A stretch of 64,000 nt of DNA. It comes from Sulfuricella sp. (GTDB lineage: Bacteria; Pseudomonadota; Gammaproteobacteria; Burkholderiales; Sulfuricellaceae). The notes beneath the pieces were generated by a model, which saw nothing but the letters and a program-made list of their open reading frames with translations, did no database searches and was not told the DNA's origin. Below, piece by piece: positions 1 through 64,000 of the stretch. The position numbers and the translations under genes were made by a program. The stretch covers positions 1 to 64,000 of the forward strand of contig JAGXQV010000024.1 in assembly GCA_018336195.1 (NCBI GenBank). Direction: 5' to 3'. Every line of letters starts with the position of its first letter. Position 1 is the first letter of the stretch.

Positions 1-506
1 TGTTCGTAAACCGGCTCGGTCGAGCCGGTATCCACAACCAGGGGCGGGAGAGGCAGCGCTGCCGGAGTGCCGGGCAGGGACGCCACCTGGGCGAGTTCGG
101 CCTTCAACCTGCTCTCCGCCAACTGGCTGGACTGGCCGGCTTCGAGGCGCATCAAATGGACCAAGGCAAAACGCCCCGTTGCGACCTCCATGCATCCGAT
201 ACTAATCAGGGTCTGCTTCTGCCTGCCGCTGCTCAGCGGCGGTTTTTCGCTGAGCAAATCGACCTGCATGGCGTTGCCCCGCAACCCCGCAGCTCCTTTG
301 GGCACGGACTGCATTTCCTGGCGCAACACCCGCAGGGTTCCGCGCAATTCCTGTTGCTCGCGCAGGTAGGTATGGGCGCGCTCATAAAAATCTCCGCCCA
401 TGCGCAACACCATGGCACCCAGCAAGGCCGCCATGGCCGCCAAAGTAATCGCGACAATCACTTCCAGCAGCGTGAAACCGGATTGACTGCGGTTCCGCGG
501 ACTCAT
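1..506 (-). CDS. gspJ: Type II secretion minor pseudopilin GspJ (3' part missing)
   Basis: The reading frame starts at the ATG at 504-506 and stays open to the window edge, giving 168 residues without a stop. The N terminus is a type III prepilin signal: a short basic leader, cleavage after Gly10, then FTLLE with Glu at mature position 5, followed by a hydrophobic helix. The ATG overlaps the gspI stop as ATGA, so translation is probably coupled. GspJ belongs to the tip complex of the periplasmic pseudopilus with GspI, GspH and GspK. The assignment to J rather than another minor pseudopilin rests mostly on gene order (E-F-G-H-I-J). The C-terminal part lies outside the window. Confidence 0.85.
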   Translation of the reverse strand, partial: MSPRNRSQSGFTLLEVIVAITLAAMAALLGAMVLRMGGDFYERAHTYLREQQELRGTLRVLRQEMQSVPKGAAGLRGNAMQVDLLSEKPPLSSGRQKQTLISIGCMEVATGRFALVHLMRLEAGQSSQLAESRLKAELAQVASLPGTPAALPLPPLVVDTGSTEPVYE

Positions 507-1039
507 TTGCTTCCCATCCCAAACGGCGAAGGCTGGTTGGCCGCGGGCGGCGGAGTTGCCGGCGCGGCGCCGCCCTGCGGTTGCCCCGGAGCACCCGGCT
601 GACCAGGGGCACCGGGTTGACCAGGCGGAATGATGTCGGCAGGGCTCATTTTGTAAGTCGCCAGAGCGTAGGTTTTCTCCTTGCCGGTTTCACCCCAATA
701 GACTTCCACCAGAATTTCTTCCAGCTTGACCGGCATTTTGAGCTTTTCCTTGAACGCCTCCTCGACCACGTTTACCGGGCGAATTTCGATCTTGTAGGAA
801 TAGGTGACCCCGCCGTAAATTTCCTCGGCATCGCGATTGACGATATCCAGGCTGGGATCGACCCAGACTTCATCGAGCTTGGAACGCGCCAGCAATACCG
901 CGTTCCGGTATTCCGAGGCCTGCCGCACCAGTTTCAGGGAGCCGGAAAAAGCGCCCAGTATCGCCGCGTAGGTCAACCCCAAGAGGGTCAAGGCGACCAC
1001 CACTTCGATCAGGGTAAACCCGGACTGGCGTCTCGTCAT
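503..1039 (-). CDS. gspI: Type II secretion minor pseudopilin GspI with collagen-like tail
   Basis: This 178-residue protein has a prepilin signal (MTRRQSG followed by FTLIEV, Glu at mature +5) and a hydrophobic N-terminal helix of about 20 residues. A globular region runs to about residue 135. It then has an unusual tail of Pro-Gly-Gln/Ala triplets (about residues 137-156) and a Pro/Ala-rich end. GspI is a minor pseudopilin that caps the T2SS pseudopilus. The gene overlaps gspH by ATGA at 1036-1039 and gspJ by ATGA at 503-506. The order between gspH and gspJ supports the name; the low-complexity tail is not a usual part of the family. Confidence 0.88.
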   Translation of the reverse strand: MTRRQSGFTLIEVVVALTLLGLTYAAILGAFSGSLKLVRQASEYRNAVLLARSKLDEVWVDPSLDIVNRDAEEIYGGVTYSYKIEIRPVNVVEEAFKEKLKMPVKLEEILVEVYWGETGKEKTYALATYKMSPADIIPPGQPGAPGQPGAPGQPQGGAAPATPPPAANQPSPFGMGSK

Positions 1040-1710
1040 GGCCGGGGGACCGGCAGGGGCGTGCCTGGTGCGGCTGGGGCCGGTGGAGGAGTGCCTGCAG
1101 GAGTTCCAGGCACCGGGGCAGGAGCGGGCTGGGGTGGTTGGACCAGCGCGGCCTCCAGACCGTTTTTCAAGGGGCGCAACTGGAGGTCGGCAAGCAGCGA
1201 TTCTTCGCTGCCACGCGCCTCTTCGACCTTGCCGGTCAGGCCGTGGACAAGAATATGATGCGCGCCGGTTTTCGGCGCGGCAAGATCGAAGCGCGCTCCT
1301 GAAGTGCTGCCGTCAGGAAAAAACGTCAGACGCAGCTTGTCGTCGGCGGGGTCGAGCACTTCGAGCACCGTTTCGTCGGCGCCGCGCACTCGGGTGAATT
1401 CATATTTTTCGGGAAGGCTGAGCAACACGTTCTCGTTAGCCGCATCGACTTGCAGAGCGAGGGTAGCGTTGGCGAAATTGACATTGAGTTGCTGCGGTCG
1501 ACTGCTCAGAATCGCCTGCGCCTTGATCCGGTTGAGTTGGCGCAGGGTTTTTTCCACCCATTGCCGCTCTTCGGAAGTCTTTAGCGTCCGGTCGAAGGAC
1601 GAGAGCACCAGCGAGGCCGAAACCCCGATGATGACCATCACGATCAACACTTCGACCAGCGTGAAGCCGCGTTGCGCGGCTCGCGCCGGCAGGCCGCGGC
1701 GCTGCCTCAT
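1036..1710 (-). CDS. gspH: Type II secretion minor pseudopilin GspH with proline-rich tail
   Basis: I chose the ATG at 1708-1710 because it overlaps the gspG stop as ATGA; a TTG six bases upstream would add two residues. The product is 224 residues with a prepilin leader (cleavage before FTLVE), a hydrophobic helix and a pseudopilin body. That body carries a terminal segment resembling the GspH/FimT fold (TFFPDGSTSGARFDL at about residues 131-145). The last 40 or so residues are almost only Pro, Ala, Gly and Thr. GspH is a minor pseudopilin of the T2SS. The Pro-rich end mirrors the collagen-like end of the neighbouring GspI. Confidence 0.87.
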   Translation of the reverse strand: MRQRRGLPARAAQRGFTLVEVLIVMVIIGVSASLVLSSFDRTLKTSEERQWVEKTLRQLNRIKAQAILSSRPQQLNVNFANATLALQVDAANENVLLSLPEKYEFTRVRGADETVLEVLDPADDKLRLTFFPDGSTSGARFDLAAPKTGAHHILVHGLTGKVEEARGSEESLLADLQLRPLKNGLEAALVQPPQPAPAPVPGTPAGTPPPAPAAPGTPLPVPRP

Positions 1711-2159
1711 TCCCAACTATTGACGTCGGCTTCCTCTCCCGAACCGCCTTCCTTGCCGTCCGAGCCGTAAGAGGAAAGGTCGTAATCGCCGTGCGTGCCG
1801 GGGGCCTTGTAAAGCCATTCTTTGCCCCACGGATCCTTGTCGGCCTTCTTCTTAAGATACGGGCCTTTCCACTGACCGGCCTTGGCCTCGTCCTCAGGCT
1901 TGTCCCAGAGCATTTTCAAGCCTTCGTCGGTGGTGGGATAACGCCCGAAATCGAGGCGGAAGGCGTCCAGCGCGGAGCCGGTCATCTCGATCTGGGCCTT
2001 GGCGGCCTTGGTCTTGGAAGTGCCCACATGGCTCAGCACTTTCGGGCCGACCAGGGCGCCCAGCAAGCCGATGATCATCAGGACGATCAGCAGTTCGATG
2101 AGGGTAAAGCCACGCATGGCGCGGGCGGGTAGTTTGCGGGTTGGGTTGGCAGTAAACAT
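1707..2159 (-). CDS. gspG: Type II secretion major pseudopilin GspG
   Basis: GspG forms the shaft of the periplasmic pseudopilus that pushes folded substrates through the T2SS secretin. The protein is 150 residues from the ATG at 2157-2159, which has AAGGA about nine bases upstream. A TTG at 2186 directly after gspF would add nine residues but fits less well. The prepilin site is RG/FTLIELL. The body has the family hallmark RYPTTDEGL, then GPYLKK and DPWG. The C-terminal GDYDLSSYGSDGKEGG loop is typical of the GspG calcium-binding end. Length and motifs are normal for the family. Confidence 0.97.
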   Translation of the reverse strand: MFTANPTRKLPARAMRGFTLIELLIVLMIIGLLGALVGPKVLSHVGTSKTKAAKAQIEMTGSALDAFRLDFGRYPTTDEGLKMLWDKPEDEAKAGQWKGPYLKKKADKDPWGKEWLYKAPGTHGDYDLSSYGSDGKEGGSGEEADVNSWE

Positions 2160-2186
2160 GGCTTGGTTTTTCCTTGAACTAGACAA

Positions 2187-3401
2187 TCACATGGGCAAAT
2201 CGTTGATGGAGAAAATCGCGACCATCATGGAAATCACGATCCCCCCGATGAGCACGCCCATCAGGACGATCATCACCGGTTCGAACAGCGCGATGAATTT
2301 CTTGGTGGCTTTCTGGACTTCGATATCGTACTGGTCGGCCACCTTGAGGAGCATCTTGTCGAGCGAGCCGGTTTCCTCCCCCACCGTGGCGAGATGGCCA
2401 AGTAGCGGCGGGAAGAAGGGATCATTGCGCAGCGGCTGGGCCACGCCCTTGCCGTCCTTGATCCCCTGATGGAGGCGCTCGACGGCCCGCTTGAGGGGGA
2501 TGTTGTCGGTCAATCCCTGGACGATGCCGATGCTGGTGAGAATCGGCACGCCGCTGGCAAGCAGGGTTCCCAGGGTGCGGGTCAGACGCGACAGTTGGAT
2601 TTTCAGGAGCAGCTTGCCGAGCACCGGCAGGCGCAGCACCAGGGTATGCCACCAGACCTGCCCGCCGGGCGAGCGGATATAGGCACGAAACCCCCAGATA
2701 CCCAGCACGATGCCCAGAAACAACAACCATCCGTAGGCGACCAGGAAATTGCTGGCACCGATCAGCAAGGCGGCGGCAAACGGCAACTCCTGCCCCATCT
2801 CGGCGAACATCGCCCCGAACTTGGGAATCACCACCACGGTTAAGGCCACCAGGGCGCCGATTCCGAACACGAACAGCAATATCGGGTAAATCGACGAACT
2901 GACGAGAAAGGAGCGGAATTCCAGGCTGCGCTCGTAGAAATCGATAAGCCGCCCCAGCGCGACCTGGAGAATCCCGCCTTCTTCGCCGGCACGGATCATG
3001 TTCACGTAGACGCGGGGAAACACCTTGGGGTACTGGGCGAAGGCATCGGCCAGCGAATGGCCTTTTTCGACTTCCAGGTAAATACCCCGCACCACTTCCA
3101 GCAATGCCTGATTTTCCAGGGTACCCAGCAGAATTTTCAGGGATCGGTCGAGCGGCAGCCCGGCTTTGAGCAGCGCGTTCAACTGTTCGGTCAGTTCCAG
3201 CACGTCGCGCAGGGAAACGCCCCGCGGCCCAAACAGTGGCCCGCCGCTCCCCAGGCCGGCAGCCCCTTTTTCAACCACAGTGACCGGGGTAAGTCCGTTC
3301 GCCTGGAGCATTTTCGTGACATTCGCCACGTCGATATCTTCCACCACGCCGCTGACCGCCTTGCCCCGCGCGTCCAGCGCACGATATTTGAATTGCGGCA
3401 T
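2187..3401 (-). CDS. gspF: Type II secretion inner membrane platform protein GspF
   Basis: GspF is the polytopic inner-membrane platform protein that couples the GspE ATPase to pseudopilus assembly. The 404-residue length is normal for the family. The start MPQFKYRALDARGK is the classical GspF N terminus. Two homologous cytoplasmic GspF domains are visible (about residues 70-195 and 270-395), each followed by hydrophobic segments, with a membrane hairpin near 170-230 and a last one at 370-395. The gene begins five bases after the gspE stop and ends 27 bases before the gspG ATG, so the genes form one transcript. Confidence 0.97.
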   Translation of the reverse strand: MPQFKYRALDARGKAVSGVVEDIDVANVTKMLQANGLTPVTVVEKGAAGLGSGGPLFGPRGVSLRDVLELTEQLNALLKAGLPLDRSLKILLGTLENQALLEVVRGIYLEVEKGHSLADAFAQYPKVFPRVYVNMIRAGEEGGILQVALGRLIDFYERSLEFRSFLVSSSIYPILLFVFGIGALVALTVVVIPKFGAMFAEMGQELPFAAALLIGASNFLVAYGWLLFLGIVLGIWGFRAYIRSPGGQVWWHTLVLRLPVLGKLLLKIQLSRLTRTLGTLLASGVPILTSIGIVQGLTDNIPLKRAVERLHQGIKDGKGVAQPLRNDPFFPPLLGHLATVGEETGSLDKMLLKVADQYDIEVQKATKKFIALFEPVMIVLMGVLIGGIVISMMVAIFSINDLPM

Positions 3402-3406
3402 GGCGC

Positions 3407-4975
3407 TCAGATTTCCTGGCGGGTCACGCGAGCCAGTTCGTCCAGGGTGGTTTCCCCGGCGAACGCCTTGCGCAAGCCGTCGACACGCATCGGCTTGATG
3501 CCCTCGCGCAACGCGACCGCACGGATGATTTCCGCCGATTCCTTCTTGAGGATGGCTTCCTTCACCTTGCCGGTCAGCGGCATCAGTTCATAAATGCCGG
3601 TACGCCCCTTGTAGCCGGTATTGGCGCAGTGATTACAGCCCTTCCCGCGGAACAAGCGAATGTCCGGGGTGGCCTCGATTTTCTCCTGCTCCAGGAACAG
3701 CTTGTCCATATCGGTGAGCGACGCCTCATACTTGCAGCGCGGACAAATCACCCGCACCAGGCGTTGTGCCTGGATCATCAGCACGCTGGAGGCGATCAGG
3801 TAGCTTTCCACCCCCATGTCGAGCAGGCGGTGCGGCGCGCTGAAGGAATCGTTGGTATGCAGGGTGGAAAACACCAAGTGACCGGTCAATGCCGACTGGA
3901 TGGCGATTTCAGCCGTTTCGCGGTCGCGGATTTCACCCACCATGATGATGTCCGGATCCTGGCGCACGATGGCGCGCAGTGCCGTGGCGAAGGTCAGGTC
4001 GATTTGCGGCTTGACCTGCATTTGATTGATGCCGTCGATCTGGTATTCGACCGGGTCTTCGACCGTAATAATTTTCGATTGCGGGGTGTTGATGCGGGTC
4101 AGCGCGCCGTACAGCGTGGTGGTCTTGCCGCTCCCGGTCGGCCCGGTGACAAGGATCATGCCGTGCGGCTGCTCGATGAAATGCTGGAAAGTCGCGAGCA
4201 TTTCCGATTCGAAACCCAGGGTTTCGAGATCGAGCACCGTGGCGTTCTGGTCGAGAATCCGGATCACCATGCTTTCGCCGTACACGGTGGGGATAGTCGA
4301 AACGCGCATATCGATTTCATGCTGGTGGATCACCATCTTGATCCGGCCATCCTGCGGCAGGCGGCGCTCGGCAATGTTCATGCGGGCGCGCAACTTCAAA
4401 TGCGACAGAGTCGGCAGAAACATGCGGCGCGGCGGCGATTCGATATCGTTCAGCACGCCGTCGATGCGGTAACGCACCTTGAAATTATCCTGGTAAATTT
4501 CCAGATGAATGTCGGACGCACGCGAATCCACGGCATTCGAAATAATCAATTGCACCAGCCGTACCACCGGAGCATCCTCGGCCTGAACCTTGAGGAACTC
4601 CAGATCGTCTTCGCTGCCGTCGCCTTCGGGCATTTCGGCATCGTGCATGATGCCCTGCATTTCGCCGGCGTGGCTTTCATAAACCCGCTCGATCTGCTGC
4701 AGGATATCGTCGCGGCGCGCCAGGAACAGCTTCAGGGAAAGATTGGTATATTGCCGCAAAACGTCGAGAATATGCGGCTGCACCGGGACCGAGGTGGCGA
4801 CCTGCAAGGTCGCCCCTTCAACCCCCAACGGCAGGAAGGCATGTTCCTTCAGGAACAGCGGCGAAAGCCCCTCAACGGGCGCGATTTCGCTTGCAAAATC
4901 ACTTGCTTCGAGTAATGGGGCGCCGAGTAAGGCGCGGGATTGCTCTAGCAAGCGCGTTTCGTCGTGTGGCAGCAT
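3407..4975 (-). CDS. gspE: Type II secretion ATPase GspE
   Basis: GspE is the hexameric cytoplasmic ATPase that powers pseudopilus assembly. The 522-residue protein has an N-terminal GspE/MshEN-type domain (about 1-120), then the N2 domain containing RASDIHLE (about 152-159). The ATPase domain has Walker A GPTGSGKTT at 278-286, the Asp box at 304-308 and a Walker B/GEIRD stretch at 340-351. A tetracysteine zinc motif (Cys411, Cys414, Cys447, Cys450) separates GspE from PilT. This is the first gene of the visible gsp operon and its start faces the divergent intergenic region. No strong Shine-Dalgarno is visible before the ATG. Confidence 0.97.
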   Translation of the reverse strand: MLPHDETRLLEQSRALLGAPLLEASDFASEIAPVEGLSPLFLKEHAFLPLGVEGATLQVATSVPVQPHILDVLRQYTNLSLKLFLARRDDILQQIERVYESHAGEMQGIMHDAEMPEGDGSEDDLEFLKVQAEDAPVVRLVQLIISNAVDSRASDIHLEIYQDNFKVRYRIDGVLNDIESPPRRMFLPTLSHLKLRARMNIAERRLPQDGRIKMVIHQHEIDMRVSTIPTVYGESMVIRILDQNATVLDLETLGFESEMLATFQHFIEQPHGMILVTGPTGSGKTTTLYGALTRINTPQSKIITVEDPVEYQIDGINQMQVKPQIDLTFATALRAIVRQDPDIIMVGEIRDRETAEIAIQSALTGHLVFSTLHTNDSFSAPHRLLDMGVESYLIASSVLMIQAQRLVRVICPRCKYEASLTDMDKLFLEQEKIEATPDIRLFRGKGCNHCANTGYKGRTGIYELMPLTGKVKEAILKKESAEIIRAVALREGIKPMRVDGLRKAFAGETTLDELARVTRQEI

Positions 4976-5304
4976 TTAGGATGATTTTTTAGAACAGCCG
5001 GAAATCGAAGAAAGGTAGCCGACTTTGCGGCTTGACCCGCTTGGCGACATGGCCTTCATAAAAAAGTCGCTATGGTAACACATCACCCTCTTTAGACGAG
5101 GCGGATATGTTTCGAAACATCGGCGCCGGTGAAGGCCACGAATCGCGCCCCGATGCCCACCACGCGGGGGTGTACAGCTTACGCGCCGGAAACAATTCGG
5201 CATGGCATCCCATGTTATCATTGGCATGGATCGGTTCCTCGATATTCAGATAGTTTTGCGGTTGCGGTACCGGCGATTCGACCGGCTTTTCAACCTGGGG
5301 TTCC
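4976..5304. other. Divergent intergenic region between gspE and a GT2 gene, with a 14-bp palindrome
   Basis: This 329-base stretch separates the minus-strand gsp operon from the plus-strand sugar genes and should hold both promoters. Short open frames here have no recognisable protein features, so I call it non-coding. A perfect palindrome, ATGTTTCGAAACAT, lies at 5107-5120. I found no convincing sigma-70 or sigma-54 promoter and no riboswitch or terminator. Confidence 0.5.
5107..5120. promoter_or_regulatory. Perfect 14-bp palindrome, possible operator
   Basis: The sequence ATGTTTCGAAACAT is a perfect inverted repeat in the divergent gspE/GT2 gap. Twelve of its bases (GTTTCGAAACAT) recur at 62820-62831 in another gap. 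A few perfect 14-bp palindromes are expected by chance in 64 kb, so only its location makes it a candidate regulator site. Confidence 0.25.
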
Positions 5305-6270
5305 GTGTCATTGGTTCGAATGTTTGACTACAACTCTCGCACAGGCCGGCCTAGTTTGAACATTTTGCTCTGCATCCCCACCTATAATCCGGGGAAATTC
5401 GCCCCGCTGCTCCTGCAAGCCATACGCGGACAGAGCATTCAGCCCAATCAGTTGCTGGTGGTGGATTCCGGCTCTAGCGACGGCACTCCCGATTTTTTTT
5501 CTGCACAAGGCGTGGAGGTCCGCTCCATACCCCTGGCTGAATTCAACCATGGGGCGACCCGTCAACTCTGCGTGGACGTGCACCCCGATGCGGACATCGT
5601 GGTTTTCCTTACCCAGGACGCCATCCTCAACGAAAACAGCGCACTGGAGACGCTGCTGGCGCGTTTTGCCGACCCGCACATCGGGGCCGCCTATGGGCGC
5701 CAACTGCCCCGCCCAAATGCCGGCCCGATTGAAGCTCATGCCCGAGTTTTCAACTATCCCGACACCGGCGCCCTGAAGTCGCTGGCGGACGCCCCGCACC
5801 TGGGGATCAAGACCGCCTTTCTGTCGAATTCATTCGCCGCCTACCGCCGTGCGGCGCTATGTGAAATTGGGGGATTCCCCGGTCACGTGATACTCGGCGA
5901 GGACACCTGGGTTGGCGCGAAAATGCTGCTGGCCGGGTGGCACATCGCGTATTGCGCCCAAGCCACGGTCCTGCATTCCCACGATTTCGGCCCGCTTCAG
6001 GAGTTTCGCCGCTATTTCGACATCGGCGTATTTCATGGCAGGGAGGCTTGGCTCCGTCGCGAGTTTGGGGAACCTCGCGGAGAAGGCATGCGCTTTATCC
6101 GCTCGGAATGGCGCTTTCTTGCTAAAATGGCGCCTTTCCTGATTCCCGCTGCTTTCTTGCGTACCATGTTGAAATTTCTTGGCTATAAGCTGGGCACATC
6201 CGAGCGGCTTCTGCCTGTTAGCCTGAAGCGCCATCTGAGTTTGCACGCGGGCTACTGGGATTCTCACTGA
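5305..6270 (+). CDS. GT2 family glycosyltransferase (rhamnosyltransferase-like)
   Basis: The GT-A fold N terminus reads ILLCIPTYNPG followed by VVDSGSSDGT, typical of family 2 transferases that move a sugar from a nucleotide donor onto a lipid-linked or polysaccharide acceptor. A metal-binding region around FLTQDA (about residue 100) and the acceptor-side GEDTWVG motif (about 195) are present. No clear membrane segment precedes the catalytic domain. The start shown is GTG at 5305, with TGGGG close upstream; ATG at 5320 is an equally possible start. The gene is the first of a plus-strand run with wbaP (three-base gap) and galE, so it likely adds an early sugar of the glycan that WbaP initiates. 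Donor and acceptor are unknown. Confidence 0.85.
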   Translation: MSLVRMFDYNSRTGRPSLNILLCIPTYNPGKFAPLLLQAIRGQSIQPNQLLVVDSGSSDGTPDFFSAQGVEVRSIPLAEFNHGATRQLCVDVHPDADIVVFLTQDAILNENSALETLLARFADPHIGAAYGRQLPRPNAGPIEAHARVFNYPDTGALKSLADAPHLGIKTAFLSNSFAAYRRAALCEIGGFPGHVILGEDTWVGAKMLLAGWHIAYCAQATVLHSHDFGPLQEFRRYFDIGVFHGREAWLRREFGEPRGEGMRFIRSEWRFLAKMAPFLIPAAFLRTMLKFLGYKLGTSERLLPVSLKRHLSLHAGYWDSH

Positions 6271-6273
6271 CGC

Positions 6274-7716
6274 ATGAAAATCCGCATCGACAACGCCCTG
6301 TTGGCCAAGGCCGCGCTGATTCTTGGCGACATGCTGGCATTCCTGGCGGCGTTCATTCTGGGCCGCTCGGCAAACTGGGCTTACGATCACTCCTTCCAAG
6401 ATGCCTTTTTCGGCTGGCCGGATGAGCGCGGTCAGGTCCGTCTGGTATTGTTTTCCCTGGTCATCCTGGTGTCGATTGTGTGGTTCTGGAGCGTCGGCCA
6501 CTATTCGCGACGCAAGCCTTTTTGGGACGAGTTTCACGAAACCCTGAAAATTCTGGTCATCGCCGCCGGCATCGACGCCACCATGGTTTATTTTGGCAAG
6601 TGGCAGTTTTCCCGGCTGTGGCTGCTGTCCACCTGGATGCTCGCGTTCATTCTGGTGCCGCTGGTTCGCGTCGCAATCAAACGCGCCCTACTGAGGCTCG
6701 GCTTCTGGCTGCGTCCGACCGTCATCATCGGCGCCGGCGAGAACGCTAGGGAAGCGTCCGTCGCGCTGCAAAGCGAGCCGCTGATGGGCCTTGATGTAAT
6801 TGCTTATCTGGTTCCCGACGGCTCTCCGGTTTCCGAGTCGCTTGAGCAAAGCCCGATTCCCCTGCTTCCACTGAGCAGCGGCCCAATGACGCAACTCCTG
6901 GAAATGGATTTTCCCCACGTGGTCATTGCCCTGGATGCCGAGGATTTGCTTACCCAGCAATCCCTCATTAACCTCCTGAACATTCGCTACATCGATCTGA
7001 ATGTCATCCCCAGCTTGCGCGGGCTACCGCTGCTCGGCATGGAAATCACCCACGTTTTCAGCCATGAGGTCTTGATTCTACGGGTCCGCAACAATCTGGG
7101 CAGGCGGGTTGCCCGGTTTGCCAAGCGTTTGTTCGATCTCGTCGTATCATTCCTGCTGTTACTCGTTCTTTGGCCTTGCTTCGCCTACCTTGCGTTGCGC
7201 ATCCGTACCGACGGATCCCCGGCGATTTTCGCCCACGAACGGATTGGCCGGCAGGGCGAACCCTTCCGCTGCTACAAGTTCCGCTCCATGATCGCCGATG
7301 CCGACCGGGTGCTCGCGGAATTGCTGGCCAAGGATGCCGATGCGCGCGAGGAATGGGCACGCGACTTCAAACTGCGCAACGATCCCCGCATCACCCCTAT
7401 CGGCGCCTTCCTGCGCAAGACCAGCCTCGACGAATTGCCGCAATTGTGGAATGTCTTCAAAGGCGAGATGAGCCTGGTCGGCCCCCGCCCTATCGTCACC
7501 GAGGAGATGGCGCGCTACGGGGAGCAACTCGGCTACTACCTGGAGGCTCGTCCCGGCATGACCGGGCTATGGCAAATCAGCGGACGCAACGATGTGGACT
7601 ATTCGGCGCGGGTGAATCTCGACTCGTGGTATGTTCGGAACTGGTCCTTGTGGTACGACATCGTCATCATGCTGAAAACCGTCAGCGTGGTGTGGCGACG
7701 CCACGGAGCGTATTGA
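6274..7716 (+). CDS. wbaP: Undecaprenyl-phosphate galactose-phosphotransferase type initiating enzyme (WbaP family)
   Basis: Enzymes of this family move a hexose-1-phosphate from a UDP-sugar to undecaprenyl phosphate and so start O-antigen, capsule or S-layer glycans. The 480-residue length is that of full WbaP: four N-terminal membrane helices (about 10-130), a central CoA-binding-like domain (about 145-270), then a membrane-entering helix near 280-305. The catalytic domain has KFRSM, LRKTSLDELPQLWNV, SLVGPRP and the C-terminal GMTGLWQISGRND signature. It starts three bases after the GT2 gene, and its TGA overlaps the galE ATG (TGATG). The neighbouring galE suggests Gal or GalNAc-1-phosphate as substrate; this is inference. 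Confidence 0.93.
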   Translation: MKIRIDNALLAKAALILGDMLAFLAAFILGRSANWAYDHSFQDAFFGWPDERGQVRLVLFSLVILVSIVWFWSVGHYSRRKPFWDEFHETLKILVIAAGIDATMVYFGKWQFSRLWLLSTWMLAFILVPLVRVAIKRALLRLGFWLRPTVIIGAGENAREASVALQSEPLMGLDVIAYLVPDGSPVSESLEQSPIPLLPLSSGPMTQLLEMDFPHVVIALDAEDLLTQQSLINLLNIRYIDLNVIPSLRGLPLLGMEITHVFSHEVLILRVRNNLGRRVARFAKRLFDLVVSFLLLLVLWPCFAYLALRIRTDGSPAIFAHERIGRQGEPFRCYKFRSMIADADRVLAELLAKDADAREEWARDFKLRNDPRITPIGAFLRKTSLDELPQLWNVFKGEMSLVGPRPIVTEEMARYGEQLGYYLEARPGMTGLWQISGRNDVDYSARVNLDSWYVRNWSLWYDIVIMLKTVSVVWRRHGAY

Positions 7717-8696
7717 TGGCGAATATCCTGGTGGTCGGGGCGGCGGGCTTTATCGGCTCCCACATGGTCAAGATGCTGCTGTCCCTGGGCCATGAGGTAG
7801 TTTCGTTCGACAATCTCAGCAGCGGCCATCGCGACGCCGTGTTGGGGGGGAGGTTCGTGTTGGGGGATTTGGCCGACCACCTTAGCCTCGACAAGCTTTT
7901 CGACGAAAGCCATTTTGACGGCGTCATGCAGTTCGCCTCTTCGATTCAGGTCGGCGAGTCGGTGCGCGATCCGTCGAAATATTATCGAAACAATCTGGTT
8001 AACACCCTGAACCTGCTCGACGCGATGGTTCGCCATGACGTTCGCCACCTGGTATTTTCGTCCAGCGCTGCGGTTTTCGGTGAACCGTGCGCCATTCCCA
8101 TCAACGAGTCGCATCCGCTATGCCCGCTCACCCCCTACGGCCAATCCAAACTGATGGTGGAACGGATTTTGGCGGATTACGACCACGCCTACGGGCTAAA
8201 ATCAGTGTCTTTGCGCTATTTCAACGCGGCCGGCGCCGATCCCGACGGCCTGTTGGGCGAACGCCATGATCCCGAGACGCACCTGATACCCTTGGCGCTG
8301 AGGGCAGCCTTGGGCCACATCGACAGACTGACGATTTTCGGGAATGATTATGCGACTCCCGACGGCACCTGCATTCGCGATTACGTTCACGTGGAAGACC
8401 TTTGCCACGCCCATCGAAATGCGCTGGAATACTTGTTTTCCGGCGCGGCTAGCGATGCCTTCAACCTCGGCAACGGACAGGGATTCTCGGTCCAGGAAGT
8501 TCTCAAAACGGTTGAGGAGGTCACCGCGCGCCGAGTTCCCGCCAATCTCGGTTCGCGCCGTAGCGGAGATCCGGCAAGACTGGTAGCGGATTCGGACAAA
8601 GCCAAGACGTTGCTCCACTGGAGTCCGAAGCACGCCGATTTAAGGACCATCATCAGCCACGCCTGGCAATGGGAGATGCGAAGCCTGGCGATTTGA
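7716..8696 (+). CDS. galE: UDP-glucose 4-epimerase
   Basis: This is an extended short-chain dehydrogenase/reductase that interconverts UDP-Glc and UDP-Gal, and in some variants the N-acetyl forms. The start is the ATG overlapping the wbaP stop; the resulting protein is 326 residues, normal for GalE. It shows the Rossmann motif GAAGFIGSH at the N terminus, FSSSAAVFG with the catalytic Ser, YGQSK with the Tyr and Lys, then LRYFNAAGA, and RDYVHVEDL near the C-terminal half. These are the usual GalE signatures. It plausibly supplies UDP-Gal or UDP-GalNAc to WbaP immediately upstream. The gene ends four bases before a convergent GT2 gene. Confidence 0.95.
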   Translation: MANILVVGAAGFIGSHMVKMLLSLGHEVVSFDNLSSGHRDAVLGGRFVLGDLADHLSLDKLFDESHFDGVMQFASSIQVGESVRDPSKYYRNNLVNTLNLLDAMVRHDVRHLVFSSSAAVFGEPCAIPINESHPLCPLTPYGQSKLMVERILADYDHAYGLKSVSLRYFNAAGADPDGLLGERHDPETHLIPLALRAALGHIDRLTIFGNDYATPDGTCIRDYVHVEDLCHAHRNALEYLFSGAASDAFNLGNGQGFSVQEVLKTVEEVTARRVPANLGSRRSGDPARLVADSDKAKTLLHWSPKHADLRTIISHAWQWEMRSLAI

Positions 8697-8700
8697 ATCC

Positions 8701-9609
8701 CTAACGAGGATAAGGTCCGCTCCGCCCCATCATTCCGTGGAGCAAGCCGAGCGTCATCATTTTCAGATTGACCAAGCGGGGCGGCGTTATCAAGGTAAAA
8801 AACCCCAGCTTTAGCAGCAAGCGATAAGCATCGTTGAATATCCAAACCCACGGTATGTAGCTCCGTTTATACAAGAGCACCGCATTCCGGAACAGATAGT
8901 AATTTCGGAGTGGCGTTCTTACCGATATCAAGCGTTTACCGTTTCGCCAGGAAACCACTTCGTCCCCCAGACTGTGATGCATTTTCGCCGAACACACGCC
9001 GTAGCTCTGAAACCCCTTTGCCTTGGCCCGCAGGCACCATTCAATATCGATGTAATCGATGAACAGCGATTCATCCAACATACCGACTTCTTTCAGCACG
9101 TCCAGGCGGATCAACGTTCCGGATGTGATCAGATAATCGACTGGCACAATTTCCGATTCCCGGGAACAGCAAATCTTCCTTATCAAGCCCCCCTCAAGGC
9201 GGATGAAGGGCGCCGGCGCCAAATGACGCGGATCGAAATATTGCGGACCAATCGCTGCGACATGCTTTCCCGCGGCGCGCAAGTCGCCTTCAACCCTCAT
9301 CAACTCGTCCAGCATGGATTCGTCAGGCAAGCTGTCCTGATCAAACATCGCCGCGTGGGTATATCCTTCGGAGACAGCCCAATTCAAGGCAAGATTGTGC
9401 GCTGCGGAGACGCCGAGATTTGCGCCAATCAACAGTAGCTTCACCCTTGGGTTGTCCGAGAACCGACTCAGCTCTTGCAGAGTTTCTTGCGCCGAGCCGT
9501 TATCCACCAGGATGACTTTTTCCGCCCTGTTTATCAGTATCTCGACCAGCCGGACTAAGGTTTGAATATCCGGGTTGAAGGTAACTATAGTTGCAGCTAG
9601 GCTGGGCAT
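8701..9609 (-). CDS. GT2 family glycosyltransferase (rhamnosyltransferase-like)
   Basis: The 302-residue protein starts with the GT2 fold (AATIVTFNPD, then VILVDNGS) and has a DQDSLPDE-type metal-binding loop near residue 90-100. A downstream catalytic region includes IDYIDIEWCLRAKAKG near residue 185-200. This architecture and length match bacterial dTDP-rhamnosyl or related transferases of O-antigen loci, but the sugar is not readable from sequence. It is convergent with galE and sits alone on its strand, with about 130 bases to the next gene upstream. It probably acts on the same glycan as the wbaP group. Confidence 0.85.
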   Translation of the reverse strand: MPSLAATIVTFNPDIQTLVRLVEILINRAEKVILVDNGSAQETLQELSRFSDNPRVKLLLIGANLGVSAAHNLALNWAVSEGYTHAAMFDQDSLPDESMLDELMRVEGDLRAAGKHVAAIGPQYFDPRHLAPAPFIRLEGGLIRKICCSRESEIVPVDYLITSGTLIRLDVLKEVGMLDESLFIDYIDIEWCLRAKAKGFQSYGVCSAKMHHSLGDEVVSWRNGKRLISVRTPLRNYYLFRNAVLLYKRSYIPWVWIFNDAYRLLLKLGFFTLITPPRLVNLKMMTLGLLHGMMGRSGPYPR

Positions 9610-9697
9610 GGATCGTTCTGAGTGGAAGGCTGAATTGCTCGTAGATTTCCGGGCAGAGCGAGGGCGCTAATGCCTGGAGTTCCGGTGCGACAAAACG

Positions 9698-9728
9698 AAG
9701 CGGCCCACACTTTACGTGTAGGCCGCTT
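9698..9728 (-). terminator. Rho-independent-like terminator after the Ig/FN3-like secreted protein gene
   Basis: A 13-base stem (AAGCGGCC extended by TACAC/GTGTG with one mismatch) with a short GTAAA-type loop starts about 15 bases after the stop of the gene at 9743-11602. It is followed on the minus strand by CGTTTTGT, a weak T-tract. Confidence 0.7.
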
Positions 9729-9742
9729 GTTCAATCAAAAGG

Positions 9743-11602
9743 CTATTTTACGACAGTGTAGATTTTCTTAACGACCAAATCGTCGCCTACTCCATAGCCG
9801 GCAAAGATATCCGTGCCAACCAAGGCCCCCACCGCGAGTTTGCCGTCCAGAATGGTGATATCGGTCACGAAAGCATCCTGGTAAGAGGGCAAAGCCCCGC
9901 CACTCCACGGCGCCCAACCACCCTTCTGGGTCAGGAAAAACAGGCCTCCGTAGGGAGGCATCACCGTTGCGGGAACCAATGCTGCGACGTAATTCAACTT
10001 GGTGCCCGTCGCATTGGATGCCGGGGTAACGGTAACCGAGATGACAAGGTTATCGTTCGTGCCGCTCGACCTACCGACGATAGATGCCGGGGTCACACTT
10101 GCCGAGTTGGTGACGAAACTTAGCGGCACTATCGACGTCTTGGCGGCGGATGTGTCTTCGGCGTAAAAGAACACCTGATAGGAAGTGTTGGCTGCCAAGC
10201 CGCTCAAGGTGAACGTTTTGGCAGTATTGGCGAGCATTGCATCGTGCCCCTTCAAAATTGCCGCCGCGCCGCTGCTATCCTGCTCGGCCTTGATTTGCGC
10301 AGCGGTAGGCGCCGTTGGCGCTGTGGTCGTGTAAGGGAAAGCCACCCAGTACCCCGTTGCCGCCGCACTTGTGGTAGCGGAAAAGACCGCACTGGTCGAA
10401 TCGATTTTGGTTATTCCCAATCCAGCCAAGCTCAAAGTGGCGGCGGCAGCAGGCGAAGCAACGGTAATAGTCGCCTTCGCGGCGTCTCCGGTTGTGCTCA
10501 AGCACGTAATCCCCGCCTGACTTGCGGCTGCGGCAGTTGCAACCACGCTACCAGCCGCCGTTGCCCCCCCGGTTGCCACCTGCGGGGCTGGGATAACGGA
10601 CGAGTTTGTCGACGAACAACTCTGAATAACCCCGTTTTGTGCGGTCAACGTGTAACTTGCACCGGGAGCCACCTGCTGGCTGCTAGGCGTCAGCGCAAAC
10701 GTCGGCGCGGTCACCGTGATGGAGGCTGTCGCAGTAGTTGGCGTAGCACCCGTGCTAGTACAGGTTATCGTCACTTGCGTTCCAGCGGCCGTTCCCGCCG
10801 CCACGATTGAAGAAGCGCTGGCGCCCCCGGTTGCCGGTGCCGGATTCGGCACGGCAGTTGGGTTATTCGAGGTGCAACTGGCGATGGTGCCGTTTTGCGC
10901 AGTCACGGTAACGGCTCCGCCGACCATAACTTGTTGGCTGGCGGCCGTTATCGAGAACGAGTTGGTAGCAGGCGGGGGGGTAGGCCCTCCCGTATTATTG
11001 CAAAAAGCGTTGGAAAGTCCGTCACAATCGCCACTCCCCCCTGCCCAACTTCTCAGCTTGCGCCACGTTTCATAGAGGGTGATGTCGGCAACATAGTAGG
11101 TAATGGTCAACGTTGAAAACGTAAAGGAGGCGCCTTGGGCCGCGACCACTAAAGACACAATTCGCGGCTCTGTCAAGGTAGTTTGGGCTGCAGAGCCAAT
11201 CGGCCAGAGCATCGGCGGACTCGCGCGCGTCGGGGTGCAAGTAGCGGGGGTGCCATCACAAACACCAAAGTTTGCCACCATCGCAGGAGACTCAACGGAA
11301 ACCCCCGCCAGATTCAGCCCCGGCGGCAACAGAACTTTTAAACGCAAGTCCTGCCCAGAAGCCAAAGTTTGCCAGGTAGTCGGAAAATTATTGCCAGTAA
11401 CAGCATTCGCGGGATTCTTGTGGTAGTTGTAAAGATATTGACTTCCACCCTGCTTGATTTCTGTAAACGTCCCAATAGCGTCAGGCAACAACTCATCGTA
11501 TGTAAAAGCGAAGGATGTAGCCGGAACCAAGAGAATCGCCCAAACGCAGGCAATAAATCTAAGTCCAACGAAACGAACAATTTCAGCAGATTTCAGCATC
11601 AT
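9743..11602 (-). CDS. Secreted multidomain protein with Ig-like repeats, FN3-like domain and a shared C-terminal domain
   Basis: I do not recognise a named family for the whole 619-residue protein. A signal peptide is clear (hydrophobic 10-30, cleavage near ATSFA). Residues 33-205 form a unique region with paired cysteines. Two tandem Ig-like repeats follow (about 216-300 and 301-385), each opening with a QQV element and carrying two cysteines. A fibronectin-III-like segment spans about 390-500. The last 115 residues contain GGWAPWSGGALPSY and end in a GYGVGDDLVVKK element that resembles the end of the metalloprotease at 29489-31090. AGGAAA precedes the ATG pair. With a T2SS and surface-glycan genes around it, extracellular or surface location is likely; the function is unknown. 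Confidence 0.8.
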   Translation of the reverse strand: MMLKSAEIVRFVGLRFIACVWAILLVPATSFAFTYDELLPDAIGTFTEIKQGGSQYLYNYHKNPANAVTGNNFPTTWQTLASGQDLRLKVLLPPGLNLAGVSVESPAMVANFGVCDGTPATCTPTRASPPMLWPIGSAAQTTLTEPRIVSLVVAAQGASFTFSTLTITYYVADITLYETWRKLRSWAGGSGDCDGLSNAFCNNTGGPTPPPATNSFSITAASQQVMVGGAVTVTAQNGTIASCTSNNPTAVPNPAPATGGASASSIVAAGTAAGTQVTITCTSTGATPTTATASITVTAPTFALTPSSQQVAPGASYTLTAQNGVIQSCSSTNSSVIPAPQVATGGATAAGSVVATAAAASQAGITCLSTTGDAAKATITVASPAAAATLSLAGLGITKIDSTSAVFSATTSAAATGYWVAFPYTTTAPTAPTAAQIKAEQDSSGAAAILKGHDAMLANTAKTFTLSGLAANTSYQVFFYAEDTSAAKTSIVPLSFVTNSASVTPASIVGRSSGTNDNLVISVTVTPASNATGTKLNYVAALVPATVMPPYGGLFFLTQKGGWAPWSGGALPSYQDAFVTDITILDGKLAVGALVGTDIFAGYGVGDDLVVKKIYTVVK

Positions 11603-11667
11603 TACTTTTTCCTATATATAGCAAACCGGAACTGGCATACAGACGCACAATAAACGAAAGCCAATAA

Positions 11668-11699
11668 AAAAGCCAGCCACCTTACGGTGGCTGGCTTTT
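11668..11699 (-). terminator. Strong Rho-independent terminator
   Basis: A perfect 14-base stem (AAAAGCCAGCCACC with GGTGGCTGGCTTTT) with a four-base loop lies 22 bases after the stop of the gene at 11722-13110. It continues into a run of T on the minus strand. The flanking A and T runs mean it could also work in the other direction. Confidence 0.92.
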
Positions 11700-11721
11700 C
11701 ACTAACCTAAACCAGGTAGGT

Positions 11722-13110
11722 TTAGCGGCCCATCGGGGAAATAACCGATTGAGTCACACCAGCCTTGTAGAAGTGCGTGTAACCGGTAGCCGGCACACCT
11801 TGAGCAGCCCACACGGTACCGTATTGGTCGGTACCAGCGCGATTGCCCAGGGTCATGAGGAACCAACCAGAAGCCGGATCCCATGCAGCAGAACCGCCAA
11901 CCAACTCAAAGTTCACTTCGTGAATCAACCAGCTACCCCCAACAGGGGAAACACCGCAAGGAGACACTACGCACAGGTCACCAACCACGCCAGGAGCGGA
12001 ACGCTCTTGATTGTCGAACAGCGACACGCCGTAAGCGACTTCACCCAGGTTGTAGAAGGGCGATTCGTAGGTCGTCGTCCCAGCAGCCTTGTTGGTGTAA
12101 CGTTGGCTTTGCGGGAAAATGTGACGATACTTGGTCGGGAAGGTCACTTCGAAGTTGGTACCGGCCTTCTCGTAGACGTTGGTGAACTTGGTGGTCGACA
12201 AAGCTGCTTCGATATCGGCCAGTGTGTCTGCACCAGCAGCGCCAAAGCTTTGGCCCACCAGAGTTTCCGCACCCAGCGACACGTCGAACGAGGGGTTGGT
12301 AACCAAGTAGGTCGTTGCACCTGCGGTGCTGGCGTTAACGCCATCACGCAAGGCAAGCATCGGAGCCATCAGACGATCCATGCCGCTCTTGATCTCAACG
12401 TTACCCTTCAACTGAACACGAGCGGTGTAATCAGCACCGGTGCGGGCTGCGCCGTCGTTGGTGATGTTGTTACCAGCAGCATTCAAAGCCGGCTTGGTTT
12501 GATCGAACACACGGATCAGATCATGCTTAGCCATACCTTGCTTGATGACAACCGCAGCACCTGCGGAAGGGTTAACTACCGTACCCGTCACAGCGTAAGC
12601 GCTAACCACTTCAAAGTGGCCTTGGGCGCAGGTATCTTCCGACGGGGAAGTACCAAAGGTCGGCTCTTGCTTGGTTAGATCGCGCATCGCGAACGTCACA
12701 CCACCAGCAACTTGGGAAGCAAACACAGCGGTACCATCGGTACGCTTGCTGGCCAGAATGGAGTCATCGTCAGACCAGATTTCCGGCTTGCCGGTCGTCG
12801 CGTTCAAACGAACATCAACGTAAGCCACGTCACCAGGGGTCAGATACAGAATCATATCCTTACACTCGTCAGAGTGCTTCTTGGAGCGGAAGACCAGCTT
12901 AGCCTTAACAGCGTCAGTCGTGCTGGTATTGACCACTTTAATCGACGTCGTGCTGTAGTCGGAAGCGCGAGCAATATACATATCACCCAGCAAAACCTGG
13001 CCAACACTGGTTTCGGACATACGAACTGCTTGCGCACCACCGCTCAACATCGCCCCGGTAACCAGCGCAGTCGCCATTGCGGAAGCCAACAATTTTTTCT
13101 TAAACATCAT
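11722..13110 (-). CDS. Abundant exported surface protein candidate (unknown family)
   Basis: The 462-residue product has a classical signal peptide (MMFKKKLLASAMATALVTG, cleavage near GAQA). The mature part is acidic to neutral and rich in beta-prone segments. Early motifs are SVGQVLLGDMY, KVVNTSTTDAVKAK and LYLTPGDV; from memory these resemble uncharacterised exported proteins of other Proteobacteria. Cysteines are few. Codon use differs from its neighbours: GCT, GGT, GTT and AAC are favoured over GCC and GGC, as in highly expressed genes. AAGGAG sits seven bases before the ATG, a candidate promoter with a long leader lies upstream and a strong terminator lies downstream. It is monocistronic, beside glycan assembly and export genes. 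An S-layer or surface-array role is inference; no SLH domain is visible. Confidence 0.75.
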   Translation of the reverse strand: MMFKKKLLASAMATALVTGAMLSGGAQAVRMSETSVGQVLLGDMYIARASDYSTTSIKVVNTSTTDAVKAKLVFRSKKHSDECKDMILYLTPGDVAYVDVRLNATTGKPEIWSDDDSILASKRTDGTAVFASQVAGGVTFAMRDLTKQEPTFGTSPSEDTCAQGHFEVVSAYAVTGTVVNPSAGAAVVIKQGMAKHDLIRVFDQTKPALNAAGNNITNDGAARTGADYTARVQLKGNVEIKSGMDRLMAPMLALRDGVNASTAGATTYLVTNPSFDVSLGAETLVGQSFGAAGADTLADIEAALSTTKFTNVYEKAGTNFEVTFPTKYRHIFPQSQRYTNKAAGTTTYESPFYNLGEVAYGVSLFDNQERSAPGVVGDLCVVSPCGVSPVGGSWLIHEVNFELVGGSAAWDPASGWFLMTLGNRAGTDQYGTVWAAQGVPATGYTHFYKAGVTQSVISPMGR

Positions 13111-13405
13111 TTAGTTCTCCTTGCTTAAAGTAAATTAAACACTAATGGAATTACCCAAACTGCCGGATCATCCAGAGCGACTTAAAAATTTTATGCCGTC
13201 TCCTAACCCCCCTGGAGTCGGGTAGCGCAATTTCTTGCTCATAACCACCCAAGACCTGGCACAAGCGTTACCACTACTATCTCGCGAGCTAATGTTAACT
13301 GCATTATTCAATTAGACGCAAGCGCATTTGCTTGTTTGGCGAACATTCTAAACGGGCTGTTGCTAAAATACAACAACACAACCTGCCGCTAATTTATTGT
13401 CTGAA
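13111..13405. other. AT-richer intergenic region with the leader of the abundant exported protein gene
   Basis: This 295-base region is AT-richer than its surroundings. It carries a promoter candidate at 13345-13373 and the AAGGAG ribosome-binding site near 13118-13124. The leader would be about 220 bases. I see no small open reading frame with protein-like features and no riboswitch fold that I recognise. Confidence 0.55.
13345..13373 (-). promoter_or_regulatory. Sigma-70-like promoter candidate for the gene at 11722-13110
   Basis: On the minus strand TTGTAT (13373-13368) and TAGAAT (13350-13345) are separated by exactly 17 bases. Each hexamer is a good but imperfect match to TTGACA and TATAAT. 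The predicted start leaves a long untranslated leader, which is common for stable mRNAs of abundant surface proteins. Confidence 0.45.
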
Positions 13406-14485
13406 TTAATTCAACTTAGTTTTTTCGGCAACCTTGATTATTACATCTTTCCAATTCACGGCGCAATGTTTCAGGATGCGCTTTCCCTCGACATACACCC
13501 TGGCTGCCCTCGCCATATCGCTCCGTGCACACTGATTTTCGAGCATAGCCGTCAGCGCTTCTTTCCAACAACGCGGTGAATTGTCGGCCAGGATGCCGGT
13601 TTTTCCTTGTTCAACCGTATGCTTATAACTTTCCACGTTGCTATATATCCCTGGAACACCCAGCAAGGCATAGTCCAGAAATTTGATATCGGATTTACTC
13701 GACGTGAATTGGCTGTCTTCCAGAGGCGCGATGGCAAGATCCCACATCAGGTTACGTTTCGCCCACGGAATAAAATTCGGATAGAAATGATTTCCCGCCG
13801 TGTCGAGCACTTTTAAAGGAAGCGCATCGAAACACTGGATGATGCGGTTATCTTCGGAAATACCCACCATCTGAAATTCAACCTTCCCTTGGTAAGCGCG
13901 CAGCACCGCCCGTAGCGGTTCAAGCACCATCAATAGATCGTTCAAATGGCTATGGGTACCCATGTAGCCGACAATCAGCTTTCCGTCGTCACGCGCCACG
14001 GGGGGTAAAGGAATATCCTCATCGCCGAGAAACAGCCTTTCGTCGAGGGCATTGGGTACCACAGCGACATTCGGGTTCAATTTGCCAACCCGCCGCTGCA
14101 ACGGTTCCGTCGACACCACCACGCCATCCGCCTTGCACAGAAAATAGCGGACGATATTGCGCTTCACATCGGTTGAAAACTCATGCCACGGCTGGCCGCG
14201 ATGCAAATCCAGGAGGTTGTCGTCCAACGTATAGATCAGTTTGGCGCCGATTTTACGGATTTCCGTAACCAGCGCTTCGGCAGACTGCAGAGTCGCATCG
14301 GCGCGCCAACCGCGCTCCACCAGCACGACGTCCACGCCGTCACGGGGAAATTCTGCGCCGCTGCTCATCCGAAAACTTTCGGCCAGCACAGGATGGGAAA
14401 ACGGGCGCAGCAGGCGGATTTGCCCGGAGCCGTGCGGATTACCGAAACGGTCGGTTTCACAAAGCAGGTGTACGCGCAACATCAT
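13406..14485 (-). CDS. GT4-like glycosyltransferase
   Basis: The start is the ATG pair at 14480-14485, overlapping the stop of the upstream giant gene (AATGATG) with GGGAGG just before. The product is 359 residues. It has a GT-B style layout: an N-terminal domain with LIYTLDDNLLDLHRG (about residue 80-95) and KADGVVVSTEPLQRRV, then PNALDE and VGYMGTHSH. The C-terminal donor domain has SDIKFLDYALLGVPGIYSN, the family 4-like loop that binds the nucleotide sugar. It is the last gene of the minus-strand wzm-wzt assembly operon and probably adds a sugar to the exported glycan. The donor is unknown. Confidence 0.85.
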   Translation of the reverse strand: MMLRVHLLCETDRFGNPHGSGQIRLLRPFSHPVLAESFRMSSGAEFPRDGVDVVLVERGWRADATLQSAEALVTEIRKIGAKLIYTLDDNLLDLHRGQPWHEFSTDVKRNIVRYFLCKADGVVVSTEPLQRRVGKLNPNVAVVPNALDERLFLGDEDIPLPPVARDDGKLIVGYMGTHSHLNDLLMVLEPLRAVLRAYQGKVEFQMVGISEDNRIIQCFDALPLKVLDTAGNHFYPNFIPWAKRNLMWDLAIAPLEDSQFTSSKSDIKFLDYALLGVPGIYSNVESYKHTVEQGKTGILADNSPRCWKEALTAMLENQCARSDMARAARVYVEGKRILKHCAVNWKDVIIKVAEKTKLN

Positions 14486-17400
14486 TGCCCGCCTCCCTCG
14501 CCGAACAAGGCCTGGAGTATCCTTGCGGCCGCCCGCTCCGGATGATATCGAGCAACATCGTGCAATGCCTGGCGTTGCAAAGCGGCGCGTAATTCGCCAT
14601 CCAGCACCAGCCGCTCCAGCGCCCGATAACAATCCAGTTCCGCCGACGTATCGACGAATAGGGCATTTACTTCGTCCTGGGCGAAGCTATCCGCCCCGCC
14701 GGCACGCGGAAGAATCACCGCAATGCCGCAACTCATCGCCTCCATGGCCGTCAGCCCCATGGCCTGGTAGGTCGAGAAATCGGCAAACACATCCATTTCA
14801 TTGAGCAACGCCGCCATTTGCCAAGGCGTCTGCTCGCCGCGATTGACGAATTCGAAGTCGCGCGGCAGCGCCTGGAATTTCGGATCGTCGGACTCGACGC
14901 CAAAAATCACGATTTCCACTTGCTGCGGGTAAGCATGCTGGATCATGCGCAGCACGCGCATAGTCAGTAGCGGCTCGCGGCGCTGGCTGCTGGGACGCAC
15001 CATGGCGCAGATGCGCAGCCGACCAGTCGGCGCTAAATCCTTCTGCCTGCGACGCGGCATGAAGGTATCCATTTCATAGCTCGGCCCGACCACCGCACAG
15101 CGCACGCCGGTTTGTTTCAATACTTCGTCACGATTCCAGTCGGTCTTGGTAAAACAGCGCATCTCGGGAATCGCCGTATAGGATCGCAAGGCAATCCGGT
15201 ACTCCGGGGAGTTTTCCTCGTAGAAATACGGCTCGAAATCCTGGATGTAGTAACCGATCACCGGCCTGCCGGACTTCCCTGCCAAGGATTCCAGCCATTG
15301 CACGGTATGGTTGGCGGTCGCGACCACCGCGTCGAAACGGCTGGCGATATCGGCGAAATCACCTTCGCTATCGGCATAGACCACCGGGATGTCCAGTTCC
15401 GGATAGCTGTCCTCGAACGGCCCACGCACCCGCCGCAGGTTGAGGATGCGCACATCCACCCCCATCGCGATCATCGCCCGCGCTTCGGAAATCACTACAT
15501 TGGCGCCGCCGCCGGCCGCCATTACCGGCATAACGAACAACACCCGCCGGCCTTCCCAGGAACCCAATCCCTGCTCGATCAGATTGCGCCGCTCCTCCCA
15601 CAACCGGGCGCGGGCGCGCAAGCCCTGCAATACCCGGTCTTCGCGGCAGGCCAGCACACCTTGTTCGATAAGCGGGTGACCGTGCTTGGCTGCCAGCGCC
15701 GCGCCCGCCAGGTCGCATAGCGCCTTGCGCCGTTCGTGCGAATAGCTTTTCGACTGGGCATGGAAGATATAGGCATCGTCCGCGACGGCAAGCTGCCAAC
15801 CGGCCTTGCGGGCGCGCAGACAGTAATCGTTCTCCTCGCCGTAACCGCGCCCAAAAGTTTCCTCGTCGAAATAGCCGACATCCTCAATCAGCGCCCGCTT
15901 GATGAGCAGGCAAAAACCATTGAGGAAGAGAATGCGCGGATAGAGGCGCGCCGAATGGCAAGCCACCAGGGTAGCCATTTCATCAAGAGTAACTCCCTCG
16001 GGCAAGGCATTGCAGGCCCAATCGCCATCCACTTCGAGCTCCGGCACGGATTGCCAGGAAGCGGTATTGCTGAGCGGCCCGACCATGCCGATGCTACGCT
16101 CGGATTCGGCGCACATCGCCATCCGGTCGAGCCAGTCGGGGGTGGCGATGGTGTCGCTGTTGAGGAGAATCACGTAATCGCCGCTGGCGGCGTACAAGCC
16201 CTGGTTGGCGGCAAACGTGTAGCCGCGCGCCTGGTCGTTGCGAATCAGCAGGGCATCCTGCCCAGTGGCGAATTCGCGCAGGTAATCGCGGGTCGGCTCG
16301 CTGCTGCCGTCGTCCACGATAATCAGGTTGTAAGGCGGCAGGGTATAACGCACGATGGACGACAGGCAGCGCTGCACGTCCTCCGGGGCATTGTGGACGC
16401 AGACGATGATGTCGGCGCTGGCTTCACGGCGCTGTAGCTGGACATCCCTGACCACCGGCAGCAGTTGCCACCACGCTTCCCGTTGCCCGCTGTCGACAGA
16501 TTCCGATTCCTGGCCTTCCGTACCGAAAACCGCGAACAGCAGAGCTTTGCGCAAACCGTTTTCAGACAACATCTTTCTACCCTGGGAGCTAGCCAAGCGC
16601 TTCGCTACCCGGACCAGCTTCCCCGCCAAACGCACGGGCCGGGAGATGCGCCACGAGGTAGACGCCACCAGCGAGGCAAGAAGCGCCTGCTGATGCTCCA
16701 ACTCGGCCTCCAGTCGCCCGTTGTCCACTTCATACCGATGCAGCCTGAGCATGGCGGCCTCAATCAGGCGATTGGCTTCCGCGACGAAGACTTCCTGTGT
16801 AAGCGGCTGATCGCATTTTTGCCAGACCGAAAAATACTCCTGACGGTTGTCGCGCCCGAACGACTCGAAGCGGCACACAGCCTTGATCCCGAGTACCGCC
16901 ATGGCGTCGTCGAGAAATTTCCGGAATGCTTCCGAATCCCAGGTATAGGCCTGTTCGCGCCGCATCCGCGCAGAGCGCAGCGCCTCGGCGATCTTGTCCG
17001 TGGTGGCGAGAAATATCTTGGGGTGGGCGACATGGAGGAACGTTTCGTAATTTTCGTCGGCAACCGTGGTCACGCTCCCCCGATAAGCGCCCAACAATTG
17101 TTCGAAAGGTGGGGCGGGGCGCTTTTTATCGAAGGAAAACAGCTTGTCGTGGGCTGCCAGCACCACCATGCCACCGTCCCGCACCACCCGGAAGGCCTCT
17201 TCAACGGCACGTAGCGGATTGGCGAGATGGGGCAACACGTCGTTCATCACCACGAAGTCCAGCGCCCCGCTCTTGAAAGCCGCCAATCCGGATTTATCCA
17301 GGTCGGTGACGACATCCACCCGCGCCAGCGCGTCGGGCTTGAGTTCGGCGAAAATCCGCAATGCCTCGGCGCGGCTGCGCACGTCGCAGTAAATCACCCG

Positions 17401-19419
17401 GCACTCCGGCGGCAGGTCGAAGGGGCGGTTGAACGCCCCCACCTCGATGCCGCAACCCTGCATCAGCCAATACGCCGTTTTACGGTGATCCGCGGGCCGC
17501 GCCGGGACGACATCGCGCGTTTGCGTGGCGGACGGCATGGCGTCCGACTGTTCCGGCCCGCGGGGCGGAACCGCCAGGGAAAAGTCCTCGCGGTCCAGGG
17601 TGAGATTGGGGTTGTAGGCCGGATCGTTGACCAGCAGCCTGCCCCACATCAACTTCATGCGGCTGACCTCGCGGGCGAAGCGCGCCCTTTTTTCCGGGGT
17701 GTCCTCGAAGCCGCGCGTCGCCGACTCGTGGTGATACAACTCCGCATAGGGCGTCCACAGGTTGCGATAACCCTTGGCCTGGAGGCGCAAACAGAAATCC
17801 ACGTCGTTGAACGCCACCGCCAACACTTCGTCGAGTCCGCCGATTTCTTCGTAAACCGATTTGCGCACCACCAAACAAGCCGCCGTAACGGCGGAGAAAT
17901 CCTGGATCAGCACGGCGCGCCGGCTGTAGCCCATGCTGCCGCGCGGCAGATACTTGTGGGCGTGGCCGGCTACCCCGCCGACCAGGATCACCCCGCCGTG
18001 CTGCAAAGTATCGTCGGGATACCACAGGCGCGCGCCGACCGCGCCGATTTCCGGACGCAGCGCGTGGCTGACCATTTCCTCCAGCCAGTCGGGGGTGATG
18101 ACCTCGATGTCGTTGTTGAGCAGCGCCACCACGCTGCCCGACGCCGCCGCGACCGCCCGGTTGTTGATCGCCGGGTAATTGAACGGGCCGTCGTCGCGCA
18201 GCACGCGAGCCGCGCTACGCTCCTCCAACTCGCGGAAATAAGCCAGCGCCGCGGGATCGTCGCTGCCGTTGTCGACGATCAGGATTTCATAAGGCGCGTA
18301 GCTGGTCTTGGCGCGGATGCTTTCCACGCACTGGCGCAGAAGTTCGACACCGTTGCGGGTGGGGATGATGATCGACACCAGCGGCTTTTGCTCCGGCAAG
18401 GCATAGCGCACCCGGTAGTTGCCGGGTGCTTCCGGCGACTCGCTCACCGCGGCGGCAACACCCAACCGCTGAAAATGCTCTTCCAGCGCACGCTGGCCGG
18501 CTGTCACCGCGTAGGGTTTGGCCTCGCCCGCCTCGGCTTGCGCGGTGCTGCCGGGAATCGCGCGCCAGTGGTAGAGCGCGTGGGGAATATGGCGAATCTG
18601 ACGGGACTCGATGCGTTCCACGCAGCGCAAGGCCAGATCGTAGTCCTGCGAGCCCTCGAACGCCTCCCGAAAACCGCCGACTTCCTGCACCAGGCTATGG
18701 CGATACACCGCCAAATGGCAAATGTAATTCTGCGAAAGGAGCAGGTCGGGATTCCAGTCGGGCTTGAAATAAGGGTCGCTGAACTCGCCCTGCTCGTCGA
18801 CCTTATCCTCGTCGGAATAGATCAGCGCCGCGTCGGGATACTGGTTGATCTCCGCCGCCACCCACAACAGCGCGTCCGGTTCCAGTTCGTCGTCGTGGTC
18901 GAGCAGCGCGACGTATTCGCCCTCGGCAAGCGCCAGGGCGCTGTTCGAGGCCGCCGAAATATGGCCGTTGGTCGCGCGGTAAACCACCTTGATACGGGCG
19001 TCGCGATTCCGGTATTCCTCCAGGACCGTCCTGACGTGGGGCGACGGCGAACAATCGTCGGCGATACACAGTTCCCAGTGCGCCCAGCTTTGCGCCAGGA
19101 CCGATTCGATCGCCCGCCTCAGCCATTGTTCGGGCGCATCGTAGACCGGCATGACCACCGAAATCCGCGGGCGCACCGACCAATCCAGGCTGCTTCGGTG
19201 CAGGGCGGCAAGGTGCCCGGCCCACGCTGCCTTGTTGGCCTCACGCCAAGCCGCGTAAGAAGCACCGTGACTACTGCGGGTCGCACGCTGCACGCGCCGC
19301 AAGATGCCGCCGCCCCCTTCTTCGAGAAGCACGCGCAGCGATTTCTTGAGCAAGCCGCGCACCCCCTGGCTGCGCACCAGATTCCGCACCGCTCGCACAG
19401 CGTTCAACATCGCGGACAT
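14482..19419 (-). CDS. Giant five-domain glycan assembly enzyme (GT2-GT2-methyltransferase-GT2-GT4)
   Basis: The 1645-residue protein combines several enzymes. GT2 domain one is at 85-300 (ISVVMPVYDAPE, DHDDE at 174-178) and GT2 domain two at 347-615 (SIIIPTRNG, NNDIEV). A methyltransferase-like domain is at 645-870 (GIEVGAFNRPFDLP, FVVMNDVLPHLANP). A helical stretch at about 880-915 is followed by SWRISRPVRL at 922-931. GT2 domain three is at 1002-1240 (DIIVCVHNAPED, LLNSD) and a GT4 domain at 1291-1640 (FVMPVMAAGGGANVV, AMGLTAMEAMSCG). No membrane helices are obvious. Combining the activities in one chain suggests processive or ordered synthesis of a repeat unit. AGAGG lies nine bases before the internal ATG at 19410, which may be the true start. 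Confidence 0.92.
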   Translation of the reverse strand: MSAMLNAVRAVRNLVRSQGVRGLLKKSLRVLLEEGGGGILRRVQRATRSSHGASYAAWREANKAAWAGHLAALHRSSLDWSVRPRISVVMPVYDAPEQWLRRAIESVLAQSWAHWELCIADDCSPSPHVRTVLEEYRNRDARIKVVYRATNGHISAASNSALALAEGEYVALLDHDDELEPDALLWVAAEINQYPDAALIYSDEDKVDEQGEFSDPYFKPDWNPDLLLSQNYICHLAVYRHSLVQEVGGFREAFEGSQDYDLALRCVERIESRQIRHIPHALYHWRAIPGSTAQAEAGEAKPYAVTAGQRALEEHFQRLGVAAAVSESPEAPGNYRVRYALPEQKPLVSIIIPTRNGVELLRQCVESIRAKTSYAPYEILIVDNGSDDPAALAYFRELEERSAARVLRDDGPFNYPAINNRAVAAASGSVVALLNNDIEVITPDWLEEMVSHALRPEIGAVGARLWYPDDTLQHGGVILVGGVAGHAHKYLPRGSMGYSRRAVLIQDFSAVTAACLVVRKSVYEEIGGLDEVLAVAFNDVDFCLRLQAKGYRNLWTPYAELYHHESATRGFEDTPEKRARFAREVSRMKLMWGRLLVNDPAYNPNLTLDREDFSLAVPPRGPEQSDAMPSATQTRDVVPARPADHRKTAYWLMQGCGIEVGAFNRPFDLPPECRVIYCDVRSRAEALRIFAELKPDALARVDVVTDLDKSGLAAFKSGALDFVVMNDVLPHLANPLRAVEEAFRVVRDGGMVVLAAHDKLFSFDKKRPAPPFEQLLGAYRGSVTTVADENYETFLHVAHPKIFLATTDKIAEALRSARMRREQAYTWDSEAFRKFLDDAMAVLGIKAVCRFESFGRDNRQEYFSVWQKCDQPLTQEVFVAEANRLIEAAMLRLHRYEVDNGRLEAELEHQQALLASLVASTSWRISRPVRLAGKLVRVAKRLASSQGRKMLSENGLRKALLFAVFGTEGQESESVDSGQREAWWQLLPVVRDVQLQRREASADIIVCVHNAPEDVQRCLSSIVRYTLPPYNLIIVDDGSSEPTRDYLREFATGQDALLIRNDQARGYTFAANQGLYAASGDYVILLNSDTIATPDWLDRMAMCAESERSIGMVGPLSNTASWQSVPELEVDGDWACNALPEGVTLDEMATLVACHSARLYPRILFLNGFCLLIKRALIEDVGYFDEETFGRGYGEENDYCLRARKAGWQLAVADDAYIFHAQSKSYSHERRKALCDLAGAALAAKHGHPLIEQGVLACREDRVLQGLRARARLWEERRNLIEQGLGSWEGRRVLFVMPVMAAGGGANVVISEARAMIAMGVDVRILNLRRVRGPFEDSYPELDIPVVYADSEGDFADIASRFDAVVATANHTVQWLESLAGKSGRPVIGYYIQDFEPYFYEENSPEYRIALRSYTAIPEMRCFTKTDWNRDEVLKQTGVRCAVVGPSYEMDTFMPRRRQKDLAPTGRLRICAMVRPSSQRREPLLTMRVLRMIQHAYPQQVEIVIFGVESDDPKFQALPRDFEFVNRGEQTPWQMAALLNEMDVFADFSTYQAMGLTAMEAMSCGIAVILPRAGGADSFAQDEVNALFVDTSAELDCYRALERLVLDGELRAALQRQALHDVARYHPERAAARILQALFGEGGGQ
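17566..19167 (-). repeat. Copy A of a triplicated GT2-GT2 coding module
   Basis: Residues 85-618 of the giant enzyme are closely similar, over their full length, to copies at 19487-21097 and 32820-34415. Long stretches are the same at protein level, for example SHALRPEIGAVGARLWYP, and the underlying DNA is also closely alike. This is a segmental duplication of a tandem GT2 pair. Confidence 0.85.
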
Positions 19420-19471
19420 CCTCTCCGGGCGAACGCTGCCAACGCTACAAGGGCGATTTGAAAAACTTGGA

Positions 19472-22400
19472 TCATTTCAGGAGACGTGGCGGAATCGACA
19501 ACGAAAAATCCTCGTACTCCAAGGTCAGGTTGGGATTGTAGGCCGGATCGTTTTCCAGCAAGCTCCCCCACCGTCCTTTCATGCGCTTGATTTCCGAATT
19601 GAAGCGGACTTTCTTTTCCGGGGTATCCTCGAAACCGCGGGTCGCCGATTCGTGGTGGTACAACTCCGCGTAAGGCGTCCACAGATTCCGGTAACCCGCT
19701 TCGCGGATGCGCAGACAGAAATCCACGTCATTGAAGGCTACCGCCAACTGCGCGTCCATGCCGCCGACTTCCAGATACACCGACTTGCGCAACACCAGGC
19801 AGGCCGCCGTCACCGCGGAAAAATTCTGGACCAGCACGGCACGCCGGCTATAGCCCATTTCCCCACGCGGCAAGTGTTTGTGGGAATGGCCGGCTACCCC
19901 GCCGACCAGGATCACCCCGCCGTGCTGCAAGGTATCGTTGGGATACCACAGACGCGCGCCGACCGCGCCGATTTCCGGGCGTAGCGCATGGCTCACCATT
20001 TCCCCCAGCCAATCCGGCGAAATCACCTCGATGTCGTTGTTGAGCAGCCCGACGATGCTGCCCCGCGCTTCCTGAACCGCGCGGTTGTTGAGCGCCGGGA
20101 AGTTGAACGGACTGTCGTCGCGCAACACCCGCGCCACCTGGCGTTCCTGCAAGCTTTCCAAATAGGCCAGGGTATCCGGGTCGTCGCTGCCGTTGTCGAC
20201 GATTAGGATTTCGTAATTCTTGTAGAGGGTCTTGTCGAGAATGCTTTCCACGCATTGGCGGAGCAGCGCCAAGCCGTTGCGCGTCAGGATAATCAGCGAC
20301 ACCAGGGGCGGCTCTGCCGGCAACTGGTAACGCACCCGGAAATTGCCGGTGGCGACCTCGTCCTCGCTGACATCCGCGGCGATCCCACAGCGGGCCAGAT
20401 GTTCTTCGAGACAACGCAAGGCGGCCGTCACCGCATACGGCTTGGCATCGCTCTGCAGGGTAATGTCGGCGGTACTGCCGGGAATCGCGCGCCAATGGTA
20501 GAGCACGCGGGCGATATGGCGAATCTGCGCGGGGGCGATTTTCTCGGTGAAACGTATCGCCAGGTCGTAATCCTGCGCGCCTTCGAAGCCCACCCGGAAA
20601 CCGCCGATATCGCGCAGCAGCGCCGTTCGATAAACGGCCAGATGGCAGATGTAATTCTGCGAAAGAAACAGGTCGGGATTCCAGTCCGGCTTGAAATAGT
20701 GATCGTAACGCTCCCCCTCGACGCTTAATTTATCCTCGTCGGAATAAATCAACTCCGCATCGGGATGACGGTTGATTTCCTCGACCACCCATAGCAGGGC
20801 ATCCGCCAGCAACTCGTCGTCATGGTCGAGCAGCGCGACGTATTCGCCCGTCGCCAGCGCCAGGGCGCTGTTCGACGCGGCGGAAATATGGCCGTTCTCG
20901 GTACGAAACGCCACCTTGATGCGCGCATCGCTGGCGCGGTATTCCTCCAGTACCTGGCGAACATGCGGCTCGCTGGAACAATCGTCGGCGATGCACAGTT
21001 CCCAGTTGCCATAGAGTTGCTTCAGGACCGATTCGATCGCGCGGCGCAACCATTTTTCCGGGGCGTTGTACACCGGCATCACCACCGAAATCAGGGGCTT
21101 GTGGCGAAACGCGGCGCTCGCCGCGAGCAGCTTATGCAGGAGCGGCGCGTTCATGCGGTCGAAGAGCATCAACCAATAAGCGTAGCTACCGGATACCGCT
21201 GTGCCGCCGGCACGCGCGGAAATAGCCGGATTAGTGCGATTGAGAAACAGCGCCAGACGATAAAGCGCCAATTCCGGCGGTACTTCCCGGCCATCCGCCA
21301 CCACCAGGAAATCGCCGTCGAGCAGGGTGTGCGGGGTAATCGGATCGTCGCATCCCGCCACCTTGCCGAGGAAGAAGTGGACCCGCCCGTCGCCTTTCGC
21401 AACGCTGAGAATCTCGGTTTTTTGCGCCTTGCTCGCCCACTCGCCGTCGACGAGCCATAGCTCCCAACGCGGGTACAACTGGTAACGCACCGCGTCGAAC
21501 ACCCGCTGGAATGCCGCGTCATCCAAGCCCAGCAGCGACAGGCGCACGGTGAAGCGCGGCTGATAGGACAGCGAATCGATATGGGCGCGCATTGCGCAAC
21601 GCACTTCGTCGGTGAGATCGGCGCAGGAGCGGAAACACGCCAGGAAATCGCGGTAATCCGGGCAGTTGACGATCTCCGTCAAGGAAAATCCCGACCCAGC
21701 CTCAAGCAAAGAGGGCAACGGTTCCGCCGGTAACGGCGCGGTAGCCGGCAAACTTGGCGGCGGCGCATCGACGCCGCGTAGCAACTGGGTCAGGCCGCGG
21801 AGCGGCGCGGTAATTCGCCACGAGCGCGAAGTGCGGAAAACATGGACCTGGGCGGCGAGATCGGCTACCTGGGCGGCAAGCCGGGCATTTTCGGCGGCGC
21901 GGGCCGCCACCGTGTGCTGCAGTTGCGCGCCGGTTGCACGTTCCTGCGCCAGCGACTCGGCCAATCCACCATTTCTTTCCAGCAGCGCCTTGACGTTGGC
22001 CGCCTGGCGGCGGATATAGCCATCCAGTTCGCGGTACGCCGCATCGAGCTTGGCATCCTTCTCCAGCAGAGTATGGCGCAGTTCCTGGATGGACTGGCCC
22101 TGCGCCTGGTTCTGCTGTTCCAGCGCATGAATATGCTGGCTGTCGGCACGCAGCCGCTGGGACTGCTCCTCCAGGCTCGCGCGACAGGTCTGGAGATCGG
22201 CGTGATCCTTCTTGCCGGCAGCATATTCCCGCTCTTCCCAGACCCGCAGGTAGCGATCCCAACCGTCCTTGTCGGACAGGCGGGCGCCAACGATCAACTG
22301 GTAAACCTCGCCGTCGGGTCTCCCGCGCAGCAGCCCCTGAAGCTCGCCCGGTAGTTTTTCCCAGGACTGCACGAACTCGGAATGCTCCGCTCCCAGCAGC

Positions 22401-22954
22401 GCCTGGTCCCAGGCGTCGGGCACCAGCCCGGCGGAAAGCACCAGCAGGTCGAGTTCGCGGCGGGTAAAAAAGCGCAAATGCGTGTCGTCGAGCAAACCTT
22501 TTTTCCGGTAGCTGAATTTGCCGTCGCACATTTCCGCGAGCAAACCGTGAAACCCCGCGTTGGGCAGGGAAATCACCACCTGTCCGTCCGGCTTCAAAAA
22601 GCTTTTCAACTTGCCCAGGGTCGCCCATGGGTCGCGCAAATGTTCCAGCACGTCGGCCGACAGAATCACGTCGAAACGGTCGGCGCCAAACAGGGTATCC
22701 AGGTCGAACGCCTCGATGTCGCCGACGATCACCCGTTCGCAATAGGGCTTGCCCTGCTCCGCCGCTTCGCCATTGATCTCCACCCCTACCACGGTACAGC
22801 CAAGCTGCTCTTTCATGACCCGCGACATGTGGCCCGACGCCATGCCCAGTTCGAGTACGCGCTTGCCCTTGCCGACCAGGCGCAAAATCTTGGCAGCGAC
22901 CGTCTGTTCGTTTTCCAGGTCGATTTCGTAAGCGTAGCTATCGGTTTTCGCCAT
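19472..22954 (-). CDS. Methyltransferase / coiled coil / tandem GT2 fusion
   Basis: The 1160-residue protein starts with a class I SAM methyltransferase (about 1-225; VLELGMASGHMSRV, then SADVLEHLRDPW). A long coiled coil at about 240-375 is rich in Gln, Glu, Leu and Ala, and SWRITAPLRG follows at 378-387. A degenerate GT2-like segment (about 465-600) precedes two intact GT2 domains (620-870 and 885-1156). Methyltransferase plus coiled coil plus polymerising transferases next to an exporter resembles the logic of WbdD in E. coli O9a, where a capping enzyme with a coiled-coil ruler sets chain length. That comparison is inference; there is no visible kinase domain. The gene lies between the smaller methyltransferase gene and the giant enzyme. 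Confidence 0.92.
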   Translation of the reverse strand: MAKTDSYAYEIDLENEQTVAAKILRLVGKGKRVLELGMASGHMSRVMKEQLGCTVVGVEINGEAAEQGKPYCERVIVGDIEAFDLDTLFGADRFDVILSADVLEHLRDPWATLGKLKSFLKPDGQVVISLPNAGFHGLLAEMCDGKFSYRKKGLLDDTHLRFFTRRELDLLVLSAGLVPDAWDQALLGAEHSEFVQSWEKLPGELQGLLRGRPDGEVYQLIVGARLSDKDGWDRYLRVWEEREYAAGKKDHADLQTCRASLEEQSQRLRADSQHIHALEQQNQAQGQSIQELRHTLLEKDAKLDAAYRELDGYIRRQAANVKALLERNGGLAESLAQERATGAQLQHTVAARAAENARLAAQVADLAAQVHVFRTSRSWRITAPLRGLTQLLRGVDAPPPSLPATAPLPAEPLPSLLEAGSGFSLTEIVNCPDYRDFLACFRSCADLTDEVRCAMRAHIDSLSYQPRFTVRLSLLGLDDAAFQRVFDAVRYQLYPRWELWLVDGEWASKAQKTEILSVAKGDGRVHFFLGKVAGCDDPITPHTLLDGDFLVVADGREVPPELALYRLALFLNRTNPAISARAGGTAVSGSYAYWLMLFDRMNAPLLHKLLAASAAFRHKPLISVVMPVYNAPEKWLRRAIESVLKQLYGNWELCIADDCSSEPHVRQVLEEYRASDARIKVAFRTENGHISAASNSALALATGEYVALLDHDDELLADALLWVVEEINRHPDAELIYSDEDKLSVEGERYDHYFKPDWNPDLFLSQNYICHLAVYRTALLRDIGGFRVGFEGAQDYDLAIRFTEKIAPAQIRHIARVLYHWRAIPGSTADITLQSDAKPYAVTAALRCLEEHLARCGIAADVSEDEVATGNFRVRYQLPAEPPLVSLIILTRNGLALLRQCVESILDKTLYKNYEILIVDNGSDDPDTLAYLESLQERQVARVLRDDSPFNFPALNNRAVQEARGSIVGLLNNDIEVISPDWLGEMVSHALRPEIGAVGARLWYPNDTLQHGGVILVGGVAGHSHKHLPRGEMGYSRRAVLVQNFSAVTAACLVLRKSVYLEVGGMDAQLAVAFNDVDFCLRIREAGYRNLWTPYAELYHHESATRGFEDTPEKKVRFNSEIKRMKGRWGSLLENDPAYNPNLTLEYEDFSLSIPPRLLK
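19487..21097 (-). repeat. Copy B of the triplicated GT2-GT2 coding module
   Basis: Residues 620-1156 of the methyltransferase/coiled-coil fusion match copy A (17566-19167), directly adjacent in the same orientation, and copy C (32820-34415) in the opposite orientation. Shared segments include GGVAGHSHKHLPRG against GGVAGHAHKYLPRG and the YRNLWTPYAELYHHESATRG block, which is identical in all three copies. Confidence 0.85.
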
Positions 22955-22969
22955 GAGCGTTAATCCTCG

Positions 22970-23560
22970 TTATTGCTTGGGCAACAAAGAATGGGTGAGC
23001 AGCATCAGCAGGCGGTTGCGCAGCTTTTCCCACAGCCCTGCCGGGCGCTTGCGGAACACCCCCACGGTATCGCCCCATGCCGCGCTTTCCGGATCTGGGT
23101 CTGGCTCCCAGTCGGTATGGACTTCCAGCAATTCCAGGTTGGCGTATTTCGCCAAAGCGCTGTAACCGTCCGGGTAAAAGCGCCAGCAATCCACCGGGTA
23201 GCGGTGTTCCGGGCCGCGCGAGGGGGCGATCAGGAAGATCATACCGCCCGGTTTCAGGACTCGCACCTGCTCCAGCCAGGTCACCCAGAAAAATTCGACG
23301 TGTTCGAAGGCCTGCCCCGATACCAGCAGGTCGGCGCTATCGCTGGGCATGGGCAGGCGGTACGGCGAGGTCAGGACGATGTCGACGTTCGGCCCGGCCC
23401 CTAGATCGACGCCGCGATACTGCCAGCCCGGCTTGTCGAAGAGCGGCCGGTAACTGCCGTTCACGTCGTAGCTGCCGATATCGAAGACCGTCAGCGGCTG
23501 GGCCGGATCGAGGTAGCGCCCGACCAGCTTTTCCATGTTTTGGTAAGAACTCAGATGCAT
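22970..23560 (-). CDS. Class I SAM-dependent methyltransferase
   Basis: The 196-residue protein has the type 11 methyltransferase pattern: VFDIGSYDVNGSY as the SAM-binding motif, YRGVDLGAG as the acidic strand-2 end, then SGQAFEHVEFFW and a VLKPGGMIFLI strand. GGAG lies about seven bases before the ATG. It starts 12 bases after the acyltransferase-like gene and ends 15 bases before the methyltransferase/GT2 fusion. A role in methylating the exported glycan or its cap is likely from context. The acceptor is not predictable. Confidence 0.85.
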   Translation of the reverse strand: MHLSSYQNMEKLVGRYLDPAQPLTVFDIGSYDVNGSYRPLFDKPGWQYRGVDLGAGPNVDIVLTSPYRLPMPSDSADLLVSGQAFEHVEFFWVTWLEQVRVLKPGGMIFLIAPSRGPEHRYPVDCWRFYPDGYSALAKYANLELLEVHTDWEPDPDPESAAWGDTVGVFRKRPAGLWEKLRNRLLMLLTHSLLPKQ

Positions 23561-23572
23561 GCGTTGCTCCGT

Positions 23573-24481
23573 TCAATTTGCCGGCGCGGGCCGCCACAGC
23601 GCGCCGTGGGCCGCCCACTGCCACCATTGCCAGGGATAGGCGATCACGTCGCGTTCGAGAATCCGCACCGCCTCGCCCAAGCCGGCAACCGGATCGTCCG
23701 GCAGGGGATGAATGTTGATTGCCACCCCATCGCCCTCCTCGACGGTGGCCGCATAAACCATCTTGGCACCAGTGCGGGCGGCAATCCGTACGATCCCCTC
23801 GGGCAACGACAGGATGCCGCCGAGGAACGGGAAATCATAGCGGGTGGGACTGCTGGTTTCGGTACCGTCGAGAGCGATCAGGATTACTTCGCCGGCTTCC
23901 AGGGCGCGGTAGATCTTACGGCGGTCGTCGCCGGTGGTGATCCAGCTGCCTCGTGAAAACAATTGGGTGTTGTGCAACTTGGTGGCGATATACCAGCGAT
24001 CCACGGGATCGTAATGGGGGTGGCGTTCGTCCACCACGGTGGTGAACATGCCGAACTCCTGCCCGGCGAACTTGAGGCCCGGTCCGAGCATGAAAAATCT
24101 GCTGTAATGGCTGATGATCAGGATCACCCCCTTGCCAGCCGCTTTGGCGGCGGCCAGCTTGTCGATCCCCGCGACGCGGATCAACTCGTGGGTGTTGCGG
24201 GGTGTAAAGGCTGGCATCCGGAAACAATCCAGCATGTCCTTGGCCATCATCCGGAAATAATGGTCGAGCAGGGCTTCCAGATGTTGTGGTTCGTTGGCAA
24301 GGTGGGGATGGATGGTGAGCAGGCCGTGCATCACCGCTGCACGCGCCGGATGGCGCAGGGCGTCGCGCCGTCCGATACGGGAGGCGATGCGATAGCCGAG
24401 CGCTGCGGGGAGCAACGCCAGGGCGGGGAACACCACCCGATGACGCAGCCACTTGGCAAAGTATGCAGGCTTGCCCGACAT
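23573..24481 (-). CDS. LpxL/HtrB-like acyltransferase family protein
   Basis: This 302-residue protein resembles the lysophospholipid/lipid A late acyltransferase family in length and layout: an N-terminal hydrophobic segment, a central VILIISHYSRFFMLG block, then RGSWITTGDDRRK and PEGIVRIAARTGAKMVYA. In canonical LpxL enzymes the central block carries an HX4D or HX4E dyad; here the fifth residue after the His is Phe, so the acid is missing. The start ATG has GGGAG upstream and lies one base after the wzt stop, placing the gene inside the exporter operon. It may acylate a glycolipid, or be a divergent non-catalytic relative. Confidence 0.75.
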   Translation of the reverse strand: MSGKPAYFAKWLRHRVVFPALALLPAALGYRIASRIGRRDALRHPARAAVMHGLLTIHPHLANEPQHLEALLDHYFRMMAKDMLDCFRMPAFTPRNTHELIRVAGIDKLAAAKAAGKGVILIISHYSRFFMLGPGLKFAGQEFGMFTTVVDERHPHYDPVDRWYIATKLHNTQLFSRGSWITTGDDRRKIYRALEAGEVILIALDGTETSSPTRYDFPFLGGILSLPEGIVRIAARTGAKMVYAATVEEGDGVAINIHPLPDDPVAGLGEAVRILERDVIAYPWQWWQWAAHGALWRPAPAN

Positions 24482-24482
24482 A

Positions 24483-25688
24483 TCACTCCCAACGGTGCGG
24501 CAGCGACACCACGCCCATTTCCAGGCCGTCCTGGGTGACGTTGAGCTGCGCCACCATGTTGGCGTATTCGTAGAAATGCACGGCGTTTTCGCACATCAGG
24601 AAGGCATACACCCAGTACGAGCCCTTGAGCAGGGGAATCTGCTCGAAAACCGCGCAGGCTCTGCCGTTCCCGGCGCCATCGCGGTCGATGGTCAGTCCGT
24701 CGTTGCGGGTGCCGGCACTGGCAATCGGGTTATTGGCCGGGTCGGTGAACATCACCGCCACGCTGGGCGTGGGCAGGGAGGGGTCGGAAGTAAATTCGAC
24801 CGTCACCGCCACCGTGGTCTTGCCGCTCACCACGTGGAGTTCGCGGCCTTCCACGCCGTTGGCGGCAACCGTCACCTTGGCGATCCCCGCCGTCCCCGGC
24901 GCGGCCGAGCCATTCCCGCCACCTTTTCCGGATTGCACCGCGCTACGTTGCGCCTCGTTGACGAAGGCGTTGTAGGCGACGATTGCCCGGGCCGGCTCGC
25001 CGATCACCTTCAACTCGCCCTGGTTGAGCCACAGGGCGCGGTTACAGATCGCCTCGACCTGGTACATCGAGTGCGAGCAGAACAGGATGGTCTTGCCGGC
25101 TTCCTTCAACGCCATGATGCGGTCGAAGGATTTGCGCGAGAATTCGCCGTCGCCCACCGACAGCGCTTCGTCGATCACCAGGATGTCGGGATCGACGCTG
25201 ATCGCCACGGAAAATGCGAGACGCACGTACATCCCGCTGGAGTAGGTCTTGACCGGTTGGTCGATGAAGTCGCGTATCCCGGAAAACTCCACGATGTCGT
25301 CGTAGCGCGCGGCGATTTCCGCTTCGGAAAGGCCCAGCACCGCGGCGCTGAGGAACACGTTTTCGCGCCCGGTGAATTCCGGGTTGAAGCCCGCCCCCAG
25401 TTCCAGCAAGGCGGCAATACGCCCCTTCACCTCGACCTCGCCGGTAGTCGGCGTGAGGGTACCGCACACCAACTGCAGCAGGGTGGACTTGCCGGAGCCA
25501 TTGCGCCCGATGATGCCCACCACTTCGCCGGGCATGATTTCGAAATTGACGTCGTGGAGCGCCCAGAATTCGCGGAAATACTGGCGCTTGCCGCGCCACA
25601 GGAACTGCTTGAGGCGGTCCTGCGGCTGCGCGTAGATTTGGTAGCACTTGCCCAGGTTGCGGGCGCGGATCACCGGCTCACATGACAT
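24483..25688 (-). CDS. wzt: ABC transporter ATP-binding protein for polysaccharide export, with C-terminal glycan-recognition-type domain
   Basis: Wzt energises export of a completed undecaprenyl-linked glycan across the inner membrane. The 401-residue protein has Walker A GRNGSGKST (about 60-68), the signature YSSGMYVRLAFS and Walker B ILVIDEALSVGD. Residues from about 250 to 395 form an extra beta-rich C-terminal domain after a glycine-rich linker. In E. coli O9a and similar systems that domain binds the modified non-reducing end of the chain and makes export depend on capping. Its presence, with methyltransferase fusions downstream, supports a termination-coupled pathway. It overlaps wzm by 11 bases. 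Confidence 0.95.
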   Translation of the reverse strand: MSCEPVIRARNLGKCYQIYAQPQDRLKQFLWRGKRQYFREFWALHDVNFEIMPGEVVGIIGRNGSGKSTLLQLVCGTLTPTTGEVEVKGRIAALLELGAGFNPEFTGRENVFLSAAVLGLSEAEIAARYDDIVEFSGIRDFIDQPVKTYSSGMYVRLAFSVAISVDPDILVIDEALSVGDGEFSRKSFDRIMALKEAGKTILFCSHSMYQVEAICNRALWLNQGELKVIGEPARAIVAYNAFVNEAQRSAVQSGKGGGNGSAAPGTAGIAKVTVAANGVEGRELHVVSGKTTVAVTVEFTSDPSLPTPSVAVMFTDPANNPIASAGTRNDGLTIDRDGAGNGRACAVFEQIPLLKGSYWVYAFLMCENAVHFYEYANMVAQLNVTQDGLEMGVVSLPHRWE

Positions 25689-26508
25689 CGGCGAACCCCT
25701 TGCGGGTTTTTTGGAACCAGAACAGGCCGGCCCAGGCCACCAGCGACGCCAGTGCCAGATACAGCGCCAACCCGCCCCAATCGGGGGGATTGCCCCAGAT
25801 CACCACCTCGCGCGCCTGCTCGATGATGAAGGTGAGCGGGTTAAGGAACAGGTAGCCGCGCACCGATTCGGGCAAGGCGGACGCCGGGTAAAAAATCGGA
25901 CTCATGAACATCAGGACGGTCACCACCATGCCGATGAATTGTCCGATATCGCGAATGAATACCCCGATCGAAGCGAGCAACCACGACAAGCCCATGATGA
26001 AAACCAGCAGCGGCGCCAGGACCAGCGGCAGCAACAGGATCGTCCAGGGCACGCTACTCACCGCGGCAAGGAAAATCAGCAGCACCACGAGACTGATCGC
26101 GGCATGGAAGAGCGACGACCCCAGCGATACCCAGGGCAGGATTTCCAGGGGAAAGATGACTTTCTTGACGTAGTTGGTGTTCGACAGCACCAAGCTGGGG
26201 GCGCGCGTCACGCACTCGGAAAACAGGTTGAACACGATCAGGCCGACGAACAGCACCAGGGCGAACTCGAATTTATCGGCACCCGCGCCGCCGCGTTGCC
26301 CCCAGCGAGCCTCGAAAACGATACTGAAAACGAAAGTGTAGACCGCCAGCATCAGCACCGGATTGACGAACGACCACAACAGTCCGAGAAACGAGCCACG
26401 ATAACGTCCGACAATCTCGCGCCGGGCCATTTGCAGGGCCAGCGAGCGGTTACGCCACAAGCTCAGAAAAATGTCGGGAAATGGCGTGGAGGAACTGCGT
26501 GGCAGCAT
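25678..26508 (-). CDS. wzm: ABC-2 type polysaccharide export permease
   Basis: Wzm is the membrane half of the O-antigen, teichoic-acid or S-layer glycan exporter. The 276-residue product opens with an amphipathic region (LWRNRSLALQMARREIVGRYRG) typical of the family's gate helix. About six membrane helices follow between residues 35 and 270. The last gene-end bases overlap the start of wzt, as usual for this pair. It is the first gene of the minus-strand assembly operon. The ATG at 26508 lacks a good Shine-Dalgarno, so the exact start is uncertain by some residues. Confidence 0.94.
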   Translation of the reverse strand: MLPRSSSTPFPDIFLSLWRNRSLALQMARREIVGRYRGSFLGLLWSFVNPVLMLAVYTFVFSIVFEARWGQRGGAGADKFEFALVLFVGLIVFNLFSECVTRAPSLVLSNTNYVKKVIFPLEILPWVSLGSSLFHAAISLVVLLIFLAAVSSVPWTILLLPLVLAPLLVFIMGLSWLLASIGVFIRDIGQFIGMVVTVLMFMSPIFYPASALPESVRGYLFLNPLTFIIEQAREVVIWGNPPDWGGLALYLALASLVAWAGLFWFQKTRKGFADVM

Positions 26509-26600
26509 GTCGCGGGAGGGAATCCAAAAAGTTGGGAATTATCGCAGAAGCGTTAGCAATATGGAAAAGATTAAAGCAAGAACGGCTTAACTCCGGGCGA

Positions 26601-28373
26601 TCAATTCAACTGCATCACCGTCACCATGGCGTCGCCAACCATCTTGCGGGTGGTGCTGCCCGCCAGCGCGGCGCTCCAGGTGTAAGTCCCCGCCGGAAAT
26701 GCGGCCAGCGGGATCGCCGGAAAAATGCCGGCGCTGCCGAACAGTGTGCCGCTGACCGCTGTTCCGCCCTGGTACCCCAGCGCGATGGGCAAATAATTGC
26801 CTTGCGCAACCGCCACCCAGGTTCCGTCGCCGCGCAGCGAAAAATCGCCGAAAGGCGTCTGCACTCCGACGTACACGTCCACCGCCCCGCCGGTGGGCGG
26901 CAGAGTGTAGTTCACCGACACGCTGTCGCCGCCACTGAACTGCGGCTTGCCGATTTGCAGGTGCGGCACCAGGGTATTCCCGGCCGCCCCGCTGTTCAGG
27001 CTACCGTAGGAATAGCCGCTCAGTGCAGCGGCGGTGCTGCGCAAGGAGAGTGCGAAGCTTTCGGGTAACAGATTCGCGTTGATCGACAGCAAGTCGGCAA
27101 CCGTCGCCGAGACGATCGGCGCCGCGAACGAGGTGCCGCTGCCGCCGCCGTAGCTCGCCCCCAGCACGGTGGAATAGATATTCACCCCCGGCGCGGCGAC
27201 GGTAATTTCCGGTCCGGTGTTGGAAAAAGACGCCACCGCATTGGCAAAGATTCCATCCCTGAAAGTCGCACCGCTTCCGTTTTTCGAGGTGGTGGAATAC
27301 TGCTTGAAGGCGCTCGACTCTACCGAATAGCTGCCCGAGGTGGTGATCGTAACCGCCGACACCGCGCCGCTCACGACATCCACCGCGCCAACCGTTACCA
27401 CCGCCCGGATCGTCGCCACCCCGCCATCCAGGGTAATGGTGTCGCCCACCACGTAGCCGCTCCCACCGAAATCCACCTTGATGGACGAAAAGGTGCGGTT
27501 GGTCGCCGCCACCCCGATCACCCCCGCCATACTCGCCGGAAACGCCACGGCGCCCCCCTCGTTGCCTGAAGCGGCCACCATTGCCACGCCTTTATCGAGG
27601 GCGTTCTGGATGCTGTCCTGCACGGTTTGGGTCTGCTGATCGACGGTCAGACTGAGATTGATGACCTTGGCACCGTGATTCACCGCGTAATCGATGGCGC
27701 TCGCCAGTTTGTCCGAGGTGAAAGTTCCCTGCCCGCCCGGATTGATCTTGATCGGCAGGATTTTCGCCTCGGGAGCCAGACCGCTCACGCCCACCCGGTT
27801 GTTCTGGGCGGCGGCGATGATGCCGGCCACCTTGGTGCCGTGCCCCAGCACATCCTGGGGAGTGGCATTGCCGTCGCCGAAGTTGTAACCGGTGGCGAGC
27901 AGATTGGCGGTCAAGTCGGGATGGGTCAGATCGACGCCGGTATCGATCACCGCGACCACCACCCCCTTGCCCTTGCCCAGTGCCCACAGGGCACGGTCGC
28001 CCACCGCGGGCAACCACCACTGGCTGGCATAGCTGGGATCATCGGGAGGCGGCGGAACGGTTTCCTCGAAATGTCCATAATAGTTGGGCTCGGCATACAG
28101 CACGTTGGCATCGCGGCGTATCGCCGCGATTCTGCCGCGTAGGTGCTCCCAGCGGTCCAGGTCGCCGGACTGGAAGGTTCCGCCACCGCCCTCGCGCAGC
28201 ACCTCGATATGCCGACCGTGCCGACGCACCACCTCGCCGTGATCGGCGAAGCGGTTGTCCGATTTGTATTTCACGATAATTTCGTCGGGAACCCGGGTCG
28301 GCGCCGCGCCGAGCGCGCCCAGCGACACCGCCCACGCCAACAACACCGCCACACCCGAGTAGACGCCACGCAT
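26601..28373 (-). CDS. Secreted subtilisin-like serine protease (S8) with an inserted beta domain
   Basis: The 590-residue protein has a signal peptide (1-23) and an inhibitor-like propeptide (about 26-105; VPDEIIVKYKS, YAEPNY). The S8 catalytic domain has Asp144 in AVIDTG, His178 in LGHGT, Asn271 in AASGNEGG and Ser415 in GTSFAAP, so all catalytic residues are present. An extra segment at about 294-380, containing GGSGYVVGDTITLDGG, interrupts the fold between GVAATNRT and ASFSNTG. The last 110 residues form a separate beta-rich domain. It lies five bases after the GspC-like gene and probably leaves the cell through the T2SS; targets are unknown. Confidence 0.93.
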   Translation of the reverse strand: MRGVYSGVAVLLAWAVSLGALGAAPTRVPDEIIVKYKSDNRFADHGEVVRRHGRHIEVLREGGGGTFQSGDLDRWEHLRGRIAAIRRDANVLYAEPNYYGHFEETVPPPPDDPSYASQWWLPAVGDRALWALGKGKGVVVAVIDTGVDLTHPDLTANLLATGYNFGDGNATPQDVLGHGTKVAGIIAAAQNNRVGVSGLAPEAKILPIKINPGGQGTFTSDKLASAIDYAVNHGAKVINLSLTVDQQTQTVQDSIQNALDKGVAMVAASGNEGGAVAFPASMAGVIGVAATNRTFSSIKVDFGGSGYVVGDTITLDGGVATIRAVVTVGAVDVVSGAVSAVTITTSGSYSVESSAFKQYSTTSKNGSGATFRDGIFANAVASFSNTGPEITVAAPGVNIYSTVLGASYGGGSGTSFAAPIVSATVADLLSINANLLPESFALSLRSTAAALSGYSYGSLNSGAAGNTLVPHLQIGKPQFSGGDSVSVNYTLPPTGGAVDVYVGVQTPFGDFSLRGDGTWVAVAQGNYLPIALGYQGGTAVSGTLFGSAGIFPAIPLAAFPAGTYTWSAALAGSTTRKMVGDAMVTVMQLN

Positions 28374-28378
28374 GATTG

Positions 28379-29401
28379 CTATTTGGCGAAAGGATTTGCC
28401 GCGGGCGTGGTAATCTGTCCGGCGGCCTGGGCGGTGCGGGCTGCCTGGATCGCTTCGAGCAGGGTGCGCCCCTGAATTACCGGCGCCTGGCCGGCAGCGG
28501 CGGCGTTCTGATCCGTGGCAGCCGTGGGCGCGGCCGCGGCCGGTGCCGGCGTTGCGGACGCCATTCCTGTGCCGGCTGCGGGCGCCTGACCTTGAGCCGC
28601 TACATCCATGGGAGCCGCCCCTGCGGGAGCCGCCGGCGCCGTAGCGCTTGCCAGAGGTTCGATACCTTGCACGATAGTCGGTGTAGGCGCAGCCAAAATC
28701 ACCGGAGCCTGCGCCATCGGCGTCACCGCGCTGGGCGGCGGACGATCGGTCTTCTTGGGCGTAAAGGTCAACGGATACTGGGTACCGCCCGCATCAAAAA
28801 TCACCTTCTTCTCGCCGATTTCAGCCAGGGTATACGGCCCAAGCGACTCGCCCACCGCGAGGATCACGAAAGGACGCGGCGCGGCCTTATTCTTGGGCTG
28901 GGGCGCGAATTTGAAACCCGGCCCGAGCTTGAGTATGACTTTCTTGAAGGAGCCGAACCCCATCACTCCGAGCAGTTCGGCATCGCCCTGGGTCAGCGGC
29001 GCGACGGCGGGCGGCGGCGGCACTTCGATTTTTTCGACCCACGGCTGGCGCTTGGGGTCGAAAACGTTCTTTTCATAGATTTCCGCGTAGCCGGACTTCT
29101 CGGCCGGCGGAAGCGGGGTTTCCTGCGGTTTGGCATCCGCCCCCGGCGCTTTTGCACCCGATTCGGCGGGCTTGGCGGCCGGGGGGGTGAGCGGCTTCGC
29201 CGCTTCCGGCGCGGGAGCCTGCTTGGGCGGCGGCGAATTCTTGGCCTTCTTTTTACTATCCTCCGTCGCAGCCTGGATTATCGCGGCAAAACTACCCGGT
29301 TCCTGAGCAGCACAGAAGGAAGACGCGGCAAGCCACGCCACACCAAGAAACAGCGCGGCGCCATTACGGAAAAATCGGGGAAATACCTTCATTCGGCTCA
29401 T
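28379..29401 (-). CDS. GspC/PilP-like periplasmic protein with low-complexity flanks
   Basis: The start is uncertain; I use the ATG at 29401 because it gives a good signal peptide (MSRMKVFPRFFRNGAALFLG, cleavage near CAA), with further ATGs at 29446 and 29392. The protein is about 340 residues. A Pro/Ala/Lys-rich stretch follows the signal. A conserved core starts with IYEKNVFDPKRQPW, continues with LLGVMGFGSFKKVIL and ends in VGESLGPYTLAEIGEKKVIF. This is the pattern of the GspC homology region or PilP, which connects secretin and inner-membrane parts. A long Ala/Pro-rich tail closes it. Being between two secreted protease genes, it may be the missing GspC of the T2SS at 1-4975. Confidence 0.6.
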   Translation of the reverse strand: MSRMKVFPRFFRNGAALFLGVAWLAASSFCAAQEPGSFAAIIQAATEDSKKKAKNSPPPKQAPAPEAAKPLTPPAAKPAESGAKAPGADAKPQETPLPPAEKSGYAEIYEKNVFDPKRQPWVEKIEVPPPPAVAPLTQGDAELLGVMGFGSFKKVILKLGPGFKFAPQPKNKAAPRPFVILAVGESLGPYTLAEIGEKKVIFDAGGTQYPLTFTPKKTDRPPPSAVTPMAQAPVILAAPTPTIVQGIEPLASATAPAAPAGAAPMDVAAQGQAPAAGTGMASATPAPAAAAPTAATDQNAAAAGQAPVIQGRTLLEAIQAARTAQAAGQITTPAANPFAK

Positions 29402-29488
29402 AAATTTTCGGTTAAGCGGAAGGCGGCATTTTACCGGCATTCCCATTGTACGGTTCCATTCGCGGACATTTTTTTACACTCGGCCGAC

Positions 29489-31090
29489 TCATTGCAGGGT
29501 GAAGACCTTGCCGAAACTGGCTTTCTGTACTACTTGGTCGAGATTGTCGCCATACCCCACGTAAATCACCGTACCGACCGGCAGGAAATTAACGTCCATG
29601 GCGTCGATAATATTGAAGGTCGCCACCGCCGGCACCGCGGTGCTGAACAGCGGCTGGGCGGTGGACTGCAAGGCATTCCAGGCTCCTGCCGTTTTATAGA
29701 ACAGCGCCGTACCGACCTGGGCAACCACGTAAACGTTCTTGCTGGAACTTTCCGAGGAAGGAATCACCGTCGTCGCCTGAAGCGTCAGGGATTCCTTGGA
29801 ACCACTGGTTTGACCGCTGAACACCGCGGATGCCAGAGTACCCGCGGCAGACACCGGCACGCTTTGGGCAAGCAGGTAATCCGCGCCGAGGGACTGATTG
29901 GAATAGCGCCCGGCGGTGCCGCGCAGGGCAAGCTGGGCGCTATGGGTTCCCGCCGCGAAGGTGACGGCGGGGGTGCTGGCGGAGTTCAACGCGCCGCCGT
30001 CAAACGACCAGACGGTTTCCGCAACCGGACGGCTGGGCGTGAGATTGGTCGCCGAATAATTGAACCTGCCGCCTTCCAATTTGCCGATCACCACCATTTC
30101 CGGAGGTTGCGGCTGGTCGGCGCTGGCCACGTTGGTAAATTGAGTTTTCGCCTTGAGGTTGTCCCCCGCCCAGAAATACACCTGCCAGTTGCCCGGCATA
30201 GCCGAAGCGCCGACCCCCGACCAGTTGTAGGAGAACGCGTAGTAGCCGCCGGCGTATTGGCCGGTCGTAGAACTCGATTCATAGAGGGTACCGTCCGGCG
30301 CGACCAGGTCGATGCGCAGGGTTTGCCCGATCGTCATTCCCTTGAAGAACGCCGAGAAATAGACTTTTCCGGCACTCCCCGAGATGCTGGCGAGAGACGA
30401 GGTTGGCGGGCTGCTCACGCTGGGCGCGCTGGTGGTCACGTAAACATTGGCCGTCTCGCCCGCCGCCAGGGTAACGGCCGAAGCGGCATTGTATTTGGCG
30501 ACCGTTCCCAGCGCGGAAGCCCCGTAGAGTGCCTGGCAAGCGGTGATGTCGTCGCTCTTCAGAACCAGTTGGTCGGTGCTGGAATGATAGGGATTGGCGT
30601 ACATGATCGAATCCGCCACATTGGAGTGATCCAGCCCCAGGGCATGGCCGAATTCGTGGGTCGCCACGGCTTCCAACGAGGCGAGGCTGGTTACCGTGGC
30701 GGAATTGAAGCGGATGTCGGCTTCCCGGATGCGCAAGTCGCTATAGGCCGAATTGGTCGTACCTGACTCGCTGAGCCCGCTTTGCCAGCCAACCACGTTG
30801 ATCCCGTCGGTCACCCAGGTAGGCGTGGTGGTGGTGCCTTGGTACTGGAACTGGAAATTGCAGCCGTTCGACCATTTCGCTGCGGCTTTCTGCAAAACAG
30901 CTACGGCATCGCCGGTGGATATCCCGGACGGCGTCCCCTGGGGGTTGTAATACCATTTCATCACGCCGCCATCCCAGCGCGAGCCGCCCATGCCGAACAC
31001 CACGTATTCGAATTGTCCGCCCGCGACGCTTACGCCGGAGCCTGCGCCCAGCAGCGCACCCAACATTATCCCGATCCAGGCTTTTTTCAT
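29489..31090 (-). CDS. Secreted matrixin-like zinc metalloprotease with shared C-terminal domain
   Basis: The ATG at 31088-31090 gives a typical signal peptide (MKKAWIGIMLGALLGAGSG); an upstream in-frame extension lacks one. The 533-residue protein has the metzincin zinc site HEFGHALGLDHS at 145-156 and a Met-turn-like SIMYANPY just after, as in family M10 proteases. Residues from about 220 to 330 carry a pre-peptidase-like beta domain (AGETANVYVTT, YAFSYNWSG). The last 115 residues (VYVVAQVG to YGDNLDQVVQKASFGK) resemble the end of the protein at 9743-11602. Export by the T2SS is plausible. It is the upstream gene of the protease group. Confidence 0.9.
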   Translation of the reverse strand: MKKAWIGIMLGALLGAGSGVSVAGGQFEYVVFGMGGSRWDGGVMKWYYNPQGTPSGISTGDAVAVLQKAAAKWSNGCNFQFQYQGTTTTPTWVTDGINVVGWQSGLSESGTTNSAYSDLRIREADIRFNSATVTSLASLEAVATHEFGHALGLDHSNVADSIMYANPYHSSTDQLVLKSDDITACQALYGASALGTVAKYNAASAVTLAAGETANVYVTTSAPSVSSPPTSSLASISGSAGKVYFSAFFKGMTIGQTLRIDLVAPDGTLYESSSTTGQYAGGYYAFSYNWSGVGASAMPGNWQVYFWAGDNLKAKTQFTNVASADQPQPPEMVVIGKLEGGRFNYSATNLTPSRPVAETVWSFDGGALNSASTPAVTFAAGTHSAQLALRGTAGRYSNQSLGADYLLAQSVPVSAAGTLASAVFSGQTSGSKESLTLQATTVIPSSESSSKNVYVVAQVGTALFYKTAGAWNALQSTAQPLFSTAVPAVATFNIIDAMDVNFLPVGTVIYVGYGDNLDQVVQKASFGKVFTLQ

Positions 31091-31208
31091 GGTACATAGT
31101 CTCCACAGGTAGAACAGACAACTTCGGCTCATCGACCATCGAAACACCGCGTGCCGAAAGTGTAGCATGTTCCCTCTTCACGCCCGCTAGCCCCCTACCC
31201 TTCCACGG

Positions 31209-31214
31209 TATAAT
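31209..31214 (+). promoter_or_regulatory. TATAAT element close to the start of the TPR-GT2 gene
   Basis: A consensus -10 hexamer lies only ten bases before the ATG at 31224. If used, the transcript would have almost no leader. No clear -35 hexamer is visible 16-18 bases upstream, so this may be chance. Confidence 0.3.
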
Positions 31215-31223
31215 CCCCGCACC

Positions 31224-34200
31224 ATGAGCACCGTCACCGTCCAGGAAGCCATCCGCATCGCCATCGCCCATCACCAAGGCGGGCGCCTGGCGGAAGCGGA
31301 AAACATTTATCGCCAGGTTCTCCAGCACCAGCCGGATTACCCGGACGCACTCCACCTGCTCGGCGTGATCGCCCTCCAGGTCGGCAAGCCGGAAGTCGCC
31401 GCCGACCTGATCGGCAAGGCGGTCGGAGTCGCTCCCGACGCCGCCGATTATTACCCCAACCTCGGCGAAGCCCTGCGCCAACTCGGCAAACTCGACGAGG
31501 CGGTGGCCGCCTTCCGCCGCGCCATCGCGCTCAATCCGAATCTGGTCGCGGCCTACAACAATCTCGGCATCGTCCTCAAGGAACTGGAACGTTACGACGA
31601 AGCCATCGCCGCCTGCCGCCGCGCCATCGAACTCAACCCCACCCATTTCCAGGCGCTCAACAATCTCGCCGCCGCCTGCAAGCTCAACGGCGACCTGGAT
31701 GCCGCCATCGGCTATTACCGCCAGGCTCTGGCGCTCAACCCGGACAGCGCGGAGATTTGCAACAACCTCGGCAGCGCCCTGCAGGAGCGGGGAAACGACG
31801 AGGAAGCCTTCGTACATTTCCGCCGCGCCATCGAGTTGAACCCCGACCTCAACCCCGCCCACGCGCTGGTACTGGCCCTGCAACAACAGGTTCGCGAAAA
31901 TCCCCGGCTGGTCAGCCAGGACATGGCCTCCTGGGAAACCTGGGCGACCCGCCACCCGGCATCCCCGCGCATCTCGGTAATCGTGTGCAGCATAGACGAG
32001 GCCAAGCTGGAAAAAGTTCACGCCAATTATGCCGAGCGCCTGGAAGGAGAGGATTGGGAATTCATCGCCATCCGCGACGCGCGTTCGCTCAGCGAAGGCT
32101 ACAACCGGGGTTTGGCGCAGAGCAACGGAGAGCTGCTGATCTTCTCCCACGACGACATCGAGATTCTTTCCCCGGACTTTCGTCATAAGCTCAAGTGTTA
32201 TCTGAACGCCTGCGACCTGCTCGGCGTGGCCGGCACCCGCCGCCTGATCGGCCCGTCCTGGGTCAAGGCCGGCTGGCCGTGGCTGCACGGACAGGTCACG
32301 CATCCCGAGCGGGACAGCGGCGCTTTCAAGATTTGCCTGTACGGCGTGACCACCCCGCTGCAACCGGACATCCAGGCGCTTGACGGGCTGTTCTTGGCGT
32401 GCCGCCGCGAGGTGGCGGAACAGGTCGGTTTCGACGAAGCCACCTTCGACGGTTTCCACTTCTACGACCTGGATTTCAGCTTCTCCGCGTTTCAAGCCGG
32501 TTTCCGCCTGGGCGTGGCCAACGACATGGCTATCGTCCATTATTCGGAAGGCAATTACGATGCCGCTTGGGAACGCTACGCGGAACGCTTCCTGAGCAAG
32601 CACGGCGCGGCGCTGGAGAAACACCCGCCGGCCCAGGATCTGCGCATCCTCGCCCAGGTCGAGACCAAGACGCAGGCACTGTCGTTCTGCAACCTTTATC
32701 TCACCAACAATTATGCGGGCAATAACTACCGCGAATGGGTGCGGGTTTTCGACACGCCGAGCGCGCTCGAACTCGCCCGCCAGCGCGCGGAAAGCCAGGC
32801 TTGGCCGAATCCGCCGCTGCTCTCGGTGCTGATGCCGGTGTACAACCCGCCGGAAACCTGGCTACGCCGCGCCATCGAATCGGTGCTGGCACAAAGCTGG
32901 CCGCACTGGGAACTGTGCATCGCCGACGACGCCTCGCCGGCCCCGCACGTCAAGACCGTCCTCGCCGAATACCAGGCCCGCGACCCGCGCATCAAGGTCG
33001 CCTACCGCAGTGCCAACGGCCACATCTCCGCCGCCTCGAACAGCGCGCTGGAGCTCGCGAGCGGCGTATTCACCGCGCTCCTCGACCACGACGACGAACT
33101 GCCGCCCACCGCGCTGTACTGGGTGGCCAAGGAAATTGGCGCATTCCCCGAATGCGCCGCGATCTATTCCGATGAAGACAAGATCGACGTCGAAGGCCAA
33201 CGCAAGGACGCCTACTTCAAGCCGGACTGGAATCCCGACCTGTTTCTCTCGCAAAACACCTTGAGCCACCTCGGCGTGTATCGCACCCAGGTGATGAGGC
33301 AAGTCGGCGGGTTTCGGGAAGGGTTCGAGGGTTCGCAGGACTACGACCTCGCCTTGCGGGTGGTCGAAGCCAGCCGTCCCGAGCAAATCCGCCACATCCC
33401 GCGAGTGCTCTACCACTGGCGTGTCTTGCCGGGCAGCACCGCGCTGGACATCGGCGAAAAATCCTACGCCAGCGATGCGGCGCGGAGAGCCATCGCCGAC
33501 CACCTGGCGCGCCGCGACGTTGCCGCGGAAGTCTGCGCCAGCGAAGCCGGACCGGGCATGTACCGGGTACGCTACCGCCTGCCCGAACAGCCGCCGCTGG
33601 CCAGCCTGGTGATCCCCACCCGCAACGGCCTGGCGCTACTGCGCCAATGCATCGACAGCCTGCGCGCCAAGACCCGCTACCCGAATTACGAAATCCTGAT
33701 CGTCGACAACGGCAGCGATGATCCGGCCACCCTGGCCTATCTGGCGGAACTCGAAAGCCACGGCCAGGCGCGCATCCTCCGCGACCCGCGCCCCTTCAAC
33801 TATTCCGCCCTCAACAACCTGGCGGTCAGGGAAGCGCGCGGCGAGCTCATCGGCCTGCTCAACAACGACCTGGAAGTGGTCTCCCCGGACTGGCTCGACG
33901 AAATGGCCAGCCATGCCTTGCGTCCGGAAATCGGCGCGGTCGGCGCGCGCCTCTGGTATCCCGACGACACCTTGCAGCACGGCGGGGTAATTCTGGTGGG
34001 CGGCGTGGCCGCCCACGCCCATCGCAAGCAGCGCAAGGGCTGCGCCGGCTATGCGGGACGGGCTGCGCTGATCCAGAACTTTTCCGCCGTTACCGCCGCC
34101 TGCCTGGTGGTGCGAAAAGCCGTTTTCGAGGAGGTGGGCGGCTTCGACGAAGAACTCGCCGTGAGCTTCAACGACGTGGATTTGTGCTTGAAAATCCAGG

Positions 34201-34424
34201 CGCGCGGCTACCGCAACCTGTGGACCCCTTACGCCGAACTGTATCACCACGAATCCGCCACGCGCGGCGTTGACGACTCGCCGGAAAAACGCGCCCGTTT
34301 CAACGCCGAAATCGCGTTCATGCAGCAACGCTGGGGTGCGCTGCTGCGCAACGACCCGGCCTACAACCCCAACCTTACCCTGGATCGCGAAGGTTTCGGC
34401 CTAGCCTGGCCGCCGCGCACATAA
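31224..34424 (+). CDS. TPR protein fused to three GT2-type glycosyltransferase domains
   Basis: The 1066-residue protein begins with the TPR module common to this region (about 5-215; EAIRIAIAHHQGGRLAEAE, DALHLLGVIA). A divergent GT2-like domain follows (about 248-460; ISVIVCSIDEAK, LLIFSHDDIEI). A tandem GT2 pair then occupies 533-1060 (SVLMPVYNPPE with DHDDE; LASLVIPTRNG with NNDLEV), which is copy C of the repeated module found in the genes at 14482-22954. The family moves sugars from nucleotide donors. The TPR part probably binds a protein partner or substrate. It is divergent from the metalloprotease gene and convergent with a methyltransferase gene. Confidence 0.92.
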   Translation: MSTVTVQEAIRIAIAHHQGGRLAEAENIYRQVLQHQPDYPDALHLLGVIALQVGKPEVAADLIGKAVGVAPDAADYYPNLGEALRQLGKLDEAVAAFRRAIALNPNLVAAYNNLGIVLKELERYDEAIAACRRAIELNPTHFQALNNLAAACKLNGDLDAAIGYYRQALALNPDSAEICNNLGSALQERGNDEEAFVHFRRAIELNPDLNPAHALVLALQQQVRENPRLVSQDMASWETWATRHPASPRISVIVCSIDEAKLEKVHANYAERLEGEDWEFIAIRDARSLSEGYNRGLAQSNGELLIFSHDDIEILSPDFRHKLKCYLNACDLLGVAGTRRLIGPSWVKAGWPWLHGQVTHPERDSGAFKICLYGVTTPLQPDIQALDGLFLACRREVAEQVGFDEATFDGFHFYDLDFSFSAFQAGFRLGVANDMAIVHYSEGNYDAAWERYAERFLSKHGAALEKHPPAQDLRILAQVETKTQALSFCNLYLTNNYAGNNYREWVRVFDTPSALELARQRAESQAWPNPPLLSVLMPVYNPPETWLRRAIESVLAQSWPHWELCIADDASPAPHVKTVLAEYQARDPRIKVAYRSANGHISAASNSALELASGVFTALLDHDDELPPTALYWVAKEIGAFPECAAIYSDEDKIDVEGQRKDAYFKPDWNPDLFLSQNTLSHLGVYRTQVMRQVGGFREGFEGSQDYDLALRVVEASRPEQIRHIPRVLYHWRVLPGSTALDIGEKSYASDAARRAIADHLARRDVAAEVCASEAGPGMYRVRYRLPEQPPLASLVIPTRNGLALLRQCIDSLRAKTRYPNYEILIVDNGSDDPATLAYLAELESHGQARILRDPRPFNYSALNNLAVREARGELIGLLNNDLEVVSPDWLDEMASHALRPEIGAVGARLWYPDDTLQHGGVILVGGVAAHAHRKQRKGCAGYAGRAALIQNFSAVTAACLVVRKAVFEEVGGFDEELAVSFNDVDLCLKIQARGYRNLWTPYAELYHHESATRGVDDSPEKRARFNAEIAFMQQRWGALLRNDPAYNPNLTLDREGFGLAWPPRT
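32820..34415 (+). repeat. Copy C of the triplicated GT2-GT2 coding module (inverted)
   Basis: Residues 533-1063 of the TPR-GT2 protein match copies A (17566-19167) and B (19487-21097) over their full length. The copy is in the opposite orientation to A and B, so recombination between them could invert about 11-17 kb including wzm and wzt. Confidence 0.82.
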
Positions 34425-34436
34425 CCCCTTGCCGTA

Positions 34437-35813
34437 TCACCCGCCGACATCGGCACGATGGCCGGCGACCGCGCTCGCCAGTTGGGCAGTGGGGCGCACC
34501 GGCAATCCGCGTCCGTCGGCGTGTGCCGCCAATACGGCGTCGAAAGCCGCACGCGCCGGCACCAAGTTGCCCAGTGCCGCCCAGGCCAACCCCTCCTGCT
34601 GGCGGGCAATCCACACCAGCGACAAGGCTTCCTGAAATTTTTCCGGGGCAACTCGCCCGCCGGCCAGGGCAATCCGAGCCGCCGCGTTGAAATGGCGGGC
34701 GGCGCGCAACGCGTCGTGCTCCGCGAGACGCACATAAATGGCCCGGTGAAAATGGTAGGCCGCCATGGCATAGGGCAAGTGGCGATACGCCGTGATATCG
34801 CTGATTTCTCCAAGCGCGGCAGCGGTGTCGGGATCGAGTACCGCGGGGCCGTAACGCTCGCGGTAGCTGGCCTCCAGCGCCTGCATGGGAAGCGCCGCGC
34901 CGGGCAGGTCGCCGCGATTGAGGCGTTCCTTGAAGAGCCGGTAGGCCGCCCCGTCGTGCAGGCTGTCCCGCACCGTACACGCCCGCCACAACTGTTCCAG
35001 ATAGGGGAGATAAACCGCGTCGACACTCCTTTCATCGACTTCGAACGGCAAGTGCGCGGCCCAAGCGGATAGCGCCTCCCGCTCGATTTTCACCGTGACG
35101 TAAGCGAAGTGCCGGCGCAAGACGGCCTCCAACGCCTGCGGGGAAAACAGGAAGGCGTGAAAGCCGGGAGAGAGCAGCGCGACAATTTCCGCCGGAGCCG
35201 CACTCGGCTGGATGAAAGCGGCGTTGGGAGTGGACAGCACCAGCACGCCGTCGGGTTCCAGCGCGGCATCCAGGTCGGCGAGAAACGCCTCGACATCCGC
35301 GACGTGCTCAATCACCTCAATCGCCTGGACAATCCCGAAACGCTTGCCCGCCAAAGCCGGGTTATGCCCCAGCAACCGGTCGTAAATCGCGATCCCCAAG
35401 CGTTGCGCACCGGCTTGCCCATAGGCCGCCAACTCGATACCCGCAGCGGCGCCGCCCATCCCGCGCCGCCAGGCATCCACCGTAAAACCGTAACCGCAGC
35501 CGACGTCGAGGAAATCCCGCCCCGCAGCGCCGCGCACGGCCACCGCCCGGCGCAGCATGGCATGGATGCCGGCGCCTATTTCAAGGTAGTGCTTGAGGTA
35601 ATCTTCGGGGAGGTTGGTCGCGAAATCGTAGGGCATGCATCCCGGCGGGTCGGCGAACAGGCTGGTGCAGCCAGCGCAACGGATGAAACGCAACCGCGGC
35701 TGGCCGGGCCGGGAATGCGCCACGCCAACTTCGGCGCGATGCCCGACGCGGGTGCCGCATAGTGGACATCCGCCGTCGAAGGGGGTATCGGTCAACCAGT
35801 CGACGTCAGTCAT
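34437..35813 (-). CDS. Zinc-ribbon SAM-dependent methyltransferase with helical C-terminal region
   Basis: The 458-residue protein starts with CPLCGTRV and, after about 25 residues, CAGC, forming a Cys4 zinc-ribbon-like module. The methyltransferase core has FLDVGCGYGFTVDAW as SAM motif, AIEVIEHVADVEAF and LVLSTPNAAFIQ. From about residue 290 to the end it is helical and Ala/Leu-rich, resembling degenerate TPR-like repeats. This combination is frequent among sugar or glycan methyltransferases of polysaccharide loci. It is convergent with the TPR-GT2 gene (12 bases apart). The methyl acceptor is unknown; C- or O-methylation of a deoxysugar or glycan is possible. Confidence 0.85.
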   Translation of the reverse strand: MTDVDWLTDTPFDGGCPLCGTRVGHRAEVGVAHSRPGQPRLRFIRCAGCTSLFADPPGCMPYDFATNLPEDYLKHYLEIGAGIHAMLRRAVAVRGAAGRDFLDVGCGYGFTVDAWRRGMGGAAAGIELAAYGQAGAQRLGIAIYDRLLGHNPALAGKRFGIVQAIEVIEHVADVEAFLADLDAALEPDGVLVLSTPNAAFIQPSAAPAEIVALLSPGFHAFLFSPQALEAVLRRHFAYVTVKIEREALSAWAAHLPFEVDERSVDAVYLPYLEQLWRACTVRDSLHDGAAYRLFKERLNRGDLPGAALPMQALEASYRERYGPAVLDPDTAAALGEISDITAYRHLPYAMAAYHFHRAIYVRLAEHDALRAARHFNAAARIALAGGRVAPEKFQEALSLVWIARQQEGLAWAALGNLVPARAAFDAVLAAHADGRGLPVRPTAQLASAVAGHRADVGG

Positions 35814-35881
35814 GATTGAGGCACTCGGAACTGGGCTAGGCTGGCGAAAGGACGCGGGGCACTCGCCCCGGGCACGCCCGA

Positions 35882-36325
35882 CTATTCCTTGGACGGCTTG
35901 AAGTTGCAGGCCTGGGTGAGCGCTTCGTCTTCCAGGGTCTGGGGGGAAACCTTTTGCGGGACAAGCGCCTGTTCCTGGGATTGGAACGGATTGCCGCCGG
36001 TGAGATTAACGCTATGCACCTTCGTTCCGCTAAGGAAATAGCTACTCTCCAACGGAACCATCTTGCGCTCACCGCACTGGAAAGCGAAGCGCCGTTCCAT
36101 GCGGTCATATTTCACGTTGAGGAAAGGAAATATCTGAGGTTCGCCGAAAGCGTAGCGCAACGTGGCATTGACCACGTCACCTTCGCGCTGGAATATTTTG
36201 GTGTTAAGAAACAATTGATATTTTTGCTGACTTGAGGTGACTTGCGCCCAGTCCGGGTCAGCCGCCTGGGAAATAGAAGATATTGCGCTCAACATCAGCA
36301 ACGAGATCGATACCCATTTTTTCAT
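35882..36325 (-). CDS. Small exported protein, surface-adhesin-E-like (paralogue 1)
   Basis: The ATG at 36323-36325 follows AGAGGAAC and gives a 147-residue protein with a signal peptide (MKKWVSISLLMLSAISSISQA). The mature part has a Trp near its N terminus, then YQLFLNTKIFQREGDVVNATLRYAF, a CGERKM cysteine and a last cysteine in QACNF, probably forming one disulfide. The layout resembles the Haemophilus protein E (surface-adhesin E) family, with weak confidence in the name. A clear paralogue is at 45929-46372. It sits between a methyltransferase gene and a DUF2919-type gene on the minus strand. Function unknown. Confidence 0.75.
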   Translation of the reverse strand: MKKWVSISLLMLSAISSISQAADPDWAQVTSSQQKYQLFLNTKIFQREGDVVNATLRYAFGEPQIFPFLNVKYDRMERRFAFQCGERKMVPLESSYFLSGTKVHSVNLTGGNPFQSQEQALVPQKVSPQTLEDEALTQACNFKPSKE

Positions 36326-36383
36326 TGTTGTTCCTCTACATAATTTAGTAAGTATTGCCCCAGTTGCCGGCACCCACGCTTCG

Positions 36384-36851
36384 TCACGCGGCCTTGGGGT
36401 TCGCCGGGAAATCGGCGAAAACATCTCTCACCCGCGGCGACTTGAATACGAAACGCAAGCCCAGCACATCCAGGCCCAAAAACAGCATCTGAGTAAGGGA
36501 AACCTGCCATTCCGGCTTCGTCATGCCCACCCCGATTGCGATCAAGACATGCAGGATGATCGCCGCCAACAGCAGCCAGCGCCCGCTATGCCATATCCGG
36601 CGGGGCAGACGCCCTGCTTCGGGAACTCGGAATCCGGCGTCAAGCAGCAGGATGAGGGGTGGAATCCCGCACAACAGGAATGCCCAGTGAGTCTCGTTGG
36701 TCAAGTCGTCCATCATGTCCATGGTGTGGGATATCGACAGCCCCAGCCACAGAATCACGTGACGCATCGAAAAAATGATCCAGAACCACATCCACGGCGA
36801 GACCCGCAACGTCCCGTTGCTATCGTAATCGGAAAAAGAGTAAACGTTCAC
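36384..36851 (-). CDS. YfeZ/DUF2919-like inner membrane protein
   Basis: The protein has about 155 residues from a GTG at 36851 with GGAAG upstream; a TTG at 36872 would add seven residues. The opening YSFSDYDSNGTLRVSPWMWF is the hallmark start of DUF2919 (E. coli YfeZ-like) proteins. About four membrane helices follow (near 20-45, 60-78, 95-115 and 122-140). The family's function is unknown. It is on the minus strand, just upstream of the small exported protein gene. Confidence 0.75.
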   Translation of the reverse strand: MNVYSFSDYDSNGTLRVSPWMWFWIIFSMRHVILWLGLSISHTMDMMDDLTNETHWAFLLCGIPPLILLLDAGFRVPEAGRLPRRIWHSGRWLLLAAIILHVLIAIGVGMTKPEWQVSLTQMLFLGLDVLGLRFVFKSPRVRDVFADFPANPKAA

Positions 36852-36929
36852 AAGGGTAACTTCCAGCGTCAAGGTTTCGATGCGCCTCCGGCGCAGAAAG
36901 GCGAATCATAGCAGGAGGGGGCCGCCCCG

Positions 36930-38450
36930 TCATGGCTTGGCCGCCGGATTGGGATTGAGTTTGGGATCGTGGTGCGCCAATTGGAATAGCGCCTCGGCCA
37001 CCCGTTCCATGACGTCCGACCAATCGTGCCGGATTTTCTGCCTGAAGATACGCAGGGTTGGGTACCACGGACTATCCTCCCGTTCCAACATCCAGCGCCA
37101 CTCACTTTCACAACGGTTGAGCAGCCAAACCGGCTTGCCCAGCGCACCCGCCAGATGCGCCACCGCCGTGTCGACGCTGATGACCAGGTCGAAATGCCTT
37201 ATCAAGGCGGACGTATCGAGAAAAGTCTCGCATTCGTCCATCCAATCCAGCACCGGCCAGCCCGTTTCGGCCAGTTGTCCCGCCGTTTCGCCCTTTTGCA
37301 GGCTGACGAAGGTGATACCGGTTATCTTTAGCAGGGGGGCAAAGTCACGCAACGGAATATCACGGTTATCTTTTTTCCCGGCCGCCCAAACCAATCCGAC
37401 TTTCAAGCCGTCCAGCGCGTCCAGCCGCGCCCCCCACCTCTCGTCCAGCCCTGCCGGCACGGACAGGTAGGGAACCGCATTGGGAAGGGAGGCAAGGGTC
37501 GTTTCGAAAAGATATGGCAGGCTCATGATCGGGCACTGGACATCGAAGGTCTCAAGCGCCGGAAACGGCTCGCCACTGAGAACTTCATCGACGCCCGGGA
37601 TTATTTGCAGCATCGGTACCAGTCCGGGTTCGCAACACACGCTGATACGAGCCGCCCCCTGTTCGGCGAGTTTGGGGAAATAGCGCAACATCATCAACGT
37701 ATCGCCCATCCCCTGCTCGGTCCACACCAGCAAGCGCTTGCCCTGCAAAGGTGCCCCATCCCAGCGCGGCTTGGCGGAATACCTGGAATGGCGTTCATAC
37801 GAGGCCGGGTAATGCAGTTTGCCGCCCTCGAAACGACTCTCGTACAACTCGAAGCCCATGAGGTACTCGCCTTGATACAGCAAAGTCAGGGCAAGGTTAA
37901 AGCGCGCGCCGGAAAACTCGGGATTAAGTACCAGAGCCTGACGAAAACTGGCGCTCGCCTCCGCAAGATTGCCCAGATCGCGCAAGGCGTTACCCAGATT
38001 GTTGCAAGCCACCGCATACTCCGGCTTGACCGACAAAGCCTGCCGGTAGCAGGCAATAGCTTCCTCATGCCGATCCAGCTTTCTCAAAGCAACGCCGAGG
38101 TTGTTGTGGGCTTCGGCGTAGCGGGGGTTCAGGCGTAGCGCCTCGCCATAACAGGGAACGGCTAGCGCCGGCTGTTCCATGGCACGATGGATTTCGCCCA
38201 GGCTGTTATGCACGAAGGGGTTGGCCGGCATCAATGCGGCAGCCTTGCCGACAAATTCCCAGGCAAGGTCCGGCTTGCCCGCCCGCAGAGCCACCAGCCC
38301 CAGCAGATGCAAAGCATCGGCAGTGTTTGGAGCCACCTCAAGGATATGCTTGCAGACCTGCTCCGTTTCAAGCAATTGCCCCTGCTGGAAGTATTGCAAA
38401 GCGATCTGGAATGCTTGGGCCAGGGTGACGGTTTGTGACGGATTGTTCAT
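36930..38450 (-). CDS. TPR protein fused to a GT9-like (heptosyltransferase-type) domain, copy 1
   Basis: From the ATG at 38450 the protein has 506 residues. TPR repeats fill about 5-235 (AFQIALQYFQQGQLLETEQ, AYHNNLG-type turns). The second half is GT-B-like and resembles the ADP-heptose:LPS transferase fold: LLVWTEQGMGDTLMML, MSLPYLF, GLVWAAGKKDNRDIPL, and ISVDTAVAHLAGALGKPVWL near the C terminus. The paralogue at 38648-40279 is head-to-head with it across a 197-base gap. This TPR/GT9-like class often lies near TPR-OGT genes in betaproteobacteria. Its donor and acceptor are unknown. A leading TTG at 38474 is less likely as start. Confidence 0.88.
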   Translation of the reverse strand: MNNPSQTVTLAQAFQIALQYFQQGQLLETEQVCKHILEVAPNTADALHLLGLVALRAGKPDLAWEFVGKAAALMPANPFVHNSLGEIHRAMEQPALAVPCYGEALRLNPRYAEAHNNLGVALRKLDRHEEAIACYRQALSVKPEYAVACNNLGNALRDLGNLAEASASFRQALVLNPEFSGARFNLALTLLYQGEYLMGFELYESRFEGGKLHYPASYERHSRYSAKPRWDGAPLQGKRLLVWTEQGMGDTLMMLRYFPKLAEQGAARISVCCEPGLVPMLQIIPGVDEVLSGEPFPALETFDVQCPIMSLPYLFETTLASLPNAVPYLSVPAGLDERWGARLDALDGLKVGLVWAAGKKDNRDIPLRDFAPLLKITGITFVSLQKGETAGQLAETGWPVLDWMDECETFLDTSALIRHFDLVISVDTAVAHLAGALGKPVWLLNRCESEWRWMLEREDSPWYPTLRIFRQKIRHDWSDVMERVAEALFQLAHHDPKLNPNPAAKP

Positions 38451-38647
38451 GATGGAGAAATCTCGATAAGCCAACGAAATCCTACCGAAACACGCAGACC
38501 GACGCCATAGCGGCGCAGGGGAAGCTCCCGGCTTTTCAAAGAATCATATTTTCAAGAAAGCCCCACCGCTTAAACTTTCCCACCAAGACGTGCGCTTCCG
38601 TAGTAAAAAGTGTCCAACCATGCCTTTTCGAGCACCACCCACCAGCC

Positions 38648-40279
38648 ATGAACAGCCCCACAGTCACCCTCGACCAAGCCATTCAGATCGCCGTGCGGCA
38701 GCATCAGGCCGGACATGTTACGGAAGCGGAAAGCATTTACCAGCAAGTGCTCCAGGTTGCCCCCAACCATCCCGACGCGTGGCACCTACTCGGTGTGCTC
38801 GCCCACCAAGCAGGCCGGCACACCGAAGCCGTCGAGCTCATCGGCAAGGCGATTGGACTTAATCCCGACATGCCCGCCTTCCACAACAACATCGCCCTAG
38901 CGCACCTGGAGCTGGGCAATCTCGATGAAGCCATCGCGCACTGGCGAAAAACCATTCGTCTCAAACCGGACCATGCCGGCGCCTATAACAGTCTGGGTAA
39001 CGCCCTCACCAGATGCGACGCACTGAACGAGGCCATCGAATCCTACCAAAAAGCGCTGGCACTCAAGCCCGATTATGCAGAGGTCCACAACAACCTGGGG
39101 ATTGTCCTGAAAAAGCAGGGCCGGCTCCACGAAGCCCTGGAATGTTACCGTCAGGCACTCACCTGCAAGCCGGCTTTCGGTGACGCCCTCAACAATCAAG
39201 GCGTGGCACTCCAGGCCCTGGGCAGGGTGGATGAGGCCATCGCGTGTTTCCGCACGCTGCTCGCGCAGCGGCCTGAACCTGATCAAGCCCGCTACAACCT
39301 GTCCCTGTGTCTGTTGCTGGCTGGCGATTATGCCGCGGGCCTGGAGGATTACGAATCGCGTTTCAGCGGCGGACGACCGGACGAGGCAACGCGGTCCATG
39401 CTCACCCGGCTGGCCGGCATCCCCGCCTGGGAAAATCAGGAATTACAGGGAAAAACCCTATTACTTTGGGCAGAACAAGGTCTCGGCGACACCATCATGA
39501 TGCTGCGCTACCTACCTCTTCTGGTGGAGAAACAGCCCGGCAAAATCCTGGTCGCCTGCGACAGCGCACTGACCGGTCTGGTCGAAACGTTGCCCGAGGT
39601 CGATGAAGCGGTAACGCCGGAAAATCTGCTGTCCGTAGCGGACTGCGATTACCATTGCCCGATGATGAGCCTGCCACAGCGCTTCGGCACGCGCTTGGCG
39701 ACCATCCCCAACCGCATTCCCTATCTCACGATCCCGCCGGCGCTGCGGGATAACTGGTACACCCGGTTATCCGACCTGAACGGTCTCAAGGTGGGGCTGG
39801 TCTGGGCGGGAAACCGAGCTTTCGCCGTAGACGCCGCACGCAGCCTGGACTTACAGGCATTCGCCTCTCTCCTGAACATCCCCGGAATCAGCTATATCAG
39901 CCTGCAAAAAGGCGAATCTGCCGCACAATTACCCAACAGCAGTACAACCATCCACGACTGGATGACGGATTGCCAGGATTTTCTCGATACCGCCGCCCTG
40001 CTGGAAAACCTCGATCTGATTGTCAGCGTCGATACCGCCGTCGCCCATCTAGCGGGCGCCCTGGGCAAACCAGTGTGGCTGCTCAACCGTTTTGAAAGCG
40101 AATGGCGCTGGCTACAGGAGCGGGAAGATAGCCCGTGGTACCCGACCCTGCGGATTTTCCGCCAACCCGCACCGGGCGATTGGACCAGTGTGATCATGCG
40201 GCTTGGCGAAGAGCTAGCAAGGGTGTCACAGCACGTTTCACCGCCATTCCCGCCCCTAAACGCCGGCCCTGCGGTATGA
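38648..40279 (+). CDS. TPR protein fused to a GT9-like domain, copy 2
   Basis: The 543-residue protein has the shared TPR module (DQAIQIAVRQHQAGHVTEAE; WHLLGVLAHQAGRHTEAVELIGKAI) and about six TPRs to residue 230. A GT9-like domain follows (LLLWAEQGLGDTIMML, MSLPQRF, GLVWAGNRAF, VSVDTAVAHLAGALGKPVWLLNR). It is closely similar to the gene at 36930-38450 over the full length; the last stretch, containing ESEWRWLQEREDSPWYPTLR, is almost identical to its relative. It is the first gene of a plus-strand run continuing with two TPR-OGT genes. Function in protein or lipid glycosylation is inferred. Confidence 0.9.
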   Translation: MNSPTVTLDQAIQIAVRQHQAGHVTEAESIYQQVLQVAPNHPDAWHLLGVLAHQAGRHTEAVELIGKAIGLNPDMPAFHNNIALAHLELGNLDEAIAHWRKTIRLKPDHAGAYNSLGNALTRCDALNEAIESYQKALALKPDYAEVHNNLGIVLKKQGRLHEALECYRQALTCKPAFGDALNNQGVALQALGRVDEAIACFRTLLAQRPEPDQARYNLSLCLLLAGDYAAGLEDYESRFSGGRPDEATRSMLTRLAGIPAWENQELQGKTLLLWAEQGLGDTIMMLRYLPLLVEKQPGKILVACDSALTGLVETLPEVDEAVTPENLLSVADCDYHCPMMSLPQRFGTRLATIPNRIPYLTIPPALRDNWYTRLSDLNGLKVGLVWAGNRAFAVDAARSLDLQAFASLLNIPGISYISLQKGESAAQLPNSSTTIHDWMTDCQDFLDTAALLENLDLIVSVDTAVAHLAGALGKPVWLLNRFESEWRWLQEREDSPWYPTLRIFRQPAPGDWTSVIMRLGEELARVSQHVSPPFPPLNAGPAV

Positions 40280-40309
40280 TTCTCGACCGGAAAATTCGGG
40301 GATCCAAAA

Positions 40310-42589
40310 TTGAACACTGTCTCATTGCAGGAAGCCCTGCGCCTCGCCGTCCGCCATCATCAAGCCGGCCAATTAGCGCAGGCGGAGGCACTCTACCGCC
40401 AGATTTTGCAGGCTCAGCCGGAGCACGCCGACGCCCTGCATCTGCTCGGTGTGCTGGCGCATCAGGTCGGACAACAGGAAGTGGCCGTCGAACTGATCGG
40501 CAAGGCCATCGGCATTTTTCCCCGCTCGCCGGAATATCACACCAATCTCGGCGAGGCGCTGCGTGCCCAAGGCCAACTCGACCAAGCGATTGCTTCCTAT
40601 CGCCGCGCCATCCAGGTCGAGCCGCGTTTCGCCACGGCCTGGAACAACCTGGGCATCGTTCTTCAGCAACAGGGCAAGAACGGCGAGGCGATCTCCGCCT
40701 ATCGACGCGCGATCACGCTGAAGCCCGATTTTTTCCAAGCACTCAACAATCTTGCCATCGCTCTCAAGGGCAGCTGCCAGACCGCCGAAGCCGTTGCCCT
40801 GTACCGCCAGGCCCTGGCCCTACGCGACGACAGCCCCGAGACCCACAACAACCTGGGAGTCGCCTTGCGTGAGCAGGGCGAGGTAGCCGAGGCCGTGGCA
40901 CATTTCCAGCGTGCCCTGGCACTGCGCCCGGATTTTGCCGACGCCCGCGAAGGACTGGGCAGTTGCCGGCGCGAGCAAGGGATGCTGGAAGAAGCCGTGG
41001 CGGCCTACCAGGATGCCCTGCGCATCAACCCTCATCTCGCCAATGCCTGGAACAATCTCGGCGTTACCCTGAAAGCCCTGGGGAGGCCGGCGGAAGCCAT
41101 CGCCGCCTTGCAGAACGCCCTGGCGGTCGCCCCGCAATTGGCGGACACCTACAACAACCTGGGCATCACCCTCAAGGAACAGGGGCGACTGGAAGAGGCG
41201 ACCCGCTATTTGCAGGAAGCCATTGCGTTGAAGCCGGGCTATGCCGAAGCCTGCAACAATCTCGGCCTGGTCTACGAAATCCAGGGCTTGGGCGAGGAAG
41301 CGGTGGCGGCCTACCGTAAAACGCTGGTCATTGATCCCACGCTATCGCGCACTCACAGCAACGTCCTGTTCGCCCTCAACTACCTGCCCCGGATCGGGGT
41401 GCAGGAAATTTTCGACGAGCATCTGCGCTGGGCGGAAACCTATGCCAATCCGTTGATGCCGCCCGCCCGTCCGCTTCTCCATGATGAGGGAAACAATTCT
41501 CGTCTACGCATCGGCTATGTTTCGCCGGATTTTCGCCAGCATCCGGTTTCCTCCTTTTTTGAAGGGGTGCTGGAACAGCACGATGCCAGCCATTTTGAAA
41601 CCTTTTGTTATTCGGACGTAACCGCACCCGACGCCACCACCGCCCGGCTGCGCGCCCTGGCCCACCACTGGCGCGACTGCAGCGGGCTTTCCGATGCGGT
41701 GCTAGCCGAGCAAATCCGCCACGACAGCATCGATATTCTGGTCGATCTGGCCGGACACACCGACCGCAACCGCCTCCTGGCCTTCGCCCGTCGCCCCGCG
41801 CCGCTGCAGGCAAGCTGGATCGGTTATTTCAATACCACCGGGATGGCGGCCATGGACTATTTCATCAGCGACGTGTACAGCTCGCCTCCCGATCTCCCGC
41901 AGTGCTTCATCGAACAACTGGTGCGCCTGCCACACACCCGCTTCTGCTATCGTCCGCCCGACTACGCCCCACCAATGGCGGAGTTGCCGGCACAGCGCAA
42001 CGGCACGATCACTTTTGGCTGCTTCAACAACCTCGCCAAGCTTAACCATGAAGTCGTCGCGCTCTGGGCGGAAATCCTCGCCGCCGTGCCGGACAGCCGT
42101 CTGCTCCTGAAAGCACTGGCGCTCAACGATGCTGGGGTGGGCGAGCGCTACCGCGAGCAGTTCAGCCGCCACGGCATCGCCCCGGAGCGCATCGAACTGG
42201 CGGGCTATTCGCCACACGCCGCGATGCTCGCCCAATACGGCGAAGTCGATATCGCCCTCGACCCCTTCCCGTTCACCGGCGGAATGACCACCTGCGAAGC
42301 CCTTTGGATGGGCGTGCCGGTGGTGACCTTGAGCGGTGAAACCCTGGTCAGCCGCCAGTCGGCGAGCATGTTGGCGAACCTCGGCAAAACCACCTGGATC
42401 GCCGCTTCACCGCAACGCTACCGGGAAATCGCCGTGGCCCTGGCCGCCGACCCAGCCGCGTTGGCTGCCGAACGTCGCGACCTGCGTGCGGCGATGCGCG
42501 CCTCGCCGTTGTGCGATAGCGTTGCGATGGCCCGCCATCTTGAAGCCGCCTATAAGGAAATGGTCGCGACAAGGCGACGGGAGTCCTGA
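40310..42589 (+). CDS. TPR O-GlcNAc transferase-like protein (SPINDLY/OGT, GT41)
   Basis: The start is a TTG at 40310: the previous gene's TGA at 40277-40279 is in the same frame and no ATG or GTG follows it. The N terminus NTVSLQEALRLAVRHHQAGQ aligns with the other TPR modules, which supports the TTG. The 759 residues hold about ten TPRs (5-350). The GT41 catalytic region spans about 385-755, with YVSPDFRQHPVSSFF, ILVDLAGHTDRNR, SWIGYFNTTG, FGCFNN and DPFPFTGGMTTCEALWMGVPVV. These include the conserved histidines and the UDP-sugar loop. The family glycosylates Ser/Thr (GlcNAc, fucose or others) on cytoplasmic proteins. The target here is unknown. Confidence 0.92.
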   Translation: MNTVSLQEALRLAVRHHQAGQLAQAEALYRQILQAQPEHADALHLLGVLAHQVGQQEVAVELIGKAIGIFPRSPEYHTNLGEALRAQGQLDQAIASYRRAIQVEPRFATAWNNLGIVLQQQGKNGEAISAYRRAITLKPDFFQALNNLAIALKGSCQTAEAVALYRQALALRDDSPETHNNLGVALREQGEVAEAVAHFQRALALRPDFADAREGLGSCRREQGMLEEAVAAYQDALRINPHLANAWNNLGVTLKALGRPAEAIAALQNALAVAPQLADTYNNLGITLKEQGRLEEATRYLQEAIALKPGYAEACNNLGLVYEIQGLGEEAVAAYRKTLVIDPTLSRTHSNVLFALNYLPRIGVQEIFDEHLRWAETYANPLMPPARPLLHDEGNNSRLRIGYVSPDFRQHPVSSFFEGVLEQHDASHFETFCYSDVTAPDATTARLRALAHHWRDCSGLSDAVLAEQIRHDSIDILVDLAGHTDRNRLLAFARRPAPLQASWIGYFNTTGMAAMDYFISDVYSSPPDLPQCFIEQLVRLPHTRFCYRPPDYAPPMAELPAQRNGTITFGCFNNLAKLNHEVVALWAEILAAVPDSRLLLKALALNDAGVGERYREQFSRHGIAPERIELAGYSPHAAMLAQYGEVDIALDPFPFTGGMTTCEALWMGVPVVTLSGETLVSRQSASMLANLGKTTWIAASPQRYREIAVALAADPAALAAERRDLRAAMRASPLCDSVAMARHLEAAYKEMVATRRRES

Positions 42590-42606
42590 ACCGCTCCGCC
42601 TCAATT

Positions 42607-42612
42607 TATAAT
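42607..42612 (+). promoter_or_regulatory. TATAAT element upstream of the SEC-C/TPR-OGT gene
   Basis: A consensus -10 hexamer lies 38 bases before the ATG at 42650, in the 60-base gap after the previous gene. The -35 region (around 42584-42589) is a poor match, so use as a promoter is only possible. Confidence 0.35.
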
Positions 42613-42649
42613 CGCACCTTCACCGGCACAGACTTGAGCAACCGTTTCC

Positions 42650-45190
42650 ATGGAAAAAATTGGCCGCAACGATCCCTGCCACTGTGGCAGTGGCAAGAAA
42701 TACAAACAATGCTGCATGCAGCACGACGCTGTCCAAAGTGCCGGGCAGCGTACCCAGCAGGCAAACCGGAAAGCCCAGGTCGGCAACAACCTCCAGGTCG
42801 CCGTCGAGCATCATCGCGCCGGGCGTCTGGCGCAGGCGGAAGCCCTTTACCGTGCGGTACTCCAGGCCGACCCGAATCACCCCGAGGCGCTCCACCTGCT
42901 CGGTGTAATCGCCCACCAAAACCGCAACCACGCCCTGGCGGTCGAGCTCATCGGCAAGGCCACCCGTTTCAGGTCCAACGATCCCAATTATTTCAGCAAC
43001 CTTGGCCTGGCTTATCTGGCCCTGGGGCGCCTCGACGAAGCGGCGACGAGTTTCCGCAAGGTGCTGGCGCTCAAGCCCGATCACGCCGAAGCCCACTTCA
43101 ACCTCGGCAACCTACTCAGCAATCAGGGCAAAACCGAACAGGCCTGTATCAGCTACCGCAACACGCTGGCTATCGAAACATCCCACTCCGGCGCCAACAA
43201 CAACCTGGGGGCCATGCTGTGCGTCCTCGGCAAACGGGATGAGGCCGAGGGCTACTTGCGTAGGGCGCTCGCCGCCGACCCCACTTACGCCGATGCCCAC
43301 TGCAATCTGGCCCACCTCCACATGGATCGGGGCGACATGGAACACGCCATCGCCGCCTTCCGGCAAGTTCTCACGCTCGCCTCACACAATGCCGATGCCT
43401 GCTTCAATCTCGGCATCCTCCTGAAACAGCGCGGCCAGACAGAAGAAGCCACCGCTTGCCTGCGCAAAACCGTGACCCTCTCGCCGGACAACGCCGAAGC
43501 TCACTTCCAACTCGGTACCCTGTTGGATGCGCAGGGCCAGCCGGAAGATGCCGCCTCCTCCTATGAAAAAGCCGTCTCCCTCGATCCCCGTCACGCACCG
43601 GCCTGGAACAATCTCGGCGTGGCGTGCTTTTACCTGGGGCGACTCGACCAAGCAGTGGCAAGCTATCGCCATGCCGTCGAGTTGAGGGGCGATCTAGCGG
43701 AAATGCACGTCAATCTGGCCAATGCCCTACGCGACCAAGGCCAGTGGCAGGAGGCCGCCGCGAGTTATGCCAAGGCCCTGGAAATCAATCCCGATTCAGC
43801 GGGGGCGCGCTTCTCGCAAACCATGGGCACGATTCCGCTGCTTAACGACACCCCGGAGCAAGCTGAATCCGCCCGGCAGCGTTTTTCCCTCGCCCTGGAA
43901 GAGTTGGACCGGTGGTGCACGGCAGAGCGGGCGGAACTGGCTGCGGCGGCCGTCGGCTCGACGCAACCCTTCTACCTCGCCTACCAGGAACACAACAACC
44001 GCGAATTGCTGTCCCGCTACGGCGACATCTGCGCTCGCCTGATGGCTGCCCGGCAAGGTAATGCCGCGCCGCAACATGCGCCGCACAGTCCGCTGCGGGT
44101 CGGCATCGTCTCGGCGCACATCCATGAACAATCGGTGTGGAACGCCATAGTCCGGGGCTGGTTCCAGCATCTCGATCGCAGCCGTTTCGAGTTATACGTT
44201 TATTACCTGGGCGCCAAGCAGGACACGGAAACCACCTGGGCCGCCGGCCAGGCGAAATGCTTCGAACAGGGCGCTCGCGGTTTAAACCAATGGCGCGAAA
44301 CCATCCTGCGACACCAACCCGATGTGCTGATCTACCCGGAAATCGGCATGGACGTGATGACCACCCAACTGGCGAGCATGCGCCTCGCCCCGCTCCAGGC
44401 GGCAAGTTGGGGACACCCGGAAACCACCGGCCTGCCCACTATCGACTATTTCCTCTCGGCGGAAGGACTCGAACCGCCCAACGCTCAGGAAAACTACCGG
44501 GAAAAACTGGTTCTGCTGCCCCACCTCGGCTGTTGCTATCAGCCGTCGCCGGTTGTGGAAGCGACAGGCGAAGACCTGGCAGCGCTGGGCATCGACGCCG
44601 ACACGCCGCTGCTGCTGGCGCCGGGCGTACCGTTCAAATACCAGCCGCAGTACGACCGGACATTTCTCGATATCGCCCGCGAACTGGGTAAATGTCGCAT
44701 GGTTTTTTTCTATACCCCACGCCTGGACGGTGTGATTCGCTTGCTGCGGCAACGCCTGGAAAGCTGCTTCGCCGAGGCCGGCCTGGATTTCGGCGACTAC
44801 GGCTTGTTCCTTCCCTGGCAGACCAAGCCGGTGTTTTACGCCCTGCTCAAACGAGCCGATGTTTTCCTGGATACCATCGGCTTTTCCGGCTTCAATACCG
44901 CCATGCAGGCAGTGGAATGCAACCTGCCCATCGTCACCCGCGAAGGACGCTTCATGCGGGGCCGCCTGGCCAGCGGCATTCTGCGGCGCATGGGATTGCC
45001 CGAGCTGATTGCCGACAGCCATGAGGAATACGTGAAGCTGGCGGTCCGCCTGGTTCGCGACGGCGCGTACCGGGACGATCTGCGCCGGCGCATCGCTAAG
45101 CAACGCTCTGTGTTGTTCGACGACATCGAAGCGGTGCGGGCCTTGGAAAATTTCCTTCTAGACGCAACCAAGAAAGGGAAAACTGAATGA
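42650..45190 (+). CDS. SEC-C zinc motif / TPR / OGT-like glycosyltransferase
   Basis: The 846-residue protein starts with IGRNDPCHCGSGKKYKQCC, a SEC-C zinc-binding motif like those at the ends of SecA and YecA proteins. About ten TPRs follow (45-395; HLLGVIAHQNRNHALAVELIGKA). The C-terminal half is a divergent GT41-like domain (LRVGIVSAHIHEQSVWN, QAASWGHPETTGLPTIDYF, then LDTIGFSGFNTAMQAVECNLPIV). The GT41-typical DFRxHPV element is altered to AHIHEQSVW. SEC-C motifs in SecA and relatives contact SecB or the ribosome, so a cotranslational or secretion-linked substrate is conceivable. It overlaps the next methyltransferase gene by ATGA. Confidence 0.9.
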   Translation: MEKIGRNDPCHCGSGKKYKQCCMQHDAVQSAGQRTQQANRKAQVGNNLQVAVEHHRAGRLAQAEALYRAVLQADPNHPEALHLLGVIAHQNRNHALAVELIGKATRFRSNDPNYFSNLGLAYLALGRLDEAATSFRKVLALKPDHAEAHFNLGNLLSNQGKTEQACISYRNTLAIETSHSGANNNLGAMLCVLGKRDEAEGYLRRALAADPTYADAHCNLAHLHMDRGDMEHAIAAFRQVLTLASHNADACFNLGILLKQRGQTEEATACLRKTVTLSPDNAEAHFQLGTLLDAQGQPEDAASSYEKAVSLDPRHAPAWNNLGVACFYLGRLDQAVASYRHAVELRGDLAEMHVNLANALRDQGQWQEAAASYAKALEINPDSAGARFSQTMGTIPLLNDTPEQAESARQRFSLALEELDRWCTAERAELAAAAVGSTQPFYLAYQEHNNRELLSRYGDICARLMAARQGNAAPQHAPHSPLRVGIVSAHIHEQSVWNAIVRGWFQHLDRSRFELYVYYLGAKQDTETTWAAGQAKCFEQGARGLNQWRETILRHQPDVLIYPEIGMDVMTTQLASMRLAPLQAASWGHPETTGLPTIDYFLSAEGLEPPNAQENYREKLVLLPHLGCCYQPSPVVEATGEDLAALGIDADTPLLLAPGVPFKYQPQYDRTFLDIARELGKCRMVFFYTPRLDGVIRLLRQRLESCFAEAGLDFGDYGLFLPWQTKPVFYALLKRADVFLDTIGFSGFNTAMQAVECNLPIVTREGRFMRGRLASGILRRMGLPELIADSHEEYVKLAVRLVRDGAYRDDLRRRIAKQRSVLFDDIEAVRALENFLLDATKKGKTE

Positions 45191-45927
45191 CTGCGACCTC
45201 ACCCGTTTGGGCCACCCTCAACCAATCCGGCGGACCGCACCTTGACTCGCTCAAGCACGACTACGTCCCGGAGGGGCTGTTGGATATGATGCCCGGCACG
45301 CCCCGTGTAGTGCTGGACGTCGGGTGTTTTTGCGGTGCGGTGGGGGCAAAGCTGAAGGCCAAATATCCCGAGGTCCGCGTGGTGGGCGTGGAACCGTTGG
45401 TGGACGCGGCCAAGCTCGCTGGTCAAAAGCTCGATCAAGTGTTGACCGGCAAACTCGAAGAAATCAACCTGGAAGACGCCGGCATCACTCCCGGCAGCGT
45501 CGACACGATCATTCTCGCTGATGTCCTGGAGCACATGTACGACCCCTGGCAGGCCCTGGTTTCCCTGCGCCCGACCCTGGCCAGCGGCGGCGTCATCCTC
45601 GCCAGCATTCCCAACGTACGCAATCTCACGGTGATCAACGACCTGGTACAGGGGGATTTTCCCTATGCGCCGGCCGGCATCCTGGACATCACCCACATCC
45701 GCTTCTTCACTTGGCAAGGGGTGCAAAGACTGTTCGCAGAAACCGGCTACCGCATCGAACACGCCAATTTCAACATCGACCCACGCTGCCAGTTCCTGCT
45801 CGACGGCTTGAAGCAGAGTCAGCCCGCCAACATCGACATCCCCGCCATGCTGATCCGCAACATGAACCACCTGCAATTGCGCGAACTCGCCACCTTGCAG
45901 TTCTGGGTAAGGGCGGTCCCGGCGTAG
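45187..45927 (+). CDS. SAM-dependent methyltransferase coupled to the SEC-C/TPR-OGT
   Basis: The start codon overlaps the stop of the TPR-OGT gene as ATGA, so the two are probably co-translated. The 246-residue protein has VVLDVGCFCGAVGAKL as SAM motif, VVGVEPLVDAAKLA, IILADVLEHMYDPW and GGVILASIPNVRN, typical of type 11/12 methyltransferases of glycan loci. The close coupling suggests it methylates the sugar added by the upstream transferase or a partner glycan. It is convergent with the small exported protein gene one base away. Confidence 0.88.
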   Translation: MTATSPVWATLNQSGGPHLDSLKHDYVPEGLLDMMPGTPRVVLDVGCFCGAVGAKLKAKYPEVRVVGVEPLVDAAKLAGQKLDQVLTGKLEEINLEDAGITPGSVDTIILADVLEHMYDPWQALVSLRPTLASGGVILASIPNVRNLTVINDLVQGDFPYAPAGILDITHIRFFTWQGVQRLFAETGYRIEHANFNIDPRCQFLLDGLKQSQPANIDIPAMLIRNMNHLQLRELATLQFWVRAVPA

Positions 45928-45928
45928 T

Positions 45929-46372
45929 TTACTTCTTGTCCTGCCCGTATTTGCACGCTAGGTTGAATGCCTCTTCCTCCGGCGTACCGGCGGGAACCGG
46001 CTGCGGATCAAAGGCGCTCCTGCCCCCCATGAGAGGATTGGGCGCCGTCATGTTGATGCTATGCACGACCTTCTTGTCCAGGAGAAAATCGGTCTTCGCC
46101 ATCACCATCTTGCGCGCGGCGCACTCGAAATAGTTGAGCTGTTCCTTGCTGTCGTATTTGAAATTGAGGAACGGGAAAACCGTCGCTTCCCTGTAGGCAT
46201 AGCGCAACGTCACATTGATCACCGCCCCTTCGCGCTGTAAAGTTTTGGTATTCAGGTACAAATCATATTTGCCCTGGGACTGCGTCGCATTGAGCAACAA
46301 CCAGCCGTCTTTGGCGAGCGTTTGTTGGGAAAACAGGATCAACGCCGAAGCTGCCAGCAGTTTGAATTTCAT
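45929..46372 (-). CDS. Small exported protein, surface-adhesin-E-like (paralogue 2)
   Basis: The 147-residue protein has a signal peptide (MKFKLLAASALILFSQQTLA) and shares its whole plan with the protein at 35882-36325: YDLYLNTKTLQREGAVINVTLRYAY, FPFLNFKYDSKEQ, a cysteine in ECAARKM and a last one in NLACKYG. These repeated positions mark a common fold, likely one disulfide. The name surface-adhesin E is tentative. Its coding region is one base from the convergent methyltransferase gene. The two copies lie about 10 kb apart on the same strand and bracket three TPR-glycosyltransferase genes. Confidence 0.75.
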   Translation of the reverse strand: MKFKLLAASALILFSQQTLAKDGWLLLNATQSQGKYDLYLNTKTLQREGAVINVTLRYAYREATVFPFLNFKYDSKEQLNYFECAARKMVMAKTDFLLDKKVVHSINMTAPNPLMGGRSAFDPQPVPAGTPEEEAFNLACKYGQDKK

Positions 46373-46400
46373 TTTTTGATTCTCCTATTAAAAGTTGCCG

Positions 46401-48629
46401 TCACTCCAAGCGGGATAACGCTTCTACCGGATGACCTTTTGTCACCCAGAACTGGAACATGCCCCAAAACGTATCGGGATTCTCTTCCTCGAAAAGTTCC
46501 CAGTTGCCCAGCGAGAGTCCTCTAGGATCCCGAGGAAAGCGCCCTGTGTAACGTTGCATCGTTTGCGGGCTTACCAAGAAACCGCCGAATTCTAACCCAA
46601 GCTGATCGAGACAGGCCTGGATTTCCAAGGGTGAGAATTGGTGTTCCTGGACATGGAACAACAAATCACGGCAGGTACTGGTGCTGAAGAAATCCATGCT
46701 ATCGACAAAGGAGTAGCGGGTAAAACCGGCTGCTTCGGTCATTATTTCACGCCGGCAACGGCGAATTTTATCGAGTGTCGGCGCATAGCCCAATTCCGTG
46801 ATTCTCTGGCGGGTCAACGTCACTTCACGGCGCGCTCTTCGGCTATACAAGCCTATCCTCATGCGTCCGCCCGGACGCAGCAAAGCCTCCAAGTTACGCC
46901 ATCCCGCCAGAGGCTCCTTCATATGGTGCAACACGCCAACACACTCGATCACGTCAAACTGGCGATCGAGCAAGTTCAATTTCAGAATATCCGCCTGCTG
47001 GTACTCGATGTTCGCGATTCCCAGCGCCGCTGTGGCGCGCTTCGCGTAGGCCAGACTGGCAAGACTCAAATCCACGGCAACGATGTTGGCGTTTTTATAG
47101 CGCAGGGCAACTCCAATGGAATGACTTCCCGTCCCACCCCCTGCCACCAGGATATCCAGTTTCTCCAGACGATCATCCGTGGGATGCTCCCCGCCGGAAT
47201 CGCCCACCCTGGTCCAGCGCGGGTAGGGGTTTTCCTCGTATTGCCGGCGAACGGCCAAGGACACCTCATCCTCGACGCGATTCAGTGCGGTAATCGTTTG
47301 TTTGAGGTCTTCCTCCTGCCTCGGTTCCCATAACTGGCGTTTGATTACTGCTTGAACCCGTTCGTCTGACCAATTCCTTGAAGACAGGCGTTCCGCCAAA
47401 CCAGTTCGATATAACGCCCGGTACGCCGCCAGCAAAACCAGCCACAACTCCGGGAAATCCTTATCCTTCTCGATAGATCCGGTTATCCGTTTTTCCAACT
47501 CCGCGAGCAGTTCGGCCTCGCCCTCGGATTCCAGCCACACGTAATCGTTGGAAAAACACTGCAATGCCAGGGCGCAGACGAAACGATTCAACACCTGATC
47601 GGTCGCGGTCTCGGCACGGATGATCTTGCCCAACAAAACCTGCCTGAGATCGGTTAGAACGCACTCCAGCCGCCAATCGGACACCACTGCGTCTTCAAGT
47701 AACGCCAGCAATAACGGCATTCCCGCAACCTGTCGCAACGTGCCGGCATCGAGCAATGCTTCCAATTTTGGCATTCCCTCGCCCGCCTCGGACGCAGCCA
47801 TCAGGCGCTGGATAAGCGGGGCGCGACAAACCAGCTTGCCAATGACAGCGGATAACTTGTAGGGGTCGACAGCAGTATTTTTCAATGCCAACAAGACGAA
47901 AGATTGATCGACGTAATCCACAACATCATTGGGATAGAAAAACAGGACCCTGGAAAATGCCCCCAGATACAACGGATTCCCAGACTCAAGCCGGATTGCC
48001 TCCTGAAAACAGCTGATAGCTGCTACTTTGCCGAGGGACATCAGGGCGTTACCCAAGTTGAAATGCACTTCGGCGACATTCGGATTCAGCTTCAAAGCCT
48101 TTCGATAACATGGCACGGCTTCATCCAGACGACCGAGTCTGGCGATCACATTTCCCAGGTTTCCATAAGCCTCGGCAAAATTGGGATTCAGCTTGAGCGC
48201 TTTCCGATAGCTGGCTTCCGCTGCGACGAAATCCCCTTTCTCTTTCAGGGCAAGGCCGAGGTTGTAGTGGGCTTCAACCAGCTTCGGCTGAAGCGTGATG
48301 GCTTTTCGGTAACACTCGATGGCGGGGTCCAGCATAAGCATCGCGCGATACGCTTCGCCCAGACCGTTCAAATAGTAAGAATTACTCGGATTGACCTGGA
48401 TCGCCTTGCCGATCAATTCCACGGCCGTTTCATTTCGTCCCGACTTATGGGCTATCACCCCTAGCAAATTCAAGGCATCCGCATGGTCAGGCTCGACCGC
48501 GAGAATTTGCTGATAAATCGGTTCGGCCTCACTGAGTCGACCGGCTTGATGATGTTTCAGCGCAATCTGAATGGCTTGGGATGGTATGACGATTTGAGCG
48601 CTCCTCGAAATGGTAGGGGTGGCTGCCAT
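46401..48629 (-). CDS. TPR protein fused to a SAM-dependent methyltransferase
   Basis: From the ATG at 48629 the product has 742 residues; TTG at 48647 would add six. The shared TPR module (QAIQIALKHHQAGRLSEAE; ALNLLGVIAHKSGRNETAVELIGKAI) begins the protein and about eight TPRs run to residue 260. A middle helical region (about 260-440) has no clear match. The methyltransferase core starts at about 455 with NPYPRWTRVG, ILVAGGGTGSHSIGVAL as SAM motif, DVIECVGVLHHMKEP and LEALLRPGGRMRIGLYS. Linking a TPR scaffold to a methyltransferase rather than a glycosyltransferase sets it apart from its six relatives. Substrate unknown. Confidence 0.87.
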   Translation of the reverse strand: MAATPTISRSAQIVIPSQAIQIALKHHQAGRLSEAEPIYQQILAVEPDHADALNLLGVIAHKSGRNETAVELIGKAIQVNPSNSYYLNGLGEAYRAMLMLDPAIECYRKAITLQPKLVEAHYNLGLALKEKGDFVAAEASYRKALKLNPNFAEAYGNLGNVIARLGRLDEAVPCYRKALKLNPNVAEVHFNLGNALMSLGKVAAISCFQEAIRLESGNPLYLGAFSRVLFFYPNDVVDYVDQSFVLLALKNTAVDPYKLSAVIGKLVCRAPLIQRLMAASEAGEGMPKLEALLDAGTLRQVAGMPLLLALLEDAVVSDWRLECVLTDLRQVLLGKIIRAETATDQVLNRFVCALALQCFSNDYVWLESEGEAELLAELEKRITGSIEKDKDFPELWLVLLAAYRALYRTGLAERLSSRNWSDERVQAVIKRQLWEPRQEEDLKQTITALNRVEDEVSLAVRRQYEENPYPRWTRVGDSGGEHPTDDRLEKLDILVAGGGTGSHSIGVALRYKNANIVAVDLSLASLAYAKRATAALGIANIEYQQADILKLNLLDRQFDVIECVGVLHHMKEPLAGWRNLEALLRPGGRMRIGLYSRRARREVTLTRQRITELGYAPTLDKIRRCRREIMTEAAGFTRYSFVDSMDFFSTSTCRDLLFHVQEHQFSPLEIQACLDQLGLEFGGFLVSPQTMQRYTGRFPRDPRGLSLGNWELFEEENPDTFWGMFQFWVTKGHPVEALSRLE

Positions 48630-48688
48630 GGGAAGCCCGGCAAGCAAAGAAGTGGATCATTTTACCTGAGCCCCGCCCAACTATTCAG

Positions 48689-50575
48689 CTATCCGCCAGA
48701 ACACCACATTTGCCAAATCTCGCGGTAGATGGCTTCCATAGAGGCCACGAAATTCATCGCATCCGTCAACGGCGAAGTCAGCAGCTGCGAGCGCAGGCCA
48801 AGGCGCAATTGATTCAACGAATCCGGGCTGCCGGCAAGTGCGGCGGCGATTTGCAGGTACTCTTCCTCGCTATTGGCGATCCAGCCTTCCAGACCGGCAT
48901 GCCGCAACAGGCTAACCCCCACCCGCGCGGCATGGACGCTGCCCGCCAGAGTCACGACCGGCACGCCCATCCACAACGCTTCGCAGGTGGTAGTGGTGCC
49001 GTTGTAGGGGAAGGGGTCGAGGGCGATGTCGACTCTGCCGTAGCATTCCAGATGCTCGCGGTACGACGGGGTTTTGCCGAGCAATTCGACGCGCCCGGCG
49101 GCAATCCCGTGGCTGGCAAACTGTTCATGCAGGCGTTGCGCCATGCCCGCATCGTCGAGACCGCCATGCTTGAGGAGCAGACGCGAATCCGGTACGGTCT
49201 GGAGCAAGCGCGCCCACAGGGCGAGCACTTGCGGGGTGACCTTGGCGAAGTTGTTGAACGAGCCGAAAGTCACCCAGTTCTTTTCCAATCCTGGCGCCAC
49301 ACGGACCTCAGGGCTTTCCGGAGGTGGAACGAAGCACAGGAACCCCTGAGGCAGGCGCACCAGCGTTTCACTGTGGTATTTCTCAGTCATCCCCACGGGG
49401 TCGGTAAATTCGTCGCAAATCCGGTAATCCATCGCACTCAGCCCGCTGGTATTCGGATAGCCCAGCCACGCCACTTGGAGCGGCGCAGGCTTGCGCGCAA
49501 ACACCAGTATCCGGTTGGCGGCGGTATGACCGGCCAGATCGACGAGGATGTCGATGCCGTCGGCGCGAATCAGGCTGGCGGCTTGGTCGTCACTCAAACC
49601 CGAGATGTCCCGCCACTGGTCGGACAGCCCCTGCAGACGGGCGGTTGTGGCGTCGCCGAAAGGACGGTTGTAATAGCAGGTCACTTCAAAGGCACCCGAG
49701 TCACGACCAGCCAGTACCGGCTCGAAGAATTTGGCAACTGGATGCTCGCGGAAATCCGCCGACACATAACCGATTTTCAGGCGACGCGCGGGATCGCGCG
49801 GGTTGGCGTGAGGCTGCCAGGTTACGGCAAATGGCGCTGCAAAGTTCTGCTCGAAATTGCGGTGTTCCTGAAATACGCTCGCGGGGCTTACGTCGGAAAT
49901 GGCGTTCAGGGTAAACAGCAGGTTGCCATGCGCCTCGGAGAAATTCGGCCTGATGTGCAGGGCTTGGCGGTAGCTAACAACGGCTTCGTCGAGGCGCCCC
50001 TGGTCGCGCTGGGCATTGCCGAGATTGTTGCAGGCTTCGGCATAGTTGGGCTTGAGAGCCAGCGCCTGCTGGAAATGGGCAATCGCCTCCACAGGATTCC
50101 CCAGCGTTTGCAACACCATTCCGAGATTGTTGTGGGCATCGGCGTAATCGGACTTGAGCGCCAACGCTCGCCGATAAAGCCCGACGGCTTCAGTGAAACG
50201 CCCCATATCCTTGAGGGCATTGCCCAAGTTATATGCGGCTTCGGGAAAGCCCGGCTTGATGGCCAGGGCTTTTTCGTAACATTCGATAGCTGCATCAAAG
50301 CGCCCCAGGGCATGCCAGGCGGCGCCCAGATTGCCGTGGAAATCCGGGATGTGAGGGTAGCGCTTGACCGCCTTGCCGATCAACTCGACGGCGGCAGCAG
50401 GGTCGCCTTTCTGGACGCATAAAATGCCCAGCAGGTGCAGTGCGTTGGGATTGTCGGCATCCACCTGCAGCACTTGGCGAAAAGTGCTTTCCGCCTCATC
50501 GAGGCGGCCTGCCTGATAGTGCTGGATCGCCAGGCCGATGGCGTCGGCGAGAGTCAGGGTGGTAGGGGCCGGCAT
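48689..50575 (-). CDS. TPR O-GlcNAc transferase-like protein (SPINDLY/OGT, GT41), second copy
   Basis: The ATG at 50575 gives 628 residues; an upstream in-frame extension of 95 residues lacks protein-like content and overlaps fcl. TPRs occupy about 5-245 (DAIGLAIQHYQAGRLDEAE; ALHLLGILCVQKGDPAAAVELIGKAV). The GT41 region (about 270-625) has IGYVSADFREHPVAKFF, ILVDLAGHTAANR, WLGYPNTSG, FGSFNNFAKV, DPFPYNGTTTTCEALWMGVPVV and the final RVGVSLLRHAGLEG. These match canonical bacterial OGT enzymes better than the SEC-C protein does. It lies 40 bases downstream of fcl; GDP-fucose, the donor used by plant SPINDLY, is made by the two upstream genes. Confidence 0.92.
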   Translation of the reverse strand: MPAPTTLTLADAIGLAIQHYQAGRLDEAESTFRQVLQVDADNPNALHLLGILCVQKGDPAAAVELIGKAVKRYPHIPDFHGNLGAAWHALGRFDAAIECYEKALAIKPGFPEAAYNLGNALKDMGRFTEAVGLYRRALALKSDYADAHNNLGMVLQTLGNPVEAIAHFQQALALKPNYAEACNNLGNAQRDQGRLDEAVVSYRQALHIRPNFSEAHGNLLFTLNAISDVSPASVFQEHRNFEQNFAAPFAVTWQPHANPRDPARRLKIGYVSADFREHPVAKFFEPVLAGRDSGAFEVTCYYNRPFGDATTARLQGLSDQWRDISGLSDDQAASLIRADGIDILVDLAGHTAANRILVFARKPAPLQVAWLGYPNTSGLSAMDYRICDEFTDPVGMTEKYHSETLVRLPQGFLCFVPPPESPEVRVAPGLEKNWVTFGSFNNFAKVTPQVLALWARLLQTVPDSRLLLKHGGLDDAGMAQRLHEQFASHGIAAGRVELLGKTPSYREHLECYGRVDIALDPFPYNGTTTTCEALWMGVPVVTLAGSVHAARVGVSLLRHAGLEGWIANSEEEYLQIAAALAGSPDSLNQLRLGLRSQLLTSPLTDAMNFVASMEAIYREIWQMWCSGG

Positions 50576-50615
50576 ACGGACTGATACGGTTTCGTGGCGA
50601 TCCGCCCTTATCTCA

Positions 50616-51578
50616 TCAGGCTTGCAGGAAATCGCGGTAGGCCAGGGCGATGCCTTCCCTGAGAGCGACCTTGGGTTGCCAGCCCAGCCCATGCAGGCGC
50701 GAGACGTCGAGCAGCTTCTGCGGAGTGCCGTCAGGCTTGGCGGTATCCCAAACCACCGCCCCTTGGTAGCCCACCGCCTCGCGCACGATTTCCACCAACT
50801 CGGCGATGGTCTGATCCTGTCCGCAACCAATATTGACCAACGGCGGTTGGTCGGGAGCATCGCAAATCATGGCGTATTGGGCGTCGGACAGGCCGGCCAG
50901 GAACAGGGTGGCTTCCGCCATGTCCTCGCTGTACAGGAACTCCCGGCGCGGCCGCCCGGTGCCCCAAGCGGTCACAGTGGGTTGGCCGCTCACTTTGGCT
51001 TCGTGAAACTTGCGGATCAAGGCAGGCACGACGTGGGACTTCTCCAGATCGTAGTTGTCGCCCGGCCCGTACAAATTGGTCGGCATCACTGCCAGATAGC
51101 GGGTGCCGTACTGGCGGTTATAGGCCCAACACATTTCAATGCCGGCGATTTTTGCCAGTGCGTAGGGACGGTTGGTCGGTTCCAGCGGGCCGGTGAGCAG
51201 ATATTCTTCGCGAATCGGTTGGGGGCAGTCGCGTGGGTAGATGCAGGAAGACCCGAGGAAGACCAGACGCTGCACTCCGGCCTGCCAGGCTTCGTGAATC
51301 ACGTTGGTCTGGATGACCAGATTCTGATGAATGAACTCGGCGGGATAGGTGTTGTTGGCGAGTATGCCGCCAACCTTGGCTGCTGCCAAGAATACGCAGT
51401 CCGGCTTTTCGTTTTGGAAAAACGCACGCACTGCGCTCTGGTTGGTCAAATCGAGTTCAGCATGGGTACGAGTCAGCAGGTTAGTATGTCCTTGCGCCCG
51501 CAAACGACGGATGACCGCCGATCCCACCAGGCCACGATGGCCAGCGACGTAGATTTTTGAATTCAGATCAATCGACAT
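50616..51578 (-). CDS. fcl: GDP-L-fucose synthase
   Basis: This NADPH-dependent epimerase/reductase converts GDP-4-keto-6-deoxy-mannose to GDP-L-fucose. The 320-residue protein has [17 protein letters not shown] at its N terminus, [16 protein letters not shown] with the catalytic Ser, [12 protein letters not shown] with Tyr/Lys, and [11 protein letters not shown], all standard Fcl motifs. I use the ATG at 51578 over the GTG one codon before. It follows gmd by a few bases, and the pair gives the full route from GDP-mannose. It lies directly upstream of a TPR-OGT gene. Confidence 0.95.
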
Positions 51579-51585
51579 CACCGCA

Positions 51586-52671
51586 TTACTCGTGGCAATT
51601 CAGCACGGTATAGCCGTGTTTCTTGACTAGTTCGTCACGCTCGGCCGCCTTGAGGTCTTCACGCACCATCTCAGCCACCAACTCGTCGAAGGTGATTTTG
51701 GGCGTCCATCCCAGTTTGGTTTCGGCATTGCTCGGGTCACCTAACAGAGTTTCCACTTCTGTGGGCCGGAAGTAACGAGGGTCGACCGCCACGATACATT
51801 TGCCGGAATGGTCATAGCCTTTCTCGTCCACGCCGCTACCCTCCCAGCGTATCGCCATGCCAAGCTCCTTGGCGGCGGCATTGACGAAGTCGCGCACGCT
51901 GTATTGTACGCCGGTGGCGATGACGAAGTCCTCGGGCTGCTCCTGCTGCAACATCAGCCACTGCATTTCCACGTAATCCTTGGCATGCCCCCAATCGCGC
52001 TTGGCATCGAGGTTGCCGAGATAAAGGCAATCCTGCAATGCCAGCTTGATGCGCGCCAGCGCCCGAGTGATTTTGCGGGTGACAAAAGTTTCCCCGCGTA
52101 TCGGCGACTCATGATTGAACAAGATGCCGTTGCAGGCATACATGCCGTAGGCCTCGCGGTAATTCACTGTAATCCAGTAAGCGTAAAGCTTGGCGACCGC
52201 ATAAGGGGAGCGCGGATAAAACGGCGTGGTTTCCTTTTGCGGAGTTTCCTGTACCAAGCCGAAAAGTTCGGAAGTGGATGCCTGATAAAAACGGGTTTTC
52301 TTTTCCAGGCCGAGGATGCGGATTGCCTCCAGCACGCGCAGTGCCCCCAATGCATCGGAATTGGCGGTGTATTCGGGCTCCTCGAACGAAACCGCGACAT
52401 GGCTTTGCGCCGCCAGATTGTAGATTTCGTCGGGCTGGACCTGCTGGATGATGCGGATCAGACTGCTGGAATCGGTCATGTCGCCATGATGCAGAACGAA
52501 ATGGCGATCCTTTTCGTGTGGGTCCTGATAAAGATGGTCAATCCGGTCAGTATTAAACAGGGAAGTGCGGCGTTTCAGGCCATGGACCTCGTAGCCCTTG
52601 TTCAATAGAAACTCGGCCAGATAAGCGCCATCCTGTCCGGTGATACCGGTTATAAGTGCAATTTTATTCAT
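51586..52671 (-). CDS. gmd: GDP-mannose 4,6-dehydratase
   Basis: Gmd makes GDP-4-keto-6-deoxy-D-mannose from GDP-mannose, the first step to GDP-fucose or GDP-rhamnose. The 361-residue length is typical. Motifs are [50 protein letters not shown] with the catalytic Thr/Ser-Glu, and [14 protein letters not shown] with Tyr and Lys. Its partner fcl starts seven bases after the stop. The upstream neighbour is a large membrane protein gene (33 bases between coding regions), so gmd may belong to the same minus-strand transcript. Confidence 0.96.
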
Positions 52672-52703
52672 ATGTTACGTCCCTGCGATGAATCGACATC
52701 GAG

Positions 52704-55505
52704 TCACGACTTCTCAGATTCATGCTGTTCAATTTTAAAAACCCTGAAATTCAGGATACGGTGATCGCCGGGAACCGGCAGATTATCGCTTTCCACATGG
52801 AGGAGGTAAGTTTGGTCACTTTGATCCGCTTGCCCCGCTGGAAGTGTAACTTTTACCGTTTGCCGCCCCTGCAACGTTGCTGAACCGACTTTTTTTCCAT
52901 TATTGTCCAGCACATCGAGAAGTAGCGATTTCCCCGCCAAGCTGGGCCCAGGTTCCATGTCGAGAGTCACAACACTTGGTTCCGCCCCCACACCGAAAAG
53001 CTTGATCTCCGCATCGTTTGCTACCCACCGGAAACTTTCACCGGCAAAGCGCTCGAAATTGTACCAGCCATTTCCCAGAAACAGCATGGCAGGCCGAAAG
53101 GAGCCGCGCCTAAATAAATAGGCTGTAGTCTGCTGCGGCGTCACATCAGGGTTTGCCGCCAACGAGGCGAATACTTTTTTATCGAATCGTTCCGGCGATA
53201 CACCAACGTTGGAAATCCGGTAATTCAATTTTCTAGGTTCAATCGGCGAAATGATTCTGCCGACCAGCTCATTCGAAAGAGTTACGGGACTACGCACTTC
53301 GCCCAAAGCACCGAGGTCTACCCAGTGGCAGGCATAGCCGGAAACCCAATAACCCCCAATCTTCTTTCCGCCAGCATCGTTGAGATGCAGGGTGATAGGT
53401 CGGTAATCCAGGCTAGGGCCAGGTTCAGCACAAAAATGCAAATATCTACCCTGCTCATCGCGGCGATCAATAGCGATGCTGACGCCCCCAATCCGCAAAT
53501 CGGACACCCAGCGAAAAGGCGACCGAGAAGGATACTCGGATGTTCCCTCCACCAACTCCGGCTCCCAATAGGCTGCCACATGAATCAGATTATGATCCGG
53601 CGCCTTAATCAGGCGAAACAACGAAGCGCGCCAGATTGGCAGAGACATTTCCGGTTCCGTCACGACATCTTCGACCCCTTCCATCCGCAACAGATACAGC
53701 GCCCGAGTCATATCCGATTCGACATGTAATCCACGAGAGGAAATTGTTTGCCGCAGCACATCCCCATGGTCTGCCCGGGGAATATCGATGAACGTATGCG
53801 CCAAAATCTCCGGCTGGATTTGCAGAACTTCCAAATAGCGCTGGTAATCCTGGTTATAGGGTCGTTTCGCGAGCGCCCAGCCGCCAATACCGTCATTGAT
53901 GAGGTTGGCGCCGACCCACACCATAACAAGCGCCCCGGCGGCATAACCAAGTATCTTCGACTTGCCCCGCACCAATGCCACGCATCCATAAGCCAACGCA
54001 AGAACACCAACAAAACTGTTTATATATAGAAACTTATAAAAATAATACGAGTCTGCGACGATAAAGCGCATCGCCGGAAACAGCAGCAACCATACTCCCA
54101 GCCAGATCGTGAAAAATGTCTGTCCATCCCGAGCGATCCGGTAGAATCCAAAGCAAGTCAGGACAATCAGGGCAGCGGCCAGCAACGCCGAAACCGCTAC
54201 GACGATGTCGCTCTGAAGCAACTGGTGAAGATAGCCACCCGAACCACTGGCCAGGGAAGACGGCCAGATCCCCCAATACTGGAACAGGCCCACGTAATTG
54301 AAAATCGTCCCCCAACTTCTGAACTGGGACAAGGCGCGCACCCTGACCGGTTCAAACAACTGCCAAGCAAACACCGCAAATATCGCTGCAGCCAGAAAAC
54401 CCAACAGAGATACCGCAGCGATTTTCCGCACATCCCATGTTTGGGTAGCATCTTTCCGAAACTGGTTCTTTAGTCGTCCCCAATAACCATAGCGCACCAT
54501 GACGAGCCGATGAAAAGCATAGACGGTCAAGGGCAACACCAGATAAGGCAGGGGATAAGGATAGGTATTGACTAGGAACAACAGCCACATCGCCATGAGC
54601 GATGCCCATGACCAGCGCCATTCTCCGGCGTCCACCCATTTCAGCACCGCAAGCAAGAGAAATGGGGCAAAGCTGTTGTAGATCAGCGACCCTTCGTGAC
54701 CGTTAAAATAGGACGTCAGATAAAAATTTGAAAGCACTGCGGCACATGCGGCAAATGCCGCCCACTTCCTAGACAACCCCAACACCGCAATGCCAAGCAA
54801 ATATACACCCTGCGCCATCAGCAACAGATTCAACATGGCCTGAATCAGAAAAGCATCCATGCCATGAACGGAACCCAGCACCACAGACCAAAACGCCATG
54901 CTGCTGTATTGGAACCGGTCAACGCTAGCAATATAACTGTTGGTAAACCACCGGGAATCCCTGAGTTCTGGAACAGCTCCTCCTGTGGTAAGCAAAGAGT
55001 CCATCTGGGCATCCCGTACAATCAACCCCGCATCGATGGAAGGCTTAACTGCCAGTAGCTGCCCGGAAACATAAGCATCCCGCCCATAAAGAGCGTCCAT
55101 GATGTCTTCGTTGCCGGAATGCCAGTAATTTCCCCAGCCAGACATCAGGTACGGCCAAGCAGCCACCACCAAGACCGCGACCAGCATTAATGCCAAAACC
55201 GTCTTGTTCCGGCTGTCGCTTTCGAACAGAATCATCTCCCGCCATGCCCGTTTTCCGGAAAGATGTGGCCATAAATAAACCGTATTAACTGCCAAGACAA
55301 AAGCAAAGGCCGCCAGCACTCCCGATATTGCACCGGAGAAAATAAAATAGGCCGGGAAAAAGACCAGTTGGGCAACGGCGAATCCGGTAACCAACGCAAA
55401 GCTGCGACCGGGAATCGACAGCCTGCGTGCAAGCAGACCCACCACCCCAAACCCGAAGAACAGGGTTACCGACAATGCCGCCAACAGGCTAAAAACTATG
55501 CGCAT
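52704..55505 (-). CDS. Large polytopic membrane protein, GT-C-like, with two repeated beta domains
   Basis: The ATG at 55505 gives 933 residues. The N-terminal 540 residues hold about 11-13 membrane helices with a large loop after helix four (about 130-200). A DALYGRDAY element at 137-145 resembles the acidic loop of GT-C transferases. The C-terminal half is soluble and contains two similar beta domains (about 662-770 and 822-927), each opening with FRWV and carrying EPGPSL and GKKxG. No named family is recognised. Its position between gmd and a flippase-like gene suggests sugar transfer on the periplasmic side or chain modification. Confidence 0.7.
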   Translation of the reverse strand: MRIVFSLLAALSVTLFFGFGVVGLLARRLSIPGRSFALVTGFAVAQLVFFPAYFIFSGAISGVLAAFAFVLAVNTVYLWPHLSGKRAWREMILFESDSRNKTVLALMLVAVLVVAAWPYLMSGWGNYWHSGNEDIMDALYGRDAYVSGQLLAVKPSIDAGLIVRDAQMDSLLTTGGAVPELRDSRWFTNSYIASVDRFQYSSMAFWSVVLGSVHGMDAFLIQAMLNLLLMAQGVYLLGIAVLGLSRKWAAFAACAAVLSNFYLTSYFNGHEGSLIYNSFAPFLLLAVLKWVDAGEWRWSWASLMAMWLLFLVNTYPYPLPYLVLPLTVYAFHRLVMVRYGYWGRLKNQFRKDATQTWDVRKIAAVSLLGFLAAAIFAVFAWQLFEPVRVRALSQFRSWGTIFNYVGLFQYWGIWPSSLASGSGGYLHQLLQSDIVVAVSALLAAALIVLTCFGFYRIARDGQTFFTIWLGVWLLLFPAMRFIVADSYYFYKFLYINSFVGVLALAYGCVALVRGKSKILGYAAGALVMVWVGANLINDGIGGWALAKRPYNQDYQRYLEVLQIQPEILAHTFIDIPRADHGDVLRQTISSRGLHVESDMTRALYLLRMEGVEDVVTEPEMSLPIWRASLFRLIKAPDHNLIHVAAYWEPELVEGTSEYPSRSPFRWVSDLRIGGVSIAIDRRDEQGRYLHFCAEPGPSLDYRPITLHLNDAGGKKIGGYWVSGYACHWVDLGALGEVRSPVTLSNELVGRIISPIEPRKLNYRISNVGVSPERFDKKVFASLAANPDVTPQQTTAYLFRRGSFRPAMLFLGNGWYNFERFAGESFRWVANDAEIKLFGVGAEPSVVTLDMEPGPSLAGKSLLLDVLDNNGKKVGSATLQGRQTVKVTLPAGQADQSDQTYLLHVESDNLPVPGDHRILNFRVFKIEQHESEKS

Positions 55506-55570
55506 ATAAAACCGATCAGGCTCAACAAATCTGCCCGCTTTCCCCAACCCAACTTGATTCGCTATGGCAT

Positions 55571-56545
55571 TCAGGCTGCATATCGGGCCTTCCTGAACCA
55601 GATCGGCAACACCATGACAAACAACGCCGCAAAAGTGAATATCACCCCATCAAAAAGGGAAAAAAGCGTCGCCGCCTCAGGTGAGATACCGGCCAATCCC
55701 AGCAGGAATATGTAACAGGCTTCCCGCGTTCCCAGGCCGCTAACGGAAATAGGCAGCAATGTCACAACCGTTGCAACCGCATAGGCAAACCCGATGTAAA
55801 AAAAACCGATATCCATGCCGAACGCCTTGGCCAGGAAATAGACTTGCCCGATATTCACTACCACCAGTATCAATGAATAGGCCGTCATCACCCCGAATAT
55901 TCGGGAAAACATGGAGGGAAACTCAACGCGAATTTCCGACCAATGATCCGCGACGATTGCGGGAACCCAGCGACGCATAAGCGGCCCCAATTTTTTAGCC
56001 ATTCGCGGAAAAACAAAGCGATATAGCAGAAAAAACGCGGGGATCACCAATCCCAAGGCAATTGCCGCAGCAACGGCCCAGGAATATGCGGAACGGTAAT
56101 AAAAAGCGGAAAAATAAAATATTCCGATACCGCCGGTCACCATCAGGAAAAATGCGTCATAGCCCCGCTCGACCAGTACGATGATAAGGCTGCGGGAGAA
56201 GGGCACGCCGGCACCTTTCAGGAAACCGATCTTGACAACCTCACCGACCCTGCCCGGTGTCACTGCGGCCAGGAATCCGGCTTCTATCGTAAATCTGTAC
56301 AACAAACCCAAAGACACATGATGTCCCTGCCGGGCCAATGCCTTGCCGACGCGAAGTATTCTCAGCGCCATCATGAGGCAGAAGAGCAAGACATAAATCA
56401 TCAAATACCCGGCATGCAACCCCATCACGCTTTGCTGCACCATGCGCCAATCAAGTTGCCATAGAATCCAAGCGAAGAGAGCCACCCCAAGTAAGCGGAT
56501 GCTCCCAGAAATCCAGCGCCGATGTTGTTTTGCATGCCCACTCAT
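55571..56545 (-). CDS. Flippase-like membrane protein (lysylphosphatidylglycerol synthase TM family)
   Basis: The ATG at 56543-56545 overlaps the FemAB-like stop as ATGA, with AGGTGG upstream, so the two are coupled; a GTG at 56554 is an alternative. The 324-residue protein has 7-8 membrane helices. Characteristic parts are ALFAWILWQLDW, RVGKALARQGHH, AAVTPGRVGEVVKIGFLKGAG, LVERGYDAFF and LPISVSGLGTREACYIFLLG, all typical of the LPG-synthase TM/UPF0104 family. Members move lipids or accompany lipid-linked sugars. In this operon it may flip a polyprenol-linked sugar made by the GT2 at 59375-60250. Confidence 0.85.
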   Translation of the reverse strand: MSGHAKQHRRWISGSIRLLGVALFAWILWQLDWRMVQQSVMGLHAGYLMIYVLLFCLMMALRILRVGKALARQGHHVSLGLLYRFTIEAGFLAAVTPGRVGEVVKIGFLKGAGVPFSRSLIIVLVERGYDAFFLMVTGGIGIFYFSAFYYRSAYSWAVAAAIALGLVIPAFFLLYRFVFPRMAKKLGPLMRRWVPAIVADHWSEIRVEFPSMFSRIFGVMTAYSLILVVVNIGQVYFLAKAFGMDIGFFYIGFAYAVATVVTLLPISVSGLGTREACYIFLLGLAGISPEAATLFSLFDGVIFTFAALFVMVLPIWFRKARYAA

Positions 56546-57576
56546 GGAATCCACCTGCGCAACTGTGGCCCCAGGCTACGCTGAAGAAAGCTGGGAAGCC
56601 GACGCCATCCGGAACTGACAAGCGCCCCCGCCGAGCCGCGATAGAAACTCGTTGACCCCGCCCCTTGGCGCACACCATCCTTGTAAGAGCAGTAATTGAG
56701 GGGATAGGCAACCGCCCCCCATTGCCGCTTGAACTTGTAAGTACCTGAACCGAGAGCACTGCGCCCAAAATCAAAAAAACTCGCCCCTTGCTCACAGGCG
56801 GCGCGAAGTGCTTCCCAGTACATCAACATATTGGGATTGCACCCTTGGTAGCCGGGCAGGCTGGAAGCGATAGGGTCCGCCCAAGTGGTGCCGTGCTTAA
56901 TCAGGAGCATCGCTCCGATAACCTTTTCCTTGAGGCGGACGGTAAGAATTTCGGCATCCGCCCCAAACTCCCTGACAATTGCTTCAATAAATCCGGCACC
57001 GTGAACGGGGGTTCCGAGTCGTCCCATATTGGCCGCATAAACATCGTGGAGGGCCCCGCTATCGAGCCGATCCCATTTTACTTCGAGCCCGCTCTTGGTC
57101 GCCTTGCGCACCTGATTGCGGACCTTATCGCCGACACTGCGCCAAAGCATCTCGGAATTTTCGGGAAGCGGGAGGATGAGGGTCACCTCGCTCGACTCTC
57201 CCGGCTCAAAGCCTCGTTGCCTGACTTCAACCCTTCGCAGGCCTTGTTCAGCCAAATAATCGAGAGATGCTGCCAGAATTTCGGCATGGTGGCCTTCTTG
57301 CCCGTGCGCAGGAACGACACCGCCGTAATTGCAATAGGCAACGGACACCGCACGTCCACCTGTACCAGGAAGGCTCGGCATCTTAACCACTGGGAAAAGG
57401 CCAATCCATTCACCGTTTGCATGGGCAGCGAGCATTTTTGTGGAAAGTCCATAAGCCGACTCGACAACCGCTTTCCATTCGAAGCGGTGGCAATATGTTC
57501 CGGTAGCAGCGTTCGCTACGAACGCGTTCCAGGCAGCACAGGAAACGGCATCAAGCTCGGTGATTTGAAGGCCCAT
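56542..57576 (-). CDS. FemAB-like GNAT protein (exopolysaccharide/XrtA-associated type)
   Basis: The 344-residue protein has the two-lobed FemAB/GNAT organisation: an N-terminal WNAFVANAATGTYCHRFEW block, LPLPENSEMLWRSVGDKVRNQVRKA in the middle, GAMLLIKHG, and FFDFGRSALGSGTYKFKRQWGA in the C-terminal lobe. This matches the subgroup often found beside exosortase and exopolysaccharide genes. FemAB relatives transfer aminoacyl or acyl groups; this subgroup's substrate is not established. It starts nine bases after the deacetylase gene stop, and both are common partners. I see no exosortase gene or PEP-CTERM protein in the window. Confidence 0.85.
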   Translation of the reverse strand: MGLQITELDAVSCAAWNAFVANAATGTYCHRFEWKAVVESAYGLSTKMLAAHANGEWIGLFPVVKMPSLPGTGGRAVSVAYCNYGGVVPAHGQEGHHAEILAASLDYLAEQGLRRVEVRQRGFEPGESSEVTLILPLPENSEMLWRSVGDKVRNQVRKATKSGLEVKWDRLDSGALHDVYAANMGRLGTPVHGAGFIEAIVREFGADAEILTVRLKEKVIGAMLLIKHGTTWADPIASSLPGYQGCNPNMLMYWEALRAACEQGASFFDFGRSALGSGTYKFKRQWGAVAYPLNYCSYKDGVRQGAGSTSFYRGSAGALVSSGWRRLPSFLQRSLGPQLRRWIP

Positions 57577-57585
57577 TTTCTCTGG

Positions 57586-58458
57586 TCAGGCGGACGGAGA
57601 TGAAGTGGTAGCGCTGAACTGGGTTGCACGTTCAGCGCTCAACCACTCCTGAATGCTGGAAAACCGGAACGTCATGAATAGTTCACGCAATATCTTCTCG
57701 GTTCGCGCTAGACCGTAATATCTGGCAAACATGAAGGGAATCGCCCCCAGGGTCATCGAAGAAAATATCCTTGGGCACTCCGGATCCAGGTCGTAGGGAT
57801 GCAAATATACCATCCTGGGAACGCCTCTGGATTCGCCTTGCCGAAAGGCCTGCTTGGTGACGAATTTCGGGAAAAGCCTCAGCCAAAGCCCCCCTGCCGC
57901 AGGTATGCGCAGAGATGCCACATCCAAAGTTGTAGCGGGAATCTCCCAGATTTTTCTCCCAGAAATCAACTCTCTAACAAAAGGGAAATCCGGCACACCA
58001 GATTCTTTCAAGCCTGGAAACAAGCTACTGTCATATATCAGTTGTTCAGCCAAAAGCGACTCATAGAAGGATTCCGGTTCTTGCGGGATCGACCACTTTG
58101 GCGCTCGAAACCCCAACACCTTTTTCCCTGAGACATCTTCAATAAGACATACGGACCGGTGAAGATCTTCCCGAAACCGTTGAATATCGGGAAAGCGATG
58201 AACGACGGTGTGGCTGTATGAATGGGACGCCAATTCATGCCCTGTATCAGCAATTTTTCTGGTTACGAGAGGAAAACTCTCGACGAACGCTCCCGTTACA
58301 AAAAATGTTGCTTTTATTCCTCGCTCTTCAAGCAGAGAAAGCAGTCTCTCGACGGTATCATGATCCCTAGCCGGGAACTTTTCCCAACCGCCACCGTACC
58401 GATAACGATAGCCCTCATACCAGTGTTCAACGTCGAAAGTAAGGAAGTGAGAAATCAT
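57586..58458 (-). CDS. Polysaccharide deacetylase with DUF3473 C-terminal region
   Basis: From the ATG at 58458 the protein has 290 residues. The NodB-fold motifs are visible: TFDVEHW for motif one, ELASHSYSHTVVHRF for the metal-binding HxxxH, GFRAPKWS for the Arg-containing motif, and YLHPYDLDPECPR near residue 225. The final region is DUF3473-like. The family removes N- or O-acetyl groups from polysaccharide and is common with FemAB-like proteins in exopolysaccharide loci. No signal peptide is visible, so the enzyme would act in the cytoplasm or on the inner-membrane face. Confidence 0.9.
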   Translation of the reverse strand: MISHFLTFDVEHWYEGYRYRYGGGWEKFPARDHDTVERLLSLLEERGIKATFFVTGAFVESFPLVTRKIADTGHELASHSYSHTVVHRFPDIQRFREDLHRSVCLIEDVSGKKVLGFRAPKWSIPQEPESFYESLLAEQLIYDSSLFPGLKESGVPDFPFVRELISGRKIWEIPATTLDVASLRIPAAGGLWLRLFPKFVTKQAFRQGESRGVPRMVYLHPYDLDPECPRIFSSMTLGAIPFMFARYYGLARTEKILRELFMTFRFSSIQEWLSAERATQFSATTSSPSA

Positions 58459-58570
58459 CCGGCTCACTTAAAAAGTGCAAAAGAATCGCGGTAAATGCGG
58501 GAGGGGGGGCCAATACAAGACAAAAATACATTTAAGCGAGCATTGTTCGACCCTGAAAAATCAGGAGACA

Positions 58571-59326
58571 TTAAATCTTTCGCCAGCGCCCGGCAATAAA
58601 CAGCTTTGGTGTAAACGGCAGCATCTCCAAAAGACGCTCCGCCCGTGATAATGGCCCGTACAACAATCTTTTCAACTGAAATGGCACACGTAAAATCAAG
58701 GACTGCGCGATAAAGAGATACGCTATATTTCCGCCTGAAAACACCAACTCTTCTTCAAACCCAATGGAAAGCTTCGGGCGTAATAACTCGTTGTAGCTAA
58801 TCGCTTCCTCGGTCTCATGAAAGCGATTATCAAGCCGATACCACAGCATTCTCAGCCGATTGAGCCATGTATCTTTATTAGGCTCGACAAATACAAGGTA
58901 GCCCCCGGGTTTTAAAAGCCTATGAACTTCAGTTAGTGTCTCGTCAAGCAGCGGAAGCACATGATGCAATCCGCCAAAAATATAAACCACATCAAAAAGC
59001 GCTTCAGGAAACTCCGTTTTGTGAATGCTGCTTACGACACATTCACACCCCCACTTACCCTTGTAAAGTTCGACATTGGCTGTAGAAATATCCAATCCAG
59101 TAACAGTCGCACCTTGTTGCAGGAGAAACCCCGTCTCGATCCCCGACGCACACATTGCATCCAGCACACTCTTTCCGTCCAAATTGAAAGGGAGCAACTT
59201 ACGCCGAATAAACTCATCACGATATCTTTGGCTTAAGGCATCGCCATGATGTGCCTCATATTCAGAGGCTTCTTCGTCGTATCGCTTACGCTGGAATATT
59301 AGCGATTCGCTTTGTTTAGTTTCCAT
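58571..59326 (-). CDS. SAM-dependent methyltransferase
   Basis: The ATG at 59326 starts a 251-residue protein; TTG six codons upstream is less likely. It has FQRKRYDEEASEYEAHHG typical of the class, SVLDAMCASGIETGFLL as SAM motif one, VTGLDIS and VYIFGGLHHVLPLLDE. A methyltransferase domain covers about 45-150; the rest is helical and may bind the acceptor lipid or sugar. It lies between the polyprenol-type GT2 and the deacetylase in the wbpO-led operon, and uses less biased codons than the sugar-nucleotide genes. Acceptor unknown. Confidence 0.85.
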   Translation of the reverse strand: METKQSESLIFQRKRYDEEASEYEAHHGDALSQRYRDEFIRRKLLPFNLDGKSVLDAMCASGIETGFLLQQGATVTGLDISTANVELYKGKWGCECVVSSIHKTEFPEALFDVVYIFGGLHHVLPLLDETLTEVHRLLKPGGYLVFVEPNKDTWLNRLRMLWYRLDNRFHETEEAISYNELLRPKLSIGFEEELVFSGGNIAYLFIAQSLILRVPFQLKRLLYGPLSRAERLLEMLPFTPKLFIAGRWRKI

Positions 59327-59374
59327 ATCCCAGCCTGTCAGCAATCATAATCAGCATATTCATGTAGGCTATTC

Positions 59375-60250
59375 CTAGGAAATATGCTCGCCACGCCTAA
59401 TAGCGGTTACCTGATCCACCAAAATACCAAACAGGAAAAAAAGAATTGACGCAAGAATGACCATGATGCCTTTCAGACTTGCGGCACCATTCTGCCAATA
59501 ACCAACGCTTACCAACCCGACGCCCAATGCCATGGAAAGCATGCTAACCGGCATAAACACTCTGAGCGGCGCAAATAGGGTCACGATCCGAATAATCAGC
59601 ATGATCGTCTTGAAGCCATCAGCAACCGTCACGGTACTTTTTCCCACGCGCGGTGCAACTTGAATCGGCACGTAATGAACCGTGTATCCACCACGAAACG
59701 CGGCAATGGTGCTGGTTGTCGAGAAGGAAAAACCGTCCGGCATGATGGGGAGAAAACGCAAGGCCATTTCACGGTCCAGTGCGCGAAAACCAGAATTCAG
59801 ATCAGGAATATTCCGGCCGGTAAGATTATTGGCCAACAAACCCAGGAACAACTTGCCCGGTTTGCGCCACATTGGTGAACCCTGGCTACGCCTACGGGCA
59901 CCTACCACCATATCGAAAACTTGTCGATCCGCCAGCAAGCGCCGGATATCCTCAGGATCGTGCTGCCCGTCGGCATCCATAAATATTACGGTCCGCCCAG
60001 TGGCGGCACGTATCCCAGTTTTCAACGAGGCGCCATAGCCGCGGTTGTAAGGATGAACCAGCACCTGCGCACCGGCTTGCCGTGCCGCCTCGCCGGTATT
60101 GTCGGTGGAGCCGTCGTCTATTACCAACACTTCACAGGAACATCCCAGCGTTTGGACGACACGTAGCACATTGGCGACAACCTCCCCCACCACTTCGCCT
60201 TCCTGATATGCCGGAATAATAATGCTGACGGACTCGTTAATTACTTTCAT
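59375..60250 (-). CDS. GT2 glycosyltransferase of the polyprenol-phosphate-sugar synthase type
   Basis: The 291-residue protein has a DPM1/DesB-like GT2 domain (SVSIIIPAYQEGEVVGEV, VLVIDDGSTDNTGE, VHPYNRGYGASLKTGI, IFMDADGQHDPEDI with the DAD metal site) and two C-terminal membrane helices (about 220-275). The family loads a sugar onto a polyprenol phosphate from GDP- or UDP-sugars. It lies ten bases downstream of wbpP in the same operon and upstream of a methyltransferase and flippase-like gene, so it may supply a lipid-linked sugar for periplasmic transfer. Confidence 0.9.
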   Translation of the reverse strand: MKVINESVSIIIPAYQEGEVVGEVVANVLRVVQTLGCSCEVLVIDDGSTDNTGEAARQAGAQVLVHPYNRGYGASLKTGIRAATGRTVIFMDADGQHDPEDIRRLLADRQVFDMVVGARRRSQGSPMWRKPGKLFLGLLANNLTGRNIPDLNSGFRALDREMALRFLPIMPDGFSFSTTSTIAAFRGGYTVHYVPIQVAPRVGKSTVTVADGFKTIMLIIRIVTLFAPLRVFMPVSMLSMALGVGLVSVGYWQNGAASLKGIMVILASILFFLFGILVDQVTAIRRGEHIS

Positions 60251-60260
60251 CTAACCATCC

Positions 60261-61307
60261 TCAAGCCGCTTCGGCCTTTTCTTTTTCCCGCCCGATATAC
60301 CAGGAAGCCGCCTCTACCAACCCTTGTGGTAAGGTGTAAGCTGGCTGGTAGCCCAACAACGACTGAGCTTTACCAATATCCGCCAACGAATGGCGCACGT
60401 CACCAGCGCGAAAATCCCGGTAGATCGGCTCCGCCTGTGGGGCATCGGGGTAAGCAGCCGCCACGTGCTCACCAATTAGCCTGAACAGTTCATTCAATGT
60501 TGCTCGTTGCCCGACTGCAACGTTATAGACTTGGTCAGCAGCCGCATCGTCAGCGCAGGCCGCCAGCAAGTTAGCCTGCACGGCATTTTCGATATAGCAA
60601 AAATCCCGGCTAGTCTCGCCATCGCCATTGATGTACACCGGCTCATTGCGCAACAAGCTGGAAAACCACTTGGGGACAACAGCCGCATAGGCTCCTTTGG
60701 GATCCTGCCGTCGCCCGAAAATATTGAAATAGCGCAGTCCGATGGTCTTGAAACCATAGCATCGGGCAAAAACGTTGGCATAGAGCTCGTTAACGTATTT
60801 GGTTACCGCGTAAGGAGAAAGCGGGTTACCGATCTGCCCTTCCACTTTGGGTAACGCCGGATGATCGCCATAAGTGGAGCTAGATGCCGCGTAGACAAAA
60901 CGCTGAACTCCCGCATCGCGCGCCGCCACCAACATATTGAGAAACCCGGTGATGTTGGTTTCGTTGGTTGCCAAAGGGTCTTCAAGTGAGCGCGGCACAG
61001 AACCAAGAGCCGCCTGGTGCAGAACATAATCCGTTCCATCGCATGCACCACGGCAAGCGTCGAGATTGCGAATATCGCCCTCAACGAAGCGGAAATGCCG
61101 CCATTGCGAATCTGTAACCACACCTTGAACATCTTGAAGATTGCGCCGATGGCCGGTGGCAAAATTATCCAGCCCAACCACTCTCTGATTTAGCTTGAGT
61201 AACGTTTCCAGCAGATTCGAGCCGATGAATCCGGCGACCCCGGTCACCACCCATGTGGCGGGAGTTTGGGCAAGACGAGTTCTTAGTTGCTCGTAGGACT
61301 GCGTCAT
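60261..61307 (-). CDS. wbpP: UDP-N-acetylglucosamine 4-epimerase (WbpP/TviC family)
   Basis: The ATG at 61307 lies five bases after the wbpO stop with AAGG upstream, giving 348 residues. Motifs are [48 protein letters not shown] and [14 protein letters not shown]. The latter two, including the DHPALPK end, are those of the WbpP/TviC 4-epimerase subgroup that acts on N-acetylated UDP-hexoses (UDP-GlcNAc to UDP-GalNAc). Combined with wbpO it can produce UDP-GalNAcA, as in Vi antigen and some Pseudomonas O-antigens. Confidence 0.93.
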
Positions 61308-61312
61308 GCGCC

Positions 61313-62599
61313 TTACAACCTCCACAACTGTATGCCGGCAGCGCGAATTGCCTGCGGCTCAAACATGCCCTTCACATCAATCAGCACCGGGTTGGCTTTC
61401 ATCAGGCTCAACAAATCCGATTGCGCCATCTCGCGGTAAGCATGATGAGAAACTGCGGCAATTACCGCGTCGGCTGGAGCCAAAGCATCCATCGTCTTGA
61501 GTTCGACGCCGTATTCGTGGCGCGCTTCTTCGACATCCGCCAGAGGGTCGTGAACCTGCACCTTCACGCCGTAGTCCTGAAGCTCGCGGATAATGTCGAT
61601 CACCCGCGAATTACGCAAATCCGGGCAATCTTCCTTGAAGGTCAAGCCCAACACGGTAACGGTGGAACCCAGCACATTATGCCCGGCCCGGATCATTTCC
61701 TTCACCGCCCGTTGTGCGATGAAGCGCCCCATCCCGTCATTGATCCGCCGTCCGGCAAGAATCACCTGGGGAATATAGCCGAGCTTTTCCGCTTTATGGG
61801 TCAGGTAATAGGGGTCCACCCCGATGCAATGACCGCCGACCAACCCTGGTTTGAAGTTGAGAAAATTCCACTTGGTGCCGGCGGCTTCCAACACCTCGTT
61901 GGTGTCGATGTCCATCACGTCGAAAATCAGGGCCAGTTCGTTCATCAGGGCGATATTCAGGTCGCGCTGGGTATTTTCGATCACTTTAGCGGCTTCTGCG
62001 GCCTTGATGGAACCAGCACGATGCACGCCGGCAACCACAACCGACTCATAGACCTGCGCAACGATTTCCAGCGTTTCCGCATCTTGACCGGAAACCACTT
62101 TCTTGATCTTGGTAAAGGTGTGCTCTTTGTCGCCGGGATTGATGCGTTCAGGGCTATAACCCACCTTGAAATCCTCTCCGCACTTCAAACCCGAAAGCCG
62201 CTCCAGCACCGGCACGCAGTCTTCCTCGGTGGCTCCGGGATAAACGGTGGACTCGTAGACGACGATATCCCCCCGCTTCAGAGCCTTACCCACCGTTTCT
62301 GAAGCACGGATAACCGGGGTCAAATCCGGTTGGTGTGCGTCATCCACTGGGGTGGGCACCGCGACGATATGAAAGTTTGCGGCACGCAAATCTTCAATAC
62401 TGGCGGTATAAAGTATATCTGCCGCCTTGAGATCGACGGCTTCCACTTCTCCGGTCCGGTCGTGACCGGACTTAAGTTCTTCAATACGCTGCTGGTTGAT
62501 ATCGAACCCAACCGTCCTGGCACTTTTTCCAAAAGCAACGGCAACCGGCAAGCCGACATACCCCAGACCAATTACGGAAATCACTCTATTCGCGGCCAT
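61313..62599 (-). CDS. wbpO: UDP-N-acetyl-D-hexosamine 6-dehydrogenase (WbpO/TviB family)
   Basis: The 428-residue protein oxidises C6 of UDP-GlcNAc or UDP-GalNAc to the uronic acid with two NAD. Visible parts are [15 protein letters not shown] at the N terminus, [46 protein letters not shown], and [17 protein letters not shown] with the catalytic Cys. These are the motifs of the WbpO/TviB group rather than UDP-glucose dehydrogenase. AAGAG precedes the ATG. It leads the wbpO-wbpP-GT2 operon downstream of a 303-base gap. Confidence 0.93.
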
Positions 62600-62902
62600 A
62601 ACGACTCTTAATAATTTGAAAATTCAGCATATTTCCCGCATTGCACAACCGGCACACGGGACCTAAAAAAGGGTGGAAGTTTCGCACAAACCCTGTTGCG
62701 AGGCAAACGCATTTCTTTGAAGATCGCTCCCTGACCCCACTGAAGGCTGAGAAATATCTTCAACCTTGAGGTTCATGTGCGCCAGGGCACCGGAATACGC
62801 TGGTCAACGCTAAAGATCGGTTTCGAAACATGCTTGTTTTGTTTTCCAGATTCAGTCTTTTTGAATCCCCCGCGCCCCAGCAAATCACTCGTCAGTCCGT
62901 CC
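62600..62902. other. Intergenic region upstream of wbpO
   Basis: This 303-base gap should hold the promoter of the wbpO operon; I found no strong -35/-10 pair. It contains the 12-base GTTTCGAAACAT element (62820-62831) also found at 5109-5120. A small hairpin (GATTCA 62849-62854 with TGAATC 62862-62867) lies downstream of the partial GT2 stop but has no T-tract, so I do not call it a terminator. No protein-like frame is visible. Confidence 0.45.
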
Positions 62903-64000
62903 TCACGACGGAAAAAAACGCTGAAGCTTGTCATAAAACACATGGCGCAACATATATGGCGCCACCGCCCGCCGGATCTCGACATCACTGACCGGGCGGC
63001 CATGGCAGCGTTCGCGTAGCCGGGTCATCTCCTTGAAACCGACGTCACCAATTTCAACGGAAGTTTTCTGCTGCGAATGAACCCGAAACGCCGCAATAAA
63101 ACGAGGCAGCCGCACAAATTTCGCGCCGGCATCGCGCAAACGCAATAACAAGTCCCAATCCATCGCGAAATGGAAGCTTTCATCCAGCGACCCACCGATT
63201 TCTTCCCACACCCGCCGCCGCCAGAATAACGTTTCCTGCGGAATAAAATCAGCCCAGGAAAGCACTTGGTCGTCATGGGGCGGCAATACCCAGCGCCCGA
63301 TTTCCCAATCATTCTCGTCAATCAGGATACGATGGCCGTACACCACATCGACATCAGAATTTCTGGAGAAAAAGTCCGCCACATAATGCAACACACCGGG
63401 CAGGAGGATATCGTCGGAATTTAGGTAAGCCATGATTTCGCCGTGGGCATGCGCAAAACCAAGGTTAATGGCATGGGTCTGCCCATTGTCTTTACCAGAC
63501 TGCCAATGCGTCAGGAATCCGCCGAAACGCTCCAGCACATCGACGGAAGCGTCCGATGAACCACCATCCTGCACGATGTATTCGAGGTTTTCATAGCCTT
63601 GGTCTTTCACGCTTTGTATCGTGCGCTCCAGAAAAACCGCCTGATTATAGGAGGGAGTAACGATGGAAATGCTCGGAAGCGGTTCTGCCGCCCTTGCAGA
63701 CTGATAGTGGGTCGGCAATACCAGTTCACGCGGCGGGTATTGGCGCAGAACCCCCATACGTGGGTAAAAGAGAGGCCCAAGCCAGGCCTTGGTCGAGGCC
63801 ATCACACCTAGAAACAAGGAACGGACTTTCACCAACACCTTGCCAATCAAATTGGTTCTTTCAAGAAAACGGACACGCTCGTCCAGCTGGAAGATCACCT
63901 TTTCTCTTTCTTCACATATCCCTTGAAGGAACCGAGTATCCTTGTCATAAGCAGACTTCAACGAATTGATTTCTGCATCCTTGGTATCGCAATCAGCTTT
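62903..64000 (-). CDS. GT2 glycosyltransferase with N-terminal coiled coil (5' end missing)
   Basis: The frame is open through the window end (365 residues visible); a TTG at 63961 is not a convincing start because the coding pattern continues upstream of it. The visible N-terminal 50 residues are charged and heptad-like (about 1-45), likely the end of a longer coiled coil. The GT2 domain starts near ISIVTPSYNQA with VQDGGSSDAS and a SDDILL metal site, then YGHRILIDEND and FAMDWDLLLRL. The family adds sugars in O-antigen or exopolysaccharide synthesis. It is upstream of wbpO on the same strand. Confidence 0.88.
   Translation of the reverse strand, partial: KADCDTKDAEINSLKSAYDKDTRFLQGICEEREKVIFQLDERVRFLERTNLIGKVLVKVRSLFLGVMASTKAWLGPLFYPRMGVLRQYPPRELVLPTHYQSARAAEPLPSISIVTPSYNQAVFLERTIQSVKDQGYENLEYIVQDGGSSDASVDVLERFGGFLTHWQSGKDNGQTHAINLGFAHAHGEIMAYLNSDDILLPGVLHYVADFFSRNSDVDVVYGHRILIDENDWEIGRWVLPPHDDQVLSWADFIPQETLFWRRRVWEEIGGSLDESFHFAMDWDLLLRLRDAGAKFVRLPRFIAAFRVHSQQKTSVEIGDVGFKEMTRLRERCHGRPVSDVEIRRAVAPYMLRHVFYDKLQRFFPS

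Follow-up and report, generated by a model that had tools for sequence, protein, structure and literature searches.

A 21-kb gene island of TPR-fused glycosyltransferases and a methyltransferase in Sulfuricella sp., with a candidate protein O-fucosyltransferase

Seven genes of an uncultured proteobacterium, Sulfuricella sp. (GCA_018336195.1), form a 21-kb island in which similar N-terminal TPR modules are joined to enzymes whose predicted chemistry is either sugar transfer or methylation (Table 1). The island lies on contig JAGXQV010000024.1 (C24), of which positions 1–64,000 were analyzed and are here called the window. We put at roughly 0.6 the probability that these are cytoplasmic protein-modifying enzymes whose TPRs select the substrate. 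The N-terminal TPR superhelix would hold the target protein and the C-terminal domain would supply the chemistry: p7 would add O-fucose from the GDP-fucose made by gmd and fcl of the same operon, p1–p5 would add other sugars, and p6 would methylate lysine. Envelope or exported proteins would probably be decorated in this manner prior to secretion. TPR-fused glycosyltransferases choose the proteins that receive sugars in plants, animals, and Caulobacter, and the island may be a variant of this known kind, represented by FlmG, OGT, and SPINDLY. To our knowledge, bacterial protein O-fucosyltransferases have been recognized in genomes, but few details of the class are established. For the parallel use of many TPR-glycosyltransferases by one bacterium, the island offers a matched set in which the enzymes share similar N-terminal parts and differ in their chemistry.

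Table 1. Genes of the TPR-enzyme island and its immediate neighbors on C24
Feature	Position	Strand	Basis
p1: TPR module + Glyco_tranf_2_5 + two GT2 domains, 1066 aa	31224..34424	+	Pfam
SAM methyltransferase, free-standing (Methyltransf_23)	34437..35813	-	Pfam
AdhE1: Adhesin_E-family, small exported protein	35882..36424	-	Pfam
DUF2919 membrane protein (YfeZ family), ~four hydrophobic segments	36384..36872	-	Pfam
p2: TPR + GT9-like GT-B enzyme, 514 aa	36930..38474	-	Pfam, BLASTP
p3: TPR + GT9-like GT-B enzyme, 543 aa	38648..40279	+	Pfam, BLASTP
p4: TPR + GT41 enzyme, 759 aa	40310..42589	+	Pfam
p5: SEC-C motif + TPR + HMW1C/OGT-like GT41, 846 aa	42650..45190	+	Pfam, NGT-model score
SAM methyltransferase, free-standing; 4-bp overlap with p5	45187..45927	+	Pfam
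AdhE2: Adhesin_E-family, small exported protein	45929..46372	-	Pfam
p6: TPR + helical linker + protein-lysine-methyltransferase-like domain, 748 aa	46401..48647	-	
p7: TPR + SPINDLY-type GT41, 628 aa from M at 50575	48689..50575	-	
fcl: GDP-L-fucose synthase	50616..51581	-	Pfam
gmd: GDP-mannose 4,6-dehydratase	51586..52671	-	Pfam

All seven open reading frames were located where an earlier note on this DNA had placed them. The start of p7 was likewise retained; its frame reaches 50860 only by overlap with fcl. The genes follow an operon-like order, with gaps of 30, 60, and −4 bp and of 40 and 41 bp, and gmd and fcl form an operon-like row with p7, on the same strand and 40 bp upstream of it. 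The gmd-fcl pair, the DUF2919 gene next to p2, the two free-standing methyltransferase genes, and the SEC-C motif of p5 had been omitted from the earlier note. The DUF2919 gene lies 57 bp downstream of p2; PF11143, its family, turned up in a single genome among 200 of the order, and two other genomes carry DUF2919 as a fusion with the TPR cap seen here. SEC-C was found in 22 of 212 TPR ORFs of this data set and in 0 of 1521 other ORFs. Literature searches on DUF2919, and on SEC-C combined with glycosyltransferases, returned nothing useful.

That the seven genes open with recognizably the same TPR module is confirmed by pairwise comparison of the N termini (37%–57% identity over 166–242 aa; BLASTP E 1e-25 to 1e-83) and by the TPRs recognized by Pfam. 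Across enzyme classes, modules of the cluster resemble one another more than they resemble those of other genomes, at a mean percentile of 0.79. The sharing is more than chance, although the module is also common outside this locus. The idea that all seven arose from one module by repeated duplication is not supported: a single clade was rejected (AU p = 0.033, log-likelihood 46 lower), the nearest modules to those of p3, p5, p6, and p7 belong to other organisms and often sit on other enzyme types, and p4 and p7 represent different GT41 lineages. Duplication does stand for p2 and p3, which share 51% identity in the catalytic part and are sisters (SH-aLRT 92), a clear signature of a duplicated gene. 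The proposed swapping of catalytic domains is likewise borne out in one clear case. The TPRs of p1 are 57% identical to those of p4 and group with them (98/86 support), whereas its body resembles a paralog on contig C25 (47% identity in the middle domain, 61% in the GT2 pair) whose TPRs are only 30% identical. In p1, a p4-type module clearly sits on a GT2 body. Copying of a neighbor's module by the C25 enzyme was also considered and rejected, as the two TPR regions share only 33% identity.

The catalytic endings agree with the earlier assignment (GT2, GT9-like twice, OGT-like three times, and a methyltransferase), except that p1 is not a simple tandem GT2, having three GT2-type domains. The relatives of its body are GT2 enzymes that are TPR-free or differently TPR-fused, and the family is mostly TPR-free. 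In the case of p2 and p3, the match to PF01075 (GT9) passed the gathering cut-off (24.5 and 25.3 bits, cut-off 22) but covered only ∼30 residues, and the best PDB matches of an AF2 model of p3 (pLDDT 85.6) were SPINDLY and OGT. Both proteins have the layout, N-terminal TPRs and a C-terminal GT-B domain, and a size similar to that of FlmG, the cytoplasmic flagellin O-glycosyltransferase of Caulobacter, which was compared here by description. In contrast to the seven enzymes of different chemistry here, FlmG is a single enzyme, and neither flagellin nor Pse genes adjoin the present cluster. The kind of recruitment raised as a possibility in the earlier note, of enzymes to proteins by their TPRs, is well precedented, the TPR domain of FlmG being required and sufficient for flagellin binding (PMC7591256).

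The best PDB match of the p4 domain was TtOGT from Thermobaculum terrenum, which also combines TPRs and GT41 without an intervening domain; p4 has four of the eight SPINDLY GDP-fucose residues discussed below. In vitro activity of TtOGT could not be detected (PMC4683255). Pfam matched p5 to the C-terminal part of GT41 only, and this region aligns with HMW1C-like enzymes, which are cytoplasmic N-glycosyltransferases (E 4e-16). An N-terminal SEC-C motif and about ten TPRs set p5 apart from these, as does its score of 76.3 bits against the curated NGT model NF049992, below the cut-off of 1000. For the methyltransferase domain of p6, Rv2067c was first in the PDB by sequence (1.6e-16), with PKMT1/2 weaker (PKMT1, 6.5e-6), and Rv2067c was also the first non-TPR fold match of the model (pLDDT 74.7). 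Thus p6 appears to resemble protein lysine methyltransferases, and its target would be lysine. It differs from Rv2067c and from the outer-membrane protein lysine methyltransferases PKMT1/2 and KmtA in that TPRs and a helical linker are joined to its methyltransferase domain. Rickettsial PKMT1/2 methylate OmpB.

Besides TPRs, p7 contains a GT41 domain (PF13844, 198.8 bits) whose best PDB match is SPINDLY, the plant protein O-fucosyltransferase (E 6.8e-101, compared with 3e-51 for human OGT). The second kind of match after SPINDLY is TtOGT, which was solved with UDP; the donor site of p7 looks more like the one that binds GDP-fucose in SPINDLY. All eight of the GDP-fucose contacts tested (N662, K665, K689, H728, Y744, T747, T748, and E752) are retained. 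Of the further contacts, V497 is kept, S496 is replaced by Pro, and I592 by Leu. The full eight-residue set was present in only 7 of 99 GT41 rows, p7 being among them twice. Compared with SPINDLY and its bacterial GT41 likenesses, p7 has fewer TPRs and, as a bacterial enzyme, stands next to gmd-fcl; its activity is predicted. The donor would be fucose, and in p7 the island supplies a specific candidate bacterial O-fucosyltransferase of proteins whose donor pathway lies alongside. Across genomes, fcl was found in 13 of 15 with the SPINDLY motif and in 34 of 88 others with GT41 (Fisher p = 6e-4), a statistic that spans about six families and ignores kinship. Adjacency to gmd-fcl was dropped as a general SPINDLY-like trait, since gmd was not beside the other SPINDLY-motif genes in the fetched loci. 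Some bacterial TPR-glycosyltransferases show mixed donor patterns (PMC10027727); this, the two replaced contacts in p7, and the undetected activity of TtOGT weigh against the preferred explanation.

The earlier note suggested that a common TPR surface could recruit the enzymes, in which case the seven modules would bind one protein or assembly factor and act sequentially on one substrate. The crowding of seven similar modules within 20 kb, the acquisition of a p4-type module by p1, and the DUF2919 membrane protein, a neighbor here and fused to the same cap elsewhere, are consistent with such a dock, as is the cross-class similarity seen here and in a Planctomycete mixed cluster (percentile 0.95). 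Six other mixed clusters, however, lack such strong similarity (0.35–0.62), and module homogenization was discarded as a general rule, being strong in only two of eight clusters. The earlier note had named equally similar TPRs in unlinked proteins as counterevidence, and these do to a large extent exist, with at least 466 relatives in one scan, from many phyla and at up to 53% identity among the matches listed. In the groove, p1–p7 look alike only in repeats 1 and 2, a likeness that would suit a common dock. Identity at the canonical groove positions, however, is 30%, lower than the 47% of the remaining ones, so that one binding surface common to all seven lacks support, and a common dock appears unlikely. 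Still more improbable is that a SPINDLY-type O-fucosyltransferase with a cotranscribed GDP-fucose pathway, further TPR-glycosyltransferases, and a TPR-lysine methyltransferase all modify one Ser/Thr-rich exported protein, having joined the set by acquiring the shared module. A possible target under that proposal, modified before export, would be an 818-aa Ser/Thr-rich protein (C24:82395–84851), for which no Pfam, PDB, or plasmid match was found.

The surroundings are those of a polysaccharide locus, with GT2 enzymes, a Wzm/Wzt-type ABC transporter, Bac_transf, a UDP-sugar dehydrogenase, and gmd-fcl, and therefore GDP-fucose may serve an exopolysaccharide. The island enzymes themselves might build or modify an exopolysaccharide or O-antigen, with the TPRs only holding the synthesis complex together; TPR-free relatives of the p1 GT2 body in the same window would fit. 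Such a role is nevertheless improbable, as the well-characterized GT41 enzymes, OGT, SPINDLY, and HMW1C, act on proteins, and protein targets are supported by the SPINDLY contacts of p7 close to gmd-fcl, by the likeness of p6 to PKMTs, and by the SEC-C of p5, a motif confined here to TPR proteins. The acceptors would thus be proteins and not lipid-linked glycans. In a relative (G131), whose gmd is 92% identical, the flanking genes keep their order but the TPR enzymes are missing, with one AdhE at the place matching AdhE2; this synteny gives the cluster the appearance of an island within a locus for envelope glycans. There gmd-fcl occur without p7, a point against the preferred reading. Relatives of p1 and p4 lie on other contigs of G131, and several TPR-enzyme genes end where a contig ends, which is what repeats that interrupt assembly would produce. 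These features and the different lineages of the modules could mean that recombination accumulates TPR enzymes at this spot, each with its own unrelated target. Such accretion is possible, if doubtful, given the close spacing in operon-like order and the recurrence of mixed clusters with the same enzyme types in other genomes. C24 was not flagged as contamination of the MAG, its tetranucleotide profile being no more distant than those of other contigs, though it might yet be foreign.

Under the preferred reading, TPR-selected modification before export, the small exported Adhesin_E proteins were considered as dedicated substrates and rejected, since this common family, not specific to the cluster, is present in 47 of 61 relatives, as a rule in several copies per genome. 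Flagellin was also rejected. Matches were found on C85, C182, and C144 and none on C24, and the gene on C85 adjoins Pse genes and its own TPR protein, weakly related to p2 and p3. This pairing on C85 and, elsewhere (L044), the occurrence of the same cap module on four TPR genes adjoining a flagellin gene nonetheless favor TPR-selected protein targets in general.

The earlier note described seven ORFs with a common N-terminal TPR region and different C-terminal enzymes, and these are indeed present where it placed them (37%–57% identity; see table). The start of p7 was taken as 50575, since start codons further upstream overlap fcl.

Coordinates of the features discussed (window positions unless a contig, C, or fetched locus, L, is named; C24 is the contig of the window)
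Feature	Position	Content
p1	31224	three GT2-type domains
p2	36930	GT9-like
p3	38648	GT9-like
p4	40310	GT41
p5	42650	SEC-C motif, divergent GT41 resembling HMW1C-like enzymes
p6	46401	methyltransferase
p7	48689	GT41
Free-standing DUF2919	36384-36872	membrane protein adjoining p2; sole copy among 200 genomes of the order
DUF2919-module fusions	L064:9977-11332(+), L033:9751-10956(-)	DUF2919 C-terminal in one, N-terminal in the other
NeuB locus	L064:8197-12595	NeuB-type sialic acid synthase, TPR-DUF2919 and M10 metalloprotease-like ORF, adjacent to one another
Type II secretion locus, family member	L033:394-8761	GspE, GspF, pseudopilin-like gene, DUF2919-TPR gene, rhamnose-pathway genes
Enzyme pair at contig end	L019:6625-11983 (C25)	SEC-C/TPR GT2 enzyme adjoining SEC-C/TPR GT41 enzyme
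Alphaproteobacterial contig	L044:88-8018	flagellin gene, then four TPR genes with the module, three GT9-like
Radical SAM/B12-binding protein	L279:14506-16545 (C85)	within flagellin and Pse region
Ser/Thr-rich protein	C24:82395-84851 (L295:4398-6851(-))	818 aa, 28% Ser+Thr, 18 NxS/T sites
Multi-pass membrane protein	C24:79936-82266 (L295:1939-4266(-))	C-terminal TPRs; directly adjoins the 818-aa protein

The proposal that the set arose by duplication and swapping of catalytic domains holds in part. p2 and p3 are sister genes. The body of p1 is 47%–61% identical to a GT2 enzyme on C25, but the TPRs of the same pair are only 30% identical, and the p1 TPR is 57% identical to that of p4. The listed relatives of the GT2 body lack TPRs, save the C25 enzyme and an ortholog in a related genome, G131; in the N-terminal tree, p1 and this ortholog group with p4 (98/86). 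Together, these comparisons show that the N-terminal module was exchanged within the p1 lineage. Duplication of one module across all seven is not borne out: a constraint holding them together was rejected (p = 0.033), with the modules of p2-p3 and p5-p7 scattered in the tree. p4 and p7 fall in distinct lineages of GT41. Module similarity across enzyme classes was raised in the cluster of the seven and in one other and not clearly in six more, by a rough percentile whose comparison pool was partly recruited with this same module.

A 137-aa module query had matches in every one of the 21 genomes searched; the source assembly contains 44 matching stretches. At least 466 relatives occur in GTDB genomes (Proteobacteria, Planctomycetes, Nitrospirae, Acidobacteria, Verrucomicrobia, and others), fused chiefly to GT41 and GT9-like domains and further to methyltransferases, sulfotransferases, 2OG oxygenase, GT7, and DUF2919. 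Among 250 genomes of the order, 103 have relatives of the p4 GT41 domain and 87 have relatives of the p3 GT9-like domain; the corresponding numbers are 33 for the p1 GT2 region and 11 for the p6 domain. Mixed-enzyme clusters of five or six members, read from match positions, occur elsewhere (e.g., G127:C88 and G230:C11, in other genomes); the set of seven is at the high end of cluster size, yet not unique. In the window, an M10 gene adjoins p1, and GspE/F/G genes also occur in the window.

A single common TPR surface, also suggested in the earlier note, is not favored: canonical groove positions average 30% identity versus 47% elsewhere, though the groove in repeats 1 and 2 looks more alike. 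SEC-C accompanies 22 of 212 TPR ORFs and 0 of 1521 others in this data set, where rows are related and the count is not a probability. In the SecA C-terminal tail, a small metal-binding domain interacts with ribosomes (PMC6620043); SEC-C on TPR enzymes may serve targeting of nascent or exported chains.

The top PDB match of p7 is SPINDLY (6.8e-101), with TtOGT and human OGT ranking lower. p7 keeps eight GDP-fucose contacts (residues from PMC10027727) and p4 four; gmd and fcl, of the GDP-L-fucose pathway, lie directly upstream of p7. fcl occurs in 13 of 15 SPINDLY-motif genomes versus 34 of 88 other GT41 genomes (250 genomes; Fisher p = 6e-4, kinship ignored). For p6, the nearest solved sequence is that of the lysine methyltransferase Rv2067c (1.6e-16), whereas rickettsial PKMT1/2 match less well; Rv2067c is also the first non-TPR match of its AF2 model (moderate, pLDDT 74.7). 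Surface proteins are methylation targets of related enzymes: OmpB, and also AtaA (PMC11784438).

On contig C350 of G131 lie S8, a GspC-like gene, one small exported Adhesin_E-family protein, fcl, gmd (92% identical; fcl 77%), and a large membrane protein in the order and strand of the window, with two small genes separating fcl from gmd. The TPR enzymes are all absent from this contig, so the stretch at ∼29.4–50.6 kb of the window was either gained at an envelope locus, by insertion or by expansion, or lost from G131. Other G131 contigs hold the p1 ortholog (71%) and a p4-like C terminus (66%).

FlmG sets the precedent that a TPR domain can be both necessary for binding the substrate and enough for it (PMC7591256). 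On C85 of the source assembly, a flagellin gene adjoins a TPR protein weakly similar to p2/p3, with PseC and PseG also there; this and L044 indicate that the module family, as judged from gene neighborhoods, includes flagellin-linked enzymes. The window cluster is not located at a flagellin gene. On C24, ∼32 kb beyond the cluster, the 818-aa protein probably has a signal peptide, judged by eye, and matches nothing in Pfam or the PDB; it is possibly a surface or S-layer protein and a candidate substrate only. The source assembly, a MAG, shows 7% contamination, though contig composition gives no flag on C24. The membrane protein adjoining the 818-aa protein has a layout that we take to resemble TMTC-type membrane glycosyltransferases.
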